Shown one piece after another: positions 1-46,098 of a DNA stretch of 46,098 bases. This DNA comes from an uncultured Eubacteriales bacterium. Lineage in GTDB: Bacteria; Bacillota; Clostridia; Peptostreptococcales; Anaerovoracaceae. The translations under genes were made by a program, and so were the position numbers. Numbering within the stretch: position 1 is the stretch's first letter; each line of letters starts with the position of its first letter. The stretch is from NCBI GenBank assembly GCA_902795135.1, contig CADBJW010000022.1:1-46098 (forward strand). The letters are read 5' to 3'. The notes under the pieces were generated by a model. The model was given only the letters and a program-made list of their open reading frames with translations. It made no database searches and had not been told where the DNA came from.

Positions 1-3
1 GAA

Positions 4-1131
4 ATGGCATATTTAGAGGATTTTGAAACAATAATAAAGGAGCAGCTCGAACGGGTCGAGCGCATGAAGAATGCCCAGGAAGCGCCGGATTTCGCGGCGA
101 TGGACAAAATCGTGATCGGAACCATTGACGGCGACGGAATCGGACCCATCATCATGGATTCCTGCCGCGCCATTCTCCAAAAGCTTTTGGTCGACGAGAT
201 CGCTTCCGGCAGGATCGAGTTAAGGCGCATCGAAGGGTTGACCATCGAAAACAGAATCGCGAAGATGGAAACCGTGCCGGCGGATGTGCTGGCAGGCATT
301 AAAGAATGCGACCTGCTTTTGAAGGGTCCGACGACAACCCCGGGAAAAGGGGACGGCCGGCCGAACCTGGAGAGCGCAAACGTTACACTGCGCCGAGAAC
401 TGGATCTGTTTGCCAACGTGAGACCGGTCGTGATTCCGGAGAAGAATATCGACTGGATCTTTTACCGGGAAAATACGGAAGGCGAGTACGCTCTGGGCAG
501 CAAAGGCATTGAGATCAATGAGGATCTGAGCGTCGATTTCAAGGTGACGACGACGCTTGGGACGAAGCGTCTGGCCCGCGCGGCTTTTGAATATGCGAAG
601 AATAACGGAAACAAAAACGTCAGCATCATCACAAAAGCCAACATTATGAAAAAGACCGACGGAAAATTCCTGGATCTTTGCCGGGAAGTGGCGCAGGAAT
701 ATCCGGAAATCAAAGTCGATGACTGGTACGTGGACATTATGGCGGCGAACCTGATTGACGATAAGATCAACAGCAAGTTCAACGTATTTATTCTGCCGAA
801 TCTATATGGCGATATTATTACGGATGAAGCGGCGCAGATGCAGGGCGGTGTGGGAACCGCCGGCAGTGCGAACATCGGCGGCAGGTATGCTATGTTTGAA
901 GCCATCCATGGAAGCGCGCCGCGTATGGTGGAAGACGGAATCGCGGAATACGCCAATCCTGCAAGCCTTTGCAGGGCAGCGGTCATGCTGCTTCGCCACA
1001 TGGGGGCAGTTGAAAAAGCGGCACGGCTTGAAACCGTGCTGGACGATGCTGCCAAAGCGCTGGATATGCCGGGAGACGGTACGGGCAACACAGCGAGCGA
1101 TTTTACGGAATATGTTTTGGCGAACCTTTGA
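4..1131 (+). CDS. Isocitrate/isopropylmalate dehydrogenase family protein, probably NAD-dependent isocitrate dehydrogenase
   Basis: The 375-residue product belongs to the metal-dependent beta-decarboxylating dehydrogenases, which oxidise a 2-hydroxyacid and release CO2. The glycine motif GDGIGP lies at residues 43-48. The substrate loop near 123-142 contains SANVTLRREL and FANVRPV, closer to isocitrate dehydrogenases (LRRELDLYANVRP type) than to LeuB. YRENTEGEY, GDIITDEAA and HGSAP follow in the usual order. About 35 N-terminal residues precede the core. The ATG lies 3 bases from the window edge, so no ribosome site is visible and the true start could be upstream. A GntR regulator follows 81 bases later. 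Isocitrate is my preferred substrate; isopropylmalate or homoisocitrate cannot be excluded. Family call is firm, substrate moderate. Confidence 0.85.
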   Translation: MAYLEDFETIIKEQLERVERMKNAQEAPDFAAMDKIVIGTIDGDGIGPIIMDSCRAILQKLLVDEIASGRIELRRIEGLTIENRIAKMETVPADVLAGIKECDLLLKGPTTTPGKGDGRPNLESANVTLRRELDLFANVRPVVIPEKNIDWIFYRENTEGEYALGSKGIEINEDLSVDFKVTTTLGTKRLARAAFEYAKNNGNKNVSIITKANIMKKTDGKFLDLCREVAQEYPEIKVDDWYVDIMAANLIDDKINSKFNVFILPNLYGDIITDEAAQMQGGVGTAGSANIGGRYAMFEAIHGSAPRMVEDGIAEYANPASLCRAAVMLLRHMGAVEKAARLETVLDDAAKALDMPGDGTGNTASDFTEYVLANL

Positions 1132-1136
1132 GGGGA

Positions 1137-1191
1137 TTGAATCAATTGAGTTGAGAACCTTGAATCAACAGCTGTGAGGAAATTGAATCGA
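1137..1191 (+). repeat. Three copies of TTGAATCRA at exact 23-nt spacing
   Basis: TTGAATCAA at 1137-1145, TTGAATCAA at 1160-1168 and TTGAATCGA at 1183-1191 start exactly 23 bases apart. The first and third also share a purine-rich GAGGRRA preceding block. They fill the gap between the dehydrogenase stop and the GntR regulator start, a place where an autoregulatory operator would be expected, but no operator family is recognised. Confidence 0.5.
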
Positions 1192-1212
1192 TAGAAATGA
1201 TAGGTGGTTAAT

Positions 1213-1875
1213 ATGGTTTTATACAAATTCAGCGATGACACAGAAATAAGTAATGCGCCTATTTCGACAAGCCTGCTTGCAAAAATGCAGAGAGATATTT
1301 TGACGGGGAAACTGAAACCCGGACAGAAGCTGACGGAACAGGAACTTTGCAAAGAATACGAGGTCAGCAGAACTCCCATTCGCGAGGCGCTTCGTCAGTT
1401 GGAATCCGACGGACTCGTGGAGAATATCCTGAATCGCGGATCTTTCGTGATCGGCATGTCCGAACAGGATTACGAGGACATGTTCGAGATGCGTAAAGCC
1501 TACGAGATCCAGGCTGTGGAGTGGGCCATCGAGAGAATCACCGATGAGGAAATGGACAAACTGGAAGAAACCTTTGAGTTCATGGAATTCTATACCATGC
1601 GAAACGACATCGAAAAGATGCTGGTCATCAATACGGGATTTCATCAGGTCATCTACGAAGCATCCCACAATCGGATGCTGCAAAAGCTCCTGTCATCCTA
1701 CCAGAACTTCCTGAAATACAAAGGCAGTGAAGCGGTGCGTGACGACAACTACCTGACCACCGTTTTGGCCGAACATCGGGAAATCTTCCGGGCCATCAAA
1801 GAAAAGGATGTAAAAGCCGGAAGGCTTGCCATGGAAATTCATATCAATCGTGCAAAAGAACGCCGCTGCGGTTAA
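1213..1875 (+). CDS. GntR family transcriptional regulator, FadR/FCD subfamily
   Basis: A 220-residue metabolite-responsive DNA-binding repressor or activator. The N-terminal winged helix-turn-helix (about residues 15-80) contains the typical run GKLKPGQKLTEQEL followed by SRTPIREALRQLESDGLV. The C-terminal all-helical FCD ligand domain (about 90-215) carries the metal/ligand residues in FHQVIYEASHN, EHREIFRAI and MEIHI. I choose the ATG at 1213 because AGGTGG at 1202-1207 sits 5 bases before it; a GTG at 1204 would lie inside that site. It probably regulates the preceding dehydrogenase or itself. The ligand is unknown. Confidence 0.9.
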   Translation: MVLYKFSDDTEISNAPISTSLLAKMQRDILTGKLKPGQKLTEQELCKEYEVSRTPIREALRQLESDGLVENILNRGSFVIGMSEQDYEDMFEMRKAYEIQAVEWAIERITDEEMDKLEETFEFMEFYTMRNDIEKMLVINTGFHQVIYEASHNRMLQKLLSSYQNFLKYKGSEAVRDDNYLTTVLAEHREIFRAIKEKDVKAGRLAMEIHINRAKERRCG

Positions 1876-1887
1876 GCAGCGGCGTTT
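1861..1887 (+). terminator. Hairpin overlapping the end of the GntR gene
   Basis: CGCCGCTGC (1861-1869) pairs perfectly with GCAGCGGCG (1876-1884) across a 6-base loop that contains the stop codon, followed by only TTT. It is a plausible but weak intrinsic terminator. Confidence 0.55.
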
Positions 1888-2019
1888 CCGCGTTCCGCGT
1901 TCTGCTGGACACAGTCCTTCTGCGTTCCGCGTTCCACAGCCACGGCCTTTGCGTGCACATAACCTACCTATCTGGACATTTATCCCGTACACCTACCCTA
2001 TACACCTACCCCTTCCGGC

Positions 2020-2088
2020 AATTATGCCTGTCCAGCTAATTATGCCTGTCCAGCTAATTATGCCTGTCCGGCTAATTATGCTTGGCAG
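2020..2088. repeat. 18-bp tandem repeat, about 3.5 copies
   Basis: The unit AATTATGCCTGTCCAGCT runs at 2020-2037 and 2038-2055, then 2056-2073 with one change (CCGGCT), and a diverged partial copy follows to about 2088. Units abut without spacers, so this is a minisatellite and not a CRISPR array. Confidence 0.85.
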
Positions 2089-2115
2089 ACTCGTTTTTTA
2101 TTGTGTGAGCCGCAT

Positions 2116-2137
2116 ATCTGAGTCAGGAGACTCAGAT
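2116..2137. repeat. Perfect 9-bp inverted repeat
   Basis: ATCTGAGTC (2116-2124) and GACTCAGAT (2129-2137) flank a 4-base AGGA loop. There is no adjacent U-tract, so it is not a clear terminator. Its role is unknown. Confidence 0.6.
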
Positions 2138-2422
2138 TTCAGTGAAGTGTGTCGTAATCTGAGTCATATACGTTTCGACGTCCAGTCGTGCGGGGTTCTG
2201 ATCTATGTATGCGAACATTTTATTGTAACGAAATGAACAATAGTTGTAATGAAATGGAATAACGAGATGAATCTCTTTGTGGAGTGCCTGTGGAGACTCG
2301 TTTATATTGCAAGATGGTTAAAATCCGAGTGTCTGGACTCAGTTTTAGGGCAGATAGTCTTTTTTCTGAGTTATCCAATCATGGATGTCCCCATTTTTTC
2401 TTTAGAAAAGTCAATAATTCTC

Positions 2423-2451
2423 TTGACTTCCAAATATTCCCATAATATAAT
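2423..2451 (+). promoter_or_regulatory. Near-consensus sigma-A promoter for the split nuclease-like gene
   Basis: TTGACT (2423-2428), a 17-base spacer and TATAAT (2446-2451) match the housekeeping consensus at 11 of 12 positions. The predicted RNA start is near 2458, about 40 bases before the gene. Confidence 0.8.
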
Positions 2452-2499
2452 GAAAAAACTTACAAAATATGGAAAATCTGAAATTCAATGGGCGGTAGT

Positions 2500-3438
2500 A
2501 TGAGCGGTAATAAAAATAGTGCTAGAACGGCACGCGATACAATTGTAAACGGCAAAGGGCTCCTTAAGCTTATTCATCTAATGTCCACATCGGAACTTCT
2601 GAAAAAGATTATAGAATGTGAAGGACAGGAGTTAAGAAGAATCAGACAGGAACTGGCGGTGTGTGAAACTGGTCGGTTAAGGATTCATTACACACGGGGT
2701 AAGTATACTTTTGGTTGCTATCAGGATGGTGTTGAGAAGGAAGAAGGCATCACCAGAAAGAAAGACAGAATACATGAATTGGCCAGACAGTCTCTGCTTC
2801 AGGATCAAGAAAAGATGCTGACAAAGCAACTCAAGCGGCTCAAAACGATTGCGGGTTCTTGTGAGGAAGTATGTCAGGAGAAACGGTTGATAGAGAAATA
2901 AAACAAATTTGCTGATGCCGGGTTGGATCTCAGCCGGATTATCTTTACGGGGGAACAAAACGAATGGATCGACCAGCCATACACACCCAATCCCTATCAT
3001 TTAGAGAACTTGATCTATGCGACAAACGGGAATATGTACATGCGGTTTGGAGCAGAGAAGATCATTGGGAATGCTCTTGAAATGTATGGCCTGCCGTATC
3101 GGTATGATGATTGTGTGAGAATCGTGCAAAATTACAATGGGACGCAGGCATACAATCGAGACTTGACGCCATTTAGGGAGTTGTACTTTGCGGATTTCAA
3201 AGTGCCGAATTTCTTTGGCGGGATTACTGTGCACGAGCATTTTGGGGCTTTTGAGATTGATCAGTATGGAGAAGGAAGTTTAAGGCGCCTGAACGATTAT
3301 CATAATTTCACTGTCGTTGAACTGCCGGAAAGACCGGTGAGACATGAGGAGTTCACCTGGTCTTTTGGTCATGAGATCAGAGATGCGGAGGCAATCCGGA
3401 AACTACTATTAAAAATTCTGCTGCCGGGACTGACTTAA
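2500..3438 (+). pseudogene. PD-(D/E)XK-like endonuclease-type protein split by an in-frame TAA
   Basis: Two same-frame segments are separated by one TAA at 2899-2901. The first (about 133 residues from ATG 2500) is basic and helical with coiled-coil character. The second continues without any shift and carries RFGAEKIIGNALEMYGLPYRY, YFADFKVPN and VHEHFGAFE. From memory this resembles a Firmicutes family with RSKSE, PDF and WEHFG blocks, which looks like a restriction-endonuclease fold. The linker WIDQPYTPNPY right after the stop also fits that family, so the halves belong together (about 312 residues if read through). A TTG at 2923 could restart the second part but has no clear ribosome site. 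ATG 2488 is an alternative first start. A good promoter remains, suggesting recent damage. Family assignment is moderate. Confidence 0.6.
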
Positions 3439-3441
3439 ACC

Positions 3442-3470
3442 TTGATTTATCGCGGCTTGTGTCATAAAAT
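3442..3470 (+). promoter_or_regulatory. Promoter of the secreted protein gene
   Basis: TTGATT (3442-3447), a 17-base spacer and TAAAAT (3465-3470) precede the gene at 3527, giving a leader of about 50 bases. Confidence 0.6.
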
Positions 3471-3526
3471 CTAATCATAGAAATATTCTGAAAATTAAGA
3501 AGAAGTACGAACTAGGGAGTGAGAAA

Positions 3527-5002
3527 ATGAAAAAGAAAAGGACAGAGCATTTAGGGAAAAAGCTCCTATCCGTTATCTTGGCTCTCGCCGTCTGTGTTAG
3601 TTTTGTTCCGGCTTTTGGAGCAGTTGCCTATGCAGAGGAAGAGACTCCTGATTCAGTCTTAGGCAATGAAGTAGTTGACATGCAAGAAATAGATGGACAA
3701 GGAATAGATGGCCAGGAGGTCGACGAGCAGGACGTTAATGAAGATGGCAATATCGAAATCAATCTTGACGGCAAAGACGTTGAAATTCCAACTGATGGGA
3801 CAGAAGTAGAACTCGATGCCGAGGATCTGGGCCTTGATGCCGAGGGAGCCATTGAAGAGGAACCTGAAAACATCGTCAATGTCGACGAGCTTGCACAGGA
3901 CACTTCCGACGGTGAAGAAGCAACGGAAGTGGAAGAAGTGATTGCGGACGGACAGGACGAGTCTCTCGGAGCGGGAAGCTCCTTCAGCTCGCTTGCTAAA
4001 AATTGCACATATCCGAAACAGGCAATAAAGTATACTTACAATGTTAAAACAGATACAGTAACGTTAAGTGGATCAGTAAAGGCTCCATGGTTAATTCTTG
4101 GAATTTTTGTGGTCGAGAAAGGCAATATTAATAACCTTAAAAAAGTAAAAGAATATAGTGGCGGAACTAGGAGTATAAATTATAGCTTTAGCATGAAAGA
4201 ATATCCTATTGGTTATCATTCAGTTGCTATTTATGTAGTGAATCCGAATGATTCTAACCAGGATACCAATCAGGACATATTGTACCGGAACTACGTTCCA
4301 AATAACATTTACATCAAGCCGTCCAATCGTGCGACTTTCTACGAAGTATATTCCAAGTACATTTTCTACAAAGGTAAGAACTTCTATGGAAGCCAGAACT
4401 ATGAACAATGCGAATTGTTCCTGGACTACAAAGCCCCTGGCGGAAAGTGGAAAGGGCCTACCTATATTCCGGGCAACAACACCGCAATTGGAGGATTTAG
4501 TCCGAACAAGAATTACCAGTTCAGAACATTCTATCGCCTGAAGACTTCCTACACACCAGTAAATGGTAAAGCGAAGACTTACTATTTTGATGGAAGAGCA
4601 ACAGGTTGCGTATCTCCGGTAGTAACGTGTAAGACAGGGTTTGGCGCATTGCCAATCAAATCGGTTAAAGTAAAAGCCTATAAAGTAAAAAAACGTAAGC
4701 ATAAATATTGGTCTTCCTATTATTACAACGGCTGGTACACCGGCGGATGGGTCAAGGAAAAGTATTATACCTACAAACTCAAAATCACCGTTAAAATGAA
4801 GAAAAAACCAGGTGTGCAAGGCGTTGTTATCAATGGTAAAACCATAAAGGGCAACAAGAAAAAATACACAGCTAAATTCGGAACGTACACAAGTCTTAAG
4901 AAACCAAAGAAGCTAAAATGTAACGTCACGGTATACGGCTACATAAACGGCACGTACAAAGGCTATTCGTACATGTATTCAAAAAAGAAAAAAATCAAAT
5001 AA
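3527..5002 (+). CDS. Secreted protein with acidic N-terminal and basic, tyrosine-rich C-terminal region
   Basis: 491 residues of unrecognised family. A Gram-positive signal peptide (KKK start, hydrophobic LLSVILALAVCVSFVPAF, cleavage likely after AYA near residue 36) is followed by about 110 acidic residues with short DGQ/VDEQ-type repeats. The middle part (about 160-360) is rich in aromatic residues and looks beta-rich. The last 110 residues are rich in lysine and tyrosine and end in KKKKIK. There is no sortase motif or membrane anchor. A GGGAGTGAG ribosome site precedes the ATG. The opposite charges of the two halves, and the basic tail shared in character with the surface proteins at 16-25 kb, suggest binding to anionic cell-wall polymers. 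That is inference. Confidence 0.8.
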   Translation: MKKKRTEHLGKKLLSVILALAVCVSFVPAFGAVAYAEEETPDSVLGNEVVDMQEIDGQGIDGQEVDEQDVNEDGNIEINLDGKDVEIPTDGTEVELDAEDLGLDAEGAIEEEPENIVNVDELAQDTSDGEEATEVEEVIADGQDESLGAGSSFSSLAKNCTYPKQAIKYTYNVKTDTVTLSGSVKAPWLILGIFVVEKGNINNLKKVKEYSGGTRSINYSFSMKEYPIGYHSVAIYVVNPNDSNQDTNQDILYRNYVPNNIYIKPSNRATFYEVYSKYIFYKGKNFYGSQNYEQCELFLDYKAPGGKWKGPTYIPGNNTAIGGFSPNKNYQFRTFYRLKTSYTPVNGKAKTYYFDGRATGCVSPVVTCKTGFGALPIKSVKVKAYKVKKRKHKYWSSYYYNGWYTGGWVKEKYYTYKLKITVKMKKKPGVQGVVINGKTIKGNKKKYTAKFGTYTSLKKPKKLKCNVTVYGYINGTYKGYSYMYSKKKKIK

Positions 5003-5017
5003 CCAAATCAAACCAAA

Positions 5018-5056
5018 AACAGGAGATTCGGCAATCGGATCTCCTGTTTTTTCTTT
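5018..5056 (+). terminator. Strong intrinsic terminator
   Basis: A 13-bp stem (5018-5030 with 5036-5048, one G-U pair) with a 5-base GCAAT loop is followed by a T-rich run ending in TTTTTTCTTT. It ends the secreted protein transcript. Confidence 0.9.
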
Positions 5057-5111
5057 GCAAAAGCGCTTCTAAAAATCCGTTAATAAACCGGTCAAAAACG
5101 AATACGTGTTC

Positions 5112-5140
5112 TTGAACAAACGTTCCTTTTCAGGTATAAT
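5112..5140 (+). promoter_or_regulatory. Promoter with overlapping LexA (SOS) box
   Basis: TTGAAC (5112-5117), a 17-base spacer and TATAAT (5135-5140) form a strong promoter. The inverted repeat GAACAAACGTTC (5114-5125) overlaps the -35. With its flanks it matches 13 of 14 positions of the Bacillus subtilis LexA/DinR consensus CGAACRNRYGTTYC (first base T). LexA bound here would block RNA polymerase. SOS control of the two downstream genes is inferred. Confidence 0.8.
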
Positions 5141-5186
5141 AAGATAACAGCAAAGTTATCGAATTCATGACGAAGGAGCTTGTATC

Positions 5187-6668
5187 ATGGAAGAGATCAT
5201 TATGCAAAAGCTTAAAATACTGGCCGACAGCGCCAAGTACGATGTTTCCTGCTCCAGCAGCGGCGCAAGCAGGCATAACAACGGCCGTATGGGCAACGCC
5301 CACGCTGCCGGCATTTGTCATTCCTGGGGAAGTGACGGGAGATGCATTTCACTGCTGAAGGTTCTGTTTACCAACAAGTGTGAGTATGATTGCGAGTACT
5401 GCATCAACCGGAGATCCAACGACTTCCCAAGAGCGGCTTTTGAACCAGATGAACTGGCCAGATTGACGGTTGAATTCTACAGACGAAATTATATCGAGGG
5501 GTTGTTTCTAAGCTCCGCCGTCGAAATCTCGCCAGACCACACGGCAGAAAAAATATTGCAGTGTCTGGAACTTTTGCGGTACAAGTATGGCTTCGCTGGA
5601 TACATCCACGCCAAGATCATCCCAGGCGTGTCACAGGAGATTTTGCATCGGATTGGGCTGGTGGCAGACCGTCTCAGCGTGAATATCGAGATGCCGTCCA
5701 GCAAAAGCCTGCAGGAGCTGGCACCCCAGAAAAAACCGAAACAGATCTTTGCGCCGATGCGTCAAATTACCAATACGTTGATCGAACATAATTCACTGGT
5801 CGGGCCGGGCACCATGTTCAAAGGGCAGCAATTAAACACGCCAGAACACTATCTCAGCGGTCCTGAAACGGGCTTTGCGAAACCGGTGCACCAGAAAGCT
5901 GGCGGCCCGAAGGATTCGAGGGACTTTAGGGCGCCTCGGGGGATGTTTTCCCTTCCGGAAATGTGGGAACAGGAGAGCATCCAGCTCCCCGCACAGAAAA
6001 AAGGCTCTTTTGCAGCGGCAGGGCAGACAACCCAGATGATCATCGGCGCAGGAGGCGAATCGGACAAAAGCATCTTAACCACCAGCGAGAATCTTTACAG
6101 AGCCTTCAAAATGAAACGCGTCTATTACTCAGCCTACATTCCGCTGATCAAATCACCGAAGCTGCCGGATATACACACGCAAGTTCCTCTGGCACGGGAA
6201 CATCGAATCTATCAGGCGGACTGGTTGTTGCGGTTTTATGGGTTCACGGTGAGCGAATTGTTTCAGGATGGCAGCACGGATCTCGATCCGGATCTTGATC
6301 CGAAAGTCACCTGGGCGATCCGAAATCTGGACTACTTCCCGCTGGAAGTAAACACGGCGTCCTACGAGCAGCTCATGAGAATCCCGGGCATCGGAGACCG
6401 CTCCGCCAAACGCATTCTCCGGCAGCGACGTTATTCCGCCGTCCGGTTTGATGATCTGAAAAAAATCGGAGTCGTCATCAAGCGTGCCAAGTACTTCATC
6501 TTATGCTGCGGCAGGTATTACGGTGACAGGAAGTTCGAACCGGAAGTCATCCGAAGCTCCATCCTGCAAATGGAATCGGGGCTCCAAATGTCCATGTTCG
6601 ACACCAGCGGCGCTCCCAGTATCGAAACTTCTCAGGAGAGCCAAGACGTAGGGAGGCTTGCCATATGA
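5187..6668 (+). CDS. Putative DNA modification/repair radical SAM protein (TIGR03916-like)
   Basis: A 493-residue radical S-adenosylmethionine protein. The CxxxCxxC cluster ligands are C65, C69 and C72 (CEYDCEYC). The region before them (SSSGASRHNNGRMGN and CHSWGSDGRC) is typical of the family that pairs with a DUF4130 protein and was named for its link to uracil-DNA glycosylase-type domains. A helix-hairpin-helix near residues 387-415 (LMRIPGIGDRSAKRIL) suggests DNA binding. AAGGAG at 5173-5178 supports the ATG. The stop overlaps the next gene by 4 bases (ATGA), so the two are translationally coupled. The LexA-type box upstream independently supports a repair role. The reaction is unknown. 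Confidence 0.88.
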   Translation: MEEIIMQKLKILADSAKYDVSCSSSGASRHNNGRMGNAHAAGICHSWGSDGRCISLLKVLFTNKCEYDCEYCINRRSNDFPRAAFEPDELARLTVEFYRRNYIEGLFLSSAVEISPDHTAEKILQCLELLRYKYGFAGYIHAKIIPGVSQEILHRIGLVADRLSVNIEMPSSKSLQELAPQKKPKQIFAPMRQITNTLIEHNSLVGPGTMFKGQQLNTPEHYLSGPETGFAKPVHQKAGGPKDSRDFRAPRGMFSLPEMWEQESIQLPAQKKGSFAAAGQTTQMIIGAGGESDKSILTTSENLYRAFKMKRVYYSAYIPLIKSPKLPDIHTQVPLAREHRIYQADWLLRFYGFTVSELFQDGSTDLDPDLDPKVTWAIRNLDYFPLEVNTASYEQLMRIPGIGDRSAKRILRQRRYSAVRFDDLKKIGVVIKRAKYFILCCGRYYGDRKFEPEVIRSSILQMESGLQMSMFDTSGAPSIETSQESQDVGRLAI

Positions 6669-7405
6669 GAGACTATATCTATGACGGGACTTTTGAGGGG
6701 CTGCTGACCTGCGTCTACCATCATTACTATACCGACCGTGCCAACGGCATTTTCACCAAAGACAATTATCAGGCGAATATGTTCTGCAGTTATATGGAGG
6801 TCGAAACGGATCCGGCAAAAGCACAGCGCGTCTATGACGCCATTCAGAACAAAATCTCTGACTACGATTTACGATCCGTGTACAGAGCATTCCTTTCAAG
6901 CATTCCGGGAAAAGAAATGATTATCCTGAAATACATCGTTTTCGGATTTCGCAAAGGCAGCAGTGTTTCCAGTCTTCACGGAAATCCCATCGTCAATGAC
7001 TTTCAGGCAATCTTAAAGAAAGTATCCGTCGAGACCGAGCGCATGCTGCAGTTTGTTCGGTTTTCCGTCATGGAAGGAGATGTGCTGTATGCCGAAATCG
7101 AGCCGGACCATGACGTGCTGGAACTGATCCACACACACTTTTGCGACCGGTTCAAGAACGAGCCGTTTATCATCCGGGATGTGGGGCGCGATAAAGCCAT
7201 GATCGCCTACCAAAAGCACTGGTACATATCGTCCTTTGACGATGATATGATACCAGCCATCTCAAGTGAAGAAGCGGATTACCGGAGCCTTTGGAAAACA
7301 TTTTTTGACAACATTGCCATCAAGGAACGAAAAAACAGCCGGTGCCAGAGGCAGTTCATGCCGGAACGATACTGGAAACACCTGACGGAAATGACATTAT
7401 ATTAA
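6665..7405 (+). CDS. TIGR03915 family putative DNA repair protein (DUF4130)
   Basis: 246 residues matching the DUF4130 partner of the radical SAM protein. Family-like features are the start (YIYDGTFEGLLTCVYHHYY), the central run around LKYIVFGFRKGS and a conserved end with FMPERYWKHLTEM. Some relatives carry an extra C-terminal uracil-DNA glycosylase domain; this one does not. Its ATG overlaps the upstream stop by 4 bases and it shares the LexA-type promoter. It probably binds or delivers the substrate for the radical enzyme, but no activity is established by the sequence. Confidence 0.85.
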   Translation: MRDYIYDGTFEGLLTCVYHHYYTDRANGIFTKDNYQANMFCSYMEVETDPAKAQRVYDAIQNKISDYDLRSVYRAFLSSIPGKEMIILKYIVFGFRKGSSVSSLHGNPIVNDFQAILKKVSVETERMLQFVRFSVMEGDVLYAEIEPDHDVLELIHTHFCDRFKNEPFIIRDVGRDKAMIAYQKHWYISSFDDDMIPAISSEEADYRSLWKTFFDNIAIKERKNSRCQRQFMPERYWKHLTEMTLY

Positions 7406-7429
7406 CGATGCAAAAAAAAAATAAAAAGG

Positions 7430-7457
7430 TTTATTTTGTGTTTTATTATGGTAAAAT
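7430..7457 (+). promoter_or_regulatory. Weak promoter candidate upstream of surE
   Basis: An extended -10, TGG followed by TAAAAT (7452-7457), lies just before the surE ATG at 7465, with a poor -35 (TTTATT, 7430-7435). An RNA starting here would have almost no leader. Confidence 0.35.
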
Positions 7458-7464
7458 GTTGAGC

Positions 7465-8189
7465 ATGAATATTTTAATTGCGAATGATGATGGGATTGAG
7501 GCAAAAGGAATACAGGAACTCGCAAATCCGGGCAAAGAAGCGCAGCCAGCCACTCGATTACCATGCGTGGGACCATTGAGGTCGAGCCGGTAGATTTCCC
7601 ATGCGCGGAAAAAGCTTTTGCGGTGTCTGGAACGCCGGCGGACTGTGTAGTCATCGGGGTTCGACTGCTTGCGGACTGCGGCATCGACGTGGATCTTGTT
7701 TTTGCAGGAATCAATCACGGCAGTAACGTTGGAACGGACACGCTTTACTCCGGAACATTAGGCGCTGCTACGGAGGGAAGCATCCAGGGAATCCCTTCTG
7801 CGGCGGTTTCCGTCGACAGCCACCATGCGACACATTTTGAGTACGCCTGTGATCTGGCCGTCGACACCGTATTAAAAACCGGCGGCAAGTGGGACAGCGA
7901 CATTGTCATCAACATCAACACACCGAATCTGCCGAAAGAAGAAATCAAAGGCGTGAAGTATACCGTCGTAGGGGAACGTGAGTACCTGAATGATATACGT
8001 GCCGTGGACAAAATCGGAAATAAAACCTTATATAAATATGGAGGAGAGCCGGTTTTTTATACAGGGAAACCGGACACAATTGACGTTATAGCAATCCAGA
8101 GCGGATACGCGTCCATCACGCCGCTGCAGTGCGACTTAACGGCGCATAAAGCCACTGGAATGCTGGAAGAATGGAGGATCGGGAAATGA
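7465..8189 (+). pseudogene. surE: 5'/3'-nucleotidase SurE, frameshifted by an internal deletion
   Basis: SurE removes phosphate from nucleoside monophosphates. The gene starts normally (MNILIANDDGIEAKGIQELA, with the catalytic Asp pair in NDDG), then the frame is lost near 7522-7530. The family continuation appears in another frame as SGQRSAASHSITMRGTIEV, followed by VSGTPADC, GINHGSNVGTDTLYSGT and the rest to 8189. The stretch that normally joins them (the strand ending in VAPD, roughly 12-16 codons) is missing, and the loss is not a multiple of three. So it is a short out-of-frame deletion. The remainder is well conserved, suggesting recent inactivation or an assembly fault. The next gene overlaps its stop by 4 bases. 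Confidence 0.82.
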
Positions 8190-8731
8190 CATTTATAAAC
8201 AGAGAAGACACCGTTGCGGTATTCATCGATTTTCAGGAAAAGCTGATGCCGGCAATGAGCAACAAAGAAACACTGGAAGATAAAACAACGAGACTGGCAG
8301 CCGGTTTGCAGGTTCTTGGCGTACCCCACGTTGTTACACAGCAGTACACCAAAGGCCTTGGAGAAACAGTTCCTCAGATTGCTGCGGCGATCGGCGATTT
8401 TGAACCGATTGACAAGACGACCTTTAGCTGCATGAACCATGTGGATTTCGTCAATCAGCTGGAACTGGCAGAGCGGTCAAACGTAATCGTTTGCGGCATC
8501 GAAGCCCATATATGCGTGCAGCAGACCGTACTGCAGCTGTTGGAAGAAGGCTACAATGTGTATGTTCCAGTGGATTGCGTATCATCCAGAAGCCAGACGG
8601 ATTATCTCTGGGCGATGGAAAGAATGGAAAAGGCCGGCGCTGTTATGACTACTTACGAATCGATTCTTTATGAGCTTTTGAGAGATTCAAAAGCCGAGGG
8701 GTTCCGGGAAATCTCGAAAATAGTAAAGTAG
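8186..8731 (+). CDS. Isochorismatase family cysteine hydrolase
   Basis: 181 residues of the nicotinamidase/isochorismatase fold. The catalytic triad is visible as D15 (FIDFQ), K77 (IDKTTFS) and C110 (at the end of VCGIEAHIC). I choose ATG 8186 because GGAGG at 8173-8177 sits 8 bases before it; its ATGA overlaps the surE stop, implying translational coupling. An upstream ATG at 8171 lies before that ribosome site and is unlikely. Close relatives are often annotated ycaC-like or nicotinamidase-related; the substrate is not known. Confidence 0.88.
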   Translation: MTFINREDTVAVFIDFQEKLMPAMSNKETLEDKTTRLAAGLQVLGVPHVVTQQYTKGLGETVPQIAAAIGDFEPIDKTTFSCMNHVDFVNQLELAERSNVIVCGIEAHICVQQTVLQLLEEGYNVYVPVDCVSSRSQTDYLWAMERMEKAGAVMTTYESILYELLRDSKAEGFREISKIVK

Positions 8732-8742
8732 GGAAGAAAACC

Positions 8743-9675
8743 ATGTACATGTTTGATAACAGAATCACCGTCGAAGACAGACCTTTGTTAGAAGAGTACC
8801 TGAATGGGTATGAGTATAAGACCTCGGGTTTGTCTTTCTCCGCACAATACATGTGGCGGGAAATCAACCAGTTCAGTTGGGATATTGTTGGAGAGTATAT
8901 GTGTATCTCCGGAATCAGTCATTTGGAACTGGAAGACGGCATCATCCTGCCGTTCATGTTTCCGCCGCTGACGAAGACCGGTGAGTACCAGAAGGATGCG
9001 CTCCGGGAAACGATATACAAAAGCAAAGAACACTTTGAAAAGGCAGGACAGCCCTTTAGCTTGCGGCTGGTTCCCTTTCACCTGATGGAGATCATCAAGG
9101 AAGCGGTGCCGGAAATGTCGTGGAAGGATGACCGGCCAAATTACGACTACATTTATCTGACACAAGATCTGATCGAACTCAAGGGAAGAGACTTCCACAG
9201 CAAAAAGAACCATCTGAACTACTTTAAGAAAACTTTTGATTACGAGTACGTTGATTTGACATCGGATATGGCGGATGAAGCCATGGCATTCATCGATGCC
9301 TTCAACAAGCGAAAGGAAGTTCCGGCCAGTGAGATGGAGATGCTCAAAATGGAAGAAGAAGCCATGAAGGACGTCTTTGTCAATCTGGAAAAGGTGGGAT
9401 ATGTTGCAGGAGCCATTCTGATCGACGGTAATATCGAGGCCATTGCCATCGGTGGCAAGCTCGGCAGTAAGATGATTACCGAACACGTTGAGAAGGCCAA
9501 TGTTAATTTCCGGGGAGCCTATCAGGCGATCAACAATGAGTTCTGCAAACGCACGGCATCCTGGGCCAAGTACATAAATCGGGAAGAGGATATGGGCATT
9601 CCGAATCTCCGGAAGGCCAAACTTTCATACCGACCGGTCAAACTTCTTGAGAAGTACATCGGGTACTTCAAGTAA
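8743..9675 (+). CDS. DUF2156 domain-containing protein (GNAT-like fold)
   Basis: 310 residues resembling DUF2156 proteins, which share the C-terminal GNAT-like domain of phosphatidylglycerol lysyltransferases such as MprF. Typical blocks are SGLSFSAQYMWRE near the start, the lysine-rich KKNHLNYFKK in the middle and RGAYQAINNEF plus NREEDMGIPNLRKAKLSYRP near the end. There is no membrane part, so it is cytoplasmic, unlike MprF. GGGAAG precedes the ATG and the gene follows the isochorismatase by 11 bases, probably in one transcript. The acyl or aminoacyl substrate is unknown. Confidence 0.85.
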   Translation: MYMFDNRITVEDRPLLEEYLNGYEYKTSGLSFSAQYMWREINQFSWDIVGEYMCISGISHLELEDGIILPFMFPPLTKTGEYQKDALRETIYKSKEHFEKAGQPFSLRLVPFHLMEIIKEAVPEMSWKDDRPNYDYIYLTQDLIELKGRDFHSKKNHLNYFKKTFDYEYVDLTSDMADEAMAFIDAFNKRKEVPASEMEMLKMEEEAMKDVFVNLEKVGYVAGAILIDGNIEAIAIGGKLGSKMITEHVEKANVNFRGAYQAINNEFCKRTASWAKYINREEDMGIPNLRKAKLSYRPVKLLEKYIGYFK

Positions 9676-9699
9676 CGCGGTTTGAACAGGACAAAAGAA

Positions 9700-9717
9700 G
9701 TGTTAAAAAATTAACAG
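9700..9717 (+). promoter_or_regulatory. Rex-like operator, upstream copy
   Basis: TGTTAA (9701-9706), AAAA and TTAACA (9711-9716) form a perfect inverted repeat equal to the core of the Rex consensus TTGTTAANNNNTTAACAA; only the outermost bases differ. It lies just upstream of the thiolase -35. Confidence 0.65.
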
Positions 9718-9734
9718 AATTTTTGCCAAAACCC

Positions 9735-9762
9735 TTGATTTATTGTAAATCTATGGTATCAT
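9735..9762 (+). promoter_or_regulatory. Thiolase promoter
   Basis: TTGATT (9735-9740), a 16-base spacer and TATCAT (9757-9762) with an upstream TGG extended -10. The leader to the ATG is about 100 bases. Confidence 0.7.
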
Positions 9763-9799
9763 AGCAATTGCAGAAACAAAATTGATATTAGCAGCAGAG

Positions 9800-9817
9800 C
9801 TGTTAAAATAATAACAA
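9800..9817 (+). promoter_or_regulatory. Rex-like operator, downstream copy
   Basis: CTGTTAAAATAATAACAA matches 12 of the 14 fixed positions of TTGTTAANNNNTTAACAA. It lies inside the thiolase leader, past the predicted RNA start, where a bound repressor would block elongation. Confidence 0.6.
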
Positions 9818-9869
9818 ACCCAAACGATATACCCAGAATAAGTATATTCATTAAGGAGGAAAATTAATT

Positions 9870-11051
9870 ATGAGAGAAGTAGTAATCGTAGGCGCAGCTA
9901 GAACACCAATCGGAAAATTTGGCGGATCATTAAAGGATGTGCCTACAAGGAAGCTTGGCGCAATCTGCATCGAAGAAGCTCTGAAGAGAGCCGGCGTTGC
10001 GAAAGAAGACGTTGACGAAGTCATCATGGGATGTGTTCTTCAGGCAGGACTGGGACAGAACGTTACCAGACAGATGATGCTGGATGCAGGACTTCCTGTT
10101 GAAATTCCTTGCTTCACTATTAATAAGGTTTGCGGATCAGGTCTGAGAGCTGTTGCTCTGGCAGCACAGGCTATCAAGGCTGGAGACGCTGATATCATCG
10201 TAGCAGGCGGAGCTGAAAACATGTCCGCATCACCGTATGTAATGCCAGCTGCAAGATGGGGAGCCAGAATGTTCGATGCTAAGATGGTCGACGTTATGGT
10301 AAACGATGGCCTTTGGGATGCATTCAACCAGTATCACATGGGCGTTACTGCAGAAAACGTTGCTGAACAGTGGGGAATCACGAGAGAAGAACTGGACGAG
10401 TTCGCAGTAACTTCACAGCAGAGAGCAGAAGCAGCAGTTGACAGCGGCAGATTCGATGACGAAATCGTTCCTGTAACGATTCCTCAGAGAAAGGGCGATC
10501 CAATCGTATTCTCAAGAGACGAACACCTCACTAGAGGATCCACAATGGAAAAGGTTGCTAAGCTGAGACCTGCATTCAAGAAGGACGGCGGTATCGTAAC
10601 AGCAGCAAACGCATCCGGAATCAATGACTCTGGTGCTGCAGTAGTTGTTATGAGCAAGGAAAAGGCTGACGAGCTGGGCATCAAGCCTCTGGCTACAATC
10701 AAGTCCTATGCATCCGGCGGCGTAGATCCATCCATCATGGGCGTTGGTCCTGTACCTGCAACAAAGAAAGCTCTGGAAAAGGCTGGCCTGACTATCGAAG
10801 ATATCGATCTGGTTGAAGCAAACGAAGCATTTGCAGCTCAGTCACTGGCAGTAAGAAAAGAGCTGGGACTGGATCCTGAAAAGACAAATGTAAACGGCGG
10901 AGCAATCGCACTGGGACACCCAATCGGAGCATCCGGCTGCAGGATTCTCATCACACTGCTTTACGAAATGGCTAAGAGAGATTCCAAGACTGGTCTGGCA
11001 ACTCTCTGCATCGGCGGCGGTATGGGAACTACACTGATCGTAGAAAGATAA
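9870..11051 (+). CDS. thlA: Acetyl-CoA acetyltransferase (thiolase)
   Basis: 393 residues, normal length for a biosynthetic thiolase, which condenses two acetyl-CoA into acetoacetyl-CoA at the start of butyrate-type fermentation. The acyl-carrying cysteine is C88 ([11 protein letters not shown]); the base residues are H350 (GHPIGASG) and C380 (TLCIGGGMG). AAGGAGGA precedes the ATG at good spacing. The gene stands alone, without crt/bcd neighbours, between its own promoter and terminator. Codon choice is strongly biased toward a small set, unlike neighbours, as in highly expressed genes. The two Rex-like sites suggest repression at low NADH. Confidence 0.95.
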
Positions 11052-11089
11052 ATCATAGATTTACAAGAATCCATATGAATTACAAAATG

Positions 11090-11124
11090 ACATCCCGGAA
11101 AGATATTCCGGGATGTCGTTTTTT
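11090..11124 (+). terminator. Thiolase terminator
   Basis: ACATCCCGGAA (11090-11100) pairs perfectly with TTCCGGGATGT (11106-11116) across a 5-base loop, followed by CGTTTTTTT. Confidence 0.92.
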
Positions 11125-11428
11125 TATGCCAAACAGCTAGCTTTTCGTCCGTGCATGCACCGATTTCTTGACAGAAAAATAACGAACATTCCTTTGTTTT
11201 TGCTGGATTAATAAACGGGAACTTTGTTAAAACAATGTCAATAACCGTTGAAATTCCAACGATTACCAGATTGTACTAAAAACGGAACAATGTATACTGT
11301 ATTAATTTAAATACAATATTGACAGTCGCGTTTTAGAGTTATAAAGTAGTCCACAAGTTTTATTTTTTCAAGACAAGAACCCATAGAATCATTTCAAATA
11401 AATTATTTTCACTAAAGGAGGAATACTT
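11125..11428 (+). promoter_or_regulatory. AT-rich 300-bp upstream region of the oxidoreductase
   Basis: No gene is seen. A promoter candidate is TTGACA (11319-11324) with TATAAA at 11340-11345 (15-base spacer) or TAAAGT at 11342-11347 (17-base spacer). An inverted repeat TGTATT-AATTTA-AATACA at 11298-11315 lies right before the -35 and could bind a regulator. TTTGTTAAAACAA near 11223-11235 resembles a Rex half-site but does not complete the palindrome. AAAGGAGG precedes the coding start. Confidence 0.5.
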
Positions 11429-14400
11429 GTGAGACAGAAACGAATGTTAACCATGGACGGAAATACGGCGGCAGCTCATGTATCCTATGCGTTTACCGAT
11501 GTAGCGGCAATTTACCCGATTACACCATCATCCCCAATGGCAGAGACCGTGGACGAATGGGCCGCCTATGGGAAAAAGAACATCTTTGGGCAGCCAGTTA
11601 AAATCGCAGAAATGCAGTCCGAAGGGGGAGCGGCTGGTGCCGTGCATGGATCACTGCAGGCAGGAGCGTTGGCAACCACCTACACGTCTTCTCAAGGTCT
11701 TCTTCTCATGATTCCGAATATGTATAAAATGGCGGGAGAGCTTTTGCCGAGCGTTATTCATGTAGCTGCGAGAAGCGTTTCCACCCACGCCCTTTGTATT
11801 TTCGGAGATCATTCGGACGTCATGGCTTGCCGGCAGACCGGTTACGCCATGCTCTGCTCCAGTTCAGTACAGGAAGTTATGGACCTTGGAGGCATCGCCC
11901 ATCTGTCCGCCATCAAAGGCAGAGTACCTTTCCTGCATTTCTTTGATGGTTTCCGGACGTCCCACGAGATCCAGAAAATCGACGTATTTAATCACGACGA
12001 TTTCCGAAAACTCGTCGATTGGGACGCCATCAATGAGTTCCGAAACCGGGCACTCAACTCGGAACATCCGGTTATTCGGGGAACGGCCCAGAACCCGGAC
12101 GTCTTCTTCCAGGGCAGAGAAGCTGCCAACCAGTATTACGACCGTGTACCACAGATCGTTGCCGACTATATGGATCAAATCAGTGAACTGACCGGCAGAA
12201 GCTACAAACCATTTGATTACGTTGGAGCACCGGATGCGGAGAACGTCATCGTAGCCATGGGATCCGTATGCGAAACCATCGAAGAAACCATGAACAAAAT
12301 GCTGGAAGACGGACATCGTGTTGGCCTGATCAAGGTCCGCCTCTACCGGCCGTTCGTGAAAGAATACTTTATGGAAGTCCTGCCAAAAACCGTAGAACGA
12401 ATCGCGGTTCTGGACAGAACGAAAGAACCGGGATCCTTAGGAGAGCCTTTGTATCAGGATGTTAAGACGGCGCTTTACGGAATGCGGAATGCACCGGAAG
12501 TTTACGGCGGCAGATACGGAATCGGGTCTAAGGATACAACGCCGGGAATGATCCATTCGATTTACGACAATCTGTATCATAAGAACCCAAAGAACAACTT
12601 TTCAGTAGGAATCGAAGACGACGTAACGGGACTGTCCTTGCCGTACACAGAAGGCATCGCCCGGGAACCAAAGGGCACCATCAAGTGCAAATTCTGGGGG
12701 CTCGGCTCCGACGGAACCGTCGGCGCAAACAAGACAGCCATCAAAATCATCGGCGACAAGACAGACCTTTACGCCCAAGGGTATTTTGATTACGACTCTA
12801 AGAAATCCGGCGGTCTGACCGTATCGCACCTGCGATTTGGAGAACAGCCGATTCAGTCCACGTATCTGATCAACCGGGCTGATTTCGTTGCCTGTCACAA
12901 CCAGGCCTACATCCGGCAATATGACATGCTGAAGGAGCTGAATAAGGGTGGTACCTTCCTGCTCAATTGTCTGTGGAAGACGCCGGAAGAATTCGAAAAG
13001 AACCTTCCGCCAAAAGTAAAACGTGACCTGGCGAAAAAAGAAATCAACTTCTACGTCATCGACGCATGGAACATCGCCGAGGAAATCGGGCTAGGCAGCA
13101 GAATCAACATGATCATGCAGGCCGCGTTCTTCCAGTTAACCGGCGTTATTCCGATCGACAAAGCTGTGGACTATCTAAAAGAAGGCGTCGAGAAGACCTA
13201 TAAGCGTAAAGGCCAGGATATCGTAGATATGAACTGCCGCGCCGTCGATGCGGGAATCCGGTTCATCAAGAAAATCGAAATCCCGGAAGAATGGATCGAT
13301 GCCGAAGATGGCAGAGATCCTTTGCTTGAACTTCCGGAATTCGTGGAGCACGTTCAGATTCCAATGAACTCTAAGGAAGGCGACGACCTTCCGGTCAGTG
13401 CCTTTGCAGAAGCAGCGGACGGGCATGCGGCGATTCGGCCGATGCTGGTTACGGACGAGGAACTTGCAAAAGCTCCGGCCGGCTTTGATACCATCGAGGC
13501 TGGCGGCAAAAACGTGGCCGGACTACACTACCGCATTCAGGTTTCCGCAATGGACTGCCTGGGCTGCGGAAACTGTGCGGACATCTGTCCGTCAAAGGAA
13601 AAGGCTTTGGTCATGAAGCCTTACCGCGAAGTGGTTCATGAAGCGGAGAATTGGGACTTTGGGATCCAGCTTCCGGTTCGTGATGATAAGTACAATGGAG
13701 ACACCGTTAAGGGCAGTCAGTTCCGCAAGCCATACATTGAGTTTTCCGGAGCCTGTGCGGGATGTGGTGAAACGCCGTACATCAAGCTTGTGACGCAGCT
13801 CTTTGGGGACCGGATGATCATTGCAAACGCCACTGGTTGTTCCTCCATTTGGGGAGCATCTGCACCATCTATGCCGTATTGCAAAGACGCAAAGGGCCGA
13901 GGACCTGCCTGGGCCAATTCCCTCTTTGAGGACAACGCAGAATTCGGGTATGGCATGCTCATGGCCGTCAAGCAAATGCGTGAGAAAATCGAACGCAATA
14001 TGAAGGCTTTGCTGGAATTGGATGTGGACGAGAAACTGAAAGAAGCTCTGGAAGAATGGCTGGAATACAAAGACGATCGTAAAGAAACCCGCAGCAAAAG
14101 TGAAAAAGTTCTGGCCGCCATCGAAGGACTGGATACCGATGATGCTGTCGTCAAAGGACTTTGCGGGAGAATCGTGGAAGCGAAGGACTATCTGGTAAAG
14201 AAGTCCATGTGGGCGGTCGGCGGTGACGGCTGGGCCTACGACATTGGATTTGGCGGACTGGATCATGTGCTGGCTTCCGGAGAGAACATCAATATACTCG
14301 TCTTTGATACAGAAGTGTATTCCAACACGGGCGGACAGGCATCAAAGGCAACGCCGGCTGCGGCCATTGCCAAATTCGCGGCTTCCGGCAAGCGAATCAA

Positions 14401-14863
14401 GAAAAAAGATCTGGGCCTGATGGCCATGTCCTATGGGTACGTTTATGTGGCACAGGTCGGCATGGGCGCGGACAAGAACCAGCTCATGAAGGCTTTGCTC
14501 GAGGCCGAAGCTTACGATGGACCATCCCTGGTCATCTGTTATGCACCTTGCATCAACCATGGACTTAAGAAGGGGATGGGCAAGTCCCAGGAGAACATCA
14601 AAGACGCGGTTGAGTCCGGTTACTGGCATCTGTACCGGTATAATCCGGACCGAAAGAAGGAAGGCAAGAATCCGTTCATGCTCGATTCGGCAGAACCAAC
14701 GAGATCCTTCAAAGACTTCATCATGGGACAGATCCGGTATTCGTCCCTGGCTAAGGAATTCCCGGGCGTAGCGGACAAACTCTTTGCAATGACGGAAGAA
14801 GATGCCCGCAAGAAATACGAAACCTACAAGGCTTTGGCAGAGCAGGAAACCATTCTGTTTTAA
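11429..14863 (+). CDS. nifJ: Pyruvate:ferredoxin (flavodoxin) oxidoreductase with one ferredoxin-type cluster motif missing
   Basis: A 1144-residue single-chain oxidoreductase converting pyruvate and CoA to acetyl-CoA, CO2 and reduced ferredoxin. The N-terminal YPITPSSPMAE block, the CoA/domain III region and the thiamine-diphosphate site (GDGWAYDIGFGG, VYSNTGGQASK) are present. Proximal cluster ligands are C776, C779, C804 and C1041. The inserted ferredoxin domain normally has two CxxCxxCxxxCP motifs. Only the second is here (C710, C713, C716, C720). The first should end directly before HAAIRP (residues 666-671), but that is preceded by SAFAEAADG, so about 37 residues with four cysteines are absent in frame. 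Relatives are near 1170-1185 residues, consistent with that loss. The start has an AAAGGAGG site. Function with a shortened electron chain is uncertain. Confidence 0.93.
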   Translation: MRQKRMLTMDGNTAAAHVSYAFTDVAAIYPITPSSPMAETVDEWAAYGKKNIFGQPVKIAEMQSEGGAAGAVHGSLQAGALATTYTSSQGLLLMIPNMYKMAGELLPSVIHVAARSVSTHALCIFGDHSDVMACRQTGYAMLCSSSVQEVMDLGGIAHLSAIKGRVPFLHFFDGFRTSHEIQKIDVFNHDDFRKLVDWDAINEFRNRALNSEHPVIRGTAQNPDVFFQGREAANQYYDRVPQIVADYMDQISELTGRSYKPFDYVGAPDAENVIVAMGSVCETIEETMNKMLEDGHRVGLIKVRLYRPFVKEYFMEVLPKTVERIAVLDRTKEPGSLGEPLYQDVKTALYGMRNAPEVYGGRYGIGSKDTTPGMIHSIYDNLYHKNPKNNFSVGIEDDVTGLSLPYTEGIAREPKGTIKCKFWGLGSDGTVGANKTAIKIIGDKTDLYAQGYFDYDSKKSGGLTVSHLRFGEQPIQSTYLINRADFVACHNQAYIRQYDMLKELNKGGTFLLNCLWKTPEEFEKNLPPKVKRDLAKKEINFYVIDAWNIAEEIGLGSRINMIMQAAFFQLTGVIPIDKAVDYLKEGVEKTYKRKGQDIVDMNCRAVDAGIRFIKKIEIPEEWIDAEDGRDPLLELPEFVEHVQIPMNSKEGDDLPVSAFAEAADGHAAIRPMLVTDEELAKAPAGFDTIEAGGKNVAGLHYRIQVSAMDCLGCGNCADICPSKEKALVMKPYREVVHEAENWDFGIQLPVRDDKYNGDTVKGSQFRKPYIEFSGACAGCGETPYIKLVTQLFGDRMIIANATGCSSIWGASAPSMPYCKDAKGRGPAWANSLFEDNAEFGYGMLMAVKQMREKIERNMKALLELDVDEKLKEALEEWLEYKDDRKETRSKSEKVLAAIEGLDTDDAVVKGLCGRIVEAKDYLVKKSMWAVGGDGWAYDIGFGGLDHVLASGENINILVFDTEVYSNTGGQASKATPAAAIAKFAASGKRIKKKDLGLMAMSYGYVYVAQVGMGADKNQLMKALLEAEAYDGPSLVICYAPCINHGLKKGMGKSQENIKDAVESGYWHLYRYNPDRKKEGKNPFMLDSAEPTRSFKDFIMGQIRYSSLAKEFPGVADKLFAMTEEDARKKYETYKALAEQETILF

Positions 14864-14904
14864 TATATTACCGTCGAATGAGATTACAGCCGATTAATAT
14901 TGCC

Positions 14905-14962
14905 GCCGGTTGGCACAGAATTTAGCTAACTCCTCAAATTCTGTGCCAACCGGCCTTTTTTC
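14905..14962 (+). terminator. Very strong intrinsic terminator
   Basis: A perfect 19-bp stem (14905-14923 with 14936-14954) and 12-base loop are followed by CTTTTTT. It ends the oxidoreductase transcript. Confidence 0.95.
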
Positions 14963-14968
14963 CGGAAA

Positions 14969-15001
14969 GAAACTGGACAGCCAGTTTCCTTGTGGTATAC
15001 T
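14969..15001 (+). promoter_or_regulatory. Promoter with overlapping inverted repeat
   Basis: TATACT (14996-15001) with an extended TGG is preceded at 17 bases by CTGGAC (14973-14978). A perfect 8-bp inverted repeat GAAACTGG-ACAG-CCAGTTTC (14969-14988) covers the -35, an operator-like position. Confidence 0.55.
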
Positions 15002-15061
15002 CCTTAAATGAACACATTTCGAATTATCTGAAGCAGCAAACAGAAACATAGAAGGTAGAAT

Positions 15062-15928
15062 ATGAAACAGCGAGACATCTTTCTTGCAACGTTTTCCCAT
15101 GATCCGGTGAAAGAAATCAAGGAATATGGCATAGGGATTGAATTCAACCAGTTCTGCATTTCTCAGTGGCTGGACGAGGACATCATCGACACCACCCTGA
15201 TGAAAATGGAACGGCAGGCTTTTCGAAGCGGTCTGACAAAAGGTAGATACCATGAATTGTATCCAAAGAGCGGCAAAGACCTTGCGCTCGAAGAGGGCCT
15301 GTGGCCAGAGAAAAAACCTTTGGGGGATGTGGTTGACCCATCAAAAGCCATCGTGCACGGACCGTTTACCGACTTGTGTCCCGCGGCCTTTGACCACCGT
15401 TTTCAGGAACTGGCACGAGAGCGGTTTGATCAGGCCGCAGCGGGAACCTTGCGGCTGGGTCTTACCCGAATGGTGGTTCATACGGGTTATATTCCGGTCA
15501 TCTTTGATCCCCGGTGGCATCTGGAGCATTCGGCGAAGTTTTGGCAAGCGTTCATTCAGACGCAGCCGCCGGAGTTTCGTTTGTTCATCGAAAATGTCAT
15601 GGACGACGAACCCTATCTGCTTTTGGATCTGGTCAAGGAGATCGATGATCCACGTGTGAGAATCTGTCTCGATGTGGGGCACGTTAATGCGGTGTCAGAA
15701 GTTCCGGTAGGTGAATGGATCAAGACTCTGGGGCCTTGGACCGGCCATTTCCATCTGCATAATAACGACGGGAAGAACGATCTGCATGCGCCGCTGCTGG
15801 ATGGGACACTGGACATGACAGAAACCCTGAAGCAGATCGACGCCTACTGTCCGGAGGAAGCGACGTTGACCATTGAGAGCCGCGATTGTCACGATTCGAT
15901 CGCTTGGCTCCTGGAACAAGAAACTTAA
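15062..15928 (+). CDS. TIM-barrel sugar-phosphate isomerase/epimerase family protein
   Basis: 288 residues of the xylose isomerase-like/AP endonuclease 2 superfamily, metal-dependent alpha/beta barrels acting on sugars or abasic DNA. Metal-site motifs appear in order: IVHGPFTDL, VVHTGYIP, FIENVMDDE, CLDVGHVNA, HFHLHNNDG and TIESRD. The lack of the full AP-endonuclease DNA-binding pattern makes a sugar or sugar-like substrate more likely. GAAGGTAG precedes the ATG. It is a single-gene unit between a terminator and the B12 riboswitch promoter. The substrate is unknown. Confidence 0.8.
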   Translation: MKQRDIFLATFSHDPVKEIKEYGIGIEFNQFCISQWLDEDIIDTTLMKMERQAFRSGLTKGRYHELYPKSGKDLALEEGLWPEKKPLGDVVDPSKAIVHGPFTDLCPAAFDHRFQELARERFDQAAAGTLRLGLTRMVVHTGYIPVIFDPRWHLEHSAKFWQAFIQTQPPEFRLFIENVMDDEPYLLLDLVKEIDDPRVRICLDVGHVNAVSEVPVGEWIKTLGPWTGHFHLHNNDGKNDLHAPLLDGTLDMTETLKQIDAYCPEEATLTIESRDCHDSIAWLLEQET

Positions 15929-15947
15929 TGATTATTAATATTCCATC

Positions 15948-15976
15948 TTGATTTTATTTCAAGACATCGATAGAAT
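15948..15976 (+). promoter_or_regulatory. Promoter of the cobalamin riboswitch operon
   Basis: TTGATT (15948-15953), a 17-base spacer and TAGAAT (15971-15976). The RNA would start near 15983, about 13 bases before the aptamer. Confidence 0.7.
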
Positions 15977-15995
15977 AGAGTTACAAGTTATAAGC

Positions 15996-16204
15996 AAGGT
16001 TCTGACATATCGGAAGCCGGTGTAAATCCGGGACTGTGTCTCAGCAACCGTGACGCCAACGAAAGAGCAAGCCTTTTAAGCAAAGGCAGTCACTGGGGTC
16101 GATACCCTGGGAAGGCGCTCTGTAGGGGTGCGGCGGCAAAATCCAACGCTGATTGGAAACAGGCCGCTGCATGTGGGCCAAGTCGGTAGACCTGTCATGA
16201 ACCT
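15996..16204 (+). ncRNA. Cobalamin (vitamin B12) riboswitch aptamer
   Basis: Conserved cobalamin-aptamer blocks occur in the right order: GGAAGCCGGTGTAAATCCGG (16011-16030), AGCAACCGTGA (16043-16053), GTCACTG with CTGGGAAGGCG (16089-16118), and the 3' box AAGTCGGTAGACCTGTC (16180-16196). The ends can close a P1 stem: AGGTT and TGACA (15997-16001, 16003-16007) with TGTCA and AACCT (16193-16197, 16200-16204). It is oriented toward the large gene cluster at 16398. Whether adenosyl- or methylcobalamin is preferred cannot be read here. Confidence 0.9.
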
Positions 16205-16278
16205 CCAGAGAGTCTTCTGAGATATGACAAGGCTGTTTTTTAGTATCTTTGCATACCCGGAAGCGGTGTGCTTTTTTT
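16191..16278 (+). terminator. Riboswitch expression platform with two U-tract hairpins
   Basis: The first hairpin pairs CCTGTCAT (16191-16198) with ATGACAAGG (16224-16232, one bulged A) before CTGTTTTTT. Its 5' arm is the aptamer P1 3' strand, so the two structures exclude each other. The second pairs GCATACC (16251-16257) with GGTGTGC (16265-16271) before TTTTTTT and is independent of P1. The ON/OFF sense cannot be decided by eye. The remaining 120 bases to the first gene show only a GAGGAGG ribosome site. Confidence 0.7.
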
Positions 16279-16397
16279 ATGCCGCCGGCTTTTGTGCGAA
16301 AGATACACATTCTTAAAAACACATCTATCTTAGCTGATTCCCTGCATAGAATTTTTTCGATTTCACTTTATATTTACAGCTTTGAGGAGGAATGATT

Positions 16398-19300
16398 ATG
16401 TGTAAGGGAAAGCGAAAAGCCGTATCTAAAATTACGGCTGTTCTTCTTGCCATGATGATGGTGGTCACCTTTGTGCCGACCTTTGCGTTCGCTGGGGAGA
16501 CAGGCACCGGTGACGAACAGGCCGGGCCACCAGATCAGGTAGAACCCCTAATGGATGAATCGACCGACCAGTCTTTGGAGGATGAGGACGAGGGCATCGA
16601 GTCGTCTGAAGAAGCAACAACTACCGAGGCCGGTGAAGACGAGCAGGTGCCTGCGGAAACAGAGCAGGCTTCAACGGAATCCGGCGCAAAAGCTTCGGCC
16701 ATGTCCGTGGAACCGTTATCGCTTACTGAGGAACAGGAAGAATTGAGAGGGTCCGGGACGGCAGAGGATCCGTATCTGATCGGAACCGAGGAGGAACTGC
16801 GTGCGTTTGCAGAGATGGCGACAGCGAGCAACTTTGCAGGCTGCGCCAAGCTAACGGCCGATATAGAATTGAACGGCACATGGACGTCGATTGCGCCACC
16901 AGGTGGATATGCAACAGAGGCATATAGTGGAGTCTTTGATGGTGACGGACACAAAATTTCCGGATTAAATATTAGCGCTTCTGCAACAAATCAGGGCCTC
17001 TTTGGTTTGATTAACGGTGCGACAATCAAGAATCTGAAGGTGGAAGGAAGTGTTTCCTCCTCAAAAGCATATGTGGGGGGAATTGTCGGTAAGGTTCAGA
17101 AAGGAACCATTCAGAACTGTTCATTCGAAGGAACCGTCAGCACAGATGTAAAAACGACAAGTGGCTGGGTTGGCGGCATCACCGGATATGGTGGCAATGG
17201 TGGAGCGAATACCGCAACAATTACAGGTTGTGTTAATAAGGCAACTGTAAGTGGAGGCGTTGCAGGTGGAATTGCAGGTGGAATCAAGCCAGGAACTGTT
17301 TCTGACTGCTACAACAAAGGGTCCATCAATGGTGTCAAAAAATCAGGTGGAATCGTATGTTGGGCGCAAAACCCACTGACGGTAAGTAACTGCTATAACA
17401 TCGGTGCTATTTCTGAATCCAGCACGGACCAGCATGCTGATATTGTAGCGTTCCAAATGGCATCAACCTCGTTTGAAAACTGCTTCTATCAGGAAGGTGG
17501 GAATTTATACAACAACGCAAATGCCAACCCAAAGAGTGAGACCAACTGCGGCGTTATCAACAAGGCAACGCTTTTGAGCGATTTGAACAGTACCGCCTTT
17601 GCGGCAGACACAAACAACATCAATAACGGATATCCGATCCTCGCCTGGGAAGGCGGCGCAGCACCGCAGCCGAAGGATCCAAAGATCAAAATCACAGGCA
17701 ATGCACCGCTGTACATGACAAATTCCGGAAGTCCTGCAAACGGAAAGCTCACAATCAGCTTTGTGGATATGGATGCGCAGGGAATCCAGTGGAGCATTGA
17801 ATCCGGATCTGACGTCATCCGCATCAGCGAAGCAGACGACGCAGGCGACAATAACATTTCACAGGTCGTTACCCCGCTGAAGGCAGGAAAGGCAACCGTG
17901 AAGGCACAGACGGCAGATGGAACATATACGGATGAAGCGGAAATCTCCGTCTATCCTCATATCACAACGATTTCAATGAATGGAAATCCGATTGCCGGAG
18001 AAGAGTACAGTGTAGATGTTTCAACATATAGCTATGGTGCTTACGATTACGACCAGTTCCCGGCTCTGGAAACCTTCACATGGAAATATTTCGATTCGAG
18101 AAATGATTATCAGAGCAATCCTTCAGGTGGTACCGTCATTAAGGGCAAAGGCCCTACGATTACCGTACCGGCAGAACTGGCCGGAAAGTGGCTGACGGTA
18201 ACGCTGCAATTCAAAGGCGAAAACAAAACACCTGGAACGCCGTACGGTAAAGACATACTGAGTGAACGCGTGCCGGTAACCGGTGCATCGATCGAAGGTG
18301 CAACGGCGTCTGAAGGTGGCCTTACAGCGGTAACTGGAACGACGCTTAAGGCAGTTGCAACCGGCGATGCAGACAAGACGCCAACAAACGTGACCTATCA
18401 GTGGGCTGAGAAAGCAGCTGACGCAGCTGACTTTACCGATATCGAAGGCGCAACGGGACAGACGTATAAGGTGCCGGACAAGAGCGCTTCATTGAATAAA
18501 GAATACAGAGTTACGATCAAAGGCGAAAATGACAGCACGGCGACTTCCGAGGCTGTCAAGATCACAGAATTATCCGAAGCTGCACAGGCAGCCGCTCAGG
18601 ATGAAAACGTATTGAAGGAAGCCATCGGTAAGTATGATGGTATGTCCAAGCTGACGCCGAAGTTTGGGGAAAACGACAATAACGTGGCGAAGTTCCTGCA
18701 GGCGGATCTCGCGGCCAAAGGCTATGAAGGAATCGCCGTCAAAGTAAAGGATGTTGCCTCGGGCAGCAATCATAACGGCGTTGCGGCGATTGCAGAGAAT
18801 GGTGACATTACCTGGTTCTACCCTGCAGCCGGTGTGGATCCGACAGGGATTTGGCAGATGCCTTACAGCAACATGGCGTATGCCCGATTCGAAGTGACAT
18901 TCACCTTGACAAAGGGTGATGCGGAATCTGAAATGACGAAAAACGTCGACCTGAACTGGGATGCAGACAAGCTTTGCGAATACCTGCAGCAGAACGTTCT
19001 GGATGCAATCACTTGGAATACGATCAAGGGAGATAATACCGGTGAGCTGACAGCGCTCAGCAATCTGAGCCTACCGGTTTATCCAAAGGATCTGGATTCG
19101 AAGCTCATCAGCATGACTTGGACATCCGACAACCCGGATGCAATCGAAATCAAAGATCCTACCGGCAATGCAGATCAGGTCGCATATGGCGATCGCATTG
19201 GTAAGGTAAAGCGTGGCACCGAGGATAAGACAGCCAAACTGACGGTCAACATCAGCTATGCAAAAATCGAGGATGGAGATACTCCAACGAAAAACGCCGT

Positions 19301-20945
19301 GGCACAGCTGAAGAAAGAGTTCAATATAACAGTACCGGCCTATACCCAGGAAGAAATCGAGGAACTGGTCACCAATGAACTGAACCAGAAAATCGATACT
19401 GCACTGGAGGAGAAAGGCCTGAGAGATTACACGACCAAGCAGCCAATCGATGCGGATAACGTCACAGGCGACATTCAGTTCCCAACGACAACAGACCTTA
19501 AAATCGACGGCAGTGTGCAGCCGGTAACCATTACCAGCAACAATCCAGAGGTCATCGACTATCCAAGAGATAAAAATGACCAGACAAAACCACAGAAAAA
19601 CGCAGCCAGAGTATACGTTTATCGACTGCTCCCTGGCAGCGAAGCACAGGATGTAACCCTCACCATGACCATTACGGACAACGAAACCGGCGTAGCGGTC
19701 AGCAGAAAGTTCCCAGTGAAAGTACAGCCGTTGACCGAGGAAGAAATCAATGATGCGAAGGCATTCATGACAAAGGCCGTGAAAGAGTACTGGGAAGGCT
19801 TAAAGGGAACCAATACGGATCCGGCAAAGGTTTCTTCGAACCTGACACCGTTCCAGGAAATTCAGATGAAGGAAGACGGCTCCCTCGGTTACGCATATAA
19901 GGATACTGATGTAACGGACGGTGGAATCAAGGCAGACCGGTATGTGGAAGAACTGACCGGGGCAGACAGCGATTACCGCAGGTTCAATCTGTCCGACAAC
20001 ACATACATCAATGACGATTCACTGACGTTAAAAGAAAACCTTCCGGAAAAGGGCGCGAAGGTAACCATCGACAGCTACCTGACGCACGCGGTATACGGTG
20101 ACTATTACACCAAGTACAAAGCCGCTGGAAACACGGAAGCAGCCGAACTGTTCAAGCCGTTCTACCGGCAGCATGCGGAAGTGACGATCACCATTCAGGG
20201 ACCGCACGTCCACAAACTGGTGCACTATAACGCAAAAGCCGCGACGGCTACGGCAGATGGAAACACTGAGTACTGGCTCTGTCCTGGATGCGGCAAGTAC
20301 TTTGCCGATGAAAACGGAACCAAGGAACTGACAAAGGCAGACGTCACGATCGCGAAGAAAGGGACAACGCCAAAGAAGGGAAGCAGCACAACAAAGAACA
20401 ATGCTGCCAAGAGTAACACTCCTGCCAAGACGGGCACCGTTCTGAACAGCGGCAACAGCTCCTATACCGTTACTTCAGCCGACAAGAAGAATCCGACGGT
20501 TGCGCTGAAGAGCACAAAGGCCAAAGGCACGCTGACGGTTCCGGCAACCGTTACCGTTGGAGGCGTCAAGTACAAAGTCACCGCCATTGCACCAAAGGCA
20601 TTCTTCAAGAACAAGAAGCTCAAGAAGGTCAATGTCGGCTCAAACATTATAACCATCGGAAGCCAGGCTTTCAGCAAGTGCAAGAAGCTCAAGAAGGTTA
20701 CGATCGGTCCAAATGTTACAACGATTGGATCCAAGTGCTTCGCAGGAAGCAAGAAACTGAAGACCCTGACCGTGAAATCCACCAAACTGACCAAGAGCGG
20801 TGTGAAGAACTCACTGAAAAAGTCAAAAGTCAAGAGGGTCAAAGTAAAAGTTGGCAGCAAGAAGTTGAACAAGCAGTATGTGAAGAAGTACAAGAAATTC
20901 TTCACGAAGAAGAACTGCGGAAAGAAAGTAAAAGTTAAGAGATAA
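16398..20945 (+). CDS. Large secreted surface protein: GLUG-type repeats, Ig-like domains, basic BspA-type leucine-rich C-terminus
   Basis: 1515 residues. The start is ATG 16398, 7 bases after GAGGAGG; ATG 16392 is too close to it. A signal peptide ends near residue 30 (VPTFAFA). Then come an acidic linker (30-110), a GLUG-like beta region (about 120-400; repeats such as GGIVGKVQKGTIQNCSFEG), bacterial Ig-like modules (about 425-640), atrophied-Ig-like segments to about 1260 and a small CPGCGKYF knuckle near 1290. The tail (1353-1515) has LRR_5/BspA-like repeats (KKLKKVTIGPNVTTIGS) ending in CGKKVKVKR. No sortase motif or membrane anchor; the lysine-rich tail may hold the protein on the wall. 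First gene behind the B12 riboswitch; its stop overlaps the next ATG by one base. A role in corrinoid capture or adhesion is inferred. Confidence 0.85.
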   Translation: MCKGKRKAVSKITAVLLAMMMVVTFVPTFAFAGETGTGDEQAGPPDQVEPLMDESTDQSLEDEDEGIESSEEATTTEAGEDEQVPAETEQASTESGAKASAMSVEPLSLTEEQEELRGSGTAEDPYLIGTEEELRAFAEMATASNFAGCAKLTADIELNGTWTSIAPPGGYATEAYSGVFDGDGHKISGLNISASATNQGLFGLINGATIKNLKVEGSVSSSKAYVGGIVGKVQKGTIQNCSFEGTVSTDVKTTSGWVGGITGYGGNGGANTATITGCVNKATVSGGVAGGIAGGIKPGTVSDCYNKGSINGVKKSGGIVCWAQNPLTVSNCYNIGAISESSTDQHADIVAFQMASTSFENCFYQEGGNLYNNANANPKSETNCGVINKATLLSDLNSTAFAADTNNINNGYPILAWEGGAAPQPKDPKIKITGNAPLYMTNSGSPANGKLTISFVDMDAQGIQWSIESGSDVIRISEADDAGDNNISQVVTPLKAGKATVKAQTADGTYTDEAEISVYPHITTISMNGNPIAGEEYSVDVSTYSYGAYDYDQFPALETFTWKYFDSRNDYQSNPSGGTVIKGKGPTITVPAELAGKWLTVTLQFKGENKTPGTPYGKDILSERVPVTGASIEGATASEGGLTAVTGTTLKAVATGDADKTPTNVTYQWAEKAADAADFTDIEGATGQTYKVPDKSASLNKEYRVTIKGENDSTATSEAVKITELSEAAQAAAQDENVLKEAIGKYDGMSKLTPKFGENDNNVAKFLQADLAAKGYEGIAVKVKDVASGSNHNGVAAIAENGDITWFYPAAGVDPTGIWQMPYSNMAYARFEVTFTLTKGDAESEMTKNVDLNWDADKLCEYLQQNVLDAITWNTIKGDNTGELTALSNLSLPVYPKDLDSKLISMTWTSDNPDAIEIKDPTGNADQVAYGDRIGKVKRGTEDKTAKLTVNISYAKIEDGDTPTKNAVAQLKKEFNITVPAYTQEEIEELVTNELNQKIDTALEEKGLRDYTTKQPIDADNVTGDIQFPTTTDLKIDGSVQPVTITSNNPEVIDYPRDKNDQTKPQKNAARVYVYRLLPGSEAQDVTLTMTITDNETGVAVSRKFPVKVQPLTEEEINDAKAFMTKAVKEYWEGLKGTNTDPAKVSSNLTPFQEIQMKEDGSLGYAYKDTDVTDGGIKADRYVEELTGADSDYRRFNLSDNTYINDDSLTLKENLPEKGAKVTIDSYLTHAVYGDYYTKYKAAGNTEAAELFKPFYRQHAEVTITIQGPHVHKLVHYNAKAATATADGNTEYWLCPGCGKYFADENGTKELTKADVTIAKKGTTPKKGSSTTKNNAAKSNTPAKTGTVLNSGNSSYTVTSADKKNPTVALKSTKAKGTLTVPATVTVGGVKYKVTAIAPKAFFKNKKLKKVNVGSNIITIGSQAFSKCKKLKKVTIGPNVTTIGSKCFAGSKKLKTLTVKSTKLTKSGVKNSLKKSKVKRVKVKVGSKKLNKQYVKKYKKFFTKKNCGKKVKVKR

Positions 20946-23326
20946 TGACCCATAAGAAGGTACTTCTTACAATAATGTATGCGGTGCTGACGATTCTCGT
21001 CGGCACTGCATATATGCATGTTAAAACAGATCCGGTTTTTGCGGAAACGACATCCTCCGAAACAGAAATATTTGTTGTGTTTGAGGATCAGCAAAACAGC
21101 GAGGAAGCAGTGGATCTGGCATTAGACGCATTGGCAGATGATGTGGATGTAGAATCTGCGGAAGAAGTGGTCGATGCCGTTGCCGACGACGGCGCCGGGA
21201 TTTTGATCACGGTGACTGACGGAGCGAATCTGGGAGAGGCCATCGATGCGCTGAATGACACAGAAGGCGTCGCCTATGCGCAGCCCAACTATCATTACCA
21301 GATGATGGAGAAGGCACAGGAATCTTCCGTCAGTGTGAATGACGCGTATCGGAAGGACCAGTACTATTTGGATCCGTGGAACCCTTCCTTTGAAACAAAC
21401 TGCGGTGCAGGCGTCACCAATGCATGGGAATTACTCGGCGGCATCAATACCGGTGGAACGGGAAACGAAGTTGTGATCGCTGTACTGGATTCCGGCTGCC
21501 AGACGACTCATCATGATCTGGCCGCAAATATCGATACCACATATGCCTACGATGCAGTCAATCAGAAGCAGGGTGCAGGATACGTAAAGGACTCCTCCGG
21601 TCATGGGACACATGTCTGCGGAATCGCGGCAGGCGTGGCCAATAATACGGATGGGATCGCCGGCGTATCCGGCAATTACGCGAAAGTCATTCCCGTCAAT
21701 GTGTTCTCGGGGCAGTATGCGGATACGGCGGATATGGTAACGGCCTTTCGTTATCTCGAAGACCTGATGGATACCGGCAAGGTCAAGAATCTGCATGTCA
21801 TTAACATGAGCCTTGGCGGATACAACGGACCTGACGAAAACGATATCGCGCTGGAAAGCTACATCAATCGAATGCGCAGCAAGGATGTTCTGACGGTTTG
21901 CGCAGGGGGAAACGGCGATGAAAAAACCGGCAAAGCATACAAAGACAAACCGGTCTATCCGGGAGATTTTGATGGATGCCTTTGTGTAACCTCTTTGGAG
22001 CAGAATGGGACAAATAGCGAGTTTTCGGATTACAACCAGGCAAAGGACATCAGCGCACCGGGTGCCTGGATCATTTCGACGATTACCGATGAGAGGGATT
22101 CAAATTCGGCACCGGACGAAGGCTATGCGTATTTGTCGGGAACTTCTATGGCATCGCCGTTGGTTGCAGGTGTCGCGGCACTGATTTGGGCGGACAACGA
22201 TCAGCTTACGGCCGACCAGGTTTATGAATCTATCGTGGCGACGGCTGCGGAAGTCAATCCGGCGGTCAACGATCACCGTGGGGAAACCGGCAGCGCAGGT
22301 GCCATCGATGCAGCCGCAGCAATCGGTTATGCCAGAGATCACTTTGACACGAAGCGAACCAGTCTGGCGGAAGGGACAATGACCGTCGACGGGCAGGGAA
22401 TGGTCTTTGACGGAGAGGAAAAACATCCGGCAGTAACCGTCACTTGCGGCGGCAAGACATTGACCGAAGGAAAAGAATACGTCCTGAGCTACATGAACTG
22501 TATTTATCCGGGCAAGGCGCAGGTGACCGCAACCGGTATTCGTGATTACATCGGTCAAATCTCTGCGGAATATACCATCGCTAAGGCGGATCTCGCAAAG
22601 GCAGCGGTGGTTTTGGAACCGAGTGCTTTTGCTTATGACGGGGAATACCATTTCCCGGAGATCACGGTAACGATGAACGGAATGGAACTGATTTGGGGAC
22701 AGGATTACACCCCGACAGGACTGACCAACGGCATCGATTCAGGGACGCACCAGATCAAATTGACCGGAAAAGGATATTACGACGGTTCGAAAATCGTGAC
22801 CTACAAAATCGGCACGGCAGCGGCCAAAAGCAGCAAGAATGGGAATGTAAAGAAGCCAGCAGCCACCAAAGCAGTCGCTCCGGTGAAGGTCAATACGACC
22901 TTCAAGGCGGGCCAATTCACCTATCGGGTAACGACTGTAAAGGGCACGGCTCAGGTCAAACTGACCAAATCCGCTGCACGGGGGAAGGTCAGCATACCGA
23001 AAACCGTCAAGTACCGGAATCGAACTTATGCGGTTTCCGGAATCGGCACAGAGGCATTCAAGGGAAGCGCGATCACTGCACTGACCGTTACCGCGAATGT
23101 AAAAACCATCGACGCGAGAGCTTTTGCGGGATGTAAAAAACTAAAGAAAATAACGATACAGACCAAACAGTTGACCAAAGCCGGTGTGAAAGGCTCCCTG
23201 AAGGGATCGAAGGTCAAAACCATAAAGGTCAAAGTCGGTTCAAAGAAAGAGAACAAGAAGTTCAAAAAGAAGTATAAAAAAATCTTCAAAAAGAAGATTT
23301 GTGGGAAAAAAGTGAAGGTTAAGTAG
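20945..23326 (+). CDS. Secreted subtilisin-like serine protease (S8) with Ig-like repeats and basic leucine-rich tail
   Basis: 793 residues. A signal peptide (to about 30) and an I9-like propeptide (35-120, ending VAYAQPNYHY) precede the S8 domain. Catalytic residues are D182 (VLDSG), H220 (GHGTHV) and S401 (SGTSMASP), with oxyanion Asn in INMSLGG. Two MBG/YDG-like beta modules (about 478-622) and a basic LRR tail (650-793) follow. The tail is clearly related to that of the preceding protein (SKVKTIKVKVGSKK, CGKKVKVK). The ATG shares its first base with the upstream TAA, and no separate ribosome site is obvious, so translation is probably coupled. It may mature or release neighbouring surface proteins, or free protein-bound cobalamin; both are inference. 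Confidence 0.9.
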   Translation: MTHKKVLLTIMYAVLTILVGTAYMHVKTDPVFAETTSSETEIFVVFEDQQNSEEAVDLALDALADDVDVESAEEVVDAVADDGAGILITVTDGANLGEAIDALNDTEGVAYAQPNYHYQMMEKAQESSVSVNDAYRKDQYYLDPWNPSFETNCGAGVTNAWELLGGINTGGTGNEVVIAVLDSGCQTTHHDLAANIDTTYAYDAVNQKQGAGYVKDSSGHGTHVCGIAAGVANNTDGIAGVSGNYAKVIPVNVFSGQYADTADMVTAFRYLEDLMDTGKVKNLHVINMSLGGYNGPDENDIALESYINRMRSKDVLTVCAGGNGDEKTGKAYKDKPVYPGDFDGCLCVTSLEQNGTNSEFSDYNQAKDISAPGAWIISTITDERDSNSAPDEGYAYLSGTSMASPLVAGVAALIWADNDQLTADQVYESIVATAAEVNPAVNDHRGETGSAGAIDAAAAIGYARDHFDTKRTSLAEGTMTVDGQGMVFDGEEKHPAVTVTCGGKTLTEGKEYVLSYMNCIYPGKAQVTATGIRDYIGQISAEYTIAKADLAKAAVVLEPSAFAYDGEYHFPEITVTMNGMELIWGQDYTPTGLTNGIDSGTHQIKLTGKGYYDGSKIVTYKIGTAAAKSSKNGNVKKPAATKAVAPVKVNTTFKAGQFTYRVTTVKGTAQVKLTKSAARGKVSIPKTVKYRNRTYAVSGIGTEAFKGSAITALTVTANVKTIDARAFAGCKKLKKITIQTKQLTKAGVKGSLKGSKVKTIKVKVGSKKENKKFKKKYKKIFKKKICGKKVKVK

Positions 23327-23346
23327 AAAGAGAAAGGAGAAGAAGA

Positions 23347-24864
23347 ATGGAGTATTCAAAAAAGCGACGTGCCTCCAGGCTGACGGCGATTCTGCTGTCA
23401 CTGATGATGGTCGTGGTATTTATTCCGACGTTCGCATTTGCGGCGAATGCAAAGACCATTACTGTTTATATGACGGTCAGCAGTGCGGGAACGTTGGCAA
23501 AGGCAAACGACGGGAGTCTCATGGCGTCGAAAGAAGTAAAGGTAACGGATCTGGATAATGACGGTCACTTCACCTATGACGAGGCTCTGGTCGCAGCACA
23601 CAAAGCTTACAACAGCGCGGATGGATACCAGTGTTCCGCATACGTCACAAAGCTTTGGGGCGTGGAAACTGGAGGAAGCTGTCTGTTCTACGTCAACAAT
23701 GAAGGACTGCCAAACGGCGTAAAGGATGATGAAGTCAAGAACGGCGACTTCCTGACCGCGGCTGTTTTAGCGGATACAAGCTATTATTCCGACTGGTATG
23801 CTACTTTTGACGTGAACAAGAAGTCCACAACCGTAGGCAGTGCCATTACGCTGAACCTCAAGGGACATCTGGGCATGGCATACACCGATGAAGCGAAGAA
23901 ATACGTTGCACTCCCTGGCGTATCCGTGATGGATGGCAGCGGCAAAGCGTTGGGAACTACCGATGAAAAAGGTAACGTCAAAGTATCCTTCGCGCAGGCA
24001 GGCACCTACATCGTTACGGCAACAGGTGTAAAGAAAGACGCTGTCGTTTCAACTTATGGAATGTCTGGCGGCAAGACCGAAGACGGAAAGTATTATTGCA
24101 CGAACTACAGTGGAGACTATCTCTATACGGATGCAGACTACGGTGATGGACCATATCCGGCAGGTGAAATTAAGACCATCTCCATGGAAGACTGGTTTGA
24201 TCTGGAAGAGGAAGAGCAGGCAGAATATCACTTGGTCTACGCGGACAATTATGTGAACCAGTATGAAGCCTATTATCCGGTTCTTACGGATGCGCCGCTC
24301 ATTGCTCCTGCAGCGATTATCACAGTAACAAAACCAAGCATTGCCAAGGCAACCGTTACGGTCAAGAATGCCACGTACACCGGCAAGGCACTGAAGCCTG
24401 CCGTAACCGTTAAATTGGGATCCGCAACATTGAAGGCGGGAACCGATTACACAGCTGCATACAGCAATAATACAAAGGCGGGAAAAGGTAAAGTAACCGT
24501 AACCGGTAAGGGCAAATACACCGGAAGCGCTTCCAAGACATTTACCATCGCAAAGGCTGCGCAACCATTAAAGGTAACGGGTAAAACAGCGAAGATCAAG
24601 TACAAGAAGTTAAAGAAGAAAAAGCAGAAACTGGACGTATCCAAAGTACTTGCAGTAAGCGGCGCTCAGGGGAAGGTCACTTACACAAAGGTCAGTGGTA
24701 AGAAAAAGATCACCATCGACAAGAACACAGGCAAAATCACGGTTAAGAAAAAGCTGAAAAAGGGAACCTATAAGGTGAAAGTAAAAGTCAGCGCTGCCGG
24801 AAATGCAAATTACAAGGCAGGAGAAAAAACAGTGACCGTCACAATCAAGGTCAAGAAAAAATAA
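23347..24864 (+). CDS. Secreted protein with N-terminal DUF4430-like domain and basic C-terminus
   Basis: 505 residues. The signal peptide (ending VPT/IPTFAFAA near residue 29) closely resembles that of the 16398 gene product. Residues 30-165 resemble DUF4430: an initial ITVYMTV strand, KLWGVETGGSCLFYVNNEG, and a late NGDFL turn. An EF-hand-like loop DLDNDGHFTYDEAL sits inside it. A carboxypeptidase-regulatory-like sandwich (about 195-230), an MBG/YDG-like module (334-400, YTGKALKPAVTV) and a lysine-rich tail ending TIKVKKK follow. AAGGAG at 23334-23339 gives a good start. The DUF4430 call is by pattern and less secure than for the next two genes. Position in the B12 operon suggests corrinoid or cofactor binding. 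Confidence 0.75.
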   Translation: MEYSKKRRASRLTAILLSLMMVVVFIPTFAFAANAKTITVYMTVSSAGTLAKANDGSLMASKEVKVTDLDNDGHFTYDEALVAAHKAYNSADGYQCSAYVTKLWGVETGGSCLFYVNNEGLPNGVKDDEVKNGDFLTAAVLADTSYYSDWYATFDVNKKSTTVGSAITLNLKGHLGMAYTDEAKKYVALPGVSVMDGSGKALGTTDEKGNVKVSFAQAGTYIVTATGVKKDAVVSTYGMSGGKTEDGKYYCTNYSGDYLYTDADYGDGPYPAGEIKTISMEDWFDLEEEEQAEYHLVYADNYVNQYEAYYPVLTDAPLIAPAAIITVTKPSIAKATVTVKNATYTGKALKPAVTVKLGSATLKAGTDYTAAYSNNTKAGKGKVTVTGKGKYTGSASKTFTIAKAAQPLKVTGKTAKIKYKKLKKKKQKLDVSKVLAVSGAQGKVTYTKVSGKKKITIDKNTGKITVKKKLKKGTYKVKVKVSAAGNANYKAGEKTVTVTIKVKKK

Positions 24865-24877
24865 GCGTTTCGCAAAC

Positions 24878-24908
24878 GACAGATGACGGGAGTTTCCCGT
24901 CATCTGTC
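24878..24908 (+). promoter_or_regulatory. Perfect 13-bp hairpin without U-tract inside the operon
   Basis: GACAGATGACGGG (24878-24890) pairs with CCCGTCATCTGTC (24896-24908) around AGTTT. No T-run follows, so it is not a standard terminator. It may be a processing or stability element, or partial attenuator, dividing the secreted-protein genes from the membrane-protein genes. Confidence 0.6.
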
Positions 24909-24939
24909 CAATCTATTTCACGAGCAGGGAGTTACCGCA

Positions 24940-26199
24940 ATGGAGACGAAAGCAAAAAAGAAAACCTACAACATCATCATGGTCGCGCTGATTGCTGTCA
25001 TAGCAGTGTGCGGGATACTTGCCGTGGGGCATATACAGGGATGGTTTGGATCCGACAGTCAGGGTGCGGAAATCGTATCTCAGGAAATCAAAGGGGTTGT
25101 AAATATTGAACGAAGCGGGGTCGGCTATTCTCTGGAAAAAGACGTCGAACTGAAGGACGAGGATATTGTCGAAACGCGTAACGGATCGGAGGCTTCTTTT
25201 GCACTCAGCGGAAAGAATCTTTTAGCACTGAACGAGAATTCGGAACTGCAATTTCCAAAGTGCACCGACGGTGAGGTTGGAGTTCAGCTGAACCGGGGCG
25301 AATGCTTTGCAGAAATTCCGGACGCACCGGAAGCGTTTTCCGTTGCCTTTGGCAAGAATACCGCAACCATTAAGGGTACCGTCTTCTCAGTCAGCCAGCA
25401 GAAAAACAGCTCCACGCTGACCGTTTATGAGGGCGCTGTGGAAGTCGCCGCAGAAGATGGCAGCACCAATTCTGTCGAGGCGGGCCAGCAAATACTGATT
25501 TCCAGAAATGCCGATAACAAATTGCTTGTGGAGACGAGCCAAATCAAGGAAACCTATCTCAGCGATTATCTGATTGAGAAGCTTCTCGCATGCAAGACCA
25601 AAGGCCTTTGCTTTAGTGAGAAGCAGTTGAATAAGGTAATTGCCGATCGTGAAACCGAGAAGAAGGCAGAAGCAAAAGCCTTAGAGCAGGAAGCGATCAA
25701 AATTGCGGAAAGCGAACAGGCTGGAGAATCGGCGGACGTGGGAACGGGTGAAGCAGGCAGTGCCGATTCCGCAGGCAGTGACGGCACAGCGGCATCCAGC
25801 GGCGAAAGCGGCGGCGGAGTAAAAACATGCACCATTTCCATACGCTGCAAGTCGATTCTCAACAACATGGACAAACTCAAAAGCGGCAAGAACCGATACG
25901 TACCATCCAATGGCGTGATCCTTTCCACCAGTTCGGTGGAATTTCAGGATGGGGAAACCGCTTATGACGTTACGAAGCGTGCCTGCTCCGCAACCGGTAT
26001 TCAAATCGAAGCTTCCTACTCACCGATTTACGGAAGCTATTACGTGGAAGGCATCGGACACCTCTATGAATTTGACTGTGGGGAGATGTCCGGATGGTTA
26101 TATAAAGTAAATGGATGGACACCAAACTATGGCTGTTCAGAATACAAACTGAAGAACGGAGATAGTATCGTATGGGATTACACCTGCACAGGATATTAA
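24940..26199 (+). CDS. Membrane-anchored FecR-domain protein with C-terminal DUF4430
   Basis: 419 residues. ATG 24940 follows AGGGAG (24926-24931) by 8 bases; an ATG at 24883 lies within the hairpin and is rejected. A single N-terminal membrane segment (about 11-30, IIMVALIAVIAVCGILAVG) points the rest outside. Residues 40-190 form a FecR-like beta domain (NGSEASFALSGKNLLALNENS, TIKGTVFSVSQQ, VYEGAVEV). A charged helical and Ser/Gly-rich linker follows (210-285). Residues 290-419 are DUF4430-like, with GWLYKVNGWTPNYG and KLKNGDSIVWDY. DUF4430 is the domain also found as the C-terminal part of intrinsic factor and transcobalamin. The next gene starts 28 bases before its end. A cobalamin-capture role is inferred from the domain and riboswitch. 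Confidence 0.85.
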   Translation: METKAKKKTYNIIMVALIAVIAVCGILAVGHIQGWFGSDSQGAEIVSQEIKGVVNIERSGVGYSLEKDVELKDEDIVETRNGSEASFALSGKNLLALNENSELQFPKCTDGEVGVQLNRGECFAEIPDAPEAFSVAFGKNTATIKGTVFSVSQQKNSSTLTVYEGAVEVAAEDGSTNSVEAGQQILISRNADNKLLVETSQIKETYLSDYLIEKLLACKTKGLCFSEKQLNKVIADRETEKKAEAKALEQEAIKIAESEQAGESADVGTGEAGSADSAGSDGTAASSGESGGGVKTCTISIRCKSILNNMDKLKSGKNRYVPSNGVILSTSSVEFQDGETAYDVTKRACSATGIQIEASYSPIYGSYYVEGIGHLYEFDCGEMSGWLYKVNGWTPNYGCSEYKLKNGDSIVWDYTCTGY

Positions 26200-28826
26200 C
26201 GGCAATCGTTATTGTTTCGCTCCTGCTGATGCCGGTTTCGGCACCGGCTGCTTTTGGTGCAGAAGACAGTCCTGGCGCCGTTCAGGAGACACAGCAAAAG
26301 GAAGAAGCCGCACCGGCGAAAGAAGAAACAACGACAAAAGCAGCAGAGTCGCCAACGCAAGCTGCGGAACCGGAACCGGAAAAGACAGAGGAAACCAAGG
26401 ATGTCAGCCGTGAGCCTGCTTCCGGTGAAGGGGCCACAGAAGAAACCTCCACAAAGGAAGCGTCCGCGGAAACCCTGATCCAAATCACTTTTTCTCTCAT
26501 GGCGGATAAAGAAAAAGGCGACGAATGGGTCAAGCCGCAAACCCTCTCATTTGCAGAGGACAGCACGGTGAAAGAAGTGCTGGAGTCCGTCCTTAAGGAA
26601 CTGGACGGGAAATGCGAATGCAGCAAGGAGGGGAAGATTCAAAGCATTACATTTCCGACCGAAAAGGATGCTATTACCTTACGTGCCGCAGAGGAGACCG
26701 GCAAGTGGATCTACAGCATCAACGGGAAGGATTTTGAAACGGGTGCAGACAAGTACGTTCTCAAAGATAAGGACAAACTGGTTGTTTATTACAAACCGGT
26801 TGAATCCGTGACCGACGAAACCGCAAATGCCGAGATTGCCGTGCCGGAAGAAACCGCTGACAGCATGCACATCGACACCGACACCCTTTTGCAGGGAACC
26901 TCCGTTTCAGGAGGCAAAAGCGTCGACCATGCCTACGGCAATACCAAAGGCATTATTACCGAGATCGGTAATCAAAATCATTGGTCGGCAGATACCATAT
27001 GGATGGTTTTGGGACTTGCACGTGCCGGAGAACTCACTTCTTCTCAGGCAAAGGCTTACTACGGGGACATTCTGGCGAAGATGGAAAAAATCAATTCACC
27101 GGTCCTCAGCCCGAAACAGTCCAGTGATAATTCGCGTGCCGTATTAGCGCTCACAGCGGCCGGGTATGATGCGTCCAATGTCGGGGGATACAATCTTCTG
27201 GAGCCTTTGGCGAACATGTCCTACATCCGCGCTCAGGGAATGAACGGCCCTGTTTGGGCATTGCTGGCATTTGACAGCAAAGGCTATGAAATTCCAAAGC
27301 TGACCGGTGTGAGTGAAAGCGCTGCAGAAAAGCTGCAAACGACTCGCGAGAAACTGGTTCAGACGCTGCTGGGCAGCAGGAAGAGTGATGGCGGCTGGGC
27401 CTTTAGCGGGAATCGGTCCGATGTGGATATGACGGCCATGACGATTCAGGCACTGGCACCTTACTACAATACGGATCCGAAAGTCAAAACAGCCGTCGAC
27501 GGTGCACTGAACTGGCTTTCTGCGGCACAGAATAAAGACGGATCCTTCTCCTCGGGGGACAGTGTGAATTCCGAGTCCTCCAGCCAGGTCATCGTCGCAT
27601 TGACGAGTCTGGGCATTGATCCGGGAAAGGACAAGCGATTCCTGAAAAACGGAAAGGGAGCCGTGGATTCTCTGCTGTCGTTCTATACAAAGGGCGGCGG
27701 ATTCAAGCACATCAAAGACAATTACAAATATAACGTTCTGGCGACCTATCAAGGGTATTATGCTCTGGTTGCCTACTATAGAAGTTTGAATGGCAAAAAC
27801 AGTCTCTATGATATGAGCGATGCGGGAGATGATTTTATCATCGATGTGGAATATATAATCGATCAGGTTGCCAAAGATCGTGAAGCAGCACAGCAGAAGG
27901 CAAAGAATCAGGCTGCGGAGGCGGAGAAGGCAGCAGAGAAAAAGCAAGAAGAGCAAAAGCCTCTTGGCGCGACAAAGGGAATCACGAAGTCCGCGGGACT
28001 GATCAAGCTTAAAGGCGCGACTGCGGAGGCCAAGGGATCCATTGGCCTGATTGAAGCGGTCGTCAATCGAGGTCTGTCGGAAGATGCAGCATCTTACACG
28101 GAAGAAGATATAAAGGCCATCAATGAGGCGTATCGCGCCTATCTGAAGCTGGAACCGGCAGAGAAACTGGCTGTCGAAAAAGATAAAAACTGGAAGTCAT
28201 TCTGCAAACTCACAAAAGCCCTCGGCAGCCTTTATCATATTGATCCGGAACACGGGGTAGACGTACTGGACAACAACGATATCATCATGCCGTGGTATGT
28301 GAAGCTGGTTGTGACGGAACAGGATATTACAAAAGAACAGTCCGACAAAATCATCAGCATACTAGGTGAGAAGGGACGCATCTTTGAAACCTATGACATC
28401 AGCTTTGTAGACACATTGGCGGGAGATGATCCTGAGAATCCGGAAGCGGATAACCATTGGTCTCCGGAAAAGGTTCTCAAAGTAAATCTGGGCATCCCGG
28501 CAGAACTCGAGAACACGCCGGTAGTGGTACACATTACAAAGAAGGGAAAGATCGAATTCCTTGCGAATAAAGTGATCAAAGATAAAGACAACCGGTATCA
28601 AGGGTATCGCAGGTACGCCCAATTCAAGTCCGATGATTTTTCAATCTACGGGATAGCGGGCACCGCTGATTCGATTCGGTCTATGATCAGCGAACCGGAA
28701 GAAGAATCTTCCGGAACCGATGGCATGCTGTGGGTTTATCTTGGAGCAGCTGCTTTGGCAGCCCTGGCACTTGTGGCAGTCTTGAGGCGCAGGACCGGCG
28801 CCGCTGAGGAAACGAAAGAATCATGA
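26172..28826 (+). CDS. Membrane-anchored DUF4430 plus alpha/alpha-toroid protein, candidate cobalamin-binding surface protein
   Basis: 884 residues. ATG 26172 (GGAG 10 bases upstream) begins a signal peptide ending near AFGA. A Glu/Thr/Ala-rich linker (30-95) leads to DUF4430 (100-206; GKWIYSINGKDFETGADKY, LKDKDKLVVYY). Residues 269-548 contain prenyltransferase/squalene-oxidase-type repeats of an alpha/alpha barrel (MNGPVWALLAF, KSDGGWAFSG, NKDGSFSSG, ESSSQVIVALTSLGIDP). A further region to 840 is unassigned. One C-terminal membrane helix (850-870) and a basic RRR stop place the body outside the cell. Intrinsic factor and transcobalamin use the same two folds in the opposite order. The stop overlaps the first ecfT by 4 bases. 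Cobalamin binding is a hypothesis. Confidence 0.85.
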   Translation: MGLHLHRILTAIVIVSLLLMPVSAPAAFGAEDSPGAVQETQQKEEAAPAKEETTTKAAESPTQAAEPEPEKTEETKDVSREPASGEGATEETSTKEASAETLIQITFSLMADKEKGDEWVKPQTLSFAEDSTVKEVLESVLKELDGKCECSKEGKIQSITFPTEKDAITLRAAEETGKWIYSINGKDFETGADKYVLKDKDKLVVYYKPVESVTDETANAEIAVPEETADSMHIDTDTLLQGTSVSGGKSVDHAYGNTKGIITEIGNQNHWSADTIWMVLGLARAGELTSSQAKAYYGDILAKMEKINSPVLSPKQSSDNSRAVLALTAAGYDASNVGGYNLLEPLANMSYIRAQGMNGPVWALLAFDSKGYEIPKLTGVSESAAEKLQTTREKLVQTLLGSRKSDGGWAFSGNRSDVDMTAMTIQALAPYYNTDPKVKTAVDGALNWLSAAQNKDGSFSSGDSVNSESSSQVIVALTSLGIDPGKDKRFLKNGKGAVDSLLSFYTKGGGFKHIKDNYKYNVLATYQGYYALVAYYRSLNGKNSLYDMSDAGDDFIIDVEYIIDQVAKDREAAQQKAKNQAAEAEKAAEKKQEEQKPLGATKGITKSAGLIKLKGATAEAKGSIGLIEAVVNRGLSEDAASYTEEDIKAINEAYRAYLKLEPAEKLAVEKDKNWKSFCKLTKALGSLYHIDPEHGVDVLDNNDIIMPWYVKLVVTEQDITKEQSDKIISILGEKGRIFETYDISFVDTLAGDDPENPEADNHWSPEKVLKVNLGIPAELENTPVVVHITKKGKIEFLANKVIKDKDNRYQGYRRYAQFKSDDFSIYGIAGTADSIRSMISEPEEESSGTDGMLWVYLGAAALAALALVAVLRRRTGAAEETKES

Positions 28827-29713
28827 GAAGAGATTCATTTTCAGAATACCATCCCGGAATCACGTTTACGTTTTTTATTGCAGCGATCGTTTTCGGGATG
28901 TGTTTCATACATCCGGCCTTTTGGATAAGTTCGGTGGTTTTGTCCACGGCTTATGTCGTGTCCATCCGTGGGAGAAGAGCTGCGAAAATACTGTTGATTT
29001 TACTGATTCTCTTTTTAGCAGTTTCTCTGCTCAACCCGATGTTTACCGCGGATGGAGAACATGTTTTGTTTCTGCTGCCGTGGGGAAGACCCTATACCAT
29101 GGAAGCCCTTTGCTATGGATTGGCTGCAGGTGGCATGTTCGTGACGGTACTGCTGTGGTTTGCCGCCTATAACGAGGTCATGAGCAGTGATAAATTCCTA
29201 TTCTTGTTTGGGCGTCTGATGCCGTCTCTCTCTTTGGTACTGACGATGATTCTGCGGCTAGTGCCCAGCTTCCAAAGAAAGATGGCACAAATCGTTGGCG
29301 CCCGAAAGTGCATCGGTATGGTCGGTGACGTGGATCGCAAAAGCAGAATCAATGCCGGGATGGCAGTAACGGCTGCGCTCACAAGCTGGGCTCTGGAAGG
29401 TGGCATTATCACAGCGGACAGCATGCAGAGCCGTGGGTTTGGAGTCGGGAAACGAAGCGCCTTTGCAGTTTACAGACTGGAGAACCGGGATGTGATCCTG
29501 CTGGGCGTCATGATTCTGTTGATTTTGGTCGTGCTTCTGTGCGCCTTTCACGGCGGTATGAAAACGGCCTACATTCCGAAAATCGAACTGGCAGGGACAG
29601 ACGTCCCGTATATGATAACAGGGATGATTGCTTATGTATTATTCATGGCGATCCCTACAGCGCTCAATATTGTGGAGACAGTAAGATGGCATTATTTGAA
29701 ATCAAAAATCTGA
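28823..29713 (+). CDS. ECF transporter transmembrane component EcfT (first copy)
   Basis: 296 residues, about six membrane helices. It is the T component that couples the ATPases to the substrate-binding S protein. The typical coupling-helix signature is visible in ADSMQSRGFGVGKRSAF (near 192-208). Four-base overlap with the upstream gene; the ATPase gene begins 28 bases before its stop. A similar but distinct EcfT lies at 32091. Cobalamin or a precursor is the likely cargo, from the riboswitch and neighbours. Confidence 0.9.
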   Translation: MRRDSFSEYHPGITFTFFIAAIVFGMCFIHPAFWISSVVLSTAYVVSIRGRRAAKILLILLILFLAVSLLNPMFTADGEHVLFLLPWGRPYTMEALCYGLAAGGMFVTVLLWFAAYNEVMSSDKFLFLFGRLMPSLSLVLTMILRLVPSFQRKMAQIVGARKCIGMVGDVDRKSRINAGMAVTAALTSWALEGGIITADSMQSRGFGVGKRSAFAVYRLENRDVILLGVMILLILVVLLCAFHGGMKTAYIPKIELAGTDVPYMITGMIAYVLFMAIPTALNIVETVRWHYLKSKI

Positions 29714-31383
29714 GTTTTGCGTATCCGACCGGGAAAGGAAGAAACGTACTCGAAAATATCGACTTGCAGATCGAGCAGGGACAATACATAACCATTTGCG
29801 GCAAGAGCGGAAGCGGGAAGACAACGCTGCTCCGGCACCTAAAGAGCGTATTGACCCCTCATGGAAACCGGACCGGCGTCATATACTTTCATGGACAGCC
29901 ACTGGAAGACATCAGCCTTAGAGAGCAGTCCTCGCGCATCGGTTACGTCATGCAAAATCCAGACAGTCAGATCGTGACCGATAAAGTGTGGCATGAGCTG
30001 GCCTTTGGTTTGGAAAGTCTGGGCGAGAACCAGAAGACGATTCGTACGCGCGTGGCGGAAATGGCAAGCTATTTTGGTATTCAGGGCTGGTTTCATAAGA
30101 ATGTTGCCGAGCTTTCCGGCGGACAAAAGCAGCTTTTGAATTTGGCATCGATTATGGCCATGCAGCCGGACACGTTGATTCTGGATGAGCCGACCAGCCA
30201 GCTGGACCCCATTGCGGCAGCCGATTTTTTGAATACCGTCCGAAAGATCAACCTGGAACTTGGGACAACGATCCTCATTACAGAACACCGCCTGGAAGAC
30301 ATCTTTCACGCATCCGACCGGGTGGTCGTGATGGAACAGGGCAGGATCGTTGCAGACGATACACCAAAGGCAACAGGAGCCTTTCTCAAAGAAGCGGGCA
30401 GTGAAATGTTCGCGGCCATGCCGTCTCCGATGCAGATCTTTTATGGCGTAAACGAAGAAAAAGTTATCCCTGAAGATTGTCCATTGACGGTTCGCGAGGG
30501 AAGAAACTGGCTGAGCAAATCCTTTCCGGATGGAAAACCTGTCAAAAGCAGGCTGGAGGAAGATACGGACCTGGCTGAAATCGCAAAACCGGCCCTGTTA
30601 ATGAAGGAAGTCTGGTTCCGGTATGAAAAGGATGCACCGGATGTCTTAAAAGGGGTGACCTTTGCAGCTGCCGAAGGCGAACTGTCGGCCATTGTCGGAG
30701 GAAATGGAACCGGGAAATCGACGGCGCTCAAAACAATCTGCAACATTTGCAGACCATACAGAGGTCGGGTTTATCTTCATGGCAAGCGTGTGGATCAATA
30801 TAAGCGCGGGGAGCTGTTCAAACACAATCTGGTTATGCTTCCGCAGGATCCGCAGAGCCTTTTTGTCAAGAAGACTGTACGTGAGGAATTGGAGGAGATG
30901 GTTTCCGCAAAGGCATCGTCCGATGATAATGCATCTCCTATCGATGAAATCGTGGATCTTTGTGAGATTCGGCCGCTTCTGGACTCCCATCCATACGATT
31001 TGTCCGGCGGTGAGCAGCAAAGAACGGCACTGGCCAAGGTACTGCTTACGGATCCAAAGGTATTGCTTCTGGATGAACCGACGAAGGGCCTGGACAATTT
31101 CTTCAAGCTGAAGCTTGCAAAAATCCTGAGAGCATTAAAAGAACGCGGTGTAACGATTATCATGGTGTCCCATGACGTGGAGTTTTGCGCGCGATATGCA
31201 GATCGGGTCAGCATGTTCTTTGATGGCGGCATCATTACAACCAACACACCTAGAAGGTTTTTCTCACAGAACAGTTTCTATACGACGGCAGCAAATCGTA
31301 TGAGCCGTCATGTTTTTGATAACGCTATTACCAATGAAGATGTTATAGAGCTTTGCTTAGAAAACGAAAACCATGAACAGTAA
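29686..31383 (+). CDS. ECF transporter ATPase, two ABC domains fused in one chain (EcfA-EcfA')
   Basis: 565 residues with two complete ABC ATPase domains. Domain 1: Walker A GKSGSGKTT (from residue 40), signature LSGGQKQ, Walker B LILDEPTSQLD, switch histidine in ITEHR. Domain 2: Walker A GGNGTGKST (from 338), signature LSGGEQQR, Walker B LLLDEPTKGLD, switch in MVSHD. Most ECF modules use two separate ATPases. GGAG at 29674-29677 supports ATG 29686; an open frame extending upstream overlaps ecfT and has no site. The last codons overlap the S-component ATG (31373). It powers uptake at the inner face of the membrane. Confidence 0.93.
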   Translation: MALFEIKNLSFAYPTGKGRNVLENIDLQIEQGQYITICGKSGSGKTTLLRHLKSVLTPHGNRTGVIYFHGQPLEDISLREQSSRIGYVMQNPDSQIVTDKVWHELAFGLESLGENQKTIRTRVAEMASYFGIQGWFHKNVAELSGGQKQLLNLASIMAMQPDTLILDEPTSQLDPIAAADFLNTVRKINLELGTTILITEHRLEDIFHASDRVVVMEQGRIVADDTPKATGAFLKEAGSEMFAAMPSPMQIFYGVNEEKVIPEDCPLTVREGRNWLSKSFPDGKPVKSRLEEDTDLAEIAKPALLMKEVWFRYEKDAPDVLKGVTFAAAEGELSAIVGGNGTGKSTALKTICNICRPYRGRVYLHGKRVDQYKRGELFKHNLVMLPQDPQSLFVKKTVREELEEMVSAKASSDDNASPIDEIVDLCEIRPLLDSHPYDLSGGEQQRTALAKVLLTDPKVLLLDEPTKGLDNFFKLKLAKILRALKERGVTIIMVSHDVEFCARYADRVSMFFDGGIITTNTPRRFFSQNSFYTTAANRMSRHVFDNAITNEDVIELCLENENHEQ

Positions 31384-32101
31384 CAAAAGAACGACGCTTA
31401 TCGAAATTCTGATTATTATAATTCTCATACCGGTTGTCCTTCTCATTTCCTGGAAAGTTGGAGACCGGCAGTACTATCTGACCAGTGTCATCGTTATGAT
31501 TCTGATTATGATCCCATTTTTCCTTCGTTTTGAACGGCGTAGTCCCTCTGCGAGGGAACTTGTCACCATTGCCGTCATGGCGGCCATTGCAACTGTGGCG
31601 AGAGCGGCTTTTGTAATGGTGCCCCATTTCTCACCGATGTCCGGCGTTGTTATGATCGCGGGAATCGCATTGGGTCCGGAAGCGGGATTCGTGATCGGCG
31701 CATTGACGGCTTTTGCGAGCAATTTTGTATTTGGGCAGGGTCCATGGACGCCGTGGCAGATGTTCATTTACGGATTGGCGGGATTCATCGCAGCGCTCCT
31801 TGCCAAAAAAGGCATAATGAGTGAAAAGCACCGCATCCGAACCGCTTTAATTGGTGGTCTTCTGATTTTGTGCGTCATCGGTCCGCTTCTTGATACGGCA
31901 ACTCTGTTCCTGGAGTCGATGATGGTCAACAACCTTTCGGCAAAAGCCATTTATCTGTCAGGACTGCCTGTCAACGCGATCCATGGAGCAGTTACATGTG
32001 TAACGCTCTTTGTTCTGTGCAAACCGATCAAGGAAAAGCTGGATCGGATCAAAATCAAGTACGGCATGATGGAGGGTTCGAACAAAAACCATGAGATTTG
32101 A
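31373..32101 (+). CDS. ECF transporter substrate-specific component (S), probable cobalamin or corrinoid S protein
   Basis: 242 residues, about six or seven hydrophobic segments. Residues 55-150 contain the family-like run ATVARAAF, MIAGIALGPEAGFVIGALTAFASNF and GPWTPWQMFIYGLAGF, typical of ECF S proteins that sit between EcfT and the membrane. An extra N-terminal hydrophobic hairpin (10-50) precedes it. It overlaps both neighbours (11 bases each). Cobalamin S proteins CbrT and the alpha-ribazole S protein CblT are known; I cannot match this to either by eye. The riboswitch upstream makes a corrinoid or its precursor the best substrate guess. Confidence 0.85.
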   Translation: MNSNKRTTLIEILIIIILIPVVLLISWKVGDRQYYLTSVIVMILIMIPFFLRFERRSPSARELVTIAVMAAIATVARAAFVMVPHFSPMSGVVMIAGIALGPEAGFVIGALTAFASNFVFGQGPWTPWQMFIYGLAGFIAALLAKKGIMSEKHRIRTALIGGLLILCVIGPLLDTATLFLESMMVNNLSAKAIYLSGLPVNAIHGAVTCVTLFVLCKPIKEKLDRIKIKYGMMEGSNKNHEI

Positions 32102-32966
32102 TAGCTATCATCCAGTTATAAATCTGATATATTTCGTCGCTGCCATCTGGTTTACGATTTGGTTCCATCATCCGGTGTTTCTGGCGATTTCTTTTGCTGC
32201 GGCCTTTGCGTATTCTGTGAAGCTCAACGGGCTGCGAGGGCTTGTGTTTAACTTGTGTCTGTTTCCGCTCATGGCGGCTTACGCCCTATGGTACAGCTAT
32301 TATACCCATTTCGGTGTGACGGTAATCGGACAGAATTTTACAGGAAATGACATGACGTTGGAATCCTTGGTGTTTGGCGTGGTCATCAGTGTGACGGCGG
32401 CTTCGGTTATCATGTGGATGGCCTGCGTGTTTGCCGTGTTTTCATCGGACAAGGTGGTGTATCTGTTTGGCCGGGTTTCGCCAAAGGCATCGCTGTTTTT
32501 GTCGATTTTGCTCCGCAGTGTTCCGCGCATCAAGAAGATGGCGGGAAAAATCAACACGGCCCAAAAGGGACTGGGGAAAGGCGCGTTTCAGGGAGGTCTG
32601 GGAGGCATCCGATTCCTTCCGCGATTGATTTCGATCGTGATCACATGGACCTTGGAGAGTTTCGCGGAAAGCTCTGAATCCATGAAGTCTCGGGGTTACT
32701 CGCTGCGCGGCCGCACGGCCTTTAGCATCTATCGGTTTGACAACCGCGACCGCGCGTTCATCGTTGTGTTGTTTCTGTGTTTGACGCTCATCGCAATGGC
32801 GGTTATGTTCAATCAGACCAATATTTACTACGATCCGGAAATCATTATGAATCGGATCACGTACATTTCCATATTCTTTTACACTGCCTATGCGGCCTTT
32901 CTTCTCTTGCCGATGGCATTACAAATTGCCGGCGAAATCAAACAGAAAAACTCGCTCTATTTATGA
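32091..32966 (+). CDS. ECF transporter transmembrane component EcfT (second copy)
   Basis: 291 residues, same fold and layout as the EcfT at 28823 (start RFDSYHPVINLIYFVAAI compares with RDSFSEYHPGITFTFFIAAI). The coupling signature is ESSESMKSRGYSLRGRTAF. It starts 11 bases inside the S gene and ends the cluster, giving the order T - AA' - S - T. Two T genes with one S and one fused ATPase is unusual: the ordinary ECF complex has one T. They may form a T-T' heterodimer or alternative complexes. No terminator is seen after it; an extended -10 promoter overlaps its last codons. Confidence 0.9.
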   Translation: MRFDSYHPVINLIYFVAAIWFTIWFHHPVFLAISFAAAFAYSVKLNGLRGLVFNLCLFPLMAAYALWYSYYTHFGVTVIGQNFTGNDMTLESLVFGVVISVTAASVIMWMACVFAVFSSDKVVYLFGRVSPKASLFLSILLRSVPRIKKMAGKINTAQKGLGKGAFQGGLGGIRFLPRLISIVITWTLESFAESSESMKSRGYSLRGRTAFSIYRFDNRDRAFIVVLFLCLTLIAMAVMFNQTNIYYDPEIIMNRITYISIFFYTAYAAFLLLPMALQIAGEIKQKNSLYL

Positions 32967-32972
32967 TATAAT
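32964..32972 (+). promoter_or_regulatory. Extended -10 promoter for the iorAB operon
   Basis: TGA plus TATAAT (32967-32972) lacks a good -35. RNA would start near 32979, about 65 bases before iorA. GGTAGGTACAGA and TCTGTCACACC (32986-33015) can fold into an imperfect hairpin in the leader. Confidence 0.5.
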
Positions 32973-33042
32973 ACATCATGTATAGGTAGGTACAGAAATC
33001 CTCTGTCACACCTGCCACAAATCAAGGAGAGCGGACAATAAA

Positions 33043-34947
33043 ATGAAAGAACTTTTAATGGGAAACGAAGCGATTGCAATGGGTGCTTTGGCGGCAGGCG
33101 TCAAGGTGGTTTCCGGTTATCCGGGAACGCCGTCTTCCGAAGTTCTCGAGACCATCGCCAAACGCAATCCCGGCGGAGTCCATGTGGAATGGTCGGTCAA
33201 TGAAAAAGCCGGCGCAGAGGTAGCTGTAGGGGCGGCTTACACCGGCGCCAGAAGCCTGGTTACCATGAAGCAGATGGGACTCAACGTAGCTTCCGATCCA
33301 ATCATGTGTGTAAACTACATCGGCATCAAAGGCGGTATGGTAATTTTCGTAGCCGACGATCCCGGTCCGATCTCATCTCAAACCGAACAAGACACCAGAC
33401 ATTTTGGCAAATACGCCCACATCCCTGTATTCGATTGCGATTCACCGGAACAGGCCTTTTATGCTGTTCAGGTAGCTTTTGCGTTCAGCGAAAGACACGC
33501 AACACCAGTGATTCTCCGGTCGACCACAAGAGTTTGTCATGCTTGCGCGGACATCGATGTTCCGGAAATCCAGCCTCCATCGGACTGTGAAGGATTCCAG
33601 AAAGACAGCAAATGGGTCATTTTCCCGAAGCGCGCTTACGAAGCGAAGATGCATATTGCCAAGCGTGAGCCGGAGCTTGCAGACGAGTTTTCGCAATTTT
33701 TGACGGATCGCCCGTGGACGGCAGACGGTGAGGGGAGTCCCTTCCGCCTGGCGGGCAACAGTCTGGAAGGAAACGGTCCGGTCGGCATTGCCTGTGGCGG
33801 CATTTCCTATGCTTACGTCAAGGAAGCAATCGCAGGTCATGAAGAAGATTACACCGTTTTGAAAATCGCGACACCGTATCCATTCCCGGCGGCCCTTGCG
33901 CGCAGGTTCCTGATGGGTGTAGACAAGGTCCTCGTATTTGAAGAACTGGATCCATACATCGAAGATGCGCTGATCTACGAATACGGCATGATCAGTCTGG
34001 ACATCGACGATTTTATTATAGGCAAACGTACCGGTCACGTTCCCGCTGGCGGAGAGCTGAGTGCGGAAATCGTAGCCGATGTTTTGAATGAAACCGGAAA
34101 GGAATCACTTGGCAAAAGCAATCCCATATCCTTTGACGACAAACCGGATCTGCCGATTCGGCCGCCGGTACTCTGTGCAGGCTGTCCGCACCGGGGCGCC
34201 TTTTATGCGGTCAAAGCGGCCGTGGCAAAAGAAAAGGCGGAGGCCATCTACTGCGGCGATATCGGCTGCTATACACTGGGGAATGCGGCGCCGCTTAATA
34301 TGGTCGACACCTGCCTTTGCATGGGTGCCGGAATCACCGTTGCCCAGGGACTGGGACACGCGGATGATCGGACGATCAACTTTGGCTTTATCGGCGATTC
34401 CACCTTTTTTGCCAGCGGCATTACGGGAACCGTCAATGCGGTCTATAACCAGTCGAATATGATCCTTTGCATATTGGATAATTCCACCACGGCCATGACC
34501 GGCCATCAGCCTCATCCTGGGATGGGCATTACGATGATGGGCGAACGCGTTAAACCGGTGGATATCGCGAAAGTACTGGAAGGAGTCGGCGTGGAATGGA
34601 TCCGTACCGTCGATCCGCTGGACCTGCAGGCGTCGATGGACACGGTCCGGGCAGCGATGCAGGAAACCGGCGTCCGAGCGATCATTTTCAAGTCCCCGTG
34701 CATCGCACTGATCCCGCCAAAAGAACCGGCAGTCGTAACGGATTCCTGCGTTGGCTGCATGCGGTGCATCAACGAAATCGGCTGTCCTGCCATGATTCCG
34801 TATGAGGATCGCGGGGCCGGCAAACCGGGAAAGAAAGTACGCATCGACAAAAGCCTTTGCACAGGATGCGGACTTTGCAGTCAGCTCTGTCCGGTGGACT
34901 GCATCCGCACGGCAGAAGAAGCAAAAGCATCGGAGGTGGATCAATGA
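33043..34947 (+). CDS. iorA: Indolepyruvate ferredoxin oxidoreductase, alpha subunit
   Basis: 634 residues, the usual IorA length. IorAB decarboxylates aryl pyruvates (indole-, phenyl-, hydroxyphenylpyruvate) with CoA and ferredoxin to aryl-acetyl-CoA. The N-terminal pyrimidine-binding domain starts with LMGNEAIAMGALAAGVKVVSGYPGTPSSE (given in part: GYPGTPSSE near residue 25-33). The thiamine-diphosphate domain has CAGCPHRGAFY, GDIGCYTLG and GDSTFFASG. The C-terminal ferredoxin domain has C569/C572/C575/C581 and C606/C609/C612/C616, for two [4Fe-4S] clusters. AAGGAGAG precedes the ATG. Its stop overlaps iorB by 4 bases. Confidence 0.95.
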   Translation: MKELLMGNEAIAMGALAAGVKVVSGYPGTPSSEVLETIAKRNPGGVHVEWSVNEKAGAEVAVGAAYTGARSLVTMKQMGLNVASDPIMCVNYIGIKGGMVIFVADDPGPISSQTEQDTRHFGKYAHIPVFDCDSPEQAFYAVQVAFAFSERHATPVILRSTTRVCHACADIDVPEIQPPSDCEGFQKDSKWVIFPKRAYEAKMHIAKREPELADEFSQFLTDRPWTADGEGSPFRLAGNSLEGNGPVGIACGGISYAYVKEAIAGHEEDYTVLKIATPYPFPAALARRFLMGVDKVLVFEELDPYIEDALIYEYGMISLDIDDFIIGKRTGHVPAGGELSAEIVADVLNETGKESLGKSNPISFDDKPDLPIRPPVLCAGCPHRGAFYAVKAAVAKEKAEAIYCGDIGCYTLGNAAPLNMVDTCLCMGAGITVAQGLGHADDRTINFGFIGDSTFFASGITGTVNAVYNQSNMILCILDNSTTAMTGHQPHPGMGITMMGERVKPVDIAKVLEGVGVEWIRTVDPLDLQASMDTVRAAMQETGVRAIIFKSPCIALIPPKEPAVVTDSCVGCMRCINEIGCPAMIPYEDRGAGKPGKKVRIDKSLCTGCGLCSQLCPVDCIRTAEEAKASEVDQ

Positions 34948-35540
34948 CAGAACAGAATGTAAAAAGCTGTCTTCTCTGCGGCGTCGGCGGACAAGGAACT
35001 GTGCTGGCTTCCAGAATCATTGCGGCGGCAGCCATGGAGAAAGGACTGCGGGCCAAGACTGCGGAAACCATTGGCATGGCCCAGCGCGGAGGAAGCGTAG
35101 TCAGCCATGTTCGGACCGGGATGCAAATCCCGTCGCCGATGATTCCAAAGGGCAAGGCAGATATCCTGATTGGATTCGAACCGGGAGAAGCGGCGAAGAA
35201 TATAGAATATCTCAAAGAAAACGGGACGCTGATCCTGTGCGCACAGGAAGTGAAACCGATCACGGCGTCTTTGGGACAGAGCGGCTATGACGGGGATACC
35301 TGCATTGCCTATCTTCGCGGGAAAATCCCGAAATGCTACGTGATCGATACAGGCCGCATCATAGAAGCCTGTGGCAATCCGAAGGTTTTGAACGTTGCGG
35401 TGGTCGGAGCACTCTGTGCCAGTGGGGAAATGGGCCTGAGCATTGAAGATGTAGACCGGGCGTTGGAAATCAAACTGAAACCAAAAGTACTGGATGTTAA
35501 TAAACAGGCTCTCAGAATGGGAGCAGCATGTATTAAATAA
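34944..35540 (+). CDS. iorB: Indolepyruvate ferredoxin oxidoreductase, beta subunit
   Basis: 198 residues, matching the gamma-type domain of 2-oxoacid:ferredoxin oxidoreductases: a glycine motif CGVGGQGTVLASRI near residue 11 and TIGMAQRGGSVVSHVR (40-58) for partner and CoA contact. GGAGG at 34932-34936 lies 7 bases before the ATG, which overlaps the iorA stop, so the subunits are translated together. Confidence 0.94.
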   Translation: MTEQNVKSCLLCGVGGQGTVLASRIIAAAAMEKGLRAKTAETIGMAQRGGSVVSHVRTGMQIPSPMIPKGKADILIGFEPGEAAKNIEYLKENGTLILCAQEVKPITASLGQSGYDGDTCIAYLRGKIPKCYVIDTGRIIEACGNPKVLNVAVVGALCASGEMGLSIEDVDRALEIKLKPKVLDVNKQALRMGAACIK

Positions 35541-35557
35541 AAAAAGGAATAATTGAG

Positions 35558-36802
35558 ATGAAAATGAAACAAGAAGTTCTGGATCAGATCAAAGTCCAGA
35601 TCAAAAGAGTCAAAGCAGCCGGCGGCTTTTATGCGGAAAGACTAAAAGACGTCGACATCGACAGCATCAAGACCCAGGAAGATTTTGAGAAGCTGCCGTT
35701 CTCCGAAAAGGATGACCTGCGGGAAGCCTATCCCCTGGGATTAGCGGCCGTACCTCGTGAAGACATTGTCCGCATTCACTCCTCCAGCGGAACGACGGGG
35801 CTGCCATGCATCATCCCATACACCCAAAAGGATGTGGATGACTGGGCGGAACTGTTCCGGAGATGTTATGAAATTGCAGGCATCACGAAGGATGACGTGA
35901 TCCACATTACTCCAGGTTATGGCCTTTGGACGGCGGGAATCGGATTCCAGCTGGGCGCCGAGAAATTAGGTGCCATGGCGGTTCCTATGGGTCCGGGAAA
36001 CACGGATAAACAGATTAAGTTTATGGAAGACATGGGATCCACCGTTTTGTGCGCCACCTCTTCCTATGCACTGCTTTTGGCAGAAGAAATCGAAAAGCGC
36101 GGCGTCAAGGATAAAATTCATCTCAAGAAAGGCGTCATCGGCTCCGAACGTTGGGGTCCAAAGATGCGAGCCCGTATTGCCAATGAACTGGGCGTAGAGC
36201 TCTATGATATCTACGGACTTACGGAAGTGTACGGACCGGGAATCGCCATCAACTGCGAATACGAAACCGGGATGCACTATTTCGACGACTTCCTGTATTT
36301 CGAAATCATCGATCCGAAGACCGGCAAGACCCTTCCGGACGGAGAACTGGGTGAACTGGTCATTACGACTTTGCAAAAGGAAGGCGCTCCATTGATTCGG
36401 TACAGAACTCATGACCTGACCCGAATCATTCCGGATGATGTTCCGTGTCCATGCGGCAGAACCTTACCAAGAATCGATGTGATTCTGGGCAGAACCGATG
36501 ATATGGTTAAGGTCAAAGGCGTTAACATATTCCCGGGACAGGTGGAGGATGTTCTGAAAGACATCGAACATGCCAGCTCCGAATACCAGATCTTTATCGA
36601 TCACGAAAACGGCAGAGATAAGATCACCCTGTTCGTGGAGACGCCGTTAAAGGACGAAAAAGAGAAAAAGGCACTGGAAAAAGAGATCAAAGAAAAGATC
36701 AAATCCGTGATCAATGTGGGAGTAACTCCGATGGCTGTTGAAATCGGAGATTTGCCGAGAAGCGAGAAGAAATCAACTCGCGTATTCGATTATAGATATT
36801 AA
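35558..36802 (+). CDS. paaK: Phenylacetate-CoA ligase family AMP-forming enzyme
   Basis: 414 residues. The adenylate-forming signature SSSGTTGLPCIIPYT (residues 71-85) and later YGLTEVYGPG, VKVKGVNIFPGQVE and LPRSEKKSTRVFD match PaaK-like ligases, which join aryl acetates to CoA using ATP. AAGGA precedes the ATG, 17 bases after iorB. Beside IorAB, which makes aryl-acetyl-CoA, it could work in the acid-releasing direction to save energy as ATP, or re-activate imported aryl acetates for synthesis of aromatic amino acids by IorAB in reverse. The sequence cannot decide which. Confidence 0.9.
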   Translation: MKMKQEVLDQIKVQIKRVKAAGGFYAERLKDVDIDSIKTQEDFEKLPFSEKDDLREAYPLGLAAVPREDIVRIHSSSGTTGLPCIIPYTQKDVDDWAELFRRCYEIAGITKDDVIHITPGYGLWTAGIGFQLGAEKLGAMAVPMGPGNTDKQIKFMEDMGSTVLCATSSYALLLAEEIEKRGVKDKIHLKKGVIGSERWGPKMRARIANELGVELYDIYGLTEVYGPGIAINCEYETGMHYFDDFLYFEIIDPKTGKTLPDGELGELVITTLQKEGAPLIRYRTHDLTRIIPDDVPCPCGRTLPRIDVILGRTDDMVKVKGVNIFPGQVEDVLKDIEHASSEYQIFIDHENGRDKITLFVETPLKDEKEKKALEKEIKEKIKSVINVGVTPMAVEIGDLPRSEKKSTRVFDYRY

Positions 36803-36825
36803 CAGGAAGAAAGGGAGAGGTTGTC

Positions 36826-38019
36826 ATGACTGCAAAAAGTATGATGCCTTACGTGGAAGGAAACTCCGCGATTCGTGCTATGTTCGAAGAGGGAGCGCGG
36901 CTTGCGGCCATGTATGGCAAAGAAAATGTGTATGACTTCAGCTTGGGAAATCCAAGCGTTCCTGCACCGCCGGAAGTCAATCAATCCATCATGGATATTT
37001 TGAATACGGAAGATCCGCTGCTGGTTCACGGATACAACCAGAGCAACAGCGGCTATGAAGATGTGCGGCAGACCGTTGCGGAGCATCTCAATAAACTCCA
37101 TGGAACCGCATTTACGGCCAAAAATATTGTCATGACCGTAGGGGCTGCCAGCGGTCTGAACGTTGCCATAAAAACCTTAGTGGATCCGGGAGATGAGATC
37201 CTGGCCTTTGCGCCATATTTCGTTGAATACGGCAATTATGCGGCCAACCACGGTGCCGTGCTGAGAGCCGTTCCCGCGGATACCGTGACCTTCCAGCCGA
37301 ACCTGGAAGCCATGGCCGACATGATCAGCGCGAAAACAAGAGCCGTGATCATCAACTCGCCAAACAACCCGACCGGGGTTGTGTATTCTGCGGAGACGCT
37401 ACGAAATCTAGCGAAGCTTTTGGGAGAGAAACAGGCGGAGTTCGGAACGGACATCTACATCATTTCGGACGAACCGTACCGGGAGCTTGCCTATGATGGT
37501 GTGGACGTTCCATATGTAACGAAGTTCTATAACAACACTGTCGTCGGTTATTCCTGGAGCAAAAGCCTGTCCCTGCCGGGAGAACGGATTGGATATCTGG
37601 TATTCCCATCGGAAATGGCGGATTTTGAAAATGCGATTCAGGCAGCAAATATCGCCAACCGGGTGCTCGGTTATGTAAACGCGCCGACGCTGATCCAGAG
37701 AGTGGTAGCCAGATGCATTGATTGCAGCGCAGATGTGGATGCCTACGACCGGAACCGAAAAGCCCTCTACAACGGGCTGGTCGATGCCGGTTATGAGTGC
37801 ACCTATCCGGAGGGCGCCTTCTATCTGTTTGTCAAATCGCCAATGGACGATGATGTCGCCTTTTGTGCAAAAGCCAAGGAACATAACATTCTGATCGTAC
37901 CTGGTAAGAGCTTTGCGTGTCCTGGGTTTGTACGAATTGCCTATTGCGTATCCTATGATACGATTGTGAATTCGATACCGGCTTTTAAAGAATTAATGGA
38001 AGAGATAAAAAATGAATAA
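36826..38019 (+). CDS. Pyridoxal phosphate-dependent aminotransferase, class I/II
   Basis: 397 residues of fold type I. The Schiff-base lysine is K246 (SWSKSLSLPGERIGY). Also seen are the cofactor-binding NSPNNPTGVVYS, SDEPYRELAY and the carboxylate-binding arginine in FVRIAYC. AGGAAG/AGGGAGAGG lies before the ATG. In this operon it most likely transaminates aromatic amino acids to the aryl pyruvates used by IorAB, though family members also act on aspartate or alanine. Its end overlaps the aldolase-like gene by 8 bases. Confidence 0.92.
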   Translation: MTAKSMMPYVEGNSAIRAMFEEGARLAAMYGKENVYDFSLGNPSVPAPPEVNQSIMDILNTEDPLLVHGYNQSNSGYEDVRQTVAEHLNKLHGTAFTAKNIVMTVGAASGLNVAIKTLVDPGDEILAFAPYFVEYGNYAANHGAVLRAVPADTVTFQPNLEAMADMISAKTRAVIINSPNNPTGVVYSAETLRNLAKLLGEKQAEFGTDIYIISDEPYRELAYDGVDVPYVTKFYNNTVVGYSWSKSLSLPGERIGYLVFPSEMADFENAIQAANIANRVLGYVNAPTLIQRVVARCIDCSADVDAYDRNRKALYNGLVDAGYECTYPEGAFYLFVKSPMDDDVAFCAKAKEHNILIVPGKSFACPGFVRIAYCVSYDTIVNSIPAFKELMEEIKNE

Positions 38020-39001
38020 GAACGATGCAAAGAAATTGGTAATCAAAGCGGGCAAGATCCTTTGGAAAGAAGGATATATTGCGAGAACCTGGGGAAATAT
38101 CAGCTGCAGAACGGATGATGAACACTTCGTAATCAGTGCCAGCGGACGGGAGTACGAGAGTCTTACGGAAGACGAAGTCGTGGAACTGAACGTGAACAAT
38201 CTCAGCTACGAAGGCAACGTAAAGCCGTCTTCTGAGAAAAAAGTCCACGCGGAGATCTATAAGCTGAGAGACGATATCAAGTTTATCATTCACACCCATC
38301 AGCACAATGCGTCAGCCGTTTCGGCCATGGGACTGAAGCGAGTGAAATTTGATAAAGCCTATGCTGGACTGGGAGAATTCATCCTCTGCTCGGAATACGG
38401 ACTTCCGAGTTCTTCGAAGGTTTCGGATAAAGTTGCGGAAGCCGTCAACGAATCGGTGGGGAATGCCATCATCATGAGCAACCACGGTGCCGTTTGCTAC
38501 GGCAGAAACTATGAGGAAGCCTTTGAAGTCGTGCGGAATCTCGAGGAAGCATGCGGCAAATTCCTGGATTTTATGGGCGTCGACCCATGGGACGGAGAAG
38601 AAAGCCACTTTGCCGAGGAATGGAACACAGATCCGGTCATTATGAAGTACCTGCAACATAAGGATACCCTGCCGGCCTATTTGGACGATTATGCCCAAAT
38701 GGTGGGACCGCAGCTCACGGTTTACGAGGATGATGCGGATGTTGACGAGGTCATTGCAAAGGCAGTGGAAACGAACACACCGGTTCTCGTCAGAGGCAGA
38801 GGCGCTATGTGCAATGCCGAAACCGAAGACGACCGGATTGCGATGAGCATGATCATCGAGAAAAACTGCAGAGCGGCTCTGGCTGGAATCGGATGCAGAC
38901 CGATCGGACGGTACGAAAGCATCTTTATGAGGCAGTTCTATCTGCAGAAATATTCGCGCTTAAAAAATTCCCTTTCGGATGAGGACGAGGAAACGGAATA
39001 A
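38012..39001 (+). CDS. Class II aldolase/adducin family protein
   Basis: 329 residues. The N-terminal aldolase domain has the zinc-site histidines H94 and H96 (HTHQH) and H158 (SNHGAVCYG), with E75 as the likely acid/base. Residues about 210-329 add an extra segment (VLVRGRGAMCNAETEDDR) resembling part of a second aldolase-type domain with no full metal site. Relatives cleave sugar phosphates such as fuculose-1-phosphate. Why one sits in an aromatic-acid operon is unclear; it could act on an aldol product of an aryl pyruvate. It starts 8 bases inside the aminotransferase gene. Confidence 0.88.
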   Translation: MNKNDAKKLVIKAGKILWKEGYIARTWGNISCRTDDEHFVISASGREYESLTEDEVVELNVNNLSYEGNVKPSSEKKVHAEIYKLRDDIKFIIHTHQHNASAVSAMGLKRVKFDKAYAGLGEFILCSEYGLPSSSKVSDKVAEAVNESVGNAIIMSNHGAVCYGRNYEEAFEVVRNLEEACGKFLDFMGVDPWDGEESHFAEEWNTDPVIMKYLQHKDTLPAYLDDYAQMVGPQLTVYEDDADVDEVIAKAVETNTPVLVRGRGAMCNAETEDDRIAMSMIIEKNCRAALAGIGCRPIGRYESIFMRQFYLQKYSRLKNSLSDEDEETE

Positions 39002-39025
39002 AATAGCCAACGTTGATAAAACATA

Positions 39026-39034
39026 TGATATAAT
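39026..39034 (+). promoter_or_regulatory. Extended -10 promoter of glnS
   Basis: TGA plus TATAAT (39029-39034). TTGATA at 39013-39018 is too close (10 bases) to act as a -35. Leader of about 30 bases. Confidence 0.55.
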
Positions 39035-39070
39035 ATAGCGTAATTTTTATTGGAAACCGAAGGAGTAAAA

Positions 39071-40726
39071 ATGGCAGAGACAATTGAAATGACAAACTTT
39101 ATTCACGATATCATAGATAAAGATCTGGAAAACCAGAAGTATGGTGATAAGGTTCTGACAAGATTCCCGCCGGAACCAAATGGATATCTGCATATTGGTC
39201 ACGCGAAGTCCATTTGCCTGAACTTCATGACGGCCATGAAGTATGGGGGCGGCTGCAATCTGAGATATGACGACACGAATCCGGTCAAGGAAGATATGGA
39301 ATACGTAGATTCCATCGAGGAAGACGTAAGATGGCTGGGTTTTGAGTGGGCCAACAGGCTTTGGGCATCCGACTATTTTGATGAAATGTACGAATGCGCC
39401 GTGACGCTGATTAAGAAGGGCCTCGCCTTTGTTTGCGATTATTCTGCAGAGGAAATCCGGGCAACCCGAGGAACCCTTACAGAACCGGGCAAGGAATCGC
39501 CGTATCGGAACCGAAGCGTTGAAGAAAACCTGCAGCTCTTTGAAGAGATGAAGGCCGGCAAGTACGCCGACGGAGAAAAAGTGCTTCGGGCGAAAATCGA
39601 TATGGCATCGCCAAACATCAATATGAGAGACCCGGTCATTTACCGGATCGCCCACGCATCACACCACAATACCGGTGACAAGTGGTGCATCTATCCGATG
39701 TACGATTTCGCTCATCCGATCGAGGATGCCATCGAAGGAATCACTCATTCCATCTGTACCCTGGAATTTGAGGATCACAGACCTCTTTATGACTGGGTTC
39801 TGCAGGCAGTGGGCAAGTGGCCGACACCGCCGCAGCAGATTGAATTTGCCAGACTCAATATTACGAACACGATCATGTCGAAGCGATACCTGAAAGCGCT
39901 GGTCGATGAGGGTAAGGTTGACGGATGGGATGATCCAAGAATGCCGACCATTGCAGGAATTCGGCGCAGAGGGTATACGCCGGAGGCGGTCAGAGACTTT
40001 TGCGAGAGAATCGGCGTGGCAAAGGCCAATTCTACCGTCGATGTGGCGCTTTTGGAATCCTGTGTGCGTGACGATTTGAAAACAAAAGTGGCAAATCGAA
40101 ACGTCGTAGAAAATCCAATCAAGGTCGTAATCACCAACTACCCGGAAGGACAGACCGAAGAAATGGAAATCGAGAACAACCGCGAGGTGCCGGAAATGGG
40201 CAATCGTATGGTTCCGTTCAGCAGAGAGCTGTGGGTTGACGGAGACGACTTCATGGAAGTGCCGGCGAAGAAGTACTTCCGGCTGTTCCCAGGTAACGAA
40301 GTAAGATTTAAGGGAGCCTATTTCCTCACTTGTAACGAAGTGGTTAAGAAGGAAGACGGGAGCATCGACAAGCTCCTGTGCACCTATGATCCGGATACGA
40401 AAAGCGGTACGGAAGGTGCCAATCGTAAAGTCAAAGGCACGATTCACTGGGTTGACGCGGAAACCGCAGTGAAAATCCGCATTCGCAATTATGATTACCT
40501 GATGGTCGAAGATGAGAATGGTGAAATGCAGCTGAATCCGGACTCCTTGCAGGATACATGGGGCTATGCGGAACCGCTTCTTGGAGAAGCGAAACCGGGC
40601 GAACGGTTCCAGTTCTTCCGTAAGGGTTACTACATCGCCGATGCTCAGCTGAATGACGACAATACAGCAGAGAAGGTCTTTAATAAGATCGTCGGCCTGA
40701 AGTCATCATTCAAAGTCAAGAAATAA
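39071..40726 (+). CDS. glnS: Glutaminyl-tRNA synthetase
   Basis: 551 residues, the bacterial GlnRS length. It charges tRNA-Gln directly. HIGH motif at 41-44 ([12 protein letters not shown]), the KMSKS-like IMSKR at 268-272, and GlnRS-type [12 protein letters not shown] and [21 protein letters not shown] two-part beta-barrel anticodon domain follows. ATG 39071 is chosen because GAAGGAG lies 5-6 bases before it; an ATG at 39050 has no site. Many Firmicutes lack GlnRS and amidate Glu-tRNA-Gln instead; whether this strain has both routes cannot be told here. Confidence 0.95.
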
Positions 40727-40733
40727 GCGCATG

Positions 40734-40760
40734 CTGCGCTGCATCGAGAGAGCGGCGCAG
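40734..40760 (+). promoter_or_regulatory. GC-rich hairpin between glnS and the U32 gene
   Basis: CTGCGCTGC (40734-40742) pairs with GCGGCGCAG (40752-40760, one G-U) around a 9-base loop, without a U-tract. Probable read-through or attenuation point. Confidence 0.45.
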
Positions 40761-40780
40761 GCTGCCCTGCGAGGTGTGAT

Positions 40781-42976
40781 TTGAAGAAGATCCCTGAACT
40801 GCTCGCCCCGGCTAGCGGGTGGCAGCAATTAAAAGCAGCAATCAATAATGGAGCAGATGCCGTCTATATAGGCGGCGCTCTTTTTAATGCGCGTATGAAA
40901 GCCGATAATTTCAAGGGCGAGGATGTGAAACGGGCCATCGATTACGCCCACGAAAGGAAGGTTCGCGTCTATGTGACTCTTAATACATTGATCCGGGACA
41001 GTGAGCTTCCAAAGGCCTTTGCTTATGCCAATGATCTTTATGGTTTTGGCGCGGACGGGCTCATCGTTCAGGACATGGGCATTGCCCGGTTGATCCATCG
41101 GTATTTGCCGGAGATGCACCTGCATCTGTCCACGCAGGGAACGGTGTATAATCCGTGGGCGGTGGATTTGGTACAGGATTTGGGATTCAACCGGATCGTT
41201 CCGGCCAGAGAATTATCCTTGTCAGAAATCAAAGCCCTCACAAAAGCTTGCCATGACCGGCAGATGGAAGTGGAGGTCTTCGTTCACGGAGCCCTGTGCG
41301 TATGCTATTCCGGTCAGTGTCAAATGAGCAGGATGCAGGGCGGCAGGAGCGGAAACCGGGGCCTTTGCGCCCAGCCATGCAGGCTGGAATACAGAGAAGA
41401 CTCCGGGGACAAAGGCTATTTGCTCAGTCCGAAGGATCTTTGTCTGATCGAAGAAATCCCGGCTCTGTGCGAGGCAGGTGTAGATTCTCTGAAGATCGAG
41501 GGCCGGCTCAAAAGCCCGGAATATGTGGCCGTCGTGACGCGGCTCTATCGCAAGTACCTGGATCGTTACAGAGAAGGTTATAAAGAAGAAACGTCAGCTT
41601 TTGCCGTCGCCCAGAGCGACCAAAAAGCACTGAAACAGATTTTTAATCGCGGCGGGTTTACGAAGGGATATCTCTATGAGAATCCAGAGGACCGGTTGCT
41701 TTCCGGAAGTTCCCCAAAGAACCAGGGCTTATACGCAGGACGAGTAACCGGGATCCGAAACGCGTCCCGCACAAAGACCTCCAGAAAACTGATCGAGGTC
41801 GATACCAGAGGTGCAGAGGCGGATCCAATCCGGATGGGTGACGGGCTGGAACTTCCGGATACAGGAAACATTGTGACCTATCTGGATTCTATCTCAGAAG
41901 ACTATGTGAGAGTGGGGGATTTCAAAGGGCCGATTCATATAGGCGACGAAGTGCGCAAGGTGACCGACGGAACACAAATGGAGAAGGCAGCCGCCAGTTT
42001 CGCCGCTGACGATAAAATCAAAAGGGACGAAATCCGCATGGTCTTTACGGCTGCAGAAGGAAGCCGGCCAACCCTGGAACTTTGGGACAGCGGAAGGCCC
42101 GAAGGCAGGAACGGGGCCGCGGACATCTGCATATCTGGCGATGAGATTTTGGAACATGCCGAGAAGCGGCCGCCAGATTCCGAACGGATCCGCAGGCAAC
42201 TGCAAAAGCTGGGGGGCACGCCTCTCTCCGCAGAGCACATCGAAATTCGAATCGATGGGGAGCCATTGATACCGATTTCCGTAATCAATCAAATGCGACG
42301 GGAAGGCGTCCAAAAGCTTTTGTTAGAACGGCAAACGATTGACCGCAGGAAACTGTCCGGCGAGGAACTGCGTAAAATTGCAGCGGCCGAAAAGCTAGGG
42401 GACCCGGCAGGAAAGAACCCTGTTTCTTCTGAGGAACAGGGGCAGCTTTTCGATTGGCCGGTGGCGCCCGGTGCCTTTGCGAAAGAGAGAAGACGGCTGG
42501 TTCCGCTGGAATGGTTCATGGATCGCGAATCTGAACGGGATGACGCGGTGCCATACATCCTGAACATTAGCAAGGGAAATCTGGACGCATACATCGAAAC
42601 CCATTATGACGAAATTGTGGAGGCAGTGAAGGAGAGCGGCATTCTCATTGGGAATTTGGGATGGATCCGGCGCTTTCAGGAAAGCGGCGTCAAAGTGTAC
42701 GGCGATTATGGACTGAACGTCTTCAATTGCCAGGCAGCGAAGACCTTTGCAGAAAACGGCGTCGATGTGATCGCCTTATCGGATGAGTGCAGCGAAGACG
42801 GGAATCATGTTTTGTGTCGTGGGGCTCACAAATTGAAACGGGAACCGAACATCATGAACCGTGTGCCCCTTATGATTACAGAGCATCCGTTGCAGACCAA
42901 AGGGCTGATCGACCGGAAAGGCGTCCGTCACAAAGTGCTTCGATGGTATTCCGGAGATAAGTATTTATTGTTTTGA
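40781..42976 (+). CDS. U32 family peptidase-type protein with DUF3656 region (RlhA-like)
   Basis: 731 residues. TIM-barrel U32 domain at 1-330 (ELLAPASGWQQLKAAINNGADAVYIGG) with the cysteine block CVCYSGQCQMS (C173, C175, C180) and NRGLCAQPCR. The later part fits DUF3656 and a final U32-like repeat, as in long relatives of E. coli RlhA, which hydroxylates a cytidine of 23S rRNA. So an RNA-hydroxylation role is as likely as proteolysis. The start is an unusual TTG, supported by GAGGTG (40771-40776) 4 bases before it and conserved KKIPELLAPA from the first residues. The stop overlaps the region before the CARF gene. Confidence 0.88.
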   Translation: MKKIPELLAPASGWQQLKAAINNGADAVYIGGALFNARMKADNFKGEDVKRAIDYAHERKVRVYVTLNTLIRDSELPKAFAYANDLYGFGADGLIVQDMGIARLIHRYLPEMHLHLSTQGTVYNPWAVDLVQDLGFNRIVPARELSLSEIKALTKACHDRQMEVEVFVHGALCVCYSGQCQMSRMQGGRSGNRGLCAQPCRLEYREDSGDKGYLLSPKDLCLIEEIPALCEAGVDSLKIEGRLKSPEYVAVVTRLYRKYLDRYREGYKEETSAFAVAQSDQKALKQIFNRGGFTKGYLYENPEDRLLSGSSPKNQGLYAGRVTGIRNASRTKTSRKLIEVDTRGAEADPIRMGDGLELPDTGNIVTYLDSISEDYVRVGDFKGPIHIGDEVRKVTDGTQMEKAAASFAADDKIKRDEIRMVFTAAEGSRPTLELWDSGRPEGRNGAADICISGDEILEHAEKRPPDSERIRRQLQKLGGTPLSAEHIEIRIDGEPLIPISVINQMRREGVQKLLLERQTIDRRKLSGEELRKIAAAEKLGDPAGKNPVSSEEQGQLFDWPVAPGAFAKERRRLVPLEWFMDRESERDDAVPYILNISKGNLDAYIETHYDEIVEAVKESGILIGNLGWIRRFQESGVKVYGDYGLNVFNCQAAKTFAENGVDVIALSDECSEDGNHVLCRGAHKLKREPNIMNRVPLMITEHPLQTKGLIDRKGVRHKVLRWYSGDKYLLF

Positions 42977-42990
42977 TCGAGGACTGGATT

Positions 42991-44169
42991 ATGAAAACAC
43001 TGATTGAATTATATGATGAAAGAGCTATTGAAAACGTAATCGGACCGGAGACCTTCCGGCCGCAGGATGTGGTGTATTTGTGTCCTTCGGAGATTGCTCA
43101 GAACCGGAAAATGCAGAATAAGCTGCGGCATTTTTTCGCTTCCAGAGGACTGCAGATCCGCTTGCACTTCACAGAGTGCAGCATGTATAAAGCGGACACC
43201 GTATACCGGCAGCTCCAGGAAATCGCCGCGAAATACGATGATTGCACCGTTGATGTAACAGGCGGAACCGATGCGGCGCTGTTTGGCGCAGGTATGTTTT
43301 GTCAGGAAACCGGTATGCCGGTGTTTACCTATTCGAGAAAACGAAATAAATTCTATGACATCAATAATGCGTCCTTTGCAGACGCCCTTCCTTGTAAACT
43401 GGAATATAAGGCAGAGGAATTCTTCCGGATGGCCGGAGGCGTGATGCGAACCGGCAGAGTGGACAATAAGATTCTATCCCGTTATATGGACAAGTACGAT
43501 GTGTTCTTTGATGTGTTTCTGAAGCACAGAAGACGGTGGCCCGATGCGATCACGTTCCTGCAGCGCATTTCTCAGGTCGATCGGGAATTACCGATAGATT
43601 TGCATGTTGAGGGCGACTTCTACCAGAAGGGAGAACGGGGAAGCCGCATCAAAGCGGATGTTGTTCTGCTGGAAGAACTGCAGGAAATCGGATTTATTCA
43701 CGGGCTGGCAGTCGAAACGGAAAAACGTGTTTCCTTTGACTTTACAGACCTCCAGATCCGAACCTGGCTCCGGGATGTGGGCAGCGTGCTGGAGTTATAT
43801 ATGTATAAGAAGTGCATGGAATCCGGAATCTTCCGTGATGTGGTCAGCTCCGCCGTGGTTGATTGGGACGGTTCCCGTGGCCACGATAGCGTCAGCAATG
43901 AGATCGATGTAGTTGCGACCAGAGGCGTGGTTCCGATGTTTATCAGCTGTAAAGCGACGGAGGTAAAAACCGAAGCCCTGAATGAACTGGCCATACTGCG
44001 GGATCGTTTCGGCGGGAAAGGTGCAAAAGCCGTGATCGCGACCACCGAAAACTGCAATGCAGCCATGCGGCATAGGGCGGCACAGTTGGGAATCGCCGTC
44101 ATTGATCGCGAAGAAATGGAACGCAATGAGGTGCCGGAACGGCTGAAAATCATTATGAAAGTAAAATAA
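42991..44169 (+). CDS. CARF-domain nuclease-like protein, DUF1887/Card1 family, outside any CRISPR locus
   Basis: 392 residues. The N-terminal Rossmann-like CARF domain has the ligand motif DVTGGTDAALFGAG (D88-T90-G91-G92-T93). A winged-helix-like middle leads to a C-terminal PD-(D/E)XK-type domain with NEIDVV (E304, D306) and FISCKA (S319, K321). In the textbook motif the residue two before Lys is acidic; here it is serine, which may be a family variant. Card1/Can2 relatives cut nucleic acid when bound by cyclic oligoadenylate made by type III CRISPR systems, yet no cas gene or array is in view. ATG 42991 follows GAGGA by 7 bases. It is co-transcribed with the U32 gene. Confidence 0.85.
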   Translation: MKTLIELYDERAIENVIGPETFRPQDVVYLCPSEIAQNRKMQNKLRHFFASRGLQIRLHFTECSMYKADTVYRQLQEIAAKYDDCTVDVTGGTDAALFGAGMFCQETGMPVFTYSRKRNKFYDINNASFADALPCKLEYKAEEFFRMAGGVMRTGRVDNKILSRYMDKYDVFFDVFLKHRRRWPDAITFLQRISQVDRELPIDLHVEGDFYQKGERGSRIKADVVLLEELQEIGFIHGLAVETEKRVSFDFTDLQIRTWLRDVGSVLELYMYKKCMESGIFRDVVSSAVVDWDGSRGHDSVSNEIDVVATRGVVPMFISCKATEVKTEALNELAILRDRFGGKGAKAVIATTENCNAAMRHRAAQLGIAVIDREEMERNEVPERLKIIMKVK

Positions 44170-44186
44170 CGCCGAGTCACGGCGTT
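44163..44186 (-). terminator. Terminator of the small minus-strand gene
   Basis: AACGCCG and CGGCGTT (44168-44174, 44180-44186) form a hairpin. Read on the minus strand it is followed by ATTTTAC; on the plus strand no T-run follows. Confidence 0.6.
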
Positions 44187-44209
44187 AGAGAATGCGGCTA
44201 TGCAAAAGG

Positions 44210-44401
44210 CTATTGCTCGTTAGCGTTCTTGAACATTAGGATGCCAAGGAATGTTATGATGACACCAACGGGCAGGGTCCAGGATGATTTGAAGGTTGTC
44301 GCTGCAGAGAAAAAGAGACAGATGATTCCAACGATCAACATGAAAATGGAACTGATCAGGTATTTAGGGTCTCTTTTGCGGCCATTGTTTCTAAAAGACA
44401 T
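44210..44401 (-). CDS. Small two-helix membrane protein
   Basis: 63 residues: a basic start (RNNGRKRDPK) and two hydrophobic segments (ISSIFMLIVGIICLFFSAA and LPVGVIITFLGILMF), both ends likely cytoplasmic. Minus-strand GGAGGA lies 9 bases before the ATG at 44401; a first ATG at 44410 abuts that site and is rejected. It has its own promoter and terminator, so it is likely real. No family recognised. Confidence 0.7.
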   Translation of the reverse strand: MSFRNNGRKRDPKYLISSIFMLIVGIICLFFSAATTFKSSWTLPVGVIITFLGILMFKNANEQ

Positions 44402-44447
44402 AGTATTCATTCCTCCGACGTTTTAGTTTCTTGATTCATTCTGAAAC

Positions 44448-44476
44448 ATAGTACCATAGTTATGAAATCTTTTCAA
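44448..44476 (-). promoter_or_regulatory. Promoter of the small membrane protein
   Basis: On the minus strand TTGAAA (44471-44476), a 17-base spacer and TACTAT (44448-44453) with an extended TGG. Confidence 0.6.
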
Positions 44477-44484
44477 ATGCTGGA

Positions 44485-44514
44485 TAAAAAAGCGGCGCCT
44501 ATCGGCGCCGCTTT
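44485..44514 (-). terminator. Terminator of the NhaC-type gene
   Basis: An 11-bp stem (44489-44499 with 44504-44514) and 4-base loop, followed on the minus strand by a T-run (plus-strand AAAAAA at 44486-44491, partly inside the stem). It could also act weakly on the plus strand. Confidence 0.85.
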
Positions 44515-44561
44515 CTGGTGTATACGTATACTTTATGTCTTGTTTGGCTTTTCGCTTACGC

Positions 44562-45956
44562 TTATGCCTCGGCAGCTTCTTCAGCAGCCTTCTTGTCAGC
44601 TTCTCTCATTTCGAGAACGTGCTGATATTCTTCCTCAGTCATTTCAGGCATGAACAGTCCAGTTACGCCATAGAACATTGAGATGAGTGGGTTGATCCAG
44701 TTAAGTACAGCAAATGGAATGTACGCACTGTTTACACCCAGGAATGATCTCATAGTTGCTCCGCAAGTATTCCAAGGGAAGAAGTTTGAAGTGATTGTTC
44801 CGGAGTCTTCCAGACATCTTGACAGGTTCTTTGGAGCCAGTCTTCTGTCTTCGAAAGCTTCCTTGTACATTCTGCCTGGCAGAATGATTGACAGGTACTG
44901 GTCGCAGCAGATTGCGTTTACGAATACGCATGAAAGTTCTGTTACGATTACCAGTCCGCCTCTAGTGCCTCTAGCCAGCTTCAGCAGAGCTGCAGCCAGG
45001 TTGCCCATGATACCGGTTACGTCTACGATACCACCGAAGCACATTGCCAGCATGATGAGGGAAATTGTCCACATCATGGACTGGAGTCCACCACCGGTCA
45101 GCAGTTTTCCGATCTGCTCAGCTACGAGCGGATCGTCTACCATGTCTGTTCCAACCGGCAGTTCTTCAACACCGTAGTTGAGTACATAGCCTACGTTGGA
45201 CAGCTCACCGCCGCCAGGGATCAGCTTAACGCCCTGGAATGCCATGAACGGTACACCCAGCAGTACACCTGCGATCAGTGCAGGCAGTGCCGGCATCTTA
45301 ACGATTACAGCTACGATTACGAATACCGGTGGGATCAGGAACAGGATTCCTACAGTGTAGTTAGCCTGAATTGCTTCCAGCATAGTGGTAACGAGTGATT
45401 CGTCAGCGCTTCCACCACTGTGAGTGAAACCAAGAATCAGATATACGATCTCAGCGATGATCCATGATGGAGCAACGGTGTAGATCATGTGTCTGATGTG
45501 GTCAAACAGGTTGGAACCAGCTACTGCAGGTGCCAGGTTTGTTGTATCGGACAGCGGTGACATCTTGTCTCCGAAGTATGCGCCGGATACTACCGCACCA
45601 GCTGACATTGCTGATGGGAATCCCAGAGCAGTACCGATACCGATGATAGCAACACCCATGGAACCAGCAGTTGACCATGATGAACCTGTTGCCAGTGATA
45701 CGATGGAGCACAGCAGACATGCTACTGCCAGGATCAGCATCGCCTGCATTGATCTGTTGATAGCAGCCAGGATACCCTGTTCCATGTAGCTCCACTTCCA
45801 GCCATTGGCTGCGCCGATGATACCAGCTACGCAAGCAGCCAGGATCAGGCCGATGTGTGCTTCGCCGCCTTCGTCGCCCATAACGTTCCAGAACAGGAAT
45901 ACGATCATGGCTACGATTGCGAGGATGCACTGCCACATAGGTACTTTTCTACCCAT
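44562..45956 (-). CDS. nhaC: Na+/H+ antiporter NhaC family protein
   Basis: 464 residues with about eleven membrane helices. NhaC-type features include SGAYFGDKMSPLSDTTNLAPA near the middle and EDSGTITSNFFPWNTCGA later, the residues expected to line the ion path. Proteins of this family swap Na+ for H+ or combine this with amino/organic acid exchange. The tail is charged and Ala/Glu-rich (ADKKAAEEAAEA). Minus-strand AAGGAGGA (45964-45971) fixes the ATG at 45956; a longer open frame upstream is not used. Codon use is highly biased, like the thiolase, suggesting strong expression. Confidence 0.92.
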   Translation of the reverse strand: MGRKVPMWQCILAIVAMIVFLFWNVMGDEGGEAHIGLILAACVAGIIGAANGWKWSYMEQGILAAINRSMQAMLILAVACLLCSIVSLATGSSWSTAGSMGVAIIGIGTALGFPSAMSAGAVVSGAYFGDKMSPLSDTTNLAPAVAGSNLFDHIRHMIYTVAPSWIIAEIVYLILGFTHSGGSADESLVTTMLEAIQANYTVGILFLIPPVFVIVAVIVKMPALPALIAGVLLGVPFMAFQGVKLIPGGGELSNVGYVLNYGVEELPVGTDMVDDPLVAEQIGKLLTGGGLQSMMWTISLIMLAMCFGGIVDVTGIMGNLAAALLKLARGTRGGLVIVTELSCVFVNAICCDQYLSIILPGRMYKEAFEDRRLAPKNLSRCLEDSGTITSNFFPWNTCGATMRSFLGVNSAYIPFAVLNWINPLISMFYGVTGLFMPEMTEEEYQHVLEMREADKKAAEEAAEA

Positions 45957-46000
45957 AAATAATTCCTCCTTACAATAATACGTAATATTTGATAAGTGCC

Positions 46001-46035
46001 AATCGAGTACCATATACACCACCTGATACTCGATT
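46001..46035 (-). promoter_or_regulatory. Leader hairpin before nhaC
   Basis: AATCGAGTA (46001-46009) and TACTCGATT (46027-46035) form a perfect 9-bp inverted repeat with a 17-base loop inside the untranslated leader. Confidence 0.6.
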
Positions 46036-46041
46036 ACAATA

Positions 46042-46070
46042 ATTATAATGTTCTGACATAAAAATGTCAA
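46042..46070 (-). promoter_or_regulatory. Full-consensus promoter of nhaC with palindrome
   Basis: On the minus strand TTGACA (46065-46070), 17 bases and TATAAT (46042-46047): a perfect consensus. The palindrome TGACAT-AAAA-ATGTCA (46054-46069) overlaps the -35, as an operator might. Confidence 0.8.
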
Positions 46071-46098
46071 ATTATAAAATAGCTGAAAGCCAGTCATT

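Follow-up and report, generated by a model that had tools for sequence, protein, structure and literature searches.

Operons predicted to scavenge B12 or its precursors were described by Burroughs et al. (2007; PMC1796856), with exported surface proteins that carry a transcobalamin-like SLBB domain and a toroid encoded beside a CbiO-like ATPase and a CbiQ-like membrane protein. In that account the beta-grasp domain is often fused to the toroid on either side, with a second paralogue in the operon, and the hosts usually, though not necessarily, are without key B12 biosynthesis enzymes; the word 'riboswitch' does not appear in its main text. The B12 transporter ECF-CbrT of Lactobacillus delbrueckii is solved (6FNP), and we found no extracellular carriers described for it in PMC5997447. 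The Bacteroides lipoproteins BtuG, BtuH and BtuJ provide riboswitch-controlled surface capture of B12 that feeds a membrane importer; BtuG has a beta-propeller fold, BtuJ is built as a jelly roll, and both feed outer-membrane BtuB (PMC6143338, PMC6977713, PMC13398666). Animal transcobalamin, intrinsic factor and haptocorrin join a beta-grasp carrier domain and an alpha/alpha toroid in one protein.

The window analysed here (the whole stretch of DNA, 46,098 nucleotides) contains a cobalamin riboswitch that heads nine closely spaced genes on one strand (15969-32966). The nine open reading frames sit where a sequence-only reading of this DNA had placed them, and the riboswitch-led row that it proposed was confirmed overall. 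The features are as follows.

15062..15928, + strand: CbiR-like TIM barrel, AP endonuclease 2 superfamily (PF01261, 61.9 bits)
15969..16213, + strand: cobalamin riboswitch aptamer (RF00174, 39.9 bits; gathering score 31.5; E 9.6e-7)
16251..16278, + strand: terminator-type expression platform (a 7-bp stem followed by seven T)
16392..20945, + strand: P0001, giant exported protein with GLUG and BspA-type LRR (LRR_5) and a basic tail
20945..23326, + strand: P0002, exported subtilisin-like protease (Peptidase_S8, 160 bits) with LRR_5 and a basic tail
23347..24864, + strand: P0003, exported; predicted transcobalamin-like beta-grasp (residues 37-140 approximately), another beta-rich domain, basic tail
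24878..24908, + strand: perfect 14-bp hairpin without a U tract, in the P0003-P0004 gap
24940..26199, + strand: P0004, N-terminal membrane anchor, FecR, DUF4430
26172..28826, + strand: P0005, export signal, DUF4430, alpha/alpha toroid, C-terminal membrane anchor
28823..29713, + strand: P0006, EcfT1 (CbiQ below the Pfam cut-off; EcfT family comparison)
29686..31383, + strand: P0007, fused EcfA-EcfA' ATPases (TIGR04520, 350 bits, over cut-off; double ABC)
31373..32101, + strand: P0008, ECF S component (S family over cut-off; closest solved relative CbrT)
32091..32966, + strand: P0009, second EcfT (CbiQ below cut-off; separate group in the EcfT tree)

P0005 with P0006, P0007 and P0009 matches the SLBB-toroid fusion and CbiO/CbiQ-like operon of Burroughs et al., and the suggestion that nothing comparable had been described is too strong: PMC1796856 predicted the core idea, without the riboswitch. 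Relative to that account, this locus adds a CbrT-like S component, the cryptic beta-grasp protein P0003, a second EcfT, a CbiR-like neighbour and the P0001/P0002 pair, besides the riboswitch link, and its host has a corrin synthesis cluster. Riboswitch linkage, CbrT kinship, the predicted fold of P0003 and the CbiR-like neighbour are new evidence on the 2007 prediction. Since a riboswitch stands here with surface proteins resembling animal carriers and a pump resembling a B12 importer, the operon probably serves capture and import of B12-like cofactors. We consider it likely that carriers pass cobamides to the CbrT-like S component and on to EcfAA'T, and the bacterium probably takes such cofactors from outside and imports them.

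Predicted riboswitch control and operon layout

The aptamer scored above the RF00174 gathering score of Rfam, which covers both sequence and structure, and its core motifs aligned with those of 14 other aptamers. Related aptamers are followed by a hairpin and then at least six T within 9 bases (9/9 examined, with the best hairpin picked in each and no shuffled control). The riboswitch class and platform suggest that the operon is switched on when adenosylcobalamin is scarce: at low intracellular levels, transcription would read through the leader terminator and the operon would be made. The promoter proposed upstream (15948-15976) is a promoter-like site, but a weak one alone, being 1 of 22 where shuffles gave 17.3 (sd 4.1).

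P0001 and P0002 overlap by 1 base and 20 bases separate P0002 from P0003, while P0004/P0005, P0005/P0006, P0006/P0007, P0007/P0008 and P0008/P0009 all overlap by their coordinates. Going by a ribosome-binding site assessed by eye, P0001 probably starts at ATG 16398. The P0007 frame opens at 29539, upstream of its conserved start at ATG 29686. Because P0004 has its conserved start at ATG 24940, a gap of 75 bases follows P0003. A strong hairpin occupies this gap in 6/8 operons folded. The hairpin in the window has no U tract, and therefore the earlier statement that the operon holds no clear terminator stands.

A conserved core and an added pair

Seven genes form a conserved core (P0003, P0004, P0005, EcfT, fused EcfAA', EcfS and second EcfT). 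Within the limits set by contig ends, seven further genomes of the genus share its order and an eighth has a variant of it. Beyond the genus, the DUF4430/toroid/ECF set occurs in most of 78 related loci, mainly in Clostridia and Paenibacillus judging by record titles. Such recurrence indicates more than a chance arrangement. By profiles built in this analysis, EcfT, EcfAA' and EcfS are together in 57/78 and a P0004-type DUF4430 is present in 75/78. In a 196-genome class sample, 102 of the 150 DUF4430 matches listed had a same-strand cobalamin riboswitch upstream, no more than 20 kb away (about 1.5 expected; 11 of the 150 in the mirror position), a linkage seen in 61/76 genomes. The riboswitch model R1, to which 5 of the 78 tested loci themselves contributed sequences, had an upstream match at E 1e-4 or better in 50/78 loci and in 43/60 of those with at least 8 kb of upstream sequence; 28/78 had none at E 1e-4, some of them shortened by contig ends. 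These 28 loci, and the 48 of the 150 listed matches lacking a riboswitch link, were counted against capture and import.

The same 48 matches would fit a reading in which the DUF4430 and toroid proteins have a general role in adhesion or at the surface and came under B12 control, only the ECF part handling B12. Giant LRR/GLUG/Ig proteins are frequent surface architectures, which also favours it, and the toroid relatives of L039-L043 lie near MoxR, DUF58 and transglutaminase-like genes (names by eye) with a riboswitch over threshold at 0/5. We judged it quite improbable, given the riboswitch linkage of the other 102 listed matches, the fusion or adjacency of DUF4430 and toroid alongside ECF genes in most of the 78 loci, and small DUF4430 lipoprotein-like genes that sit second behind their own B12 riboswitches (L033).

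P0001 and P0002 are an added pair outside the conserved core. The catalytic Asp, His and Ser of P0002 lie in the motifs VLDSG, GHGTH and GTSMASP, which start at residues 180, 219 and 399. Exported P0001, P0002 and P0003 all end in very basic tails, and the last 80 residues of P0001-P0005 contain no LPXTG-like sorting signal, so the description of these surface proteins as wall-bound was not borne out. The pair's place as regular parts was upheld only in part: it is missing from six genus operons (those readable in this stretch; two further contigs end inside the P0003-like gene), in which the riboswitch precedes the P0003-like gene in 5 and EcfT in 1, yet it is riboswitch-linked in two other species. 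One of these (G004) has a partial riboswitch (36.3 bits) before a P0001/P0002-type pair and a second partial one (37.5 bits) before the next P0003-like gene; the other (G011) runs riboswitch (119 bits), 1920-aa ORF, P0001/P0002-type pair, riboswitch (72.5 bits), P0003-like gene. Set against the absences in the genus, and a basic tail common to many of its proteins, these arrangements leave it a serious but less favoured possibility that the two genes are hitchhikers inserted between riboswitch and core and unrelated to B12. As participants in uptake, P0001 could be a surface scaffold and P0002 a maturation or release protease.

Predicted transcobalamin-like folds in the surface proteins

The AlphaFold model of P0003 (pLDDT 84) had transcobalamin, haptocorrin or intrinsic factor as its top 17 Foldseek matches in the PDB, the best being a transcobalamin beta domain with cyanocobalamin (E 1.2e-3, probability 1.00); every E-value was above 0.001. 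P0003 had no DUF4430 match in Pfam, nor did it match the P0004 DUF4430 profile (hhalign, 4%). By its model, P0003 is predicted to carry a beta-grasp domain folded like the transcobalamin beta domain. In weighing capture and import, we counted its E-values and DUF4430 non-match against, along with the best matches of the P0005 toroid.

DUF4430 scored 65.4 bits in P0004 and 25.4 bits in P0005 (Pfam cut-off 23.8), and the two proteins' profiles match each other at 95% probability. The P0005 toroid, whose Pfam matches fall below cut-off, resembles several toroids in its model, including those of transcobalamin and intrinsic factor. By both sequence and fold, its best matches are to terpene cyclases and farnesyltransferases rather than to transcobalamin. 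By predicted folds P0005 appears to hold both transcobalamin domain types; unlike the animal carriers, it has them in reversed order and is membrane-anchored and bacterial. Because it has a toroid besides the beta-grasp, P0005 could enclose a cobamide between its domains, as transcobalamin does. That the toroid is instead an enzyme akin to class II terpene cyclases seems very improbable. With E-values down to 2.2e-11, its profile does match squalene-hopene and drimenyl diphosphate cyclases, and it has a conserved D-x-D-x-T motif, but the cyclase motif is DxDD, and the third Asp is replaced by Met or Ile in the ten aligned sequences. Moreover, P0005 is exported with its toroid joined to a carrier-type beta-grasp domain, and toroids of complement, farnesyltransferase and transcobalamin match it too.

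Proposed cobamide import and host B12 metabolism

An EcfA pair, EcfT and an S component occur together, with the ATPase and S component over their cut-offs; for P0006 and P0009, EcfT identity comes from below-cut-off Pfam matches backed by position and relatives. The EcfS profile matched the CbrT chain 6FNP at 66.5 bits (E 2.4e-17), the next transporter chain reaching 18.6 bits. As a single sequence P0008 favoured CbrT narrowly (34.1 bits vs 29.4 for RibU), and its best Pfam match was the riboflavin S family; both points were counted against capture and import. With CbrT as closest solved relative, P0008 is by computation kin of this B12-specific component; unlike in ECF-CbrT as described in PMC5997447, the genes for fused ATPases and two EcfT here lie in the same operon as the S gene.

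Cobalt or another B12 precursor (e.g. a lower-ligand base) could be the cargo, with the surface proteins serving a smaller ligand: the EcfT units weakly resemble CbiQ, cobalt import is likewise under B12 riboswitches, and the genome has a corrin synthesis cluster. However, none of the nine proteins matched CbiM/CbiN in Pfam or NCBIfam (for P0007, among the best 25 of each list), the S component is nearest CbrT, and the predicted folds are those of whole-cobalamin carriers. A separate B12 riboswitch of the host also stands before a NikA-like ABC system (below cut-off), a type that PMC2667541 distinguishes from Ni-specific systems where it follows a B12 riboswitch. We therefore give the precursor reading a low probability.

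Computation shows the riboswitch RNA, gene order and conservation, the P0003 and P0005 predicted folds and P0008-CbrT kinship. The B12-controlled, surface-to-membrane corrinoid uptake suggested earlier gains from the riboswitch linkage, the predicted transcobalamin fold, the CbrT-like S component and the conserved order. For capture and import we infer ligand binding, hand-over and transport. The proposed carriers are P0003, located beyond the membrane, and the membrane-anchored P0004 and P0005, all three with a transcobalamin-like beta-grasp domain; they would catch cobamides and hand them to P0008, and the EcfAA'T module with P0008 would drive ATP-dependent import. Such a system would be a Gram-positive counterpart to Bacteroides BtuG, by analogy and not kinship, since our searches found no domain common to the operon and the Btu proteins. 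The strong link of DUF4430 and toroid to riboswitches makes the 2007 prediction open to experimental test, suggests what this domain of unknown function may do, and bears on the origin of animal intrinsic factor and transcobalamin.

A 'bacterial intrinsic factor' relay goes further, and we hold it as unlikely in its entirety. P0003, shed or wall-retained, would collect cobamides; co-regulated P0002 would free them from competing binding proteins or mature the carriers; membrane-bound, two-domain transcobalamin-like P0005, and P0004, would receive them for an ECF importer with two alternative EcfT units and a CbrT-like S component, and CbiR-like remodelling would follow. If so, such operons would be a main cobamide-capture route of Clostridia and Paenibacillus, and animals' B12 carriers would have been drawn from them.

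The CbiR-like gene lies directly upstream of the riboswitch, outside its control, and homologues flank the operon in seven other genomes. Like CbiR of Akkermansia (PMC7733943), the protein belongs to the AP endonuclease 2 superfamily, with CbiR as top NCBIfam match in 8/8 genomes. NF041277 is its only NCBIfam match (39.2 bits; 35.2-63.3 bits in the seven relatives), all under the cut-off of 105. It is possibly a relative of the cobamide-remodelling enzyme, and these proteins may form a separate subfamily; it could remodel foreign cobamides after import.

In the host, CbiD, CbiF and CbiE/CbiT scored over cut-off and CbiG scored below it; this corrin synthesis cluster sets the host apart from the auxotrophs usual in PMC1796856. 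The cluster was counted against capture and import, as was an ABC transporter resembling BtuCD (its matches below cut-offs), beside which the operon's importer would be a second one. The genome also encodes lysine 5,6-aminomutase and ornithine 4,5-aminomutase. Both enzymes are AdoCbl-dependent, and their presence was counted in favour.

The riboswitch and the operon behind it

The genome that carries the window comprises 2.08 Mb in 39 contigs and is 91% complete, the window being part of its contig C22. Nine genes (P0001–P0009) lie downstream of a cobalamin riboswitch on the same strand and reach position 32966.

Regulatory and flanking features in the window
15062–15928: CbiR-like gene of the AP endonuclease 2 family, directly upstream of the riboswitch (its only NCBIfam match is CbiR, at 39.2 bits, well below the cut-off)
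15969–16213, forward strand: cobalamin riboswitch, RF00174 (39.9 bits against a gathering score of 31.5)
16251–16278, forward strand: expression platform, a 7-bp hairpin with seven T
24878–24908: perfect 14-bp hairpin lacking a U tract, in the P0003–P0004 gap

Domain matches of the operon proteins
P0001: export signal, GLUG and BspA-type LRR
P0002: subtilase, three catalytic motifs present
P0004: FecR and DUF4430
P0005: DUF4430; toroid matches below the cut-off
P0006 (EcfT1) and P0009 (EcfT2): CbiQ matches below the cut-off
P0007 (EcfAA'): double ABC protein, ECF ATPase over the cut-off
P0008 (EcfS): ECF S component

All nine related aptamers examined have behind them a hairpin and then at least six T in nine bases (the best hairpin being picked in each case, with no shuffled control), and because this arrangement recurs throughout, the leader looks like a transcription-termination switch. 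The sequence-only reading had also placed a promoter here; the pattern it saw is present, but shuffled sequence does not yield clearly fewer such patterns.

P0001 and P0002 overlap by one base, P0002 and P0003 are 20 bases apart, and all junctions from P0004 onward overlap. Since the conserved start of P0004 lies at 24940, the P0003–P0004 gap measures 75 bases, and its hairpin is a possible mRNA processing or stability element. The same gap in five loci fetched from other genomes of the genus (L026–L030) holds strong hairpins of differing sequence and like position, again with no U tracts. The next gene, for indolepyruvate ferredoxin oxidoreductase alpha, starts 76 bases past the operon with a TATAAT-like box; no terminator was seen between the two (32967–33042), and transcription may read through from the operon.

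Conservation of the core and its link to cobalamin riboswitches

Among 36 other genomes of the genus, many of them incomplete, eight (L026–L033) hold a close relative of the P0005 toroid together with the core genes (P0003–P0009), as far as the contigs reach. The order P0003-P0004-P0005-EcfT-EcfAA' is kept in seven of them (L026–L032). The eighth, L033, deviates in lacking a P0003-like gene and in having a toroid protein of 2179 aa. A riboswitch over the Rfam threshold is present in six loci (L027, L029–L033), and the contigs of the remaining two start inside the P0003-like gene. The gene order that the sequence-only reading had proposed to look for elsewhere behind B12 riboswitches recurs, for the core genes, in seven of these genomes as far as their contigs reach. 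Riboswitches in L033 stand before EcfT (one), before the P0004 relative (one) and before small gene pairs that include DUF4430 (two). Its stretch 16408–18661 holds a unit twice in tandem, made up of a B12 riboswitch and genes for a 94-aa protein and for a DUF4430 lipoprotein-like protein of 138 aa.

A scan of 84,980 species genomes gave 78 loci from the best 80 of 460 relatives, some of whose contigs also bear G numbers, our labels for further fetched contigs. Judged by record title, the loci come from Clostridia (including Emergencia, Clostridium cadaveris, C. tagluense, Lutispora and Terrisporobacter) and, in 18 cases, from Paenibacillus; cultured carriers include Emergencia sp. 1XD21-10, Lutispora thermophila and a soil Paenibacillus. 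According to profiles built here, 75 of the 78 contain P0004-type DUF4430, 63 EcfAA' (an upper figure, because this profile also matches other ABC ATPases), 61 EcfT and 58 EcfS, and 57 contain all three ECF parts; ORFs in these loci and in those of the genus were called greedily by length, and true genes may hide under antisense ORFs (e.g. the S gene of L028).

R1, a covariance model built from 15 aptamers, detected a riboswitch upstream on the same strand in 48, 50 and 56 of the 78 loci at E 1e-5, 1e-4 and 0.01, respectively, five of the loci having also contributed sequences to the model. Where at least 8 kb upstream was retained, 43 of 60 loci were positive (E 1e-4 or better). An Rfam check was positive for six of seven loci tested and negative for the Parablautia locus L091; together with R1 it supersedes a strict B12-box pattern that had given a riboswitch in only 15/78 loci. 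Three loci (L142, L146, L038) carry two or three B12 riboswitches each. The toroid genes of L039–L043 adjoin genes identified by eye as MoxR, DUF58 and transglutaminase-like, and no cobalamin riboswitch over threshold was found in these five loci.

Across the class, DUF4430 is present in 86 of 196 genomes. The 150 best DUF4430 matches listed come from 76 of these, and 102 of them have a cobalamin riboswitch at most 20 kb upstream on the same strand, against ~1.5 expected by chance (assuming 2.4-Mb genomes; parts of the survey used stricter filters); the corresponding figures are 11 for the mirror position and 6 for the opposite strand. Among the matches listed, the link occurs in 61 of 76 genomes, and DUF4430 lies behind 73 of the 165 riboswitches that these genomes carry. 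These counts make DUF4430 one of the main targets that B12 riboswitches have in the class. The other 48 of the 150 matches have no riboswitch link, so further roles for DUF4430 are possible.

Homologues of the giant exported protein P0001 and the protease P0002, both taken for system parts in the sequence-only reading, are adjacent in three further contigs (G004, G011, G017). In G004 a partial riboswitch match (36.3 bits) lies ahead of the pair and a second, also partial (37.5 bits), ahead of the next P0003-like gene; G011 runs riboswitch (119 bits), 1920-aa ORF, pair, riboswitch (72.5 bits), P0003-like gene. The G017 contig begins inside the P0001 relative, its P0002 relative is interrupted, and no riboswitch was found near the pair on that contig. 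Because of the riboswitches in G004 and G011, the pair belongs to a B12-controlled neighbourhood in three species including this one, but not to the core, as it is missing from the six genus operons that retain that stretch. Its role, we would guess, is protein maturation or release of bound cobamides.

Surface proteins and the ECF transporter

In a hydropathy and motif scan, P0001–P0003 each showed a hydrophobic segment at the N-terminus and a basic tail, with 20–26 Lys/Arg among the last 60 residues; P0004 has one such segment, N-terminal, and P0005 has one at each terminus. The proteins had been described as wall-bound, which finds no support because the motif scan gave no LPXTG-like signal in P0001–P0005; as a guess, the basic tails hold P0001–P0003 at the surface non-covalently.

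P0003 did not match DUF4430 in Pfam, nor did its sequence profile (4%). The top 17 PDB matches of its domain model (9-sequence alignment, pLDDT 84) were all transcobalamin, haptocorrin or intrinsic factor. The best was 5np4, a cyanocobalamin-bound transcobalamin beta domain (E 1.2e-3, probability 1.00); after the 17 carriers came 3u7z from Ruminococcus gnavus, annotated as putative metal-binding. Since every structural E-value exceeded 0.001 and the DUF4430 profile was unmatched, it is on its predicted fold that P0003 would resemble the transcobalamin beta domain.

The beta-grasp domain in the P0005 model (pLDDT 83, pTM 0.68) also matches 3u7z, and the DUF4430 profiles of P0005 and P0004 match at 95%; no carrier came up when the PDB was searched by sequence with the DUF4430 profile of P0004. 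The toroid model matches farnesyltransferase, terpene cyclases and complement, with transcobalamin and intrinsic factor at like TM-scores (0.48–0.49 by target). That the toroid is a terpene cyclase is made less probable by the absence of the third Asp of the cyclase motif. From the DUF4430 profile match and the toroid model matches, P0005 is therefore predicted to hold both domain types of the animal B12 carriers in reversed order, an order already noted for a Bacillus protein by Burroughs et al. (2007; PMC1796856).

EcfA, EcfA' and S are joined in one ORF of 880–935 aa in 11 of the 78 related loci (L093, L095, L102, L109, L112, L117, L119, L120, L122, L129 and L145), which suggests that the S component is dedicated to this ECF module. 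Of the solved S components, a profile of P0008 and ten relatives matched a single one well, that of 6FNP (66.5 bits); second among transporter chains was 4hzu_S, also an S component (18.6 bits). As a single sequence, P0008 gives CbrT a small lead over RibU (34.1 versus 29.4 bits), and in Pfam it matches the riboflavin S family best. 6FNP is ECF-CbrT, shown to import cobalamin and cobinamide in work that used an E. coli strain lacking btuF, btuC and metE (PMC5997447). Cobalt import by the ECF module has become less likely, given this CbrT-like S component and no CbiM/CbiN match seen among the operon proteins.

The second EcfT, encoded after S, forms a separate group in an EcfT tree (21 of 87 rows, 19 distinct contigs; read from leaf order without support values, with ORFs outside 230–380 aa and L076–L081 excluded). 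It showed no sign of being degenerate, the R-G motif near the end being present in both alignment groups. Any role for EcfT2, as for P0001, P0002, FecR and the P0003–P0004 hairpin, is one that we infer.

Cobamides as the probable ligand and the B12 physiology of the host

An ORF comparison across 111 loci found homologues of the CbiR-like gene in seven other genomes; counting the window, each of the eight genes has CbiR as its top NCBIfam match (35–63 bits, all below the cut-off of 105).

CbiR-like genes in other loci
L027 5191–5973; L031 11347–12126: before the riboswitch
L026 9394–10356; L030 3136–3903; L119 13559–14335: 3' side of the operon
L112 15461–16240: nearby
L098 17122–17889 (Emergencia): directly behind its own B12 riboswitch

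In cobamide remodelling CbiR acts as the hydrolase, and one in four CbiR homologues is encoded next to genes for putative transport proteins (PMC7733943). Because a CbiR-like gene flanks the operon in eight genomes, it lends further support to cobamides as the putative ligand.

The RNA, the genes and their order, their conservation, the predicted folds and the kinship of the S component are established computationally. We infer that the operon responds to B12 and that its products bind the ligand, hand it over and import it. Capture and import of cobamides is the likely function, the narrow single-sequence lead of CbrT counting slightly against it. By analogy only, the operon may work like the Bacteroides BtuG systems. 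Burroughs et al. (2007) predicted that operons of such surface proteins with CbiO/CbiQ scavenge B12 or its precursors (PMC1796856), so the earlier statement that no such system had been described was too strong. No paper on DUF4430 under B12 riboswitches turned up in a literature search outside preprints and most subscription journals, so one may exist. Within the literature searched, several features of these operons are apparently unpublished: the riboswitch link in quantified form, a CbrT-like S component in this context, a cryptic third protein of predicted beta-grasp fold, fusion of A, A' and S, a second EcfT, the neighbouring CbiR-like gene and the pairing of P0001 with P0002.

Two aminomutases, lysine 5,6- and ornithine 4,5-, are encoded in the genome with matches over the cut-off, and a corrinoid methyltransferase protein with a match below it. 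The genome also has a cbi cluster, as well as an ABC transporter of BtuCD-like type and its binding protein, the contig ending just above the transporter. Because this cluster and transporter already exist, the operon probably adds high-affinity or broader cobamide salvage to the existing supply. Directly downstream of the BtuCD-like transporter, a second B12 riboswitch (L046, stretch 8195–10593) leads two genes: one encodes an exported protein with a CbiK-like chelatase domain (PF06180, 205 bits), the other a protein whose NEAT match is below the cut-off. A third (L047, 8675–8795) stands before a NikA-like ABC system, which possibly imports cobalt.
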